Assembly (NCBI GenBank): GCA_935421135.1
Contig: OW285189.1
Span: 12,793,072 to 12,857,071, forward strand
Source of the DNA: Bugulina stolonifera
Lineage: Eukaryota; Bryozoa; Gymnolaemata; Cheilostomatida; Bugulidae
Reading direction: 5' to 3'
Length of the DNA stretch: 64,000 nt
Each line of letters opens with the position of its first letter. Position 1 is the stretch's first letter. Shown here in pieces: positions 1 through 64,000 of the stretch. Position numbers and translations under genes: made by a program. The notes under the pieces are model-generated. The model saw only the letters and a program-made list of their open reading frames with translations. It did not search any database and was not told the origin of the DNA.

Positions 1-33
1 TTAGGCTGTTGAGTTCAGGCTGTTGAGTTTAGG
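1..33. repeat. remnant of the 14-bp satellite
   Basis: Two to three diverged copies of the GGCTGTTGAGTYTA unit that is amplified at 8,898-9,397. They are followed by the same flank as at 9,397 and 24,150. The left edge of the window therefore lies inside the same duplicated unit. Confidence 0.75.
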
Positions 34-94
34 TGATAATAAGCTATTCAAGAGAGAACTGAGGAGAGTACTGCTCCTGCTGATAAGCCGATAC

Positions 95-1065
95 TGTGGT
101 GAAACAGCCTCCGTGGTTATGGCTCCCTAGGCCAGCCACACAAACAGTATCATAGCTGACAGTATTATCCCTGCATGACATATTATTGTATCCATACCCA
201 TTCATGCATTCATTATCTTATACACTGGTGTCTTATATTACATATACTAGCAATCAAGCTTTGGGATTACACTTATATTGCATCTTGGTTTTCCCACATT
301 TATACATATTCTCAGTAATTGTCTACTCTTGCTTGGTTGTAATTTAATAGTCTTTTTGCCATTTATATAGTAACTTCATGGCCGACCTTATAGATTAAGC
401 TCATAATTATATGTGACATGTTTCTCCTTATTGTAAGCACATTTTGTGCTGACCCTTTATGTGACCGACATCGGGCGGAACCATCCATGTTGTTGCATCA
501 GTTCCGGAGCCGATACCATGTCGGCCGGCCGATACCATGTCGGGCTCTTTTGGCCGGAAGTTTGTTATGTATATAAGGCAGTGCATTTTGTGTTGTAATT
601 CAGTTGTTGATTGCGCTTGAATAAAGCAACATCTCCTAACTCAAACCTACAGAGGCTTACTCTTTAGGCGGGTAACTCCACCTGAGGATCTTATGATCCA
701 GTACGGCTCGAGTTCACCTCATCCTAGGCTAAGCATATCTCTATCCACCCCTTAGACTTAGGCCGATCTCTGGTTCTAATGAACCTAGCGTTGAGCTTAG
801 GATCTCAAGGCTAGACAATCTTTCTCTACACTCCCTCGGAGTATAAACTCTACATGACCTACGTCGGTCCTGAGCTCCAATGAGTCCCGGCATCGGCCTA
901 CGTCTGATATAACTTACAATACACCTATAAAGAGCACATATAACTGTTCACTCTTTTATGTAATGAGTCGAAGATACACTTGGTCGGCCTCTACCACCTT
1001 CCAAGCCCTTCACATACTTGCAGCCCTCGGCTCTCGTATGCAACAACACACTCAAAAACATTACA
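95..1065 (+). mobile_element. solo LTR of an LTR retrotransposon (971 bp)
   Basis: The element starts TGTGGTG and ends CATTACA, flanked by a direct ATAC duplication (91-94 and 1066-1069). The uninterrupted site is preserved at about 24,205-24,220, where GCCGATAC runs straight into TTCTGCCG. Inside are a TATA-like ATATAAGG at 571-578 and an AATAAA signal at 620-625, the usual U3-R-U5 order. No internal gag-pol is present, so this is a solo LTR left by recombination. The insertion is younger than the duplication that made the two flanks. Confidence 0.85.
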
Positions 1066-2280
1066 ATACTTCTGCCGTTACTATATTCCTGCTGTTACTA
1101 TATTCCTGCCGCTGCCATCATCTGCTAACACTGAGAATACCAAACATAGGTCCTGTATTACTTTACTCCATTGGTCTCTGATCTCATCTTTGATTGTATT
1201 GTATGTATAGATAATGAGAGCTAAAGGTTTAACTATAATTACATAAATATTGTATTGTATTGACCTGTACCGCTATGACATCATCAGACAAAGTCCCTCA
1301 TTCTCAAAGCAATGTTATGCCAGCAATTTTACCTAATGATCCATTAGTAAGTTCAAAAACTCACTGAAATACATACATGTGAATTATGTGAATTTTGGTG
1401 AAGTGGATGTCATCTGTTGATTGGGCAAAAACATCAAAAAATTTGAGTGATAAAATATTTGAACAAAATAATATTTTCGTTTGTTGAAATACTTGTCTAA
1501 CATTAAACTGTAATTAGTTGGCAGTGATTACAATCATAATGGAATTTATAGACTGTTATTCAACAATTAATTGTACAAATAAATAAGGGTAATAACCTAA
1601 GTGACTCTTGAGAGAGGGCAACTTCTAGTTATTACCCATAGCCCATAAGTGCCCAACTACCCATGCTTGTACCACATGTACATGTAGGCCTACTTGGCAC
1701 AGAACTGTCTAGTTACAGTTTAGGTGTAGTATATTAAAATGTAAAGGGCTACACTCAGTGCTAGTGGTAACTACAATGTATTGATTGAATTCAATTGGCC
1801 AGCTAACAGCTGTAGATTTTGGTGACCTCTACAGGACCTCAGCCCTCAGGCACCAGGTTTGAGGGCTAATGCTTGTAAATACTATAACAATAGTCTATAT
1901 AATTAGGTGAACTTCAGTCAATATTATGTAGGTGGTATGTAATAATGTACATTGCATTGTGCATGCAGGTTGAATTGTTGTGCAACAGAAATATATAATA
2001 TAATAATATATTACCCTAGAAATTGGTAGCAATACCAATTTCTAGGGCACTCTACTGGGAGATACACTGAACTGCTAACCTTGTGCAATTCTCGCTGTCA
2101 CTGGCAGCTTGAGAACTCTGGTTCAGTGTTTTTCACATCTTTTAGATATGCTTTGCTGTAAGTATAGAGTATTGCTAAGGTGTGCTCCTAGGTATATCTC
2201 TGAGCTGTACTGATGAGGTGTCAAACACCCAAACAGTACACTGTATGCAGATTGAGTAGTATTTTCTATAAAGTTATAAT
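1066..2280. repeat. non-coding flank shared by the duplicated units
   Basis: No convincing coding exon. The segment from about 1,287 to 2,260 is repeated almost base for base at 24,665-25,670. It is repeated in shortened form at 10,735-11,180 and as diverged pieces at 19,480-19,760 and 32,030-32,780. Near 1,608-1,660 is a half copy of the fold-back element seen complete at 10,240-10,379. Confidence 0.7.
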
Positions 2281-2346
2281 TGCGGTTCAGTGGTTAACTT
2301 GCTGATTTTTAGACCATAGAGTCACAGGTTCAAATCCCATGCCCTC
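2280..2346 (+). repeat. tRNA-like (SINE-type) segment
   Basis: A B-box-like GGTTCAAATCC sits about 45 bp after a TTCAGTGGTTAAC stretch that resembles an A box. The same segment occurs at 11,190-11,255 and 25,680-25,745 in the other units. It does not fold as an obvious intact tRNA, so a decayed tRNA-derived SINE head is the better reading. It was present before the duplications. Confidence 0.4.
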
Positions 2347-2503
2347 CTGTTGTGAAAGATGAGCTCCTGTAAAACAGGAAGGCTAATTGGCAGTAATGCA
2401 GAAAATATGCCTATAGTATCTCAGACAGTATGTACTGAGCAGGTAATACTATTTACATGTATATGTGTAACATGTTATAACAGTAATTGTTTGATGAACA
2501 TCG

Positions 2504-2509
2504 CTTTAT
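2504..2509 (-). promoter_or_regulatory. candidate poly(A) signal of BRICHOS copy 1
   Basis: AATAAA on the minus strand about 365 nt past the stop codon. The same TTTAATAATAAAGC context lies downstream of the stop in copy 2 (near 11,410) and copy 3 (near 26,710). Conservation between duplicates is expected by descent, so this is only suggestive. Confidence 0.35.
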
Positions 2510-2872
2510 TATTAAATGAAAGGAAAATAGAAATATTGTATCATAAGTATGGGTAAGAAAAAGTACAGTTTAGTTGTTGTGGAAATAGAAGATCTCTGCA
2601 CATGGTACATTTACATGTGTAATAATTTGTAATATAGTTCTGTAGCAGCATTCAGTAGCAGTGTTATAACATAATAATATTATTGTTATAAACTGATATT
2701 ATATTATAATATACATGTATTGGAAGCATACACATGTAAACATGCAATATTACAAAGATCATTATCATTATATGAAAAATGCTGTGACTGTTAGTCAAGA
2801 CTGTGTAATTATACAGAGCTCACTCAGTAGTTGATATTCTACATCTTTGTGAGCTACATAATCCAAACAGAT

Positions 2873-5698
2873 TTAGCAATTGTAATAATAGTAGATACAG
2901 CGACGCAAGTAATACACTCGGCCACCTACATAATATCTGAAAATATAACATCTGATGAGTCTGTAACACAGAGCTCTCTTGTTTCTGTTCTGGTTAACAG
3001 TATCCACTTCTGTGCCTGTAGAGAAATATATCACAGAGCAATTGAATATTATACAATACATGATACGTAATTCATATATCATAGCCTGTGTTCATACTGA
3101 ATTTATATATCATAGCCTGTGTTCACACTGAATTCATATATCGTAGCACATGGTCACACTGAATTCATACATGTATATCATAGTCCATGTTCATTTTCTG
3201 TGAACATAGATGCCTCAAACTGCTTCAAGGGTTCACCTCACAGACTATACGACATGCACTAGTGGACCAGATTTACCAAGATCTGAATCTGTTGCCACCC
3301 TTTAGCATTGCAATAGGAAGTCATCTTCTTATAGATAGAAAGCAATAAAATATTATTTCCATTCTTATATTTGCTTTTTAGAACCAGACAGTTTAGAATC
3401 TGTTATATGCGAGCTAGTCATCTCTGTGTAGAAACTTGGACTAAAAGTTAACCTTCTTACATGTAGATACAATATAATCTATATATCGAGTACATATGAC
3501 CCAGATTTGAAAATGTTGTGCTCCGCTTGCACCAACTTTCCCTTGGGAAGGTTTTTGTCATTATACATGTAAGTATACAATCTTATATTATAATGTGTAG
3601 CTTTACAATGTACTGTACATGTAAGCTCTGACTGTAAGTAATCCTAATGGACAAATAAATAAACACAATTGTTTGTTTATTTACCTTCCTTGGACTCTTC
3701 CTTGGGGGTAATCACCAACCATCTGAATCCATTCTTACATTCCTGGTGAGCACGTTCTGGGAAGAAACTTGTATCCTTTATCCAACCATCCAATATCTTA
3801 GCATTGACCTCTACATCATCCCCCTCGATCTCTCCACCATTAAAATTCTCAATGAAATTGGACACAACACTTTCATCATTTGTTCCGTTGTAGCTCACAG
3901 GGCTGACATAGCAGATTCCATCATCAGCTTTGGTAATATGCAGACCCTGAATATACATGCAATATAATATTATAGTGATAGTGTATAGGCCTACTTATAT
4001 AACATAATATATAACATATTATTTTATTTTATTATGCCTGCAAGAAATGTGTGACTGTGTCAGCTCGTACATCACGTTTGTTAGCCAGCAAATGAGTCAG
4101 TCAAGCTGTTTTTTCACATTGATTTCGAGTTTTTGAGATGGGAGTTCTAGACATGTGCTTGGTAAATTATATATTATTCCAAAATGTATGCAGTTGTTTC
4201 TTTTTCAACATCAAACCCAAACTTGCATGATGCCATTATATTAATGATAATATGCTAACCTTGTTGAAGTCATCCATGTCAAATGATCCGTCACTGTGGT
4301 GGTAGTAAGCAACATGTTGTCCTTTGTTGTAGTAGACTTTCTCTTCTACCTGGATACACAGAACATAACGACCAAATAATACCACTTGTATAATATTGTA
4401 TAATGTGTTTTTAGCAAGGAATTTATCTTTGAGCAGTCAGAGACTTATTTCAAATCCATGAAAATACCAGTCCGTGACTGGGGTTTGAACCCAGGCCTCT
4501 ACGGCACCTAATCACCCAGCACAGTGAACAGAACATGCTACCACTACACCAGCTATGAGCTGGTGTAGTGGTAGCATGCACATTATACAATATATAGAAA
4601 ATGGCCAAACCCCCTAACACTTGTATAATATATAATAATTAATATAGACATACAAATTTAATAAGACAATTTTGAAATTGGTTTGATAACCTGTCTCTAG
4701 GTAATTATACAGTATCTACATATATACAGTATCTACTATATATACAGTATCTACCATATACAGTATATATCTGTAATAATGTAATTATAATATACAATGT
4801 AGGGCCTATATATATTTATTCATATTATTCAAACAATTATAAATTATTTAAAAAAACAGGTTTATTTCTTATAGTGAATGATGTTTTGTTTAGCCTTGCT
4901 TTTTAGGAAACACAATACTTTATTTGTACAACTATCTCAAAACTTCCTGCAGTTTCTGACATGCACTGGGTTTAAACAAAGTAAGCAGTTATTAGATTGA
5001 ACAAAATAGCTTGTGTAAATATTAACAACAAACTACGATTAAATTAAATACTCTGATACCTTTCTGTTATCTGCAGTCTTTACATTAACTGTTGCCTCAA
5101 CATCTACCTCAGTAGGTTTCTTAGCTTGTTCTCCTTGACATGCAGCATGACCATTAACTACTGCCATGTAGATTAGTACTGACACAGACGCTGTCAGAAG
5201 AACTGACAAAACCAACAGAGAGACACCAACCAGTTTGGATTTGTGTTCCCCTCTTTCTCCCATCTACAAGTAATAATGAGCTATTTAAGATCCGGTTGCT
5301 GTGTTCCTATTGAAGAAGGCCGATTGTTCCGGCCAATCAATTAGCTGTCATTTGTTCAACCACTTATGCAAAGACCAGCATGCATGTTGGTCTTTTCAGT
5401 TCCAGCTGTTCTGATAGGTTAATATTACATGTACATGTAGATACAGCGACTCCAATCATATACTCTATTAGAAATCAGCTTTGGTTACTGACTGAATATT
5501 AATCAAGACCTTTACTGTTAATTCAAGAAGTATTTCTGCTTTGACCAAGATAGCAGTCAGTTACATGATTACATATTACTTTGCAAAAATTACCTAAATT
5601 GAAAACTTTAATACGATCCTCACAAGTTACTATAGTTAAATAAAATGATTATTTCTACCTACCTTGTCTTCAACAGATAGTTTTTCAGTAGAGCTCAT
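2873..5698 (-). CDS. BRICHOS-domain proprotein with C-terminal beta-hairpin peptide, copy 1 (5 exons)
   Basis: Exons on the minus strand: 5698-5663, 5263-5060, 4349-4260, 3946-3685 and 3015-2873, all GT-AG with consistent phases (0,0,0,1), giving 244 residues. Residues 1-22 are short and cytosolic. Residues 23-48 (LVGVSLLVLSVLL...) form a signal-anchor helix. Residues about 85-185 fit a BRICHOS domain, with the conserved Asp107 in DFNKGL, Cys122 in ICYVSP and Cys180 in QECKNGF. Exon 5 carries NQNRNKR, an R-x-K-R furin-type site, then 33 residues with Cys spacing C-x5-C-x16-C-x6-C, ten Tyr, six Arg, no acidic residue and VGGR at the centre. Known: BRICHOS proproteins are type II membrane proteins whose domain chaperones a beta-prone C-terminal peptide released by furin, and annelid antimicrobial peptides are made this way. 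Inferred: this is a secreted host-defence peptide. A promoter TATA box lies at 5,752. The peptide differs most from the other two copies. Confidence 0.85.
3068..3185. repeat. tandem repeat of about 36 bp in intron 4 of BRICHOS copy 1
   Basis: Three to four copies of a unit containing ATATATCATAGCCTGTGTTC and ending CACTGAATT. The same array, with about four copies, is in intron 4 of copy 2 (12,001-12,125). It is reduced and split by a transposon in copy 3. Confidence 0.75.
4397..4617 (-). mobile_element. tRNA-derived SINE in intron 2 of BRICHOS copy 1
   Basis: The insert is flanked by 14-bp direct repeats CACTTGTATAATAT (4383-4396 and 4618-4631). The matching site in copy 3 (about 29,290-29,305) has one copy of this sequence and no insert. 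The minus strand reads GGTGTAGTGGTAGCATG (A-box-like), then GGGTTCAAACCCC (B box), as in tRNA-headed SINEs. It arrived after copies 1 and 3 separated. Confidence 0.75.
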
Positions 5699-5751
5699 TG
5701 CAACCAACAGCCTCAACAGACAGTTATGATGAGAGAACCATTTAGTCTCTC

Positions 5752-5759
5752 CTTTTATA
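5752..5759 (-). promoter_or_regulatory. TATA box of BRICHOS copy 1
   Basis: TATAAAAG on the minus strand, 53-61 bp before the ATG, in the context TATAAAAGGAGA. The identical octamer lies at 54-61 bp in copies 2 and 3. A start site about 30 bp downstream would leave a 5' UTR of only about 25-30 nt. Confidence 0.7.
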
Positions 5760-6957
5760 CGCCTTTGAGAGTGATAACTCTCAATATATCTGGCATTGGT
5801 TGACATATTTATCTGAACCTCTTACTGATTGGGTTTATTTTTGGAACCGTCCATTTACAATGAATGCAGACCTACATATAATTAGGCAATCATGAAACCT
5901 ATATTTTTTTACTTTCAAAGAAGACAATTCAGATGTGAAATAATCCATAAAATGTTGATAGGGCAAATGATTTTTGCTTTGATATGTTGGCACAAAATAT
6001 GATAATAAGAATATAATTCACATACATTTGACGTTTTATGAGATTAAATGTCCCAGGCAAGTAACTGAGTAGATAGTAATACTATCTACATGGAACAAGT
6101 TGAGAAAGCAACTCCTGAGAAAAATAACATTTACAATGTTGTTGTGTATACATGTACACGTACATGTAGACAAGATTGGAACATTTCAGGGTAACAACTA
6201 GTGCATAAAATTAAGGTCATATTATACAATCATGCTAAAAAATACATTGTACAGGTACATGTACATGTAGTATGGTAGTACTTAGTGTAGTTGTGTGGCC
6301 TTATATTATACGCCAGGTTTGTAAGTCTGAGAGCATTATATTGTACCCATCTTATACCCAAATATTCAGGAGTTGTTCTCTCTCAATAATAGTATGCTAG
6401 AGTACTATCAATAGTGTGATTGGTTTTTGAAGAATTTTGTCAGATGCCGAACTAAATTAAGATCTCGTAGTTTTTTTCCGTATTTTGTGATAATATATAA
6501 TATTATCTTAACAACAATTTAAAATATGTATAATACTATTGTAAAACTTCAGTTTTATCTGTCCATGATAGGGAAATGAGATATAATAGCGTAAATCTAA
6601 ATCTAAAGATGCAGAGGAGTTGCTTTCTTGATTGAAGAAAGGCACAGCTGACTGATACTAGTGCGTGCCCTAAACTGCTCATTGAGAGTGATTACATTTA
6701 CTGAGCGACTGAGTTAATACTATAACTAGTAAATGTTCACGTACCAAGTTGGGAAAGCAACTGCTAAAACAAATCTCAAGAATATCTGTGTATAAGATAA
6801 GAGCAATATATAGTCCCTGGGTGACAACTCGCATATAATATAAACTTTGGATTACTGCTCTCTGTTACCTAACTTACATAGTGGCCGAGGACTCCGAAGG
6901 AGATAGCCTGCATGCCTCTCTATATAACTACTAGGAAGGGGCGGGCTCATTTCCCTC
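5760..6957. repeat. 5' flank of BRICHOS copy 1, duplicated at copy 3
   Basis: No coding exon is visible. The segment is almost identical to 30,362-31,576, including the text around AGGAAGGGGCGGGCTC, and the match stops abruptly after TTTCCCTCCCTAA. Copy 2 has only the first tens of bases in common. It carries the promoter region of copy 1. Confidence 0.75.
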
Positions 6958-7085
6958 CCTAACATTTACATTACAGTAATTCAACTGTTTCCTTATTTAT
7001 ACATACTTGTATTGTGCAATGATTGATAATTTTTGATTAACCGTGCGAACTGGTTGTGACTTACTTAATACTCTATGCATAACTT
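6958..7085 (+). mobile_element. LTR fragment
   Basis: The stretch from ACATTTACATTACAGTAATT to CTTGCCTTTTATACCTGTT matches the 5' part of the LTR at 20,854-21,509 (bases about 20,908-21,045). It is truncated on both sides. The following bases to about 7,490 match 22,115-22,500, which is unique flank of the minisatellite. Confidence 0.65.
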
Positions 7086-7614
7086 GCCTTTTATACCTGT
7101 TCTAATGCTGAATTATGCTTAAACATTAATTTTGGGACTTGAACAAATTTGTCCATAGTCCAAATTTGCTAAATATTTCTATTGCAAAATGCTCCAAGAT
7201 TAGCAAAGTCTTGAATCTTTCTTTCGTTAAACATTTCTGCTTTTAGGGTGATGTATTTTGAAAATGACAATGACTACACTAAATATATATATATATACGT
7301 ATGCAATATATTTAGAATCTAGATTACCAGTGTTTTCCCAGGGAACTGCCTGACAATACTCCCACCCCTACTGTAGGGTGCAGGAGGTTCTAAAGCTAAC
7401 CATAAATAGCCTCAGCACTCACAAACTAATGACTATGTAGAGTTGTCATCTCCAGACACTTTTTTGCAACACATAGTAACAGGAATCATCATATATGTTA
7501 TAATGTAGCGAATCCTTATTACAAGGGAGTTGTCTTCTCTTACCCCAAACCCCCAGCCACTATATTATTATATAGAAGTATTCTAGCACGTATTTAATAA
7601 CCTGTTAATCCTTG
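7086..7614. other. non-coding flank of the minisatellite
   Basis: Matches 22,115-22,500 closely, including a short TATATATA run near 7,282. No reading frame longer than noise and no RNA gene recognised. Confidence 0.6.
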
Positions 7615-8320
7615 CATGGTGATGGGAGTACAGTGGTTATGGGGGCACAGTGATTATGGGGGTACAGTGGTACAGTGGTTATGGGGGTACAGTGGTTATG
7701 GAGTACAGTAGTTATGGGGCACAGTGGTTATGGGGTACGGTAGTTATGGGGGCACAGTGGTGATGGGGGCACAGTGGTTATGGGGTACAGTGGTTATGGG
7801 GCACAGTGGTTATGGGGTACGGTGGTTATGGGGGCACAGTGGTTATGGGGCACTGTGGTTATGGGGGCACAGTGGTTATGGGGCACAGTGGTTACGGGGT
7901 ACAGTGGTTATGAGGTACGGTGGTTATGGGGGCACAGTGGTTATGGGGTACGGTGGTTATGGGGGCACAGTGGTTATGGGGGTACAGTGGTTATGGGGGT
8001 ACAGTGGTTATGGGGGTACAGTGGTTATGGGGCACAGTGGTTATGGGGTACAGTGGTTATGGGATACGGTGGTTATGGGGGCACAGTGGTTATGGGGTAC
8101 AGTGGTTATGGGGACACAGTGGTTATGGGGTACGGTGGTTATGGGGGCACAGTGGTTATGGGGTACGGTGGTTATGGGGGCACAGTGGTTATGGGGCACA
8201 GTGGTTATGGGGTACAGTGGTTATGGGGTACGGTGGTTATGGGGGCACAGTGGTTATGGGGTACGGTGGTTATGGGGGCACAGTGGTTATGGGGTACAGT
8301 GGTTATGGGGGCACAGTGGG
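7615..8320. repeat. G-rich 16/17-bp minisatellite, array 1
   Basis: About 42 units of GGTTATGGGGTACAGT and variants: GGGGCACAGT, GGGGGCACAGT, GGGGGTACAGT, TACGGT. Units of 16 and 17 bp alternate, so every frame of the plus strand stays open and yields YGG/WLWG-type nonsense. A second array lies at 22,550-23,568. The G-rich strand is always plus. Confidence 0.95.
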
Positions 8321-8897
8321 CAACTTGAAGTGCTTAATAGACTGCTACATGTATAACTACATATACCACTACATGTACATGGACAATTATACATGCATAT
8401 ACAATTACATATGTATATATTACTACTGAACACACACATGTACAGCTACATGTTGATGTGCAACTACATCTACCGCTACATACACAGCTACATAACACAT
8501 ATAATGTCAGCCATATCAGTAATATCTTATGGTGTAAATATATCAAGTTCACTAGAAGTCCTAACATGAGTAGGTGTATTTGCTGAACAAAACGCTCCGA
8601 TCTCCAGCACTCAACTAGAACATATGAATCCAATGATGACGAAATTATGTACAACTACAACTACTCTATGAAGCTAATGGAAAGTATTTGCTGAAGCAGC
8701 TGGAAAGTGCAGTGAGGACATAGACAGCAAATTGTCATGTGAAGCTAAGGAAGTCCCTTATAGCATAAAATTAACGCTAGTTTGACTATTATAGGCTATT
8801 CCCTTATCGCTGGGTATGGCATGAGAACAACTAAACACTTTACAGCTAAATTGTTATATAAGGCAAGGGAGACGATAATGGAACTTGTGCTGAACTG
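8321..8897. repeat. spacer between minisatellite and 14-bp satellite, duplicated at 23,569-24,112
   Basis: Begins with an ACTTGAAGTGCTTAATA tail and a run of CTACATGTA-like motifs, then 300 bp of low-complexity non-coding DNA. The homologous stretch at 23,569-24,112 differs by small indels. No gene seen. Confidence 0.65.
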
Positions 8898-9397
8898 TTG
8901 AGTCTAGGCTGTTGAGTCTAGGCTGTTGAGTCTAGGCTGTTGAGTCTAGGCTGTTGAGTCTAGGCTGTTGAGTCTAGGCTGTTGAGTCTAGGCTGTTGAG
9001 TCTAGGCTGTTGAGTCTAGGCTGTTGAGTCTAGGCTGTTGAGTCTAGGCTGTTGAGTCTAGGCTGTTGAGTCTAGGCTGTTGAGTCTAGGCTGTTGAGTC
9101 TAGGCTGTTGAGTCTAGGCTGTTGAGTCTAGGCTGTTGAGTCTAGGCTGTTGAGTCTAGGCTGTTGAGTCTAGGCTGTTGAGTCTAGGCTGTTGAGTCTA
9201 GGCTGTTGAGTCTAGGCTGTTGAGTCTAGGCTGTTGAGTCTAGGCTGTTGAGTCTAGGCTGTTGAGTCTAGGCTGTTGAGTCTAGGCTGTTGAGTCTAGG
9301 CTGTTGAGTCTAGGCTGTTGAGTCTAGGCTGTTGAGTCTAGGCTGTTGAGTCTAGGCTGTTGAGTCTAGGCTGTTGAGTCTAGGCTGTTGAGTTTAG
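8898..9397. repeat. near-perfect 14-bp satellite (about 36 copies)
   Basis: Unit TGTTGAGTCTAGGC repeated head to tail with essentially no variation for 500 bp, ending in a TTGAGTTTAGG variant. Only two to four diverged copies remain at 1-33 and 24,110-24,155. The homogeneity points to a recent expansion in this unit only. Confidence 0.95.
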
Positions 9398-9671
9398 GTA
9401 ATAATAATGCTATTCAAGAGGGAAATGAGGATAGTACTGCTCCTACTGATACTCTGATACTTCGACCGTTACTATTTTCCTGCCGTTACCATCATCTGCT
9501 AACACTGAGAATACCAAACATAGGTCCTGTATTACTTTACTCTAATTGATCTCTGATCTCATCTTTGACTGTATTGTATGTATAGTAAGTTAAATGAGAG
9601 CTAAAGGATTAAGTATAATATTACATAAACATATTATTGTTATGACCTATACAGATATGACATTATACCGC

Positions 9672-10069
9672 ATTGATTGCTTATTGATTGCTTATTGATT
9701 GCTTATTGATTGCTTATTGATTGCTTATTGATTGCTTATTGATTGCTTATTGATTGCTTATTGATTGCTTATTGATTGCTTATTGATTGCTTATTGATTG
9801 CTTATTGACTGCTTATTGACTGTTTATTGACTGCTTATTGACTGCTTATTGACTGCTTATTGACTGCTTATTGACTGCTTATTGACTGCTTATTGACTGC
9901 TTATTGACTGCTTATTGATTGCTTATTGATTGCTTATTGATTGCTTATTGATTGCTTATTGATTGCTTATTGATTGCTTATTGATTGCTTATTGATTGCT
10001 TATTGATTGCTTATTGATTGCTTATTGATTGCTTATTGATTGCTTATTGATTGCTTATTGATTGCTTAG
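9672..10069. repeat. 11-bp satellite (about 36 copies) with a variant block
   Basis: Unit TTGATTGCTTA repeated head to tail. A central block of ten units (about 9,807-9,910) reads TTGACTGCTTA, one of them with TGTTTATTG. The matching place in the third unit (about 24,445-24,470) holds only one to two copies, so this array also expanded locally. Confidence 0.95.
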
Positions 10070-10239
10070 TCGTGGCTCACATACATGTAAGTATGGTGTT
10101 AACATTGGTATGTTTTGTATGATTTCTGCTCTACTACATGGCTTGTACTTCCCTAATGTCTTGGCAGTCACACTTATTTACAGTGTTAGTCATTCCTGGG
10201 ACTACCTACTGTGCTTTGGATGTGATTATGCCATTTCCT

Positions 10240-10379
10240 CATGGGCACTAATATGCTATTGATCATAATTAGAAGTTGTCCTCTCCCTATTTATCTTCCT
10301 CTTCCAGAAAAAAAGAAGAGGAAGATAAATTGGGAGAGGACAACTTCTAATTATGATCAATAGCTTATTAGTGCCCATG
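10240..10379. mobile_element. fold-back (inverted repeat) element, 140 bp
   Basis: Arms beginning CATGGGCACTAATA and ending in the reverse complement TATTAGTGCCCATG pair over about 65 bp around an AAAAAAA loop. They include GAAGTTGTCCTCTCCC and its complement. A single arm of the same element occurs at 17,338-17,410 and degraded arms near 1,608 and 25,005. It has no coding capacity. Confidence 0.8.
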
Positions 10380-11189
10380 CTTTTCCTCCTTGATTATCCT
10401 AGTCCTTTTGTACAGACAGTGGGACAAATTTGGAATCGCAATAGAGAGTTCAAAGCATTCCTACATACAGAATACTAGAGCACATAAAAACATTAACTTG
10501 TTCTCTAGTCGATTTTATGCCAACTTAGCGATATCCCAAAACTTACAAAATGTCAAAAAGCAGTCCACCGTGCCCCCCCCCCCCCCCAATATCCCTATTA
10601 TACTCCATACCTCTTCTATACTCTGTGCCTCTACTACACTTCATACCACTACTATGGAGTGTGGACTGAGGCTATGGGCTGTGCAATCCAGGATGAACTT
10701 TCTTGTATGTTTGTAGTACATGTACACGTGGACCTACTTGGCACAGACCTGTCTAGTTACAGTTTAGGTGCAGTATATTAGAATGTAGAGGGCTACACTC
10801 AGTGCTAGTGGTAACTACACTTGTACAATGTATTGATTGAATTCAATTGGCCAGCTAACAGCTGCAGATGTCGGTGACCTCTCCGAGGCACCAGGCTTGA
10901 GGGCTAATGCTTGAAAATAAATACTATAACAATATAATTGGGTGAACTTCAGTCAATATTAGGCAGTACGTAATATATAGCGTACATTGCATTGTGCATG
11001 CAGGTTGAATTGGCAGCTTGAGAACTCTGGTTCAGTGTTTTTCACACCTTTTAGATATGCTTTGCTGTAAGTATAGAGTATTGCTAAGGTGTGCTCCTAG
11101 GTATATCTCTGAGCTGTACTGATGAGGTGTCAAACACCCAAACAGTACACTGTATGCAAATTGAGTAATATTTTCTATAAAGTTATAAT
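10380..11189. other. non-coding flank of BRICHOS copy 2
   Basis: Contains a run of 15 C at 10,573-10,587. From about 10,735 it holds a shortened copy of the shared flank (compare 1,690-2,250). The frame at 10,390-10,716 has no recognisable domain and crosses the C run. No gene called. Confidence 0.55.
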
Positions 11190-11807
11190 TGCGGTTCAGT
11201 GGTTAACTTGTTGATTTTTAGACCATAGAGTCACAGGTTCAAATCTCATGCCCTCCTGTTGTGGAAGGTGAGCTTATGTAAAACAGGAAGGCTAATTGGC
11301 AGTAATGCAGAAAATATGCCTAGTATCTCAGACAGTATGTACTGAGCAAGTAATACAATTATTATAATGTATAACATGTTATAACATTAATTGTTTGATG
11401 AATGTTGCTTTATTATTAAATGAAAGGAAAACAGAAATGTTGTATCATAAGTATGGGTAAGGAAAAGTACAATTTAGTGGTTGTGGAAATAGAAAAGCTC
11501 AGCACATGGTACATTTACATGTGTGATAATTTGTATTAGTCCTGTAACTGCATTCAATAGCTGAAGTACATGTTATATTATATTATAATATACAATGTAT
11601 ATTGTAAGCTGACAATGAGACGATATTTTTTAATACAAGAATTGCAAACATTCTTGTATAAATATGGAAAGTGATGTTACAAAGATCATTATTATTTTAT
11701 AAGAGAAATTCTGTAACTGTTAGTCTAGGCTGTGTAATTATACAAAACTCACTCAGTAGTTGATATTCTACATCTTTGTGAGCTACATAATCTCAATCCA
11801 AACAGAC

Positions 11808-14800
11808 TTAGCAATAGTAACTATACCGGTAGCAGAAGTACCGGTAGTACAATCGGCCACCTATGTAATAGTATCTGATATAACATCTGTATCTGTAACA
11901 CAGAGTAGCTCTCTTGTCTCTGTTCTGGTTAACAGTATCCACATCTGTCTCTGTGGGGAAATATAACACAGAACAGTTGTATATTACATGTATATAATAC
12001 ATAATTCATATATCATAGCCTGTGTTCACACTGAATTTATATATCATAGCCTGTGTTCACACTGAATTTATATATTATAGCCTGTGTTCACACTGAATTT
12101 ATATATCATAGCCTGTGTTCATGCTGAATCGTTACTGTTGATGTTCACAGACTTTTTATGAAAATTGATGCCTCAAACTACCTCTAGAATTTACCAAGAT
12201 TTGACTCTGAATCATTTTCTTAAAGATAAAACACTAGAATATTATTTACATTCTATTTTAGTTTTTATTCAAAAACCAACAGCTTAAACTTTGTTATATT
12301 TTTGAGCTACTAACTAGAGTTTAGTTACATAGATCTCAGTGCAGAAACCTGTAGATACAATCCTTTCTATAAAACTAAACTTTTGATATGTTTAGCACAG
12401 ATGGCCCAGAGTTGTAAAAATTATTCTCAGTTTGCACCGACTTTCCCCTGGGACAACTTTTTTCATCGTAATTATACAACCATATGTGCATGTAGCTCTA
12501 CATTCTGATGAAAAATAGGCTATCCTGCAATTTATGCAGATGTAAGTAATCCTAATGGACAAATAAATAAACACAATTATTTGTTTTATGTACCTTCCCT
12601 GGACTCTCCCTTGGGGGTAATCACCAACCATCTGAATCCATTCTTACACTCCTGGTGAGCACGTTCTGGGAAGAAACTTGTATCCTTTATCCAACCATCC
12701 AATACCTTAGCACTGACCTCCACATCATCTCTCTCGATCTCTCCACCATCAAAATTCTCAATGAAATTGGACACAACACTTTCATCATTTGTTCCATCGA
12801 AGCTCATAGGGCTGACATAGCAGATTCCATCTTCAGCTTTGGTAATATGCAGACCCTGGATATGCATGTAATATAATATTATTACTTTTATAATACATGT
12901 AGTATAATTATATTATTAGTGATAGTGTATACTTATATACCTGTAGTGTAATAATTATTATTAGTGATATTGTATACTTTTATAATACATGTAATATAAT
13001 ATTATTAGTGATAGTGTATACTTTTGTAATACATGTAATATAACATTATTAGTGAAAGTGTATACTTATATAATACATGTAATATAATATTATTAGTGAT
13101 AGCGTATACTTATATAATACATGTAATATAATATTATTAGTGATAGTGTATACCTTATATAATACATGCGACATATTATTTCAACCTTTATAAAGTTTAT
13201 ATGTTTATTGCGTTCTTATACATCACATCTGTCAGCCAGCTAACAAGTCATTCAGTCAGCCAAGCAATTTGTTCTCATAGACTTTGACCTTTTTAAATGC
13301 CAGTTCTAAACAGGGTTGTTAATAATAATGTGCTAACCTTATTGAAGTCATCCATATCAAATGATCCGTCACTGTGGTGGTAGTAGGCAACATGTTGTCC
13401 CTTGTTGTAGTACACTTTCTCTTCCTCCTGGATATACAGAACATAAAGGCCAAATACAACTTATATAGTATTATGTGATAGGAACATATAAATTTAATAA
13501 GATAATTTCAAAATCGGTTTTATAACCCCGTCTAGATAGTCTGTTATGCTAAACATATTTACTGTAATTATTTATATGTATTTATATTGATGTGATTAAA
13601 ATAATAAATTATTCTAAAAAACCAATTTATTTCTTGTAGCAGACGTTGCTCCGAATTGCCTTACTATTTAGCAAAGGGATGTTTTGGTTGTTTGTATAAC
13701 TATTTCAAAACTCTCTGCTGTTTGTATCATGCGCTGGGATCAAACATAGTTCAAAGCAGTTAATAATAATAACATGTGTATAAATATTAATAACAAATTA
13801 ATATAATACCTTCTCATCTTTATCTGCAGTCTTAACATTGACTGTTGCCTCAACATCTACCTCCGTTGGTTTCTTAGCTTGTTCTCCTTCACAGGCAGCA
13901 TGACCATTAACTACTGTCATGTAGATCAGTACTGACACAGACACTGTCAGAAGAACTGATAAAACCAATAGAGAAACACCAACCAGTCTGGATTTGTGTT
14001 CTCCTCTCTCTCCCATCTACAAGTAGTGACAATTACTCACTGTCAGGTTGAAATGTATTCTATTTTAAAGTTGGACTGTACTGAAAATTTCAGAATATTT
14101 TTCACCAAATTGACTGTGTTAGTATTACTTGATACCTCTACAAGCATACCTAAATTATTTCAGTAGTAGCTAATAGATGCTAAACTGCAAAAAAGTAGCC
14201 CCGAAGTTTCTAAAATACCCATGGTGATGTCAGCATTAGGAGTTATCTCCACTTAGTTTTATGTCAATTCTCAAAACTTTCTCTTCAATTATCTCAGCTC
14301 TGACACACTATATAGCAGCAACATTGAGTTATCACAACTGCTTTATAAGCAATACAGTGTTCATTCAATAAAACAGATATTAGCAATGATAGTACTACAT
14401 ACTACAGGTTCAACACACCAGTCTAGTGAGCAGGCATGTTGTTCATTAGATTAACAAGTAGCCTATATTGACGAATAAAATTGCAAACTCAAAAATCATT
14501 AGATAATTTTTTGCAACAAATTTTGAATTTTATTGTCTAGGAATATTAATTAGCATTCGTCCTACATGCCAATTTTTTGTGATGTTCCTAGTATAACAAG
14601 GATAAAAACCCAATTAAAATCTTCTGTTTATAATAACATAATGCGTGGTCTGGCATTCACTCCCTGCAATGGTGTAATTCACTAGTTTTAACAGAGCTGA
14701 GACCCATCATGACATCATGTAGCCCAGCTGATATTGTGCTAACTGGTTCAGCTGCTACTAGGCTTCCTAATGGTGTATTCAGCTTATAACCTTAAAACTT

Positions 14801-15051
14801 CAGTACAGTTCACCTGTTCTAATATTTCTTACTCATTTATAGTCTATCAGACCTTCAAAATTAAATAAGCAATAGTTTCAGAAGCTTGGAACTGGTGAGT
14901 GGAGTGTACACTGTATGTATGTACTGAATGTAAGCTTTTAAATGAACTGTTAATTCATCATAGGTCAATTAAAAAGACATAAATTAACTTTAAAGATTAT
15001 CTACTGTCTTACCTTGATGTCTTCAATAGATAGTTTCTCAGTAGAGCTCAT
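11808..15051 (-). CDS. BRICHOS-domain proprotein with C-terminal beta-hairpin peptide, copy 2 (5 exons)
   Basis: Exons on the minus strand: 15051-15013, 14016-13810, 13427-13338, 12855-12594 and 11950-11808, with the same splice phases as copy 1, giving 246 residues. The layout is the same: cytosolic 1-23, membrane helix about 24-49, BRICHOS in exons 3-4 (DFNKGL, ICYVSP, QECKNGF). The cleavage site is NQNRDKR (R-x-K-R). The 33-residue peptide has C-x4-C-x16-C-x6-C, thirteen Tyr, six Arg and no acidic residue. Its inner two Cys (peptide positions 9 and 26) are placed exactly symmetrically about the Gly-Gly at 17-18. Exon 1 has one extra codon (Ile) and exon 2 ends in DKDEK instead of DNRK, so its N-terminal half is the most diverged of the three. 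Function as a furin-released host-defence peptide is inferred from the family. The TATA box is at 15,105. Confidence 0.85.
12001..12125. repeat. tandem repeat of about 36 bp in intron 4 of BRICHOS copy 2
   Basis: Four units containing TATATCATAGCCTGTGTTCA and CACTGAATTT, orthologous to the array at 3,068-3,185. Confidence 0.75.
12880..13170. repeat. tandem repeat of about 55-60 bp in intron 3 of BRICHOS copy 2
   Basis: About five units of AATACATGTAATATAATATT followed by ATTAGTGATAGTGTATACTT. Copy 3 has only about two units (28,870-28,965) and copy 1 a remnant. The expansion is specific to copy 2. Confidence 0.8.
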
Positions 15052-15104
15052 TGTAACCAACAGCCTCCACGGACAGTTATGTTGAGAATACCATAAAATT
15101 TCTC

Positions 15105-15112
15105 CTTTTATA
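15105..15112 (-). promoter_or_regulatory. TATA box of BRICHOS copy 2
   Basis: TATAAAAG on the minus strand 54-61 bp before the ATG, in the same TATAAAAGGAGA context as copies 1 and 3. Upstream of it the sequence no longer resembles the other two copies. Confidence 0.7.
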
Positions 15113-15248
15113 CATGTGGAAAGAGCAGTTGAGCAATGCAAAAGTCAATAATGCACCCTATTTCTAAAGGCATTATTTTCTATATTACTATCCAAATAAA
15201 TTTCAATGGAGAAAGTCTATAATCTGATTAATACTTACTACCTCATAT

Positions 15249-15570
15249 TGTGGTGAGAAGGCATTCCCGATAGACAATAGCCTCCTTGAGCCACTAACAC
15301 TAACATTACAGTATCTCAATTGTTTCCATGTTTATGCTTACCCCTATTGTGCAATGTTAATAACTATGTTATATGGTGCAAAATTGATTGTAACTGACTC
15401 AATACTTTATGTATAATGTACCTTTTGTAATGATTCGATAAGGGCCGAGGTCCCATAATTAGTTGCAATCGATTTATTATGTTATACACATCATTATATG
15501 CACCCTTTGTATATGGCCGACCTTAAAGAGGTCGGACTCGTCCTTTTACTCACCATCTTGCTGCGTTATT
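15249..15570 (+). mobile_element. 5' part of an LTR, truncated
   Basis: Starts TGTGGTGAG and follows the LTR at 20,854-21,509 in order: the AATAGCCTCC region, a CATTACAGTA stretch, then the GGGCCGAGGTCCCATAATTAG block and a CCGACCTTAAAGAGGTCGGA hairpin. It breaks off before the TATA and AATAAA, where LINE-like sequence begins. Confidence 0.7.
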
Positions 15571-15837
15571 GACGTTTGGTTTCGGTTGACACTCTTGTCA
15601 CCAGATAACGATATTTGGAAACGCTCCTTTGATAAAGAATACAGCAAAATTCTCTAATCATGCCTTCCTTTTTCCACTTCCCTAAAGAATGAAGAATATG
15701 GACTCTTCCATGATCGAATTTCGAAAACGTGGATATAGTGAACACACTGTACTGTATCTACTGTTCCGGTATGTCGAATGAAAATACAGCAGAAAATAGA
15801 GCATAATTTTCAATTTTCACCAATATTAGCCCTATTA

Positions 15838-16490
15838 ACGAAAAAGGACGAGTATTCAACAACAGAGATTTTTTTCAAAGAACGAAGCCTAAAGTCTACG
15901 GAGCAGTTGTCTTACCTACTCTTTCGTTTGGCTCTGAGACATGGACGACTTACAGTCGACATATCAAAGTTCTCGAGCGATTCCATCAGAGGTCACTGAG
16001 AAGAATACTTGGAGTAAGCCGGCAGGCAAAGCGTACAAACAACAGCATCTTGGATGAAGCAGATACAACCAGCACTGAAGCTATGGTTATTTGAAACCGA
16101 ATGAGATGGGCAGGACATGTAACCCGAATGGCCGATACCCGCCTTCCGAAACAAATATTTTACTCCGAACTCAAAGATGGAGATGGTGGGCAGTGCAAGA
16201 GATTTAAAGACAATCTCAGGAATGACCTGAAGAGATGTTTTATCAGAACTGAGACATGGGAGAACAGAGTCCAAGACCGACAGAGCTGGAGAGCATGCGT
16301 CCACGAAGGCAAAAACATTTTTGAACAGTGAAGAAAGGAACACAGAGAGGACGTACGGGCAGCAAAAAAGTTCAGGGAATCATCCTCGATTAATAATATC
16401 AGTTTCGTCTGTACTCACTGTCGGAAAGTGTGCCTTTCAAGGATTGGACTCTCAAACCATATGAGAACTCATAAAACCCAGAACAAATAG
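15838..16490 (+). pseudogene. 3' end of a non-LTR (LINE) retrotransposon ORF2
   Basis: One frame reads GAVVLPTLSFGSETW, then SLRRILGVSRQAKRTNNS, then, after a stop, MRWAGHVTRMADTRLPK and KDNLRNDLKRCFIRTETWE. It ends in a C2H2-type finger, CTHCRKVCLSRIGLSNH. This order (post-RT region with LRRILG, RWAGHV.RM, C-terminal CxxC-H-H finger) is typical of C-terminal ends of RTE/CR1-like LINE ORF2 proteins. In-frame stops after ...TEAMVI and ...NIFEQ show it is dead. It is 5'-truncated and joins the LTR fragment directly. Confidence 0.8.
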
Positions 16491-16517
16491 ACATCTTACT
16501 CGTACTATCGAGGGATT

Positions 16518-16562
16518 GCCAAGAGTGGGAGTGGGAGAGTGGGAGTGGGAGTGGGAGAGAGA
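16518..16562 (+). repeat. GGGAGT simple repeat
   Basis: Runs of GGGAGT and GAGA at the 3' edge of the LINE fragment. Confidence 0.8.
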
Positions 16563-16589
16563 GTTGGAAAAAATTTTTTTCATAAACTC

Positions 16590-16710
16590 AAATGGTAAAA
16601 TTGTATCAAAAGCTTGGCTAAAATCTAAAAATGTTACCAATACAGAATTGCCATTATTAATTTCTTCTAAGGTTTTGTCTGCAAATTTTACTGAGAGAAG
16701 AGATTTGTAC
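16590..16710 (-). pseudogene. reverse transcriptase fragment of another LINE
   Basis: The minus strand reads FADKTLEEINNGN followed by SVLVTFLDFSQAFDTI. FLDFSQAFDTI is the first catalytic-aspartate motif of non-LTR reverse transcriptases. Only about 40 residues survive. Confidence 0.65.
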
Positions 16711-16764
16711 TTCCAGTAAAACCACATTTCCATTGCCTTAGTAGGGCATTAGTAGCCAGTGTCC

Positions 16765-16870
16765 AGTGACAGCAGGCTATTTCACTACACCAGATCAAAG
16801 TTAGCAACTTTGAGCGTTCAGGTATTATTTTGGTAAAATCGCTAACTTTGATCTGACATGTAGTGTAGCC
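16765..16870. mobile_element. small inverted-repeat (MITE-like) element
   Basis: GGCTATTTCACTACAC and AGATCAAAGTTAGC on the left pair with GCTAACTTTGATCT and GTGTAGCC on the right. The centre is about 40 bp and no ORF is present. Confidence 0.6.
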
Positions 16871-16904
16871 AAATAAGCTGAAATCACTAAATCTTATGTG
16901 AAAT

Positions 16905-17590
16905 TATGAATGAGCATAAAAAGGCTGATTCAGGTGGTACAACAACAGAATAACTGCCAGTACCAAGTTAACAGTAGTCTACCCCTAATTATCTAATTCT
17001 AAATAACAAACTACTCAAGTGACAATACATTAACTATGGTATGCCTATACTATATAATTATACAACAAATAAAGTTTCTAAAGGCTCGGCTACACTAGAG
17101 GCCGATTGTTCTTTTTCGGCCTTTGGAGCCTCGTTTTTGAGCAAATCGGCGTTTGTTCACACTGTGGTGATTGGTCAATATCAGATAAAACGACTCCAAT
17201 TATATAATTTGTTGAAAACTAGCTTTTGTTATTGGCTGGATATTAATCATGGCCACTTGTGGACTGGTACCACGCATTGCTTATAGAGTCATGCCAACGA
17301 ACACCGAAGTTGTTTCGCTGCAGCTAACGGCCTCTCGTGGGCACTAATAAGCTATTGATCATAACTAGAAGTTGTCCTCTCCCAGTTTATCTCCCTCTTC
17401 TTTTTTTCATGCCTAACACCCTTATGAAGTTGGAGGCTTCCACTGGTCATTTACACCCAGTTTTCCTCATTCTCTTGCTAAGCCTGTTTACCAATAGTAT
17501 AGATAAAGTAAATGCCTACCTGTAAGTCTGTTTACTTATAGTATATAACAGATAAAATTTCTCTTCAATGGCCATCGAGCATACTTGTAG
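16905..17590. repeat. dispersed non-coding repeat region
   Basis: AAAAAGGCTGATTCAGGTGG and the following blocks recur in the same order at 20,470-20,830. Bases 17,076-17,260 (GGCTCGGCTACACTAGAGGC onward) also match intron 1 of BRICHOS copies 1 and 3 (about 5,315-5,520 and 29,925-30,115). A half fold-back element lies at 17,338-17,410. No gene seen. Confidence 0.55.
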
Positions 17591-17685
17591 GTTGGAAGGT
17601 TCCGCTGGTTTGTTAAACCCAGTTTTCCTCATTCTCTTGCTTGTGTATTAAATATATTTATAATAGATAATATATAATCACCATA

Positions 17686-17946
17686 TTAAAAGTTGTAATA
17701 TAGTCTGTACTTGTACCTATTAATAGCCAAGTATTGAATTTCATTGCAACAATGAATTATAGACAAGAAAAGACTTGAGCATAATACATATACATGTATA
17801 TGTAATATGTACATATACATGTATATGTACATGTATATGTATATGTATGATGCTCAAGTCTTTTCTTGTCTATAATTCATTGTTGCAATGAAATTCAATA
17901 CTTGGCCATTAATAGGTACAAGTAAAGACTATATTACAACTTTTAA
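17686..17946. repeat. long near-perfect palindrome, arms about 90 bp
   Basis: AAAAGTTGTAATATAG ... AAAGACTTGAGCA on the left is the reverse complement of TGCTCAAGTCTTT ... CTATATTACAACTTTT on the right. The centre is ACATGTATATG repeats. Part of the left arm is also found at about 20,760-20,815, so one arm derives from a dispersed repeat. Confidence 0.85.
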
Positions 17947-17954
17947 GATGGTAC

Positions 17955-18050
17955 ATTTACATGGTACATGGTACCGGTACATGTACCGTGTACATGGTAC
18001 ACGGTATATGCACCGTGTACATGCACCGTGTACCATGTACATGTACATTG
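17955..18050. repeat. GTAC-rich palindromic simple sequence
   Basis: Many overlapping self-complementary words such as GGTACCGGTACATGTACC and CACCGTGTACATGCACC. No coding meaning. Confidence 0.6.
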
Positions 18051-18405
18051 TGATTCAGATCGCCTGTGCTTTCCCAGAATACTTGCCAGGCTGCTGCTGC
18101 TCTAAATAAGGAGGATTGGGGGCAGCTGAGGGGCTACCCATGTATACTTAATTGGATTAACAGTATAAAAATATTGTTTCACTTGTTGTACAGAGTGAAA
18201 ATGTTCCTAATTATCCTATAGGCAGCTGATCTTAGCTAATTGAGCTTACATGCTGAAATGAAATGTGCTTTCTAACATCATGATCACAGCAATATCTCAT
18301 TTCACCGTTATATATTGTAAGGTGTTCTGAATGGACCTCTTTAGTAACTGCAACTGATGTTATGAAACACCATTGCTTTGTCCATTGGAGATTATATTTA
18401 TTGGA

Positions 18406-18998
18406 CTACTTAGCTTTAATGCTAAAAGTCATAGATTTAGCGAAAATTTGGAGGAAATAGGGAGATTTTAGCAGGGTTTTGAAATCTGGAGTATCTCGTC
18501 TAAATCGGGAGACTTGGCAAGAGTATGTTTCCCAAGTAATCTCACTCTTCCTTGCAAGAGGTCTCTGAGCCTGCCGAAGGGCTTTGAAGCGTTGGGCATA
18601 TGTCATCTCCAGTTCAGTGTCAAGTTTGTTGCTGTTGGTAACTATTGAACGTAGATATTTAAACTTATTCACCATAGCAAGATATGCTCCATTAGTCTGT
18701 GTGTCACTGCCTGCCTCTGAGGAACCTGGTGGAGGTTGGTACAGCACCTCTGTCTTTTTATGTTTATCTTTAAGCCAAACTTTTGTGCAGACTGGGCTAA
18801 ACAAGATATTATGTCCCGCTCAACACCATGGTCATGGGCAACAAAGGCTGCATCGTCCACAAACATAAGTTCACTCACTAAATTAATCAAAAGCTCCTCA
18901 TCTACATTAATCTTTCTCTTCTGACTGGCCATTATCTTTCGTTGTAGTTCTTCACCAGCAAACATGTACGGAAATAAAAAAAGATGGCTGGTAAGCAA
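18406..18998 (-). pseudogene. LINE reverse transcriptase fragment (YADD-box region)
   Basis: The minus strand reads LMFVDDAAFVAHD, the F/YxDD catalytic box of non-LTR reverse transcriptases, followed by SAQKFGLKINIK, then in another frame KKTEVLYQPPPGSS and KFKYLRSIVTNSNKLDTEL. This is the usual post-palm order (thumb, FKYLGS-type motif). The switch of frame near 18,770 is a frameshift, so the copy is dead. It may be the same family as 15,838-16,490 in the opposite orientation. Confidence 0.75.
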
Positions 18999-20220
18999 AT
19001 GTCAAGGGCAATCTAGAATTGACCAATGGGAACAGAGCGCATCATCACACTTTGCGCGTTTGATCCAGTAGATTAGGGATGGTGCGCTTTTGCCTAGCGT
19101 AACTAAAATTAGTACGCTTCAGCATACGCGCATCACTGCGCGTAGGCTAAAACGCTATAGTGGGCTCTAGGCTTAAGACCCTTGTTCTACTTAGCACTGG
19201 GATATCAACATATTCACCGCAGTGTAGTACAAAGAATTACACCAAAAGGTGAACAAGCGCTACACAGTCTGTTAGTGTCCAGGTATATACATGTAATTAT
19301 TATTATGCTGCAGGTTTTCATGATTATTATGTACATGCTGCAGTATTCTTTGATGCAATAAAGGCCACAGCACAAAGCATATGTTGATGCCTTCTATTTA
19401 CATGTACAAATACAGTAGGTATCAGTTGGGTGTTTAACTAAAGAGAGAAATTGGCACATTTCAAAGCATGTAGACAAATTTCCTCATTCTCAAAGCAATA
19501 TTATGCCAGTAATTTTACCTAATGATCCATTAGTAACATCAAAAACTCACTGAAATACATACATGTGAATGATGTGAATTTCACTGAAGTGGATGTCACC
19601 TGCTATTGGGCAAAAATATCACAGTAACAAAAAACATTATTTGAACAAAAATAATAATTTCCTTGTTGGAATACTTGTCCAACATTAAGCTGTAATTAGT
19701 TGGCAGCTATTATATAATGATTTTTATCCAACCATAAATTGTACAAACACAGTACATAAGAGTGATGATCATAGTGTAGGTGCTTCTTAAACATGTAGAA
19801 TTTTATTTCGTACCTTGTGAGAATAGTGGCATCAAAGTATGTCAATAATATCAGTGCCCACTGTTAAAGTGTATTATGTGCAGAAGCATCTAATATCTTC
19901 AATCTACAAGACTTGGTGTATTGATGTAAATACCTTGGTTTTCCCCAATAACAAACAAAGCATCTCTAATACGTAGTGTGACAATTCCAAGAAGTAGCAA
20001 ACTCTTCTAAACATTTTTGCAGCATGCTACGGTAAGCGAACTGAATGCAAGCCTTCTTCACTGTTATAATTTTTCTTATTCAATAAAAAGTTGGAAGTGC
20101 TTTCTCCAGTACAGTACAGTAATAAAGACCTTGGTTGCTTCAATTCGCTAGTTCAGGGTAGATATGCTATAATATACATGCTTGCCAACTAGAAATTGTT
20201 GTATAGCTGCAGCATTATAT
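18999..20220. other. non-coding region between retroelement fragments
   Basis: Bases 19,020-19,165 are unusually rich in GCGC/CGCG words (TTTGCGCGTTTG, ACTGCGCGTAGGC), unlike the AT-rich surroundings, and probably belong to an unidentified element. Bases 19,480-19,760 are a diverged copy of the shared flank at 1,287-1,560. No gene recognised. Confidence 0.5.
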
Positions 20221-20222
20221 TT

Positions 20223-20435
20223 TTAGTTGATATCATGCTCATAACAGCATTGCTTATTTAAAGTACATGTAAGATGCAATGAATATAGGATTATTAGTAG
20301 ACAAAATATTTTTAACCAAGTACTTGATCTTGAAAATTCATCAATTGCTCTGTGGATTGCAAGTCTATATGGGTTAAGCTTGTTATACCCGTCCATATAC
20401 AAAACATGATTGTAACCTGGCTGCTGGCACCTCAT
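20223..20435 (-). pseudogene. integrase-core fragment of a transposable element
   Basis: Minus-strand reading VLYMDGYNKLNPYRLAIHRA followed by IDEFSRSSTWL. This resembles the start of the integrase catalytic core in metazoan elements, with the pattern WHxDGxxKLxxxxxxIHxxIDGxSR. Only this piece survives and no partner motifs are seen nearby. After about 45 residues the frame becomes unrelated. Confidence 0.55.
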
Positions 20436-20853
20436 GATTTCTCTTACCTCACTCAGGTTAAATCAAAAACTTACATAATCATGAATGGGCATAAAAAGGC
20501 TGATTCAGATGGTACAACAACAGAATAACTGCCAGTACCCCTTTTAAGGAAAGGTAGAAATAGTCTACACCCCTAATTCTCCAATTCCAAATAACAAACT
20601 ACTCAAGTGACAGTATGCCTATACTATATAATTGTATAACAGATAGAGTCATCTAACATCCTTATGAAGTTGGAAGGTTCCATTGGTCTGTTACACCCAG
20701 TTTTCCTCATTCCCTTGCTAAATCTGTTTACATATAGTATAGGTAAAGGTAAATACACAAGTATTGAATTTCATTGCGACAATGGATTATAGAGAATAAA
20801 AATCTTGAACAAGTATGAATAAGACTGTACATACACATCATACATGTACATAT

Positions 20854-21509
20854 TGTGGTGGCAGGACACATCAAGAGACAATAACCTCCTCCAGCCACTA
20901 ACATTTACATTACAGTAATTCAACTGTTTCCTTATTTATACATACTTGTATTGTGCATTGATTGATAATTTTTGATAAGCTAAGCTGTGCGAACTGGTTG
21001 TAACTTACTTTATATATAACTTGCCTGTTATATACCTGTTGTAATGGGGCCGAGATCTCAGAATTAGTTACAATCAATTTATTATAAGATATACATCATT
21101 AGAAGCATATTTTGTATAAGCCCGACCTTAAGGAGGTTGGACCTCGTCCTTTTATCAGCCATCTTGTTACACAATTTCCAGATGATGCTACATCGTCCTT
21201 TTTACAGGAGACGCAATAATATATAAAGAGTGTGCTTTTTCACTGTGATTCAGTTGATGCTTGGACTCCAATAAAGACACATCTATACAGAGCTACTACA
21301 GAATCTTCTTTCATAGCTAAGCTAGTGCCAGCTCTTGGTCCCATTGGACCTTGAAGTCCGAACTCTCTACTAAGATTGAACATACTCTATCTCAAGATTT
21401 ATTCTAAGCATTACTGTACTGTTCACTCTATATGTAATTAGGAAGGCCTAGCACCACTCATAGACTCTTCCTACACCTGTACAATCGTATCGTGTCCCAG
21501 AATATTACA
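20854..21509 (+). mobile_element. solo LTR, third copy (656 bp)
   Basis: Starts TGTGGTGGCAGG and ends ATATTACA. It contains the CCCGACCTTAAGGAGGTTGG hairpin, TATATAAAGAG at about 21,229-21,239 and AATAAA at 21,270-21,275 in the same order as the LTRs at 95 and 25,844. No clean target duplication is visible, so its borders may be altered. Fragments of the same family lie at 6,958 and 15,249. Confidence 0.75.
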
Positions 21510-21657
21510 ACGTTATATACTCTAAAAGCAGACACTGCTTGAGAGTTTTAATATCCATCACTATCAAATTCTGCTTTCAAAATAATTTATATAATAGCTG
21601 GTTTAAACAGACCACACATGCAGCTATTTAGCTAATGGTACATAGGCCTACATGTTA

Positions 21658-21928
21658 AGGTGTCTTCGCGACCTCAACTTCAGACCCAGGCCGATTTACA
21701 AAAATATTTTTCGGCACACATCCGTCACGGGGTCGCGATCACACTGGCCTGGGCCAAAAGCAAAATCCTCATTTTCGCGCGTAGAAATCAGGTGTGCCGA
21801 TGAGCTAGAGATGGTTTCGTCCGGCCAAGCAAAATCCTAGGCCAATAGCCCTTCTGGCCTTGGTCGGACGGCCATCTTGTAATTTTTATTTGCGACCTGG
21901 GTCCGTCCAAGAGGTCGCGAAGACACCT
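21658..21928. mobile_element. Harbinger-like MITE (271 bp)
   Basis: Terminal inverted repeats AGGTGTCTTCGCGACCTC / GAGGTCGCGAAGACACCT flanked by TTA on both sides (21,655-21,657 and 21,929-21,931). A 3-bp TTA/TAA duplication is the signature of PIF/Harbinger transposons. The interior is GC-rich compared with its surroundings and has no transposase. Confidence 0.75.
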
Positions 21929-21931
21929 TTA

Positions 21932-22549
21932 GTAGTTGGACATTAAAAAAAGCAGCAAGTATATTAGCCGTAACATAATTGGTAAGTACAGTGTAGCATA
22001 GAGGATTTTTGAACAAGCTATGATAATTACTCCCCCTACAGATGAGCTTACTGAGCTATAAAGAAATCAGCTGCAGTTTTGTATGTACTGTAGGTAAACA
22101 TACAGCTTAGCTAACCTTGTTTCTAATGCTGAATATGCTTAAACATTAATTTTGGGACTTAAACAAATTTCTCGTAGGCCAAATTTGCCAAATATTTCTA
22201 TTGCAAAATGCTCCAAGATTAGCAAAGTCTTAAAACTTTCTTTCGTTAAACATTTCTGCTTTTAGGGTAATGTATTTTGAAAATGACAATGACTACACTA
22301 AATATATATATATACATGTAGGTATGCAGTGTATTTAGAATTTAGATTACCAGTGTTTTTCCAGGGAACTGCTTGACAGTAATCCCATCCCTACTGTAGG
22401 GTGCAGGAGGTTCTAAAGCTAACCATAAATAGCCTCAGCACTCACAAACTAATGACTATGTAGAGTTGTCATCTCCAGACACTTTTTGCAACACATAGTG
22501 ATAAAGGCTCGGCTATACAAGAGGCTGATTGTTCGTTTGCTATGGTAGT
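21932..22549. other. non-coding flank of the second minisatellite
   Basis: From about 22,115 it matches 7,090-7,490, the corresponding flank of the first minisatellite. GGCTCGGCTATACAAGAGGC at about 22,505 is another piece of the dispersed repeat at 17,076. No gene seen. Confidence 0.55.
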
Positions 22550-23568
22550 ACAGTGGTTATAGGGGCACAGTGGTTATGGGGTACGGTGGTTATGGGGGCA
22601 CAGTGGTTATGGGGTACAGTGGTTATGGGGTACAGTGGTTATGGGGGTACAGTGGTTATGGGGGTACAGTAGTTATGAGACACAGTGGTTATGGGGTACA
22701 GTGGTTATGGGGTACAGTGGTTATGGGGTACAGTGGTTATGGGGGTACAGTAGTTATGAGACACAGTGGTTATGGGGGCACAGTGGTTATGGGGGCACAG
22801 TGGTTATGGGGTACAGTGGTTATGGGGTACAGCGGTTATGGGGTACAGTGGTTATGGGGTACAGTGGTTATGGGGACACAGTGGTTATGAGGTACGGTAG
22901 TTATGGGGCACAGTGGTTATGGGGTACGGTGGTTATGGGGGTACAGTAGTTATGAGACACAGTGGTTATGGGGGCACAGTGGTTATGGAGGTACAGTGGT
23001 TATGGGGTACAGTGGTTATGGGGGTACAGTGGTTATGGGGGCACAGTGGTTATGGGGTACAGTGGTTATGGGGCACAGTGGTTATGGGGGCACAGTGGTT
23101 ATGGGGGTACAGTGGTTATGGGGTACAGTGGTTATGGGGACACAGTGGTTATGGGGTACGGTAGTTATGGGGCACAGTGGTTATGGGGTACGGTGGTTAT
23201 GGGGGTACAGTAGTTATGAGACACAGTGGTTATGGGGCACAGTGGTTATGGGGTACGGTGGTTATGGGGTACAGTGGTTATGGGGGTACAGTGGTTATGG
23301 GGGCACAGTGGTTATGGGGTACGGTGGTTATGGGGGTACAGTAGTTATGGGGGTACAGTGGTTATGGGGTACAGTGGTTATGGGGGCACGGTGGTTATGG
23401 GGTACGGTGGTTATGGGGGCACAGTGGTTATGGGGTACAGTGGTTATGGGGGTACAGTGGTTATGGGGTACAGTGGTTATGAGGTACAGTGGTTATGGGG
23501 TACAGTGGTTATGGGGTACTGGGGTACGGTGGTTATGGGGTACAGTGGTTATGGGGGTACAGTGGGCC
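22550..23568. repeat. G-rich 16/17-bp minisatellite, array 2
   Basis: About 60 units of the same family as 7,615-8,320. Here some units read GTACAGTAGTTATGAGACAC and recur every few hundred bases, giving a higher-order pattern that array 1 lacks. Each array therefore grew independently after the duplication. The long open frames are a by-product of 16/17-bp units. Confidence 0.95.
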
Positions 23569-25843
23569 ACTTGAAGTGCTTAATAAACTGCTACATGTAT
23601 AACTACATATACCACTACATGTACATGGACAATTATACATGCATGTACAACTACATATGTATATATTACTACTGAACACACACATGTACAGCTACATGTT
23701 GATGTGCAACTACATCTACCGCTACATATACAGCTACATAACACATGCCAGCCGTATCAGTAACATCCCACAGTATAAATATATCAAGTTAACAGTAAAA
23801 GTCTTAACATGAGTAGGTGTATTTGCTGAACAAAACCCTATGATCTCCAGCACTCAACTAGAACATATGAACCCAATAATGACGAAATTATGTACAACTA
23901 CAACTACTCTATGAGGCTAATGGAAAGTATTTGGTGAAGCAGCTGGCAAGTGCAGTGTAGACAGCAAGTTGTCATGTGAAGCTAAGGAAGTCCCTTATAG
24001 CATAAAATTGACGCTAGTTTGACTATTATAGCATGGCATGAGAACAATTAAACAGCTATTGTTACATAAGGCAAGGGAGACGATAATGGAACTTGTGCTA
24101 AACTTTTGAGTTTGGGCTGCTGGGTTTAGGCTGCTGGGTTTAGGCTGTTGAGTTTAGGTAATAATAAACTATTCAAGAGAGAACTGAGGAGAGTACTGCT
24201 CCTACTGATAAGCCGATACTTCTGCCGATACTTCTGCCGTTACTATATTCCTGCTGTTACTATATTCCTGCCGTTGCCATCATCTGCTAACACTGAGAAT
24301 ACCAAACATAGGTCCTGTATTTCTTTACTCCATTGATCTCTGATCTCATCTTTGACTGTATTGTATGTATAGATAATGAGAGCTAAAGGTTTAACTATAA
24401 TTACATAAATATTGTATTGACCTGTACCGATACGACATTATACCGCATTATTGCTTATTGATTGCTTAGTCATGCCGCTTACATACATGTAAGTATGGTG
24501 TTAACATTGGTATGTGTAGAAATAAAGGCCTATATGAAATGCACAAAACACAGATCTGGAATTGTTATTCAATTTTTTCTATACATGACATGTAAATAAA
24601 TAGATGTACATGTAGGTATCTGTTCGGTTGGTTGTTTGCCTAAAGAGAGAAATTGACGCACTTCAAAGTTTTCAGACAAAGTCCCTCATTCTCAAAGCAA
24701 TATTATGCCAGTAATTTTACCTAATGATTCATTAGTAAGATCAAACACTCACTAAAATACATACATGTGAATTATGTGAATTTTGGTGAAGTGGATGTCC
24801 TCTGTTGATTGGGCAAAAACATCAAAAAATTTGAGTGATAAAATATTTGAACAAAATAATATTTTCGTTTGTTGAAATACTTGTCTAACATTAAACTGTA
24901 ATTAGTTGGCAGTGATTACAATCATAATGGCATTTATAGACTGTTATTCAACAATTAATTGTACAAATAAATAAGGGTAATAGCCTAAGTGACTCTTGAG
25001 AGAGGGCAACTTCTAGTTATTACCCATAGCCCATAAGTGCCCAACTACCCATGCTTGTACCACATGTACATGTAGGCCTACTTGGCACAGACCTGTCTAG
25101 TTACAGTTTAGGTGCAGTATATTAAAATGTAAAGGGCTACACTCAGTGCTAGTGGTAACTACACTTGTACAATGTATTGATTTAATTCAATTGGCCAGCT
25201 AACGGCTGTAGATTTTGGTAGCCTCCACAGGACCTCAGCCCTCAGGCACCAGGTTTAAGGGCTAATGCTTGAAAATGCTGTAAATACTATAACAATAGTC
25301 TATATAATTAGGTGAACTTCAGTCAATATTATGTAGGTGGTATGTAATAATGTACATTGCATTGTGCATGCAGATTGAATTGTTGTACAACAGAAATATA
25401 TAATATAATATATTACCCTTTAAATTGGTAGCAATACCAATTTCTAGGGCACTCTACTGGGAGATACACTGAACTGCTAACCTTGTGCAATTCTTGCTGT
25501 CACTGGCAGCTTGAGAACTCTGGTTCAGTGTTTTTCCAACCTTTTAGATATGCTTTGCTGTAAGTATAGAGTATTGCCAAGGTGTGCTCCTAGGTATATC
25601 TCTGAGCTGTGCTGCTGAGGTGTCAAACACCCAAACAGTACACTGTATGCAAATTGAGTAATATTTTCTATAAAGTTATAATTGCGGTTCAGTGGTTAAC
25701 TTGTGGATTTTTAGACCATAGAGTCACAGGTGCAAATCGCATGCCCATGCCCTCCTGTTGTAAAACAGGAGGGCTAATGTTGGCAGTAATGCAGCAAATA
25801 TGCCTAATGTTTCAGACAGTACTATGTACTGAACAGGTAATAC
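23569..25843. repeat. duplicated spacer and 3' flank of BRICHOS copy 3
   Basis: Same order as unit 1: minisatellite tail, spacer, 14-bp satellite remnant (24,110-24,155), 11-bp satellite remnant (24,445-24,470), then the shared flank (24,665-25,670) with the tRNA-like segment (25,680-25,745). The undisturbed target of the LTR at 95 lies at about 24,205-24,220. No gene seen. Confidence 0.7.
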
Positions 25844-26650
25844 TGTGATGGTACAGGACATTTGTATACGACTCCAACTCCCGGACGAAGCTCCATCGCA
25901 CCTTAAGTGCCTAGTAGTTGTTACAGCGCTACTCATCTGACACTAACATTCTCATAATTAGTGTTCGTATACTTACCTTCAACTGCATTGCATGTTCAAA
26001 CCACTTAATTACCGTCTATATACGTGTCTCCATGTGTTTATACTCATTACTTATTCATGTATCTTACTCCTGTATTGTTGTATATAGTTGCATGATTATA
26101 TCTAAGTCTTTTAATGCCTTTTATACCCATGTACAGAGGCCCGACCTCTCAGAATCCATTGATATTCATTTTGTACATGAATTGGACCATTATAAGCAAC
26201 TTTTGTAGAACCCGACCTATTTTGGGTCGGCCGTTGGGCTTCCGGCGGCCATCTTGTTGCGCAACTTCCGGACGACCACACGTCGTCTTTTCCCGACGTC
26301 ACGTCGGCCGGAAGTCCTTATACTATATAAAGGGCATTGTTTTACTGTTCATTATCTCAGTCTACACTTGGCTTTCAATAAAGACACATCTATACTTGAT
26401 ACAGAGACTTTCACTTCCTTTTGCCAGGTCATTCGCTTAGCGAACTGCCTACTAGGTCGGATCACTCTCTTTCATTGTATAGTCTGAAGGTCGGACTTGA
26501 GATCAGATGGGTCGTCTTTGGTAGTATTTGGGCTACTGAGACCGCTCGATCTTTCATGTAATGCGAAGTCCTATTACCACTCATAGGCACTTCATTTCTG
26601 GGTCGATAGTCGTCCAAGGACGACCGCACCAAAACACAGAAACCATTACA
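25844..26650 (+). mobile_element. solo LTR, second copy (807 bp)
   Basis: Starts TGTGATGG and ends CCATTACA, an imperfect inverted terminus, flanked by ATAC (25,840-25,843 and 26,651-26,654). The empty site is seen in copy 1 (GTAATACTATT near 2,450) and copy 2 (near 11,350). TATATAAAGGGC lies at about 26,324-26,335 and AATAAA at 26,378-26,383. CG-rich words such as CGGCCGGAAG occur in U3. It lies about 0.5 kb beyond the stop of BRICHOS copy 3. Confidence 0.9.
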
Positions 26651-27120
26651 ATACTACTACTATAATGTATAACATGTTATAACATTAATTGTTTGATGAT
26701 TGTATATTGCTTTATTATTAAATGAAAGGAAAACAGAAATGTTGTATCTTAAGTATGGGTAAGGAAAAGCACAGCATAGTAGTTGTGGAAATAGAAGATC
26801 TCTGCACATGGTACATTTACATGTGTAATAATTTGTAATAATATAGTTCTGTAACTGCATTCAATAGCTGAAGTTTGTGTTGTATTATATTATATAATAA
26901 TATTATTATTGTTAGCTGGCAATAAAAATAATGATGTTATATTATAATATACATGTATTAAAAGCATACACATTATTATACATGTAATATTACAAAGATC
27001 ATTATAATTATATAAGAAAAATGCTGTAACTGTTAGTCTAGGCTGTGTAATTATACAAAACTCACTCCGTAGTTGATATTCTACATCCTTGTGAGTTACA
27101 TAATCTCAATCCAAACAGAT

Positions 27121-30100
27121 TTAGCAATAGTAAATATACCGGTAGCAGACGTACCGGTAGTACAATCGGCCACCTATGTAATAGTATCTGATAAAACATC
27201 TGTATCTGTAACACAGAGTAGCTCTCTTGTCTCTATTCTGGTTAACAGTATCCACATCTGTAGTTCCTGTAAGGAAATATAACACAGAACACAGTTATAT
27301 ATTATATAATACATAATTCATATATCATTGCCCATAGAGGTGGAACGAGACTCGAGATTTCTCGAGTCTCGTATCGACTTGCCTTGTCTCGAAAGTCGTC
27401 TCGAGATGGTAATTAGTATTCGAGACTGGAGAACAAATAGCAACTAATAATATTTATTCATAATAAATTAATAATTATAATAAAATTAATTGCTAATCAA
27501 CAATAAATCTATCAAATAGAAAATTATTATTCAAATTATTTAGTAATACTACCTACATGTACATCCCCAGCACTGATTTTCTAGTAATAACATTGCAGCT
27601 AACGCTGAGCTACTAGTCGATCACTACAAGTCATACAGAATTACTAACGACTGTCAATCACCACTCCCACATGCAATGTTATGTACTTACCAAAAGTTGT
27701 CTACTCATGAGATTATTTCATTAAAGGAAACTTAACTCCATACTAATTTGTCAAATTACATTATTATTTTAGTGCCCATGTACATGCAATGTAATGCACA
27801 TGGAATACATAAGCAATATATTTCACACCTTTTATTGAAGTGCATAATGATAAAATACAGAGTTTACAGAGTAGCAATTGAAACTATTGGAGTTCAAACA
27901 TGCAGATATATAAAATTTGGCAAACCTTTTAGGAAAATTCACTTGAAACCTAAAACCCAGTCTCGTCTCGTCTCGAATTTTTTAGAAGTGGTGTCTCGAA
28001 TCTCGTCTCGAAACCAAAAATGCTGTCTCGTTCCACCTCTAATTGCCCATATTCACACTGAATCTATACTTATATCATAGCTCATATTTACACTGAATTG
28101 TCACTGTAAATGTTCACAGGCTTTTTTGTGAAAGTAGATGCCTCAAGCTGCTTCAAGGGTTCACCTCACTAACTGTATACGACATGCACTAGTGGACCAG
28201 ATTTACCAAGATTTGAATCTGTTGCCACCTTTAGCATTGCAATAAGAAGTCATATTCTTATAGATAGAAAGCAATAAGATATTATTTTCATTTTTATTTC
28301 TGCTTTGTAGAACCAGACAGTTTAAAATCTGTTATATACTAGCTAATCGTCTCTGTGTAGAAACTTGGACTAAAAGTTAACCTTCTTACATGTAGATACA
28401 ATATATTCTATATATCGAGTACATATGACCCAGATTTGAAAAAAAGTTGTCCTCGTCAGCTTGTACCAACTTTCCCCTGGGATAACCTTTGTCATTATAT
28501 GCATACAACCTTATACATTTGCATAGCTCTAAGTTCTATCTACATGTAAGTAACTAAACAAATAAATAAACACAATTATTTGTTTATTTACCTTCTTTGG
28601 ACTCTCCCTTGGGGGTAATCACCAACCATCTAAATCCATTCTTACACTCCTGGTGAGCACGTTCTGGGAAGAAACTTGTATCCTTTATCCAACCATCCAA
28701 TACCTTAGCATTGACCTCTACATCATCTCTCTCGATCTCTCCACCATCAAAATTCTCAATGAAATTGGACACAACACTTTCATCATTTGTTCCGTTGTAG
28801 CTCATAGGGCTGACATAGCAGATTCCATCATCAGCTTTTGTAATATGCAGACCCTGGATATACATATAGTATAATATTATTAGTGATAAGTGGATGCTTT
28901 TATAATGCATGTAGTATAATTATATCATTAGTGATAGTGTATACTTATATAATACACGCGACATATTATTTTAACCTTTATAAAGTTTATATGTTTATTG
29001 CGTTCTTATACATCGCATCTGTCAGCCAGCTAACAAGTCATTCAGTCAGCCAAGCAATTTGTTTTCATAGATTTTGACGTTATTAAGTGCCAGTTCTATA
29101 AACGGGTGCTTGATAAAAGTGCGCTCTTGTTTGTTTTTCAACCTCAGAACTCATGGTATGTGCTAACCTTATTGAAGTCATCCATATCAAATGATCCGTC
29201 ACTGTGGTGGTAGTAAGCAACATGTTGTCCCTTGTTGTAGTACACTTTCTCTTCTACCTGGATATACAGAACATAACGACCAAATAATACCACTTGTATA
29301 ATATGTAATATGTACACATGAATTTAATAAGACAATTTTGAAATCGGTTTGTTAATTTGTCTCGAAAATTATACAGCTATGTTAAACATACCTGTAATAA
29401 TGTAATTATAATATACATATATTTATCCATATTATTCAAACAATTATGTATTGTTTTAAAAATACAGGTTTATTTCTTATAGTGGATGATGTTCTATTTA
29501 GCCTTGCTTTTTAGTAAACACAATACTTCATCTGTGCAACTATCTCAAAACTTCCTGCAGTTTCTGACATGCACTGGGTTTAAGCAAAGTAAGCAGTTAT
29601 TAGATTGAACAAAATAAGATGTGTAAATATTAACAGCAAACTACGATTAAATTAAATACTCAGATACCTTTCTGTTATCTGCAGTCTTTACATTAACTGT
29701 TGCCTCAACATCTACCTCAGTAGGTTTTTTAGCTTGTTCTCCTTGACAGGCAGCATGACCATTAACTACTGCCATGTAGATCAGTACTGACACAGACGCT
29801 GTCAGAAGAACTGATAAAACCAATAGAGAAACACCAACCAGTTTGGATTTGTGTTCCCCTCTTTCTCCCATCTACAAGTAATAATGAGCTATTTAACATC
29901 GGGTTGCTGTGTTCCTATTAAAGGAGGTCGATTGTTCCGGCCAATCAATTAGCTGTCATTTGTTTAACCACTTATGCAAAGACCAGCATGTTGGTCTTTT
30001 CAGTCCCAGCTGTTCTGATAGGTTAATATTACATGTACATGTAGATACAGGACTCCAATCATATTCTCTATTAGAAATCAGCTTTGTTTATTGACTGGAT

Positions 30101-30300
30101 ATTAATCAAGACCTTTACTGTTGATTCAAGAAGTATTTCTGCTTTGACCAAGATAGCAGTCAGTTACATGATTACATATTACTTTGCAAAAATTACCTAA
30201 ATTGAAAACTCTAATACTTTCCTCACAAGTTACCATAGTTAAATAAAATGATTATTTCACCTACCTTGTCTTCAACAGATAGTTTTTCAGTAGAGCTCAT
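27121..30300 (-). CDS. BRICHOS-domain proprotein with C-terminal beta-hairpin peptide, copy 3 (5 exons)
   Basis: Exons on the minus strand: 30300-30265, 29871-29668, 29257-29168, 28853-28592 and 27266-27121, with the same phases as the other copies, giving 245 residues. Exon 2 (membrane helix and linker) is identical in protein to copy 1. The BRICHOS motifs DFNKGL, ICYVSP and QECKNGF are intact. Exon 5 has one extra Thr codon before the pro-region, the R-x-K-R site NRDKR, and a peptide with C-x4-C-x16-C-x6-C, twelve Tyr and six Arg. It differs from copy 2 at only three peptide positions (Tyr/Phe, Phe/Val, Ser/Ile). So the front of the gene follows copy 1 and the peptide end follows copy 2. 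A hAT-type MITE sits in intron 4 without touching the splice sites. The TATA box is at 30,354. Confidence 0.85.
27335..28041. mobile_element. non-autonomous hAT-type transposon in intron 4 of BRICHOS copy 3 (707 bp)
   Basis: Terminal inverted repeats TAGAGGTGGAACGAG / CTCGTTCCACCTCTA flanked by an exact 8-bp duplication ATTGCCCA (27,327-27,334 and 28,042-28,049). An 8-bp duplication with a (C/T)AGAGGTGG-like end is diagnostic of hAT elements. Subterminal regions are full of TCTCGTCTCGA repeats, as expected for transposase binding sites. There is no transposase. Copies 1 and 2 lack it. Confidence 0.9.
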
Positions 30301-30353
30301 TGCAACCAACAGCCTCAACAGACGGTTATGATGAGAGAACCATTTAGTCTCTC

Positions 30354-30361
30354 CTTTTATA
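30354..30361 (-). promoter_or_regulatory. TATA box of BRICHOS copy 3
   Basis: TATAAAAG on the minus strand 54-61 bp before the ATG, same context as copies 1 and 2. Confidence 0.7.
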
Positions 30362-33211
30362 CGCCTTTGAGAGTGACAACTCTCAACATCTGGCATTGGT
30401 TGACATATTTATCTGAACCTCTTACTGATTGGATTTATTTTTGGAACCGTCCATTTACAATGAATGCAGACCTACATATAATTAGGCAATCATGAAACCT
30501 ATATTTTTTTACTTTCAAAGAAGACAATTCAGATGTGAAATAATCCATAAAATGTTGATAGGGCAAATGATTTTTGCTTTGATATGTTGGCACAAAATAT
30601 GATAATAAGAATATAATTCACATACATTTGACGTTTTATGAGAATTAATGTCCCAGGCAAGGAACTGAGTAGATAGTAATACTATCTACATGGAACAAGT
30701 TGAGAAAGCAACTCCTGAGAAAAATAACATTTACAATTTTGTTGAGTATACATGCACACGTACATGTAGACAAGATTGGAACAATAATGTACATTTCAGG
30801 GTAACAACTAGTGCATAAAACTAAGGCCATATTATACAATCATGCTAAAAAATACATTGTACAGGTACATGTAGTATGCTAGTACTTAGTGTAGTTGTGT
30901 GGCCTTATATTATACGCCAGGTTTGTAAGTCTGAGAGCATTATATTATTGTACCCATCTTGTACACAAATATTCAGGAGTTGTTCTCTCTCAATAATAGT
31001 ATGCTAGAGTACTATCAATAGCGTGATTGGTTTATGAAGAATTTTGTCAGATGCCGAACTAAATTCAGATCTTGTAGTTTTTTTCCATATTTTGTGATAT
31101 ATAATATTATCTTAACAACAATTTAAAATATGTATAATACTATTGTAAAATTTCAGTTTTATCTGTCCATGATAGGGAAATGAGATACAATAGTGTAAAT
31201 CTAAATCTAAAGATGCAGAGGAGTTGCTTTCTTGATTGAAGAAAGGCACAGCTGACTGATACTAGTGCGTGCCCTAAACTGCTCATTGAGAGTGATTACA
31301 TTTACTGAGCGACTGAGTTAATACTATAACTAGTAAATGTTCATCTACCAAGTTGGGAAAGCAACTGCTAAAACAAATCTCAAGTATATCTGTGTATAAG
31401 ATAAGAGCAATATACAGTATAGTATAGTCCCTGGGTGACAACTCGCATATAATATAAACTTTGGATTACTGCTCTCTGTTACCTAACTTACATAGTGGCC
31501 GAGGACTACGAAGGAGATAGCCTGCATGCCTCTCTATATAACTACTAGGAAGGGGCGGGCTCATTTCCCTCCCTAAAGAATCTACAGATATTTTGGTAAC
31601 CAGTTTCAAAGTCTAAGCAGAGGGCACCTGCAGTTGTGTCAGTGTTAGATTAACAATATCACGGAATTCGCAGCAGATCAGTCAGTCCATGCTCTCGGTA
31701 TGTAGTCACCTGAGCTGACTATATGCCAAATATTGGTGCGTGCTCATTGAATGGCTTAATCCTCCCCAACGGTCACATCCGTTCTTAGTTGAAACTGTAC
31801 ACTAGTTTGAACAATGAAATATTTGGAATACTGCTTGCTGGGAGTACGCACTGACTGAGCTTGTTAAACAGTGAGGCCTGAGTGATTCCATAGATCCAGC
31901 TGTGTTAGTAGGGCTCATAGCATGCTGACCTATATACTCATACATGTACAAAAGTGTATAATATATTATTTTTAGCCAACGATAGGCATTAGTTTGGTGT
32001 TTGACTGCAGAGAAAAATTGGCAAACTTTAAAGATTGTTGTGGAATTACGTACATCATTCTCAAAACAAAACATTGTGCCAAGTATATCCTTAAGCACAT
32101 GCCAGAAATTTTACCTAATGATCCGATATTAACATCAGAAACCCATTATTAAAATAGATAAAATTTTTTGTAAATTATGAGCATTTTGTTGAAGAAGATA
32201 CCATCTGTTGTTGGATATATTCATGTACATGTATATCAAAATGGTGAGTGATAAAAATATTTGAAGAAAATAACAACTATTTTCCTTATTGGGAGTGACT
32301 ACATAATGGCATTCTAAGACTGTGATTCAACCATCAATTGTACAAATGAGTATAGGGGTCATAGCCTGCGTGACTCCTAAACATAGACAATAATGTGACA
32401 AGACATTCACAAGCTGTGGACAATAATTATAAGTTGTCCTCCCCTACCCATTTCCTTCCACTTACAAAGAAAAACAAATCGAGAGAGAACAGCTGACAGT
32501 GTTCAACAGTCAACAATCGAATAGTATTTCCGCTGCGCTAGTCCCAACCCTGTCACACTCGTGATACATGTAGGCTTGGCACATTTTGATTGAGTTAAAT
32601 TTCAGGTGCAGTATATGAAAATGCGAAGAGCTAAACTAGTGGTCATTACAATTTATTGGCTGAAATACCCTTCGATTGGCCAGCCATCAACATTTTCTAG
32701 CTGAAGATTTTAGTGACCTCCTGCCTCCACAAACATGAATCCAACTAGTACTCTCCAATAACTGCCTGGTATGGTGAATATTCAGATATCTAATATCAGA
32801 TACTGATTTCCTCAATATAAATATCCATCTTTTAGATTCATATTTTGCTGTATATTCTTATCTTTATCACGAATGTACAACATAAATAATATTACAGAAA
32901 AAGATGAAATTTACATACAAAGCATTAATATATGGTAAAACCAATAATATTGTTGAAAAATATATCAGCACAACAGAAAAATAATTGACTTAGAGTAGTT
33001 GATTCAAATGAAATATATCATTATAATATACCAGTAGGGTATCTCTTGAATGAGTTGTAAGGGCACACTAGCCTGTAGCTATACTCTAGTAGTAAATACA
33101 AGTGTTCTCTTTTAACGATGTCTATCGGTGGTGATCTATAATTAGCATTGCTTTTACAGCAGCTGAGATACCTTACAAGGGGAATGTGGCCAGAAAGCGG
33201 CTGATAAAGTT
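30362..33211. other. 5' flank of BRICHOS copy 3 and intergenic region
   Basis: Bases 30,362-31,576 duplicate 5,760-6,957. The match ends at TTTCCCTCCCTAA, marking the right end of the duplication. Bases 32,030-32,780 hold a diverged copy of the shared flank (compare 1,287-2,000). I see no coding exon or RNA gene. The 3' end of the large minus-strand gene starts at 33,212. Confidence 0.6.
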
Positions 33212-33893
33212 TTATGACGATGGCGGTGAAATGTCACAGTTTTTAAAATTAGATGCTAACTGATCAATCTTCTCTTGTAACTCCATAGGAGGTTCGTCTC
33301 CAGATTGATGCATCAATATTCTTTCAGTTACCACTTCCTGTTCAGCTACCCCGTCTTTGTATCGAGTTCTGGTTAGACGCTGTTTCACCCAATGCACTCT
33401 AATAAAAATATCTCCACAATAAGATAGTTTGCATTGGAATTAATTGGAGTTATCTAACCACCACACGAAATATTAAACAGTCCATTCGTAGACACATATA
33501 GAGCTAGATAGTGTTATGCTCATGCTCTGTTGATTAACAAATCATTAGCGTAAAACGGTTAAGTCGATAGATGGATCTATTCTACTCTAGTCTAGGAAAG
33601 CAGGGTAGAACCATGAAGATAGAAGGGTGTTACTACACTGTAGACATCCACATCAAATCCACAGAAATAACAGAAAGTTAGATTCAGTCCATTCTAAGCC
33701 ATTTGGGAGAGCATTCTTGCAACTGGAGGTCTTGTCACAGAAATTATATAGTTAGAATAGATATACATGAGTGGTATCATACGTTTGTATATCAAGCCAT
33801 ATCACTCTGACATCACATCGGTAATGCTTTACCTTGTGCTACCGAGCTCTGATGCTGCGGCGTCTTTGGAGGCACCTTCTGCCGATTCACCTG
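33212..33893 (-). CDS. last two exons (33893-33833 and 33398-33212)
   Basis: The penultimate exon has a tandem acceptor, TTAG/CAG/GTGAAT, at 33,890-33,894. Use of either site adds or removes one codon (Ala) and keeps frame. It ends CACAAG/GTAAAG in phase 2. The last exon begins ATTAG/AGTGCATT and encodes VHWVKQRLTRTRYKDGV, then acidic text and a stop at 33,212 after ...CDISPPSS. The basic-DG-acidic pattern is a third variant of the DGTVV motif seen upstream. Confidence 0.75.
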
Positions 33894-36800
33894 CTAATAG
33901 AGAAAGGACAGGTTAAGTCTACAAAAGGTTTCTATGTGACATTGATTAGGTTGTACATTAGCAACTGGAGGTCTTGTCACAGAGATTATATAGTTAGAAT
34001 AGAGATACATGAGTGGTATCTTACGTATCATACGATTGCATGGCACATGTAATTGATGCAAAGTAATTATTCCTACATGCAATAATTAACCTGTGGAAAT
34101 GACTTTGAAGGCTAAATATGCATTACAATATAATATACCGAAGTAGAGCACAAAGTTATGTACAATATATATGTAAATTATAAGGACAAACATGTGTACT
34201 ATTCATAGTGGCTAAGCATGCAGCGGTATAACATTATATATTTCGTGTATGCAATGCAAGCCAATGGGAACTCATTCCACTATAAGCTAATAACTTGCTG
34301 TTCAATCATTCTTGCAACTAAAGGCATTCGAACGCTGACAAAAGCCAATGTTAGTTGGAGATGCAACATTCCAATTGATAGCTACATACCAACGGTACAA
34401 CACATGCTGCGAGAAAATAGTGTGAGAAGAGTGAGCTATCAAATAATGCATCAACCAAAGAAAATAAATGAAGAGAAGAATGCATATCTATGACAACAGA
34501 AAACCAAAATGCACAACATAGAAACAAAGGTAGAACGAGAAAATGAAAACAATTCACAACATTTCAACGAGCAAGTACCTTCAGAATTCTGACTTCCAGT
34601 AGAGGACGCAGGAGATTGACACCGACTGCCTCTCTGTGTGCGTTTAGCCTCTCTTTCAGCTTCAACATCGGCCATTGTAAAAACCTTTTGACGGGGCTCA
34701 TATCGATAATCTGATTCGTAAAATTCCCGAAGCCGAGTAGAATGACTGGAGCGACTAGATGTAGTAGATTTTGATTCATTGTCACTGTCACAATTGTCTT
34801 TAGTTGGAGCGAATGGGTTGGACGCTGCAGGGTAGCTTTGGTGGAATGACATGCTCATGGCATCTTCATCTTCTTTTTCTGTAGAACCACCTTTGTGCAA
34901 ATCAGAAGTGCTTCTTGTCTCAACACTAGTCTCTGCTGGGGAAGCAGTATGGGACATGTCTCGTTCGAGATTTAATGAATCGGTGCTAACAGTCATGGGA
35001 TCAGATGCATTTGGCATCCCCAAAGAATCAGATGATGTAATCATAAGGGATTGATCCTCAGCAGCAGATGCTGTTGAGCTTACCATATCTTGATATACAG
35101 ATTCAGTCAAAGCGTTGACGGGTGATTCTTGTAAATACGGCTCATGGATAACCTCACTGCTAAGCGAATCTAGAGATTTTTCCATCAGTGAAGGTCTTTC
35201 CCCACCGATGGAATCCACTGATTTGACCATGATTTCTTCTTGCTTCCGTTCTTGAGAGGAAATCGATGATGACATTACTGAGCCAGACTGGTCTTGAGCG
35301 TCAACCAGTGAATCACACGATTTAGTCAAACCCTTTTCAGCATCATCATCAATTAAACTATCAATAGAGGATTCCATTTTGTCACTCAATGTTGGTTCCT
35401 GCAACAAAATCGCCTCACTCATTACAGTGCAAGCTTGCTTTGGTCTCACTAATGCTTCATCGATGCTGGTCGTTGGAATATTCGATTCAATATTACCTAG
35501 TAGAACTGAATCAGGCACTTCTGCTCTTATTTCCTCAATTCTCTCCGCAGCTTCATCAATTATGCGTTGGATACTGTCAACAGTATCATCTTGATAGACA
35601 GTTTTCTCATCACGATGCCGATCGATACCTGCCGGAAGGCTCTGTTGGACATTAGTTGAACTAGCGTGATTGGCTGGTAATGAAGCTACTTGTTCAAAAC
35701 GTAAGCCGGAAAAATCATCCATTGAAGAAGCAATGTTTTCAAAGCAACCATTTTCAGATTCAACAAGCCCACTGTTGAAAGATGTTTCGGTTTCAGAAAT
35801 GTCCGTTGACCCAGCTATTTCGGCATTCAGTTCTTCCAGATGTTGCACAACTTTATTAGCTTCTCTTTGCACTTCTTCTGACTCAACATCAACTTCCAGA
35901 GTTTCAAATTCATATAAGGAGTTTGTAGATTGTGTTTTAGACGAATCCTCAAAGACTTTATGATATGGACTTGGTTGAGAAGCGGAATCACTATCGGCAA
36001 TTGTAGTTTCTAAATGTTCAAATTCCAAAACTGATGAACTCACAGACTCTTGATCCTTTTCAACAGGTCTCTTTAGGCGGTGGTCACCATAAAGAGATGA
36101 TCTTGGAGAATCTTTGCAATGACCAACCTGACTCTCTAATTGCTCAAATTCAGCCAAAGATGATGACACAGAAACTGTATCAGTGTCATTTAGTTTTGGA
36201 AACTTTTGTATAACTCCAACTTCAGACGATGGAGTGCTAATCGTGGAATTTTGACACTCATCCATTCTAGGAGTAGTGGGCTCGTGAGCAAGGGTAGCGG
36301 AAGGTTCAATCATGGGTAGAGGGATTAAGGGCAGGTCAGCTCCCCCTATGGTATCTGATGCTATAGATGATGTCATTGATGCAATCTCTGTCAGACGATC
36401 TTCTGGCTCCTGACTCTCTCCATCTGGGAGTATAACCGTGTTGTAACTGTCCACACTGGATATGTCAACATCGTCATCAAGGCATTCAGATGATTCAGTA
36501 ATATCAGAATGTTGTTTAGCAGGTTCAACGTCACTATATTTTGTCTCATTTTGGGCATCGTTATTAGGATAAATGTGTTCAAGTACTGTGTCTAGAAACC
36601 CTTTTTCTTCCGACCCAGAACTAACTGATCCTTCACTCTCAGATAATTCTTCAACTGCTGATAATTGACGGTTTTGATATAGACTAAACTCGTTTCCTTC
36701 AATAACCCCCATCTCATCGAGTTCGGAAGATTCTTCTGGCAGTAGGTTGTCATAGATGCTATTACTCGAGCCTGAGCGACTGTCATCAGCAGATGGTGAA

Positions 36801-39800
36801 ATCTCTTGACGATATAACTTTACTGAATCTGCAATAGCTTGAGCAACAATTTGAGATGCCAAATCACATGTTCCAGCTTTGTCTGTTTCCTGGTGAGATG
36901 TGAAATCTGTAGTGGCTTCAAAACTTGCACTGTCTGGTACTTTGGCGCCTGTGTCTACCAAGTTGTGAATACTGGCCGAATCTAATGAAAATTCATGATG
37001 ATCAATATCAGGACCGTGGAGAGGTGCACCTAAATTTATAGAGGTGTCATCATCTTGTAGCAATATTGTTACATCATCGCTAAACCTAACTATTGAATCT
37101 CTTCGACTAGCAGGTTCTTCATCTAATGTACCAGAATCTACATCCCCACAACTGTTGATGCCTGAACCATTTTCATTGGGAGACTGCACCCGTTCTCCCA
37201 TACCAAAATCAATAATGCTTGACAATGGATCAACAGTTGGAGGTAGACTAACAGGTTCCACGGGACTGAACTTATCAACACGATCTTGAGAATGGTCGGT
37301 AAACACTTCATCGGAAATACTGGTTGATAAAGTTGGTGCTGTACTGTCACCAGAAGAGAGCACTTGGCGATGGTCAGAGAGTAGATCTGTAACCTGACCA
37401 GTTTCCAGAACATATGACCCACCTACTACACTAGCATCAGCAGATGAAAATGTGGTGCTGTGAGAACTTAGATCGAGTTTATGAACATCGGTATCAAACT
37501 TTACTGGGGTATCCAAGCGTTGCTCAGAATCGCTTTCAACATCAGAAAGACTGAGTCTACGTTCTCCCTCAGATGATATTCCAGATAAGCCACCAAATGA
37601 GGGTCGGGAATGTGATGATCCTAGTTTTGGACGAAGACTGTCCTCCTCGCATAATACTGTTAGAGTAAGATCCTCCGCAGAGCATCCATGATTTGGTGAA
37701 GTTGTGCTTTTAGTAGGATACAGGGTGTCAGTAGTCTCATCACTATCCTTAACATCTTCAACAGAGCTTCCAAAGTCGTATGAAGTTCCACTGTCAGACA
37801 TAATTAGTGGGGATGAAAAGTCGCACTGTTTTTCGGTTGTATCAGAACTTTCACTTAGCGAGTGTACACTTCGGTCCTTATCAATAGCCAATGGGCTACA
37901 CTCAGTAGTGTCAGTATTAGACTGGTTGCCTAATGCAGCTTCCTTGGTAACGGTGGTTTCATCAGTAGCAGAGGTCGTGACAGATTTTAGCGCTTCTCCA
38001 ACTGAATTGTTGCTATCTTCAACTTCTCCTGAAAAGTTATCTGCGGTACTTCTAGCTGTTGCATTTGCTATGGCATCATTTACCAGATTCCTTGCAATGA
38101 CATGAAGAGTGCTAGATGGTACTTCTGATGAATCTGTCAATTCTCTCTCATCTGTGGTATCGAAAACGCCAAACCTCACTGATGGTGAGCTGTTCCCAAC
38201 ACGCGGAACGCTGTCCGATGAATCAGAAGTCTGGAGCTCATCTACTGCATCGTTACTGATCTCGGCGCCAGCAGCTACTTGGTGAGGGAGAGGTTCTTCA
38301 ACAAACACCTCTATGGGAACACCACTTTGTGAACTGATGTTAACTTGATTATCATCGTTTACACCATAGCTCTGCACTAAGTTGGTATTATAATCATCAC
38401 ATTTGAGGTCATCATTGTTCTGTTGGTCTTCAGAGCCCTCATATGTGAGCTCATCACCACTATGTTCCATGTCCAGATTTTCAGGAACTTTGTGCTCCTC
38501 ATCAGTGCTTTGATCTGTTACAATATTAGTATTGCAAACAGGAGCCACTAAAGAGGTCTTGTCATCATCTGCATCAGACAACTCTGAACCATCATTTGCC
38601 CTTTTACTGGTGTCTGGCCTTAACCCAACTGCAATGTCCAGAGTGCTTTGAGCTGTAATGTTTAGCAGTAGACTAGAATCAGTGATGCTGCTAACAGAGT
38701 CTATCTCTGTTGGTAAGGAAGAATGCCCGCTACTTGTCAGTAGATCGCCAGTAAGAGATTCTGATTTTGCATTGAGAACGTCTCTGTCATATACATGCTG
38801 ATGAGTACTTTGTTCATCATTAATAGGCCCAACATTTGTGATATCATCACCATCATGCTGGTCATCATTGCATTTGTCAGATTCGAACTGATCATCACCC
38901 TGTTTATCATCATCTTTGTGTTCCTGATCAGTATTTTGGCATGTTCCAACATTTGCATTGCAAGGAGTGCTGAAAGACATTTCATCGCCATCTCTATCTG
39001 GAAACTCAGGTTCATCTGGTGTGCTTTTAACAGTATCTAGCTCAACTATAGTATCGTCGATGCCTTGAGATGGAATATTAGACGGTGTGTCAATATCAGT
39101 AATGCTACTAATAGATCCTCTTTTTGTTTGAATCAAACAATGACCATCACTTGCTGGTATATCGCCAGTAAGGGGCTCCGAGATTGCACCAAAAGTGTTA
39201 TTGCCGCGTATGAGCTGATTAGCATGGTGTTTATCATCATTGTAATTGTCAAGCTTGAGCTCACCATCACTATGTTCATTGTCCCACTGTTCCTCATCAG
39301 TGCTTTGACTGCTAACACTACTTGCATTACACACAGCAGCTCTAAAAGAGAGTTTATCATCAGTTCCGTCTGTAAACTTGGAATCGTCAGGTATCTCATG
39401 ATCAGTGTCTGGGGGTGAATTTAAACCAACTGTAGTATCGTCGATGCCTTGAGATGTATTAGCATCAATAATGCCACTGCTAGACTCAATCTCTGTTGGA
39501 GTCATACAATGGTCATCACCTGCTAGTAGATCACCAGTAGAAATTTCTGAGGTTCCCTCTACGGTGGCTGTGTCATATGGGAGCTTATCAGCATAGAGTT
39601 GGTTATCCAAAAGCTCATCATGATGACTCAACTCACCATCACTGGGCTCCTCATCAGAGCATTGCCCTTTTACAAGACTAATAGCAGCCTTAGGAAACCT
39701 TTCATCCTCATTTACATCTGAAGACTCAAAACAATCGGGTGTTGTTTCACCAGCTTCCATAAGATTTATGTCAACTGGAGTGTCATCCTTAGTAAAAGTA

Positions 39801-42800
39801 TCAGCATGACTGGTGATACTGATTGATTCAACGTCTCCATGAGAAATTGAATGATGACCTCTCCCTGGAAAATCGACAGTAAGAGGTCCTGCTGTTATAA
39901 TGTCCAGTGTATTTTCATCAACGTCCTTTTCAACACTACTAGTCTCTATTAATGAACTTGAATCTCCCTCTAGGATGTCAGCAGAGTCAGAAGACGTATT
40001 ATTTGACTGGCTGGGGTGTTCGTGACTATTTTCTGTTTCTGAATTTATTTCATTTGATGCAGCAAATGATGTGCAAAGCGGTGGTGAGCTACAAGAATTA
40101 TCTGATTGTGGGGAACCAGCTTCTTCGGTCACTTTGAAATCTGAAACTGGAGAGAAGTCATGAGCTTCGGTCAGATTATTATTATCTGTATGGGCATCGT
40201 CACAAGCTACCATTTGAGGTGAACCATACCTATTTCCTGGAATGTCACCATCAGGTTTGGAATGCATACTAAGGTCATTGGAGACATCCTCGCCCTCACA
40301 AGTAGTAATTTCTGTGATGGATGCATTGGAGTTTTCACCCAAATCTGCTGTAGGGAGTATGTCTTCACCAACCGAAGGTTCTTTCTCTGGCGAATTAAAC
40401 TCAAACACAAAATCAGGAATTTCCGATTCCTCATCAGAATGTCCTTGGGAGTATATTGTTGAAGGTCTTGACAAATCATCATATGATCTGTAGGTCTCCA
40501 GTGAATCAGAAACGTCTGTTTTAAATTTCGTGCAAGATGGTAGCTTCCCTATACAAGCACCCTGGACTTCAGATATAGTCTCGGGTACTATCATCTCATC
40601 CTCAACACTCTCAATATGATCATGACCGATAGCGAAACTGGGATTGTCATAGGACTTGACATCAGAATGCATGGGAGCATCCACACGGCCAGAAACACCT
40701 GAATTGGTTAGAATATGAAAGCCAATAGAAAACACATCAAAATGTGATTGAAGACGACGAATCCAAATCTACCAGATGTGAGAATTACTAAACGCATAAT
40801 CATGTGTTGTTTTTTAAGCAATCATGTGTATAAGAAATAATTTGGGTTTTCTGGCAATCCCCTTATCAACCGGCATGTATATCCGTTACAATAGAAAGCG
40901 GTCACAATTATCAACAAGTGAATAATACAGTCATAGCGACATTTTTCTAGCTAATTCACAAACACAATCACAACAAGACTATTACCTCCATCAGCACCGT
41001 TGTAACCATTATCATCATTGTCTGAAAACGGAAATTGTCCATACCATACTAAACCTAATTATGCATTTCAGGAGGATGATTGACTGAAGGATTTTGAAGT
41101 GAGATAGACTACTCAAATAACCTGGACAAAGATATTTTCAACCTACAACCTACATGGGCATGAAAGGCATTTGGACAGTGAACAAGTGATATGAAGTACC
41201 ATAGTTTGGTGGCCCAACTTGTAAAACAATGGTCTCTAAGTACACCCATTGCTTTGCTTGTATATATCTATGCATGTAACTGGAGTTTCACATAGACTTT
41301 ACTGTGCCAGTTACATTACAATAAAGCAGCATGTACAGTTTTCGAAAGTACATGTGTTTTTGCCAGCCATCAATAAATTTGTAGACGATGTCATTTTGAA
41401 TATTTGTAATGGAAATGCCAAGTAACCGATTATAATAAATAGTACATTAGTATCAATTTTCACCAAAAAATTACCATGTATGTAAATCATTGCTTTGTTT
41501 ACAGCGAAAATCTAGCAAAATGAGCATTTGTAACGTTATTTAGAGAAATGTTACTGAATTGGGGGAAGGGGAGTGTGTGACTCACTTAGACTATACGCTG
41601 TGGTCCCCGCTTACCGATGAGTACAGATCAAACTTACCGGATGCATCGGAATTCAGATTGTCAGGGGAGGAATGGTGTCTAACTTTGTCTAAAGAGGAAG
41701 TGGAGAGTCGAGTGAGATCCTGATCAGATTGTGAACGCTCATACAAAGGGCTGGCTGGTTCAGTATCAATATATGTATCATCTTCTCTGTAAAATAGCAC
41801 AAAGATTCAACATGCATTGTATATTATACACACTAGTAGTTATACTACTAATATATACAGTATTATGTATCATGTACATGTACAAAACTAATTAGAATGA
41901 TCCCTTCAAAAATAAACTTAAAATTTATTCAAATGAACCAATGGCTAAAAGGAGAGTGTTATGTTGTGTTCAGCATTTACCCATCGACCAGCGATGGCTA
42001 CCACAATAAGGTTAGTATACTATTATATACAAGGACAACAGTGTTAAGAGGTGAAGTTCAGGGCTCAGCAGTTGGAACTTTGAACTTCACAGTCATGGCG
42101 CTTGTATAGGATACTAGCCACACTACAATAGCCATTGCTGGTCATGGACTATTACAACGTGGTAGCCAGCGACCAGTGATAGCTACCACAATGTGGTTAG
42201 CATACTACCATAACATTGTGCCTGTACTTGTATATTATACAAGTACAGGCACAATGATTGTAAGTGATGAGGTTGATGAGGTTCAGAGTACAACAGCTGG
42301 TTGAAGTTGAACCTAGTCGTTGAACCTAGTCGCTGGCGAAAGCTGCAGTATAATACCATGGTTATATTAGCCATAAAAACCATGGCATTGATTATAAATT
42401 ATATGCAGAAACCTGGAAGAAATGAGATCAAGTCCAGATTCATATGTGACATCTATTGGTGGTTCATTCCTGAGTGGCTGGATTGTGGTTGGCATCTCCT
42501 CTATAGTAGTGAGCCCTCTAGGTCTGTGTAAGCCAGCATCACTTTCATCGCTACTGTAATCTATATGCAGATATAAACAATAATTCTAATACTGTATATC
42601 ATATTGGTGGGCATGGAACCAATATATAGTTATTAAAATAAGAGAAACCATATCAACTTGCTTGTAGATACATGTATTATGATTTTATGCAAAGAAGGCA
42701 AGCTAAAAATACCATTACGCTGGCCTAGTTCTCAAACCAGCCAAGTGGACAATAATGAAAATTTGGCTAGAAGAGTTTAAAGTTTCAAAGTGCTGTATTT

Positions 42801-45800
42801 TCACACGTAACAGAGTTATTGGTTATGAATTTGGAATAGGAATGTATTAACATAGCATGTACATCATGGACCAAAAAAAAATTACATAATTTAATTAATT
42901 TGGTCAAAACCACATTCACCAAATGACAGTTAGCTGGTTTGTTCATGAATGTTCATTGAAACTAGAGCACAATACAGTCAACTGGCTGGCATTCCATTGT
43001 CTAACCAAAGGAATGCAAGCAAAATGTACATGGTTTGTATAACTTGAACTATTTGTATAATGTTATAATCTAAGATAATTTAGTTGATAATAAATTCCAT
43101 GTACTCTCTGTCAGATGTAGACATGAATGACAACATAGATTTTAGATCCTTTATTTTAGCATCAGAGAGTGTCACAATTTTCTTGTCTTCGGCAGGTTTT
43201 ATGAACTTGGCTCTGCTAGAGGTGCTATTCCTTGTCTGTGTCTTGTTTATTACCTAACTTTCAACTGGCCTAGGTTCGTCCCAACTATGTCTTGAAGATA
43301 TCACTTCTAGCTTAGCCGTGTGATAGGTTAGCTCCTTGACTTTGGTGTAGCGGATCAGATTATAGTGGGCTCCCTTTGTGCAATCACTGTAAGTCTTAAT
43401 GTGCTTTTGCGCAAGAAGTGTGATATCCATTGGTATCTGATTTGGTTTGATGTTAAAGAGATGACGAACCAAAGACAGTGGACTATAGATATCATGGGGC
43501 TGCAGAGCTCTCTCTCTATGACACTATGCACATAGTCGATTTCCTGTATGGCACTATGTCCAGGTTCACAATACTTCTGCTTTATGCTAATTAAACTTGG
43601 ATGAGACTTCAGGAAGTATTGTAGTGCATAAGACATTATGCTGTTCCGGTTCTGTGGAACGCAGCTGTCTGACCACAATATCATGTGCTTGGTTTCCAGG
43701 CGGGGACACAGCTTTACTGTTAGCATAACTACGTGACATGACCACTGCATTGTTGCTGTTGGGAGTCCCTTTACTTTCACTACAATTTTAGATTTAAATG
43801 TGAAAAATTTTTCAATATTGAAAATTTTTTCACATTTAAATCTAACATTGTAGTGAAAGTAAAGTACAAACAGCATGTAGTTAATACTAGTATTGGTAGT
43901 AAAGAATTGGGTTGTAGTCATTCAGTAGTACTTGCATATGCAAGCACTACTGAATGACTACAACCCAATTCTTTACTACCAATACTAGTATTAACTACAT
44001 GCTGTTTGTACTTTCACAAAATTACATTTTTGCTAAAAAATAGATAAAGTAATCACTTTCTATAGTTTAAAAATGTGATAATTTATCTTGTAAGTTTATC
44101 CAATATTTGTGCAGCATCCATTGTTCTTGCCCTTGTTGAATTTCCCTCCATAATAATAATGCACAAAGTATTGAAGTGCAGAAGGCTGCATCATTGTTAT
44201 TTGATTGGTCAGTTGCATTGTTTTGATTGGCTGACCAATTAGATGGTTTGAGAACTGAGAGTACACATTGGTAAAAGGCAATTGACTGGTTCGTAACATT
44301 GATAACTCAGCAACGAATAAGATTTGAATGAAAAAAATTTACACATCAATAGAGATAACTGAGAAACATAGAATTATGCCCTTATCTCAAATTTTATGGT
44401 TTGAGCCATTTAGGGGGTTTGAGAACTAGGCCAGCGATTAGTCACACAGTTTAGGTGAAAGGGCAGTTCAGGGAACCAGCAGCTATAGGTAAGGTTAAAC
44501 AAGCAAAGGCATGGGAGCAGCCCGATGCATTTCAGATGGAAGTATCAGTAAAGAATCTTTGCACACAAGATATATACTTCTAAGCCACTTGCATCTGAAC
44601 TCTTGTCTAAATTATATTTTCTACTATACAGATAACCAAATTACTGCACACTTTTCACATGCAGTTGGCAAGCAGTAAACAGTGGCTTAGAAATAAATAA
44701 TGCAAGAAAAGGACGTCATTATTTGGTTAGTAGTGGAATATACCTTTAGACACCAAAGAGACATCGTCTAGAATTACATTATCCCCACATTCCAACCTTT
44801 CTACAACCAAATCTGTCTTAAGACCAGCAATATCTATGTCTGAGACCTCGGTCTCAATGCCTTTGTTCATTTCTGAAGCTATGTTGTATTGTGTACCGTT
44901 GAGTGGTTCAGAATGACCTTCAGGTTCAAGTAGAGGAGCATCAATGAACGCTGTGTTAGATGAGGTTGGTGACAACTCCGGCTCATCGGAATGCAAACTG
45001 TGGACCTCCGAGGAGATAACCACATCTAGAGAGGAAGTGTAGCTGAGTGCCTTATGTGTATTATCCATACCATTAGAGCATTCCATGCTAAACTCTCTAA
45101 AGTCAATATTTGGAGTTGTCTCGATATCAGGAGAGCTATCGTCGCCACTTGTCTGTTGATAACTTGAACGATCTCTTGTATGATCGGGCTCAGTCTGAAT
45201 CAGGCCAGTCATATTGGTTGGAGTTGCGGACTGTACCTCCCTCAGTTGATCAAATGTCTCATCCAGAGTTGACCCTTCGGATGGAGTTTGTGTTTCCATG
45301 GAGGTATCAGTAACGGTGCTTGATACCATGCTAGACGATTCTTTTTCTTCCTGTGAGGTTTTCTCCTTTGGTCGGCCACGTGAAAGCTCGTCTACTGCAC
45401 AGTGAACAAATTTCAACGATTCTACCTCTTCACCAAGACTTGCACTTGAAGTCGCAGATGCGGTAAGCCCTTCAACACTTTGAGATAGTAGTTCATTTGT
45501 ATACAAGACATCGGTTGTTGCCTCGTCTCCTGGAAACCTTACATGCTTTTCGGAGAACTTCATTTCCACAACACATTTCTCATCCAGAGCTGGTGGAACA
45601 TTCTCGTCCTCAGAAGCAGCTGCACACTCTTGAATCTCATCAAAACCTTGACTGTACTCTTCTGTTCCACTTTCTATGGTATCTTCAACTTCATGTTTCT
45701 CAGTTTCTGAAAGTTGACTAATAGCACTGACTTCGCTGTGAATAGACACAGACATTGGTTGGCTGCTAACGTTAGACAGTGTCATTTGCGTGCTGTCACT

Positions 45801-48800
45801 CAGCGTGGAGGAAGTGAGTATCTCGGCTTCTTCCAAAGTCATCACACCAGCAGCATCACCTGCATATGCTATAAATAGTTAGGGATATTCATGAGCATAG
45901 AGAGGAAAGCATCTAAACTATTACCACATGCTAACATCGGCTGTATAACTAAGTGCCCAGGACACCACTCTAAACAATGCGGTACATCAGCGGGAAACTA
46001 ACAACACTATGCATAGTTAGACAAAATATCTATTGCCTTTACTAATCACATGCTTTGGTATACTACAGTATGGCACACCATGACTGAAATAATAAAACAT
46101 GGTTACTACTTTGCACTATGATATTAAGCAAGAGCATATGGTACAACATGCAGCACCTTTTTATAACCCATTCAAAAAGCAGTTTGTTAAAAATGGCCTA
46201 TTAATTTTTTGCTTTAAATGTATGCATAAATATCCTGATCATTATTTCGCTTTGTTTTGTATTGAGAAAAACAATTAGGGCCACCCAATATTCAAACTGC
46301 GAGATATAAATAGGTCTGTGAAAGATATGATACAGACATCTAGTAGACTATGTCACTACACAAAAGTGTAAAATGATATATACATGTAATACAAAGCAGT
46401 GTTACAATATATATATATGTATATACATATAGACAATACCTGTAGTAATATGAAGTTGATCTGGAGCTGCAAATACAATTAGAGTCCAATGCTTAGTTTC
46501 TCACAATCAAAATTTGATGTCAATAAACGGCAGCTGATGAGATCCAATGCGGGACAACAAAACCAAATCTAACTGATACCTTCCGAAACTTCCATCAACA
46601 ACAACCCAACGACATGATATTTTCTTGTAAAATGGTGGTTAGTACATAAAATATATAATTGCAAAGAAACAAAGAACCAGCTCACTAATCCATGATTAGT
46701 TACTGAAATTGTCAGCAAACCATACAGTATTATGATTAATACAGAACATTTGCTTGGTAGTTTCTATTCATACATGTAGTGTGTAAAACAACAACTGTGT
46801 GTAATAGTGGAGGAAATTTTGCTGAAAATTTAGAGTTGTCACCCCACACCCCTGCTGAAGCATGACTAGACAACTCCTAACAATATGGTGACACTTGACT
46901 AGGAACCCAAAGTAAGGGAATTATGGTGACTCAGATTAGTGCGATTTGTAACACCATATAAACTTTACAACAGTATTCACAGTAAATAATAACATTATTG
47001 GGAGATGCAAGTAGTTTAGTGTGAAGACAGTCGACAAGAGGTCGTAGGTGCAGCTAGCATGTCATCAGCATCACCAATTGTACTTCCAACTCAAATACAA
47101 CGCAGAATATTTTAGTAATTAACCAAAACACCAACTCGAAGCTTTGAAACATGCATTCACAACTCAATCCACTATGTAACAGAGATTATATGTATTTAGC
47201 ATATCAAATATAAATAGGAGGAAAAGAAAGTAGTAATGCTGAAGCTTAAGTATAATTAATACATTGAGAGAGCAAAATAAATGTTAAAACTCAAGCCTAA
47301 AATCAAAAATTCCATAAAATACATAAATTATAAAATATTGTGGACTATAGCCAGTTAAGTATGTTTATATGGCATGCATCTATACATCGATATACAACAA
47401 TTACATACATATACAATCTTTTCAAGATCAAAAGCAGAATCAGAAAAGGCAAGAGTTACAAATTGCATAAAGATAAATAAAACTAGCAATAAAATATTCT
47501 AGAGGACATTTTAGTTTTCTAAATCAAATTATAACCTAAGCCGATGTTTGGAACACATGAAAAGCTAAGCATAAATTTGGTTCTGGTTCAGTGAATTGAA
47601 GGGGGACAAGGGGTGGAGTTATTGTGTTGTATACATAGAACCAGTGACAGAACAGGGTGGGGGAGTGCAGCTACAGGTACCAGAGATATTAATCAACCAG
47701 ATTACTAACCAAAAAACCACCCAGATTGAGAGTAGTGTAAAAGTGAATAAAAACATGAAGTCTTATGAACATAACGTTGTAGTTATATACATCGAAAGTG
47801 TGTTCACTTGGCCTAGAAGAGGCACGTGGGGTTTGAATATGAACCAGGGAGGTTAGATGGTGGGATAACTCACTGACCTGGCTCATCGGAAAGATAACTA
47901 CCATCTTGGAATTGATGATCACCATCATAGGTTTCAGGTGCGACAGTCTCGTCCTGTGCCAAATCAGCTGTCAACAATTCAAGAAAAAAGATAAAATTAT
48001 GATCAAGAGTTTTCAACAAACTTGTTTGAGAAAGCACATTGATAGTAGCACATGTATACTATGGGTATATACAACCCTAAAAGCTTGAGACGTTGTATCA
48101 TTTCCATCTAATTTGCCCATTTTGAACCATTTGGGCATTGTACAATGCTTTTGTTACTCATAAATTACTGGACGAAATACAATGCTGGAAGAAATGTATA
48201 TACCTGTCTCTATTATAAAACTTATACTTATTTGATAAATTATTTTAATATTTAACTAATACGTACACACGAGAAAATACAAAATGCAGTTGAGATTACA
48301 CTCAGTTAAGTATTTATGAGTTGTCTACTCCAAAGTTAATAGGCTGAAAGGTAATATTATCCCATTGCCTGATGAAAAGGATCATAAAATCAAATTCTAT
48401 ACAGTCAACAATTCCACGAGATCCTACACACGCAATGTCATACACCTATTAGGGAGTGAATGCGGTAGGAGACCATATAAATGCATGGCAATAAACTACC
48501 TGCATTAGAAAATTTACTGGAAAAAGGTGAAAACGTAAAGCTAAGTTAGTGATGAAGCCTATATACATGTATATAGCACACAATATCTTAACATTTTTAT
48601 CTTACAATATTTTAACACACAGCTTCTAACGATTGCTGTTAATGGCATTGACATTATCTATTGTAATGTAAAAACAGAATAATAATTCTCATATCCCAAG
48701 AATACACATTTATATACCATGTGCGTGACTATTGCATATACTAAAATGCATGTACTCATAATTCTAACTACCTGAAATGTCTTCATCATATTCATAACTG

Positions 48801-51800
48801 GCACCACCAATCTGCTGGCCTTCGAAATCTAAAACAGTGAAATTTAAAATTGAAATGATCGTCTTGTAAGCCACAACCATCCTAAAAGTACATTGTATAT
48901 AAATTAGAATTACTACTATAAGCCCGAGGCCCTACAGGATTAAATTGTACAATGATTATATTATTGGACTGTAATCAATAGCCTATATTTGAAGTGAGCT
49001 ATACTGTTGTGTCCGGCTGAGGCGCAGCTATACAACATACAGGTCAGAGTACAGGGGAGAGGGAGTCAGAGCTGGGTGACCAAGCATGAGGGGGCTAAAG
49101 AGAGTGAGCAGGCTCAATCCGGCAGAACTGCAAACACACGGCAAGGCAGTGGGTTGACTAGAAGAGATTCCCAGGCCTAAAGGTACTGTCAGAGGCCTTA
49201 GAGTCAGCGCAAGACAGAGTGGTGTGGGTTCATATAGCTAGATACACTAGCAGGAGTCAGACCTGCAGCTGTGGGGAAGGTTTGGACTGCTGGGTACTAG
49301 TCATGGACTGTACTCAGAAAGACCCAACGCCAGGGATGAGTGTCTGATACCCTACTGTTAGCAGTAGACAGTAAGAGACTGTATTAGTTCAGTGCAGTAA
49401 AATAACGTTATTGAAGAACAGCCTACAGACAACTGGTCTGAAGGCAAGATCGAGTTACTTATATACTAAATTTGGTTCTGGTCCGAGGACAGAAGGAGTA
49501 CATCAAAGTCGGGCCAAATGGGCTCCGAGTTACAGTCTGTACAAAAGGACCCGGATTACAAGTATGACAAAAGCCAAAAGGGGAAAATCATGCACAAAGT
49601 ACAACAGTTAGCTCCAGGATTACCAACACAGTACATACATGTAAGTGTGGTTGCTAAGACAGTAGTAGTAGAGTAATACAGTAAGATTGTACGAAATGTA
49701 ACTAATGCCACGACAAGCATTCGAGCAATGACAAGACATGCACTACAGTGAATGTTATGGATCAACTGTAAGAGTTTCTCTTGGGGAGGCATGTCGCATG
49801 GGACATAACAATACACTCGCGTACTCACCTTCATCAGCGATACTGTGGGAGTTGGTGGACGAGTGCTCATCACTGCTATCTTTCCATTTGTCTAAAATAA
49901 GAGACACACCATTATTTTCTAGTAGAAGGCACAAATGAGGACATAAGAACAAGTCAACAATATAAGCTTAGCAAGCCAAGACGAGGGTAGAGGTATGAGA
50001 GAGAAGAGATGTTTGTAAAGATAGATGAGAATTAGGCTGCTGCGGTTGATGGCATGAAACATGGAAGTATCCTCGTGGGCTACCAATCCGAAATTGTCAT
50101 AAACTACATGTAGATATGATTACTTGCAAGGAAAGTAGAAACCTAGGAGCACTTTGTCCACATCCAGAAAGGAAGGTTCAGTTGTGCGTAATTAAAGTTG
50201 TGGGCTGCACCATCTATACCAAAGACAACTCAATAGACAGGGCAGTTTAAAGAGTAGGGCAGCATTTCCTACGACATGAAAGAGCCAGCCTCAAACAAGG
50301 CGAGGGAAAGGCCAATTCAAGATGCACAATTCTAGTTACTGGGAAGGTAAAGAATAACAGCATCAGTCATTTTGATCCACTTTGCATGCAAGTAACCATG
50401 TGAACTTTTGGTAGAAAGCATAGGAGCAATTTTCTCAGAATTTTATATATTATATTAATGTAGTATTTAATATATATAGACATAAAAGCAGTTTAAGCAG
50501 TTGTCCAAAGCATAAAATGTTATAAACAAACAAAACAGATATACATAACACTTTTAGAAAATGTTTATGAAACAAATAATTTATACATTCAACAAAATAT
50601 ACATACTAATTTCTGTCGTGTTAGCGAACACTACAAATTACAAGAAAATAAATAGTACAATTACACATGTACATCCAGACGTATTTCAATTGAAAAATGT
50701 ACACAACTATGTTGCTATTTGTGTGTGTAAAAAAAGTAGAAAACAAGGGTGACAGGCAAATCTTTTGTCAATTTAGCAACATTATATAGAACAAGAATTA
50801 GAGAGAAGCACTAAGCTTAGTGTTACAAGCATTCTCAGAGGTATGTGTGAATGCATGGCGGATTAATCTGGCAAAGTGTTGCAAACAGCATTTTGCTAGC
50901 TTGTACTGTCTATCATGATTGGGATGCAGGAATATCGTCATGGCAATGCTACTGGTTATATGGAGCAGAAGCCATTCCTGAAGGGTTGCTATCAGCGTTA
51001 TTGCCTTCACCTTCAATACATGTGGTCTGCGATTGAACAACAGTGATAGTTCTCTCAATCTGGGCATCACTTGGCAAGTCACTGGTGTAGGAATATCCTA
51101 AGTCATCTATATCAGCAGTTGTCATGGCCAGAAATCTACTCGTGGGACAATCTTCCTCTGGGGTTCTATCAGTTGATACTGGTGGAGAAGTCTGCTCACA
51201 TGCACCAAGAGAAAGAAATTTTTTTACTTTGGTCGTATTAGATTCATGTGAACTAAGGGTCACATCGCCCTCTTCAGTTTTTGTGAGTACATTTTTTGCA
51301 ACCATTCGCTTACGAATTGTTTTGGTAATTTTCCTGGTAACAACAGTGCCATCAGGTAATATTTCAACCTTGGTCTCTGTTTCAAGCTTGGGATCTTCGG
51401 TAGAAATTTCAGTATGAATAACCATTTCATCTGATTTTGTTTGGGCCTGAATGTCAACAGAAATTGTGTCACTGGACACAGCTATAGTACTGTCTCCAGC
51501 CATCGCTATGTCTACAGTTTGTCCAGCGACAACAGTTTTGTTGATGTCTAGCGTATCAACCTTAAACCCTGAGGAGCTGTAGGTAGCATCACTATCAGAG
51601 GGCTCTATGGTTGTCTCATGAATTTCATGCTCGTGCAGTTCGGTGGCCATTGGTTTCAATTTTATTTCATTGTTTTCACAATCTGTATGTTCAATGGGAG
51701 ATGACGAGCGTGATGTGCTATCAGTAACGGAATGTGAAGCTGTCTCGCTGTCCATCACCCTGCCAGCATGTGCAGGCATTGAGCAATCAGGACTTTCAGA

Positions 51801-54800
51801 AAAAGTGGGCTCAGACGAAATAGGAACTGAAGACTCGACATACAGAGGGGAATCTTCGGTTTGCTCAACAGTATCCTCATCAAGCACAGCAGTTACCAAT
51901 GGAAACGGGGACGATTGTTCCACTGGAGAATCAATATGAACCCATTCTTCTTCTTGAACCTCAGACGGTGCTAAACGGCTAGGGACTGTTCCTGCAAAAA
52001 TTACCATCATTAAAGTACCTAGTGAAGCACAAAAATTGACATTATAGAAGATTTCTATTGAATATGGAACCATCACAATATTAGCAAAATATATTTTGAT
52101 ATGATGCCAAAAGAACCGATTTGTACGGGGCGTACACCAAAAAAGTAGCAAATAATAATTAGACATTAATTTGATATTTGGTTAAAACTACATGCATGTA
52201 ACAAAGTACAGAACTGATGACAACTACTGCTATTTTAGATCTGTTTCAAGCAACTAGTCCGGAAAGATATCTAAAATTTAGGTCAGTTATTTCAAATAAT
52301 CTGAGTTATGTCGAGATTATTGAATAGAATATCATCACCAATGTTATCAAGCTTAGATTTGTAGAGATTTTTATGGGGGCATAGTTTCATGTTGGTATTT
52401 TTGTACAGGTGATAGGAGAACAATCCAACCATGGCACCATTTCTTCAGTAGATAAAATTGCCATAGTCAAAACGCATAAGCGGGCGATGGATTGGATTTT
52501 ATTAGCACTGAGAGGTGACAGAACAGAAGAAGGCACATATATGATTCTGCCTGGCCTCATAATTTAAACTAAGTATATTGTGCACTCAATAAACACCAAA
52601 CATGCTGACAGGAAAATGTGTAAGATGTTGGATAAACATATTACCAGACATACACACCTGAGATGAATGGTAGAGCAGAAATAGAATGCCTCGAGACCGT
52701 TTTGGTGGTATTGTGGCACACAACCGTTCCATCAGGTAAAATGTGATACTTTGATTCAGTGATGGTATGACCAGAAGGAACACTTTGTGCAGTATCATCT
52801 ATGGTGTATGACATGCGAGCAGAAACGAAATCTTCAGGGTTGACCATGACAAACTCCGAGCTAGAGTCAGAAGAGGACTGGGAGAGAATAAGAGTTTCGT
52901 CATCTTCGACAACTAACAAACTGGGAGGAATACTGCTGGATGCAGCAGGGAGAATTTGATCAGATTCTGTTTGATAATCAGCAGTTGCCTCCAACACTTT
53001 AACAGGTTCGTTGGGCAGTGCTGCAGCACCAGCAGAACTTTCTTCAGCAGGCACATCATCTGCAGGTCCCTCTTCGGCAACTGGTTCGCCTGTTTCTGCT
53101 TCAACTGCAACAGCAGATTGTTTGGCAGGCACATCAGCTGTAGGTTCATCTTCACCGACGGCTTCAGTTGGTTCTGCCTCAGTTTCAACAGATGAGTGTT
53201 CTGGAAACACATTATCTGCACGTACCTCTTCGGCCACTGGTTCAGCATCAGCAGTAACTTCTTCAGCAAGGACCTCATGGGAAGGTTCTTCAACAACCGG
53301 TTCACTTGGCTCAGCCTGAACCTTGACATCACCTTGAGTAGCTAGATCTGATGATTCTGATTCAACAGCTTCTGTGGCTGGAGTAGAATGCACATCTGCA
53401 GCACTGTCTGCTACAACAGACTTTTCCACAACGTCGGCCGGCGCTTCTTGGACTGCAGGTTTAAATGGGGTGGACCGGGCTTCAATAACGACATCGTCTG
53501 CAGGGACATGATTGGCGGGTTGCCCTTTGACTACAGGCTCACTACGCTCTGCCTCAGCCTCGTCTACAGCTTCCTTTGAAGGCTCAGAATCTGTTGGGTT
53601 CTCTTCAGCTGCTGGCTCACTAGGTTCTGCCTCGGTATCAACAGCCACTGCAAAAGAGATATCATCAACCGCAGGTTCTTGTTCAGGAGCAGGTTCACTT
53701 GGCTCTGCACCATCTGTGCCGTTACCTTCATCAGCGGGAACATCATCTCCAGCCACTGGTTCACTTGGCCCTTCCTCAGCATCAACAGCAGCTTTAATGG
53801 CAGGGACATCCTCTTCGACAGCTGGTTCACTTGGCTCTGCACCGGTTGTAACAGCAGCTTCGTCAGCAGGCATGTCATCTGCAGCTTCCTTCTCAGCTAT
53901 CGGTTCAGTTGGCTCTACATAACCCTCTACATCACCTTGAGTAGCAACATCATCTAATGAATCTGCATCAGCTGCTTTTGTAGCAGGAGGGGATTGCATA
54001 TCTGCAGCACTTTCTGCGACCACAGAGTCCTCCACCACATCGTCAGGCACATCCTGCATTGCAAATTTGCATGGCTGTGCTTCAGCTTCAATAATAGCTT
54101 CTGCAGGCTCCTCTTCGGCGACAGGCTCACTCGGCTGTGCATCAGCAGTAGCTGCTTCGGAGGGAGCATTATCTTCAGCTGTTGGTTCACTTGGCTCCGT
54201 TTCAACTACAACAGGAGCTTCTTCAGTAGAAACATCATCTTCAGCTACTGGTTCACATGGTTCAGCATCAACAGTAGCTTCTTCAGAGAGAACATCTTCA
54301 GCTACTGGTTCACTTGGCTCTGTTTCAGCTTCAACAGTACCATCTACGGAAAGAATATCATGTGCAGGTTCTGCCTCAGCTACTGGCTCACCCAGTTCGG
54401 CCTCATCGACAACAGTGGTTTCTTCTGCAGGGACATCATCGGCATCTTCCTTTTCTCCTACGGGCGGACAAGGGTATGCCTCGGCATCAACAGGTTCAGG
54501 ATCTGTTGGTTTTTCATCAGCTACAGATTCACAAGGTTCAGCCTCAGCTTCAACAGACACTTCGTAAGAGATATCATCAGCAGCAGGTTCTTCAGCCGCA
54601 GGTTCACTTGGCTTGGCACCATCTGTGACAGTACCTTCCGCAGCGACTAGTTCACTTGGCTCAGCCCCAGCATCAACAGCAGCTTCTTCAGCAGGGATGT
54701 CATCTGCAGCGTTCGCCTCAGTCATTGGTTGAGTTGGCTCTACATCAACTTCTACATCACTTTGAGTAGCCACATCATCTACCGATACTGGATCAACGAC

Positions 54801-57800
54801 TTCTGTAGCAGGAGCGGATTGCATATCTGAGGCACTCTCTGTGACTACAGAGTCCTCCACCACATCTGCGGGCTCGTCCTGTATTACAGGTTCGCATGGC
54901 TCTGCTTCAGCAGGCTCCTCTTTGGTGACAGGTTCACTTGGCTCTGCATCAACAGTGGTTTCTTCAGTGGGAACATCTTCGGCCACTGGTTCACTTGGCT
55001 CTGCTTCAGCTTCAACAGTACCATCTACAGCAGGAACATCATCTGCAGGTTCCTCTTCAGAAGTGATATCATCAACAGCAGGTTCTTCAGCTGCAGGTTC
55101 ACATGGCTCTGTTTCAGCTTCAGCAGTAGCTTCTTCAGCGGGAAGATCTTCAGCCAGTGGATCACTCGGCATTGCTTCAGCTTCAACAGTACCATATACA
55201 GCAGGAACATCATCTGCAGGTTCCTCCTCAGCTACTGGCTCACCCGGTTCTGTCTCAGCTTCAACAGCCACTTCAGAAGTTATCTCATCAACAGCAGGTT
55301 CTTCAGCTGGGGGTTCACTTGGCTCTGCACCATCTGTGACAGTACCTTCTTCAGTGGAAACATCATCTCCAGTTACTGGTTCACTTGTCTCTAGACCAGC
55401 TGTAGCAGCAACTTCTTCAGCAGAGATGTCATCTGCAACTTCCTCCTCAGCTATTGGCTCAGTTAACTCTGCATCAACCTCTACATCACCTTGAGTAGCC
55501 ACATCCTCTACCGATTCTGCATCAACTACTTCTGTTGCTGGAGCGGATTGCATATCTGAGGCACTCTCTGCTACCACAGAGTCCTCCACCACATCTGCGA
55601 GCTTGTCCTGTATTACAGGTTGGCATGGCTCTGCTTCAGCAGGCTCCTCTTTGGTGACAGGTTCACTTGGCTCCGCATCAACAGTGGCTTCTTCAGCGGG
55701 AACATCTTCGGCCGCTGGTTCACTTGGCTCTGCTTCAGCTTCAACAGTACCATCTACAATAGGAACATCATCTGCAGGTTCCTCTTCAGAAGTGATATCA
55801 TCGACAGCAGGTTCTTCAGCTGCAGGTTCACTAGGCTCTGTTTCAGCTTCAGCAGGAGCTTCTTCAGCGGGAAGATCTTCAGCCAGTGGATCACTCGGCA
55901 TTGTTTCAGCTTCAACAGTACTATCTACAGCAGGAACATCATCTGCAGGTTCCTCTTCAGCTACTGGCTCACCCGGTTCTGTCTCAGCTTCAACAGCCAC
56001 TTCAGAAGTGATCTCATCAACAGCAGGTTCTTCAGCTGCGGGTTCACTTGGGTCTGCACCATCTGTGCCAGTACCTTCTTCAGTGGAAACATCATCTCCA
56101 GCTACTGGTTCACTTGTCTCTAGACCAGCTGTAGCAGCAACTTCTTCAGCAGAGATGTCATCTGCAACTTCCTCCTCAGCTATTGGCTCAGTTAACTCTG
56201 CATCAACCTCAACATCACCTTGAGTAGCCAGATCATCTACTGATTCTGCATCAACTACTTCTGTTGCTGGAGCGGATTGCATATCTGAGGCACTTTCTGC
56301 TACCGCAGAGTCTTCCACCACATCTGCAGGCTCGTCCTGTATTGCAGGTTCGCATGGTTCTGCTTCAGCAGGCTCCTCTTTGGTGACAGGTTTACTTGGC
56401 TCTGCATCAACAGTAGCTTCTTCAGCGGGAACATCTTCAGCCACAGGTTCACTCGGCTTCGCTTCGGCTTCAACAGTACCATCTACAGCGGGAACATCAT
56501 CTGCAGGTTCCTCTTCAGCTACTGGCTCATCCGGTTCTGTCTCAGCTTCAACAGCCACTTCAGAAGTGATGTCATCAACAGCAGGTTCTTCAGCTGCAGG
56601 TTCACTTGACTCTGTTTCAGCTTCAACAGTAGCTTCTTCAGCGGGAACATCTTCAGTCACTGGCTCACTCAGCTCTGCCTCGGCATCAACAGCGGTTTCT
56701 TCTGCAGGGACATGATCTGCATGTTCCTGTTCCACAACAGGCTCACAAAGCTCTGCCTCAGCATCAACAGTTTCAGGATCTGTTGGTGTCTCATCAGCTA
56801 CAGGTTCAGTTGACTCTGTTTCAGCTTCAACATTAGCTTCTTCAGCAGGAACATCTTCAGTTACTGGCTCACTCGGCTCTGCCTCAGCATCAACAGCGGG
56901 TTCTTCTGCAGGGAAATCATCTGCATGTTCCTCTTCCACAACAGGCTCAGCATCAACAGGTTCAGAGTCTGTTGGTTTCTCATCAGCTACAGGTTCACAA
57001 GGTTCTGTCTCAGCTGCAACAGCCACTTCAGGAGTGATGTCATCAACAGCAAGTTCTTCAGCTGCGGGTTCACATGGCTCTGCACCATCTGTGACAATAC
57101 CTTCTTCAGTAGAAACATCATCTTCAGCTACTGCTTCACTTGTCTCCGCACCAGCTGTAACAGCAGCTTCTTCAGCAGAGATGTCATCTGCAACTTCCTC
57201 CTCAGCCATTGGCTCAGTTAACTCTACATCAACCTCTACATCACCATGAGTAGCCGCATCATCTACTGATTCTGCATCAACTACTTCTGTAGCTGGAGCG
57301 GATTGCATATCTGAGGCACTTTCTGCTACCACAGAGTCCTCCACCACATCTGCAGGCTCGTCCTGTATTGCAGGTTCGCATGGCTCTGCTTCAGCAGGCT
57401 CTTCTTTGGCGACAGGTTCACTTGGCTCTGCATCAACAGTAGCTTCATCAGCGGGAACATCTTCAGCCACAGTTTCACTTGGCTCTGCTTCAGCTTCAAC
57501 AGGACCTTCTACAGCAGGAACATCATCTGCAGGTTCCTCTTCAGCTACTGACTCATCCGGTTCTGTCTCAGCTTCAACAGCCACTTCAGAAGTGATGTCA
57601 TCAACGGCAGGTTCTTCAGCTGCAGGTTCACTTGACTCTGCTTCAGCTTCAACAGCAGCTTGTTCAGCGGGAACATCTTCAGTTACTGGCTCACCCGGCT
57701 CTGTCTCAGCATCAACAGCGGTTTCTTCTGCAGGGACATCATCTGCATGTTCCTCTTCCACAACAGGCTCAGCAACAACAGGTTCAGGGTTTGTTGGTTT

Positions 57801-60800
57801 CTCATCAGCTACAGGTTCACAAGGTTCTGTCTCAGCTTCAACAGCCACTTCAGGAGTGATGTCATCAACAGCAGGTTCTTCAGCCACAGTTTCACTTGGC
57901 TGTGCTTCAGCTTCAACAGTACCTTCTACAACAGGAACATCATCTGCAGGTTCCTCTTCAGCTACTGACTCATCTGATTCTGTCTCAGCTTCAACAGCCA
58001 CTTCAGAAGTGATGTCATCAACAGCAGGTTTACTTGACTCTGCGTCAGCTTCAACAGCAGCTTGTTCAGCGGGAACATCTTCAGTCACTGGCTCACTCGG
58101 CTCTGTCTCGCCATCAACAGCGGTTTCTTTTGCAGGGACATGATCTGCATGTTCCTGTTCCACAACAGGCTCACAAGGCTCTGCCTCAGCATCAACAGGT
58201 TCAGAATCTGTTGGTTTCGCATCAGCTACAGGTTCACAAGGTTCTGTCTCAGCTTCAACAGCCACTTCAGGAGTGATCTCATCAACAGCAGGTTCTTCAG
58301 CTGCGGGTTCACTTGGCTCTGCACTATCTGTGACACTACCTTCTTCAGTGGAAACATCATCTTCAGCTACTGGTTCACTTCCCTCTGCACCAGCTGTAAC
58401 AGCAGCTTCTTCAGCAGAGATGTCAACTGCAACTTCCTCCTCAGCTACTGGCTCAGTTAACTCTACATCAACCTCTACATCACCTTGAGTAGCCACATCA
58501 TCTACCGATTCTGCATCAACTACTTCTGTTGCTGGAGCGGATTGCATATCTGAGGCACTTTCTGCCACCACAGAGTTCTCGACGACATCTGCAGGCTCGT
58601 CCTGTATTGCAGGTTCGCATGGCTCTGCTTCAGCAGGCTTCTCTTTGGCGACAAGTTCACTTGGCTCCGCATCAACAGTAGCTTCTTCAGCGGAAACATC
58701 TTCAGCCACAGTTTCACTTGGCTCTGCTTCAGCTTCAACAGTACCTTCTACAGAAGGAACATCATCTGCAGGTTCCTCTTCAGCTACTGACTCATCTGGT
58801 TCTGTCTCAGCTTCAACAGCCACTTCAGAAGTGATGTCATCAACAGCAGGTTCACTTGACTCTGCGTCAGCTTCAACAGCAGCTTGTTCAGCGGGAACAT
58901 CTTCAGTTACTGGCTCACTCGGCTCTGTCTCAGCATCAACAGCGGTTTCTTCGGCAGGGATATCATCTGCATGTTCCTCTTCCACAACAAGCTCACCATC
59001 AACAGGTTCAGGGTCTGTTGGCTTCGCATCAGCTACAGGTTCACAAGGTTCTGTCTCAGCTTCAACAGCCACTTCAGAAGTGATGTCATCAACAGCAGGT
59101 TCTTCAGCTGCAGGTTCACTTGACTCTGTTTCAGCTGTAACAGTAGCTTCTTCAGCGGGAACATCTTCAGCCACTGGTTCACTCGGCTTTGCTTCAGCTT
59201 CAACAGTACCATCTTCAGCAGAAACATCATCTGCAGGTTCCTCTTCAGCTACTGGCTCACCCGGTTCTGTCTCAGCTTCAACAGCCACTTCAGAAGCGAT
59301 GTCATCAACAGCAGGTTCTTCAGCTGCAGGTTCACTTGACTCTGTTTCAGCTTCAACGGTAGCTTCTTCAGCGGGAACATCGTCAGTCACTGGCTCACTC
59401 GGCTCTGCCTCAGCATCAACAGCGGTTTCTTCTGCAGGGACATCATCTGCATGTTCGTCTTCCACAACAGGCTCAGCATCAACAGGTCCAGGGTCTGTTG
59501 GTTTCTCATCAGCTACAGGTTCACAAGGTTCTGTCTCAGCTTCAACAGCCACTTCATTGGTGATCTTATCAACAGCAGGTTCTTCAGCTGCGGGTTCACT
59601 TGGCTCTGCACCATCTGTGACAGTACCTTCTTCAGTGGAAACATCATCTTCAGCTACTGGTTCACTTCTCTCTGCACCAGCTGTAACAGCAGCTTCTTCA
59701 GCAGAGATGTCATCTGCAACTTCCTCCTCAGCTATTGGCTCAGTTACCTCTACATCAACCTCTACATCACCTTGAGTAGCCACATCATCTACCGATTCCG
59801 CATCAACTACTTCTGTTGCTGGAGCGGATTGCATATCTGAGGCACTTTCTGCTACCACAGAGTCCTCCACCACATCTGCAGACTCGTCCTGCATTGCAGG
59901 TTCGCATGGCTCTGCTTCAGCAGGCTCCTCTCTGGTGACAGGTTCACTTGTCTCTGCATCAACAGTAGCTTCTTCAGCGGGAACATCTTCAGCCACAGTT
60001 TCACTTGGCTCTGGTTCAGCTTCAACAGTACCTTCTACAGCAGGAACATCATCTGCAGGTTCCTCTTCAGCTACTGACTCATCTGGTTCTGTCTTAGCTT
60101 CAACAGCCACTTCAGAAGTGATGTCATCAACAGCAGGTTCAATTGACTCTGCGTCAGCTTCAACAGCAGCTTGTTCAGCGGGAACATCTTCAGTTACTGG
60201 CTCACTCGGCTCTGTCTCGCCATCAACAGCGGTTTCTTTTGCAGGGACATGATCTGCATGTTCCTGTTCCACAACAGGCTCACAAGGCTCTGCCTCAGCA
60301 TCAACAGGCTCAGGATCTGTTGGTTTCTCATCAGCTACAGGTTCACAAGGTTCTGTCTCAGCTTCAACAGCCACTTCAGGAGTGATCTCATCAACAGCAG
60401 GTTCTTCAGCTGCGGGTTCACTTGGCTCTGCACCATCTGTGACACTACCTTCTTCAGTGGAAACATCATCTTCAGCTACTGGTTCACTTCCCTCTGCACC
60501 AGCTGCAACAGCAGCTTCTTCAGCAGAGATGTCATCTGCAACTTCCTCCTCAGCTATTGGCTCAGTTAACTCTACATCAACCTCTACAGCACCTTGAGTA
60601 GCCACATCATCTACCGATTCTGCATCAACTACTTGTGTTGCTGGATCGGATTGCATATCTGAGGCACCTTCTGCTACCACAGAGTTCTCCACGACATCTG
60701 CAGGCTCGTCCTGTATTGCAGGTTTGCATGGCTCCACATCAACAGTAGCTTCTTCAGCGGGAACATCTTCAGCCACAGTTTCACTTGGCTCTGCTTCAGC

Positions 60801-63800
60801 TTCAACAGTACCTTCTACAGCAGGAACATCATCTGCAGGTTTCTCTTCAGCTACTGACTCATCCGGTTCTGTCTCAGCTCCAACAGCCATTTCAGAAGTG
60901 ATGCCATCAACAGCGGGTTCTTCAGCTGCAGGTTCACTTGACTCTGCTTCAGCTTCAACAGCAGGTTGTTCAGCGGGAACATGTTCAGTTACTGGCTCAC
61001 TCGGCTCTGTCTCAGCATCAACAGCGGTTTTTTCTGCAGGGATATCATCTGCATGTTCCTCTTCCACAACAAGCTCAGCATCAACAGGTTCAGGGTCTGT
61101 TGGTTTCTCATCAGCTACAGGTTCACAAGGTTCTGTCTCAGCTTCAACAGCCACTTCAGAAGTGATGTCATCGACAGCAGGTTCTTCAGCTGCAGGTTCA
61201 CTTGACTCTGTTTCAGCTTCAACAGTAGCTTCTTCAGCGGGAACATCTTCAGCCACTGGTTCACTCGGCTTTGCTTCAGCTTCAACAGTACCATCTTCAG
61301 CAGAAACATCATCTGCAGGTTCCTCTTCAGCTACTGGCTCACCCGGTTCTGTCTCAGCTTCAACAGCCACTTCAGAAGCGATGTCATCAACAGCAGGTTC
61401 TTCAGCTGCAGGTTCACTTGACTCTGTTTCAGCTTCAACGGTAGCTTCTTCAGCGGGAACATCGTCAGTCACTGGCTCACTCGGCTCTGCCTCAGCATCA
61501 ACAGCGGTTTCTTCTGCAGAGACATCATCTGCATGTTCGTCTTCCACAACAGGCTCAGCATCAACAGGTCCAGGGTCTGTTGGTTTCTCATCAGCTACAG
61601 GTTCACAAGGTTCTGTCTCAGCTTCAACAGCCACTTCAGGAGTGATCTTATCAACAGCAGGTTCTTCAGCTGCGGGTTCACATGGCTCTGCACCATATGT
61701 GACAGTACCTTCTTCAGTGGAAACATCATCTTCAGCTACTGGTTCACTTCTCTCTGCACCAGCTGTAACAGCAGCTTCTTCAGCAGAGATGTCATCTGCA
61801 ACTTCCTCCTCAGCTATTGGCTCAGTTACCTCTACATCAACCTCTACATCACCTTGAGTAGCCACATCATCTACCAATTCCGCATCAACTACTTCTGTTG
61901 CTGGAGCGGATTGCATATCTGAGGCACTTTCTGCTACCACAGAGTCCTCCACCACATCTGCAGGCTCGTCCTGCATTGCAGGTTCGCATGGGTCTGCTTC
62001 AGCAGGCTCCTCTCTGGTGACAGGTTCACTTGTCTCTGCATCAACAGTAGCTTCTTCAGCGGAGACATCTTCAGCCACAGTTTCACTCGGCTCTGGTTCA
62101 GTTTCAACAGTACCTTCTACAGCAGGAACATCATCTGCAGGTTTCTCTTCAGCTACTGACTCATCCGGTTGTGTCTCAGCTTCAACAGCCACTTCAGGAA
62201 TGATGTCATCAACAGCAGGCTCTTCAGCTGCGGGTTCACATGGCTCTGCATCATCTGTGACAATACCTTCTTCAGTAGAAACATCATCTTCAGCTACTGG
62301 TTCACTTGTCTCTGCACCAGATGTAACAGCAGCTTCTTCAGCAGAGACATCATCTGCAACTTCCTCCTCAGCCATTGGCTCAGTTAACTCTACATCAACC
62401 TCTACATCACCTTGAGTAGCCGCATCATCCACCGATTCTGCATCAACTACTTCTGTAGCTGGAGCGGATTGCATATCTGAGGCACTTTCTGCTACCACAG
62501 AGTCCACCACATCTGCAGGCTTGTCCTGTGTTGCAGGTTCGCATGGCTCTGCTTCAGCAGGCTCCTCTTTGGCGACAGGTTCACTTGGCTCTGCATCAAC
62601 AGTAGCTTCTTCAGCGGGAACATCTTCAGCCACTGGTTCACTTGGCTCTGCGTCAGCTTCAACAGTACCATCTACAGTAGGAACATCATCTGCAGGTTCC
62701 TCTCCAGAAGTGATATCATCAACAGCAGGTTCTTCAGCTGCAGGTTCACTTGGCTCTGTTTCAGCTTCAACAGCAGCTTCTTCAGCGGGAACATCTTCAG
62801 CCACTGGCTCACTTGGCTTTGCTTCAGCTTCAACAGTACCATCTACAGCAGGAACATCATCTGCAGGTTCCTCTTCAGCTACTGACTCATCCGGTTCTGT
62901 CTCAGCTTCAACAGCCACTTCAGAAGTGATGTCATCAACAGCAGGTTCTTCAGCTGCGGGTTCACGTGACTCTGTTTCAGCTTCAACAGTAGCTTCTTCA
63001 GCGGGAACATCTTCAGTCACTGGCTCACTCGGCTCTGCCTCAGCATCAACAGCGGTCTCTTCTGCAGGGACATCATCTGCATGTTCCTCTTCCACAACAG
63101 GCTCAGCATCAACAGGTTCAGGGTCTGTTGGTTTCTCATCAGCTACAGGTTCACAAGGTTCTGTCTCAGCTTCAACAGCCACTTCAAAAGTGATGTCATC
63201 AACAACAGGTTCTTCAGCTGCAGATTCACTTGACTCTGCTTCAGCTTCAACAGCAGCTTGTTCAGCGGGAACATCTTCAGTTACTGGCTCACTCGGCTCT
63301 GTCTCAGCATCAACAGCGATTTCTTCTGCAGGGACATCGTCTGCATGCTCCTCTTCCACAAATGGCTCAGCATCAACAGGTCCAGAGTCTGTTGGTTTCT
63401 CATCAGCTACAGGTTCACAAGGTTCTGTCTCAGCTTCAACAGCCACTTCAGAAGTGATGTCATCAACAGCAGGTTCTTCAGCTGCAGGTTCACTTGACTC
63501 TGCTTCAGCTTCAACAGTAGCTTCTTCAGCGGGAACATCTTCAGTCCCTGGCTCACTCAGCTCTGCCTCAGCATCAACAGCGGTTTCTTCTGCAGGGACA
63601 TCATCTGCATGTTCCTCTTCCACAACAGGCTCAGCATCAACAGGTTCAGGGTCTGTTGGTTTCTCATCAGCTACAGGTTCACAAGGTTCTGTCTGAGCTT
63701 CAACAGCCACTTCAAAAGTGATGTCATCAACAACAGGTTCTCCTGCTGCAGGTTCACTTGACTCTGCTTCAGCTTCAACAGCAGCTTGTTCAGCGGGAAC

Positions 63801-64000
63801 ATCTTCAGTTACTGGCTCACTCGGCTCTGTCTCAGTATCAACAGCGGTTTCTTCTGCAGGGACATCATCTGTATGTTCCTCTTCCACAACAGGCTCAGCA
63901 TCAACAGGTTCAGAGTCTGTTGGTTTCTCATCAGCTACAGGTTCACAAGGTTGTGTCTCAGCTTCAACAGCCACTTCAGAAGTGATGTCATCAACAGCAG
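33212..64000 (-). CDS. 3' part of a giant acidic repeat protein gene, ankyrin-tail-like (13 exons, open at right edge)
   Basis: Exons in minus-strand order: >64000-52658, 51991-51011, 49891-49829, 48828-48772, 47967-47878, 46466-46440, 45859-44744, 42560-42413, 41786-41638, 41021-40986, 40698-34579, 33893-33833 and 33398-33212 (stop). Every junction is GT-AG and keeps frame. Exons 2-7 and the 6.1-kb exon are all phase 1-1, so they can be skipped freely. The product exceeds 6,500 residues, is acidic, almost without hydrophobic stretches and surely disordered. Basic DGT motifs occur at ILPDGTVVCHNTTKT (near 52,700) and ILPDGTVVTRKITKT (near 51,330), and LTRTRYKDGVAEQEV lies in the last exon. 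Giant exons with Ser-Asp-Ser-Leu motifs and such basic ends recall neuronal ankyrin tails (vertebrate ANK2/ANK3, fly Ank2, worm UNC-44). The defining domains would lie beyond 64,000, so the identity is tentative. Confidence 0.7.
34579..40698 (-). CDS. 6.1-kb giant exon, Ser/Asp-rich
   Basis: The acceptor AATTCAG/GTGTTTCT at 40,699 and donor TCTGAAG/GTACTT at 34,578 bound 2,039 codons, phase 1-1. The first two thirds consist of diverged repeats of about 110-130 residues around SLTGDLL-like and SDGEL-like motifs. Near 35,870-36,180 there are three copies of an (S/N)SL-x-EFE-x-LE motif (SLAEFEQLE, SVLEFEHLE, SLYEFETLE). Near 34,960-35,390 are six copies of an M/L-x-x-S-x-DS-L/I motif (MEKSLDSL, MVKSVDSI, MITSSDSL and others). 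From memory, similar short motifs occur in invertebrate giant ankyrins, which I cannot verify here. The length is close to vertebrate ankyrin giant exons (about 6-8 kb). Confidence 0.8.
40986..42560 (-). CDS. three linking exons (42560-42413, 41786-41638, 41021-40986)
   Basis: The first (148 nt) begins after CATATAG with DYSSDESDAGLHRPRG and ends in phase 2. The second (149 nt) begins at TTTTACAG/AGAAGATG with EDDTYIDTEPASPLYERSQS and ends ATCCG/GTAAGT. The third (36 nt, NDDNGYNGADG) joins to the 6.1-kb exon. The first two have lengths that only work as a pair. Joining is in phase throughout. A second donor (TCATCG/GTAAGC) near 41,613 could extend the middle exon. Confidence 0.7.
41890..42320. 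repeat. intronic duplication with a perfect hairpin
   Basis: Two copies of a segment around CCAGCGATGGCTACCACAAT (about 41,988-42,110 and 42,170-42,310). The second carries a 43-bp hairpin at 42,214-42,256 (CATTGTGCCTGTACTTGTAT and its complement). It lies in the intron between the 42,413 and 41,786 exon ends. No coding role. Confidence 0.65.
42718..44436 (-). mobile_element. DNA transposon with decayed transposase in an intron (1,719 bp)
   Basis: Terminal inverted repeats CGCTGGCCTAGTTCTCAAAC / GTTTGAGAACTAGGCCAGCG flanked by ATTA on both sides (42,714-42,717 and 44,437-44,440). Minus-strand remnants read MILWSDSCVPQNRNS and, further on, EPGHSAIQEIDYVHSVIE, then MVRHLFNIKPNQIPMDI. The (S/D)DxCxxQNRN...GHS pattern is found in transposase-like proteins of animal elements whose family I cannot name with certainty. 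The frame is broken, and part of the interior is replaced by nested fold-back DNA. Confidence 0.75.
43769..44018. repeat. two adjoining palindromes inside the intronic transposon
   Basis: Palindrome 1 (43,769-43,864) has arms CTTTACTTTCACTACAAT... with centre TTCAATATTGAA. Palindrome 2 (43,861-44,014) has arms AAAGTACAAACAGCATGTAG... with centre TTGCATATGCAA. They overlap at GTGAAAGTAAAGT, so the same 12-mer occurs three times in alternating orientation. They interrupt the transposase remnant and look like a nested fold-back insertion. Confidence 0.85.
44744..45859 (-). CDS. 1.1-kb acidic Ser/Thr-rich exon
   Basis: The acceptor CATATGCAG/GTGATG at 45,860 and donor TCTAAAG/GTATAT at 44,743 bound 371 full codons, phase 1-1. 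Composition is Ser/Thr/Glu-rich with no known fold. It includes KFSEKHVRFPGDEATTDV and many potential acidic-directed phosphorylation sites (SxxE, TxxE). The frame remains open about 15 codons past the donor, which could serve as an alternative end. Confidence 0.75.
46440..49891 (-). CDS. four small phase 1-1 cassette exons
   Basis: Exons 49891-49829 (63 nt, KWKDSSDEHSSTNSHSIADE), 48828-48772 (57 nt, FEGQQIGGASYEYDEDIS), 47967-47878 (90 nt, starts DLAQDETVAPETYDGD) and 46466-46440 (27 nt, PDQLHITT). Each starts by completing a codon with two bases, ends with one base G, and has AG/GT borders. All lengths are multiples of three, so each can be included or skipped without changing frame. Individually they are short. 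The shared phase and similar acidic composition are the support. A 9-nt micro-exon near 46,570 is conceivable but unsupported. Confidence 0.65.
49004..49640 (+). mobile_element. probable solo LTR or similar insertion in an intron
   Basis: A GC-richer block that starts TGTTGTGTCCGGCTGAGG in otherwise AT-rich intron DNA and ends near GATTACCAACA. It resembles an LTR in composition and in the TG...CA ends, but I see no clear target duplication and no second copy in the window. Confidence 0.35.
50949..51991 (-). CDS. exon with alternative end: in-frame stop or splice donor
   Basis: The acceptor TTTTGCAG/GAACAG at 51,992 is in phase with the giant exon (Ser-Gly junction). The exon encodes an acidic, Ser/Thr-rich segment and a basic segment, EILPDGTVVTRKITKT followed by IRKRMVAK. 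Two ends are possible. Read on, the frame stops at 50,949 (...ASAPYNQ). Alternatively the donor ATTGAAG/GTGAAG at 51,010 leaves one base and joins in phase to the exon at 49,891. I infer a short isoform with its own C terminus and a long isoform continuing to 33,212. It could instead be two neighbouring genes, but the exact phase match of all following exons argues for one. Confidence 0.7.
52658..64000 (-). CDS. giant exon (>11.3 kb) of acidic higher-order repeats
   Basis: Open frame of 3,777+ codons running off the window edge. The only plausible end is the donor CATCTCAG/GTGTGT at 52,658. Nearly all of it is Glu/Pro/Ala/Val/Asp repeats: blocks such as VADEKPTDPEPVDAEP, EEEHADDVPAEETAVDAE and AAEEPAVDDITSE make modules of about 85-90 residues. 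A larger unit is marked by SVVAESASDMQSAPATEVVD, recurring near 53,996, 54,821, 55,549, 56,277, 57,303, 58,546, 59,828, 60,650, 61,910 and 62,468. The last 120 residues are unique: a Ser-rich acidic stretch, then SKYHILPDGTVV. An uninterrupted frame in so repetitive a sequence implies selection on the protein. No domain with known function is recognised inside. Confidence 0.85.

Follow-up and report, generated by a model that had tools for sequence, protein, structure and literature searches.

A tandem gene family encoding candidate BRICHOS-type precursors of Tyr/Arg-rich hairpin peptides in a probable cheilostome bryozoan

Three genes on the minus strand of the window, the 64,000-nucleotide stretch of contig C3 that was analysed, share a five-exon plan with phases 0,0,0,1 (Table 1). 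An exon-placing script located 14 of the 15 exons, with AG before and GT after each intron-facing edge; the remaining one, exon 1 of copy 2, is followed by gtaaga and exceeds its counterparts in copies 1 and 3 by a single codon. A TATAAAA box starts 61 bases 5' of the ATG in all three copies. The joined proteins of copies 1, 2 and 3 (244, 246 and 245 amino acids) have a common layout, in which a short N-terminal piece is followed by a hydrophobic anchor (mean hydropathy 2.42 over a 19-residue window in copy 1), an acidic region of net charge -11, -17 and -11 respectively, an R-x-K-R site (at residue 208 in copy 1) and a 33-residue tail. Asp107, Cys122 and Cys180 are present in copy 1 at the positions first reported. 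Each mature peptide contains six Arg, four Cys and 10, 13 or 12 Tyr (copies 1, 2 and 3), and no Lys, Asp or Glu. The original prediction of three five-exon genes with identical phases, each with a membrane anchor, here read as type II, and a final-exon peptide of this composition is therefore borne out.

Table 1. Positions in the window of the exons, TATAAAA boxes and mature peptides of the three genes.
Feature	Position	Strand
Copy 1 exon 1 (MSSTEKLSVEDK)	5663..5698	-
Copy 1 TATAAAA box	5753..5759	-
Copy 1 exon 2, type II membrane anchor	5060..5263	-
Copy 1 exon 3, start of BRICHOS-type domain with Asp107	4260..4349	-
Copy 1 exon 4, BRICHOS-type domain with Cys122 and Cys180	3685..3946	-
Copy 1 exon 5, R-N-K-R site and mature peptide	2873..3015	-
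Copy 1 mature peptide ALCYRLIRCYIFRYYVGGRVYYLRRCIYYYYNC	2876..2974	-
Copy 2 exon 1 (MSSTEKLSIEDIK)	15013..15051	-
Copy 2 TATAAAA box	15106..15112	-
Copy 2 exon 2, type II membrane anchor	13810..14016	-
Copy 2 exon 3	13338..13427	-
Copy 2 exon 4, BRICHOS-type domain	12594..12855	-
Copy 2 exon 5, R-D-K-R site and mature peptide	11808..11950	-
Copy 2 mature peptide ATLCYRYRCYIRYYYIGGRLYYRYFCYRYSYYC	11811..11909	-
Copy 3 exon 1	30265..30300	-
Copy 3 TATAAAA box	30355..30361	-
Copy 3 exon 2, type II membrane anchor	29668..29871	-
Copy 3 exon 3	29168..29257	-
Copy 3 exon 4, BRICHOS-type domain	28592..28853	-
Copy 3 exon 5, R-D-K-R site and mature peptide	27121..27266	-
Copy 3 mature peptide ATLCYRYRCFIRYYYIGGRLYYRYVCYRYIYYC, modelled as a beta-hairpin	27124..27222	-

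AlphaFold2, run on the three window peptides (three sequences), returned a hairpin with strands at residues 3-16 and 19-32 (pLDDT 92.3, pTM 0.37). In copies 1-3, adding the positions of Cys2 and Cys3 gives 35, with the pair centred on Gly17-Gly18; for Cys1 and Cys4 the total is 36 or 37, and the outer pair therefore needs a bulge or a loose end. On this model disulfides would join Cys1 to Cys4 and Cys2 to Cys3 about a Gly-Gly, Asn-Gly or Thr-Gly turn. A profile of the peptide found no match at E ≤ 10 among solved-structure sequences of at least 20 residues.

The genome to which the window belongs (235 Mb, 27 contigs) was searched with exon 4 queries, for which the match counts are lower bounds. 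The first query gave at least 14 matches at E ≤ 10, and two further queries taken from distant members gave at least 13 and at least 14. The three queries combined place the family at 13 or more sites: five on C3, three on contig C9 at 14.99-15.00 Mb and five on C9 at 8.69-9.06 Mb, the eight on C9 being related genes or remnants. The C3 genes form a tandem of five, with three in the window and two just before it. The three window genes are thus real, but the three-gene family originally described amounts to three of the 13 places, as two C3 genes outside the window and the C9 relatives also belong to it. The two additional C3 genes end in R-N-K-R with a 34-residue and R-E-K-R with a 45-residue Cys4 peptide. 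All five C3 genes have the R-x-K-R site, a mature net charge of +4 to +6 and a common C-X4/5-C-X16-19-C-X6-C spacing, with the Gly-Gly, Asn-Gly or Thr-Gly turn midway. A family fragment adjoining an N stretch was also seen on contig C2, where one further match is at chance level (E 4.83).

The C9 relatives carry other payloads. The exon 2-5 plan is kept in the five genes at 8.69-9.06 Mb, with the phases of the tail exon checked in four of them, and all five have N-terminal segments that by eye resemble signal peptides. Their helices were judged from the hydrophobic moment alone. One (C9:9055) ends in E-E-G-E-E-K-K and a 37-residue peptide of net charge +8, with an amphipathic stretch whose hydrophobic moment of 0.58 was reached by 1.25% of 2000 shuffles; a second (C9:9049) has an acidic amphipathic stretch of net charge -5; and three near-identical genes end in R-R-R-R and 21 hydrophobic residues. 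A tail was looked for in the three genes at 15.0 Mb and none was found. As the C9 tails are cationic, acidic or hydrophobic, the prodomain therefore serves unlike clients.

The assignment of this prodomain to BRICHOS draws on profile matches and on conserved residues. In a scan of 24,736 Pfam families at E ≤ 10, BRICHOS (PF04089) was matched by four of nine members and one other family by a single member; for the family consensus BRICHOS was the sole match. The best member reached E 0.00064 and the consensus E 0.0013, all scores falling below the curated cut-off of 25 bits (15.2 for exons 3-4 of copy 3, 19.4 for the consensus). The Pfam check proposed for the joined proteins hence yields recurrent matches, but its best joined member, a gene at C9:15.0 Mb, stays at 19.1 bits, and copy 1 has no Pfam match at E ≤ 1. 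The conserved Asp and Cys pair define the BRICHOS family in the excerpted text of one source (PMC10182729), and the Asp is present in 97% of single BRICHOS domains (PMC9627735). Our alignment of nine of the 13 family places has the Asp in all eight rows that include exon 3 and both Cys in all nine rows; left out were the two C3 genes outside the window (one with an N stretch in exon 4), C9:14995632, which breaks off, and C9:8895, whose exon 3-4 protein is identical to that of C9:8765. The BRICHOS assignment originally made thus stands on recurrent matches and invariant Asp and Cys residues, with the qualification that every match lies below the cut-off and copy 1 goes unmatched at E ≤ 1. It had also been suggested that single-frame searches would miss the family. 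Joining the exons is indeed needed, but it is not enough, given that the joined proteins remain under the Pfam cut-off and a protein database search with joined copy 3 returned nothing at E ≤ 10.

One explanation for these scores is that the prodomain is an unrelated fold which matches BRICHOS by chance. A structural look-up of exon 4 does put other folds first, and a single-sequence search of solved structures found no BRICHOS. We nevertheless consider a chance match very improbable, as the one profile recurs in several members out of so many families, its matches span positions 10-86 (copy 3) and 7-85 (consensus) of 91, and the three defining residues are invariant. Moreover, ITM2B is the best solved-structure match of the family profile, with D-F-N-K-x-L and C-Y-V-x-P motifs aligning across the exon 3-4 join. 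The exon 4 model has the order strand-strand-helix-strand-helix-strand, which is compatible with the BRICHOS arrangement of a central beta-sheet flanked by two helices, the second of which is tied to the sheet by the Cys pair. The hydrophobic anchor and the modelled hairpin tail also agree with the usual form of BRICHOS proproteins, which are type II membrane-bound or secreted and have a beta-prone C-terminal region. From sequence, the prodomain is likely to be a remote BRICHOS member, and that the genes encode a BRICHOS-type peptide precursor is, in our view, highly probable.

Rates of change differ between carrier and tail. Four of the five C3 genes were compared in six pairs, with exon 1 left out. 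Prodomain dN/dS is 0.10-0.26 at 90-96% identity, and the prodomain is under purifying selection; the mature peptide has dN/dS of 0.52-1.35 at 55-62% identity in the five pairs where the ratio is defined. In the sixth pair, copies 2 and 3, identity of the mature parts is 91%, the differences being three non-synonymous changes and no synonymous one, and this pair was left out of the Fisher tests (p = 0.00025, 0.00018, 0.16, 0.0078 and 0.019; five non-independent pairs, rounded counts). The mature dS is itself raised (0.30-0.51 versus 0.12-0.22), so part of the contrast in selection may stem from gene conversion in the prodomain or from alignment. When 30 random changes were made to the copy 1 peptide in simulation (n = 20,000), 0.035% of the outcomes retained all four Cys and stayed free of stops and acidic residues; this, like the purifying selection on the prodomain, goes beyond chance. 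Host-defence peptides usually combine a conserved carrier with a fast-changing tail, a pattern also seen in toxins and recognition peptides.

These rates bear on two further explanations. ITM2 proteins have in common with these precursors a type II anchor, a BRICHOS domain and a basic cleavage site, and the products could be membrane proteins resembling ITM2 or chondromodulin, whose tail would be cut off to act as a signalling peptide or would remain attached, in either case with no direct antimicrobial role; the ITM2B match of the family profile and the acidic or hydrophobic payloads of some C9 genes would agree with this. Conservation would be expected of a signalling tail, yet here the tail is the fastest-evolving part, in a tandem cluster, and carries the positive net charge noted above in all five C3 genes, and we hold this explanation to be unlikely. 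Another possibility is that the tails, rich in Tyr, Arg and Cys, have a structural or adhesive function, for example in cuticle, cement or a cross-linked coating, with BRICHOS chaperoning an aggregation-prone building block rather than a weapon. The 10-13 Tyr in 33 residues are unusually many, and assembly is favoured by long strands rich in Tyr. A tendency to aggregate is general among BRICHOS clients, as the excerpted text of PMC10182729 has it. An adhesive role is nonetheless improbable to us, for the peptide is short and keeps its Cys4 scaffold while its sequence diverges fast, the three window copies are free of acidic residues, and the peptide at the end of one sister gene is cationic and amphipathic. 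Structural proteins are, besides, usually longer and repetitive.

We propose, with a probability of roughly 0.7, that the genes encode precursors of secreted, BRICHOS-chaperoned and convertase-released beta-hairpin host-defence peptides in a bryozoan. The precursor would be made as a type II membrane protein, and its acidic BRICHOS-type prodomain (net -11 to -17) may serve as a built-in chaperone in the secretory pathway, keeping the sticky Tyr/Arg-rich tail from aggregating while two disulfides form. A furin-type convertase would then cut after R-x-K-R, and the freed cationic hairpin could attack microbial membranes; antimicrobial action as such appears reasonably probable. The host-defence or secreted-peptide reading first given to the locus holds as a supported interpretation, to which the gene models, the BRICHOS type, the predicted hairpin and the fast-evolving tail contribute.

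The mitochondrial sequence bears on the phylum. Contig C27 (14,440 bases) looks mitochondrial, and about 5.5 kb of it was read. Its COX1 frame contains in-frame TGA, with AGR at several positions known to be Ser and ATA at positions known to be Met, a codon use as in the invertebrate code; COX1-like stretches are also present on contigs C26 and C12. Open frames on one strand of C27 were read by eye as nad6, nad3, nad2, cox2 and cob. Bugula neritina has nad3, nad2, cox2, trnC, trnS2 and cob in the same order and on the same strand, an arrangement that its authors call quite unlike that of other metazoans, with nad6 elsewhere, adjoining cox1 (excerpts of PMC2678162). The mitochondrial code and gene order thus make the animal most likely a bryozoan, probably a cheilostome, and not an annelid; on the same two grounds an origin from a sponge was discarded. 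The erythrocruorin linker family of annelids was looked for and not found, a result that carries no weight because its controls gave no signal either.

The reviews consulted assign BRICHOS-borne antimicrobial peptides to annelids, and one of 2022 states, in the section available, that they were only found in polychaetes (PMC9756803). The word stem bryozo is absent from that review and from three reviews of 2025 and 2026; we make no claim of priority. On the best reading, these would be BRICHOS-chaperoned defence hairpins in a second phylum, with the same precursor logic and a longer Tyr/Arg Cys4 hairpin. On a more tentative reading, which we hold to be rather less likely than not, BRICHOS could be an old general carrier of exchangeable weapon peptides in lophotrochozoans and not an annelid invention. 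In the bryozoan, one prodomain family with a fixed exon plan would then deliver payloads as unlike as hairpins, hydrophobic segments and both cationic and acidic helices from a last exon that can be swapped. The long Tyr/Arg hairpins would form a new class among these, and their strands, 14 residues each, might cross a membrane and associate as pores. Shared precursor logic with other payloads in a bryozoan would either set the origin back in an ancestor of both phyla or mean that BRICHOS was recruited twice to chaperone aggregation-prone defence peptides. It also offers a search rule, in which the invariable prodomain of exons 3-4 is located first and the exon that follows is then read. For peptide antibiotics the long hairpins would provide a new scaffold, and the gene cluster is a natural system for studying how a chaperone domain tolerates changing clients.

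The annelid BRICHOS antimicrobial peptides comprise arenicin, alvinellacin, capitellacin, abarenicin, UuBRI-21 and HfBRI-25, together with the helical nicomicin and HfBRI-28. As far as the excerpts describe them, their precursors have the same architecture as the bryozoan ones, sharing a hydrophobic N-terminal segment, an acidic BRICHOS proregion, a dibasic or furin-type cut and a C-terminal cationic peptide; they occur in membrane-anchored and signal-peptide forms and release hairpins with one or two disulfides as well as helical payloads, which the payload variety on C9 and the bryozoan split between anchored and signal-peptide precursors parallel (PMC9410094, PMC10745061, PMC6265681). The bryozoan hairpin, very Tyr-rich and with its own Cys spacing, differs from the annelid hairpins, and at 33-34 residues (45 in one gene) compares with 20-25 for those whose length is cited, the annelid side being known here by description. 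The claim that the peptide is longer than those known therefore holds against those annelid hairpins but not against annelid BRICHOS tails overall, whose lengths in a single worm span 18-91 residues according to the excerpted PMC10745061.

Among other membrane-anchored BRICHOS proteins, ITM2B/Bri2 and proSP-C also have the conserved Asp and Cys pair. ITM2B has the D-F-N-K-x-L and C-Y-V-x-P motifs in common with the bryozoan prodomain, and the R-R-R-R and hydrophobic segment of the three C9 genes is loosely like the hydrophobic client of proSP-C. The bryozoan tail differs from both in being a cationic Cys4 hairpin, tandemly duplicated and fast-evolving, and the BRICHOS similarity lies at the detection limit. 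The two-disulfide hairpins of arthropods are rich in Arg and aromatics and about half as long, and we know of none whose precursor has BRICHOS. Tachyplesins, polyphemusins and gomesin are likewise disulfide-pinned hairpins of one class, as excerpted from PMC13001179. Cathelicidins, an analogy drawn in the excerpts of PMC6265681, similarly join one conserved prodomain, unrelated to this one, to very different antimicrobial payloads.

A Pfam search of the long acidic frame in the window (table) returned no match at E <= 1, and the two short frames look, from their sequence, like reverse-transcriptase remnants. The Ser/Ala/Thr-rich repeats, with units that include 78, 216, 264 and 480 bases, may represent a mucin-like protein or a coding minisatellite. 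Among the intergenic minisatellites of the window the 33-base family occurs twice, and it may mark duplication units.

Features in the window and on other contigs of the same assembly
Feature	Position	Strand	Remark
Open frame, 2105 residues	window 34451-40768	minus	acidic, Ser/Asp-rich
Short frames, reverse-transcriptase-remnant-like	window 16452-16748; 15807-16331	minus; plus	by eye only
Ser/Ala/Thr-rich repeats	window 53047-64000	plus	open over long stretches
Minisatellites, units 33/16, 14 and 11 bases	window 7617-8319, 8895-9398, 9672-10068, 22548-23565		between genes
COX1-like stretches	C26:34375-36051; C12:7199-8926		in-frame TGA; in addition to contig C27
BRICHOS-type genes, n=3	C9:14986732-15003148		further genes
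BRICHOS-type gene	C9:9047445-9049977	plus	acidic last-exon peptide
BRICHOS-type genes, three near-identical	C9:8688794-8690217, 8765046-8766159, 8895410-8896523	minus	tail exons further downstream

The COX1-like stretches on C26 and C12 may be copies in the nuclear genome, or they may belong to a second mitochondrial sequence. On C27, the contig read as mitochondrial, the frame read as cob in locus L065 (C27:2501-3700) shifts near locus base 600, through a real frameshift or an assembly error.

On contig C9, no tail exon (the last exon, which holds the payload peptide) was found for the three genes near 15.0 Mb, and in one of them the exon 4 match ends early. The last exon of the plus-strand gene encodes an amphipathic peptide of net charge -5 with two Cys close by; its acidity is at odds with an interpretation as a cationic antimicrobial peptide. 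The tails of the three near-identical genes carry R-R-R-R followed by a 21-residue hydrophobic segment, which loosely recalls the hydrophobic client of proSP-C, a known membrane-anchored BRICHOS protein.
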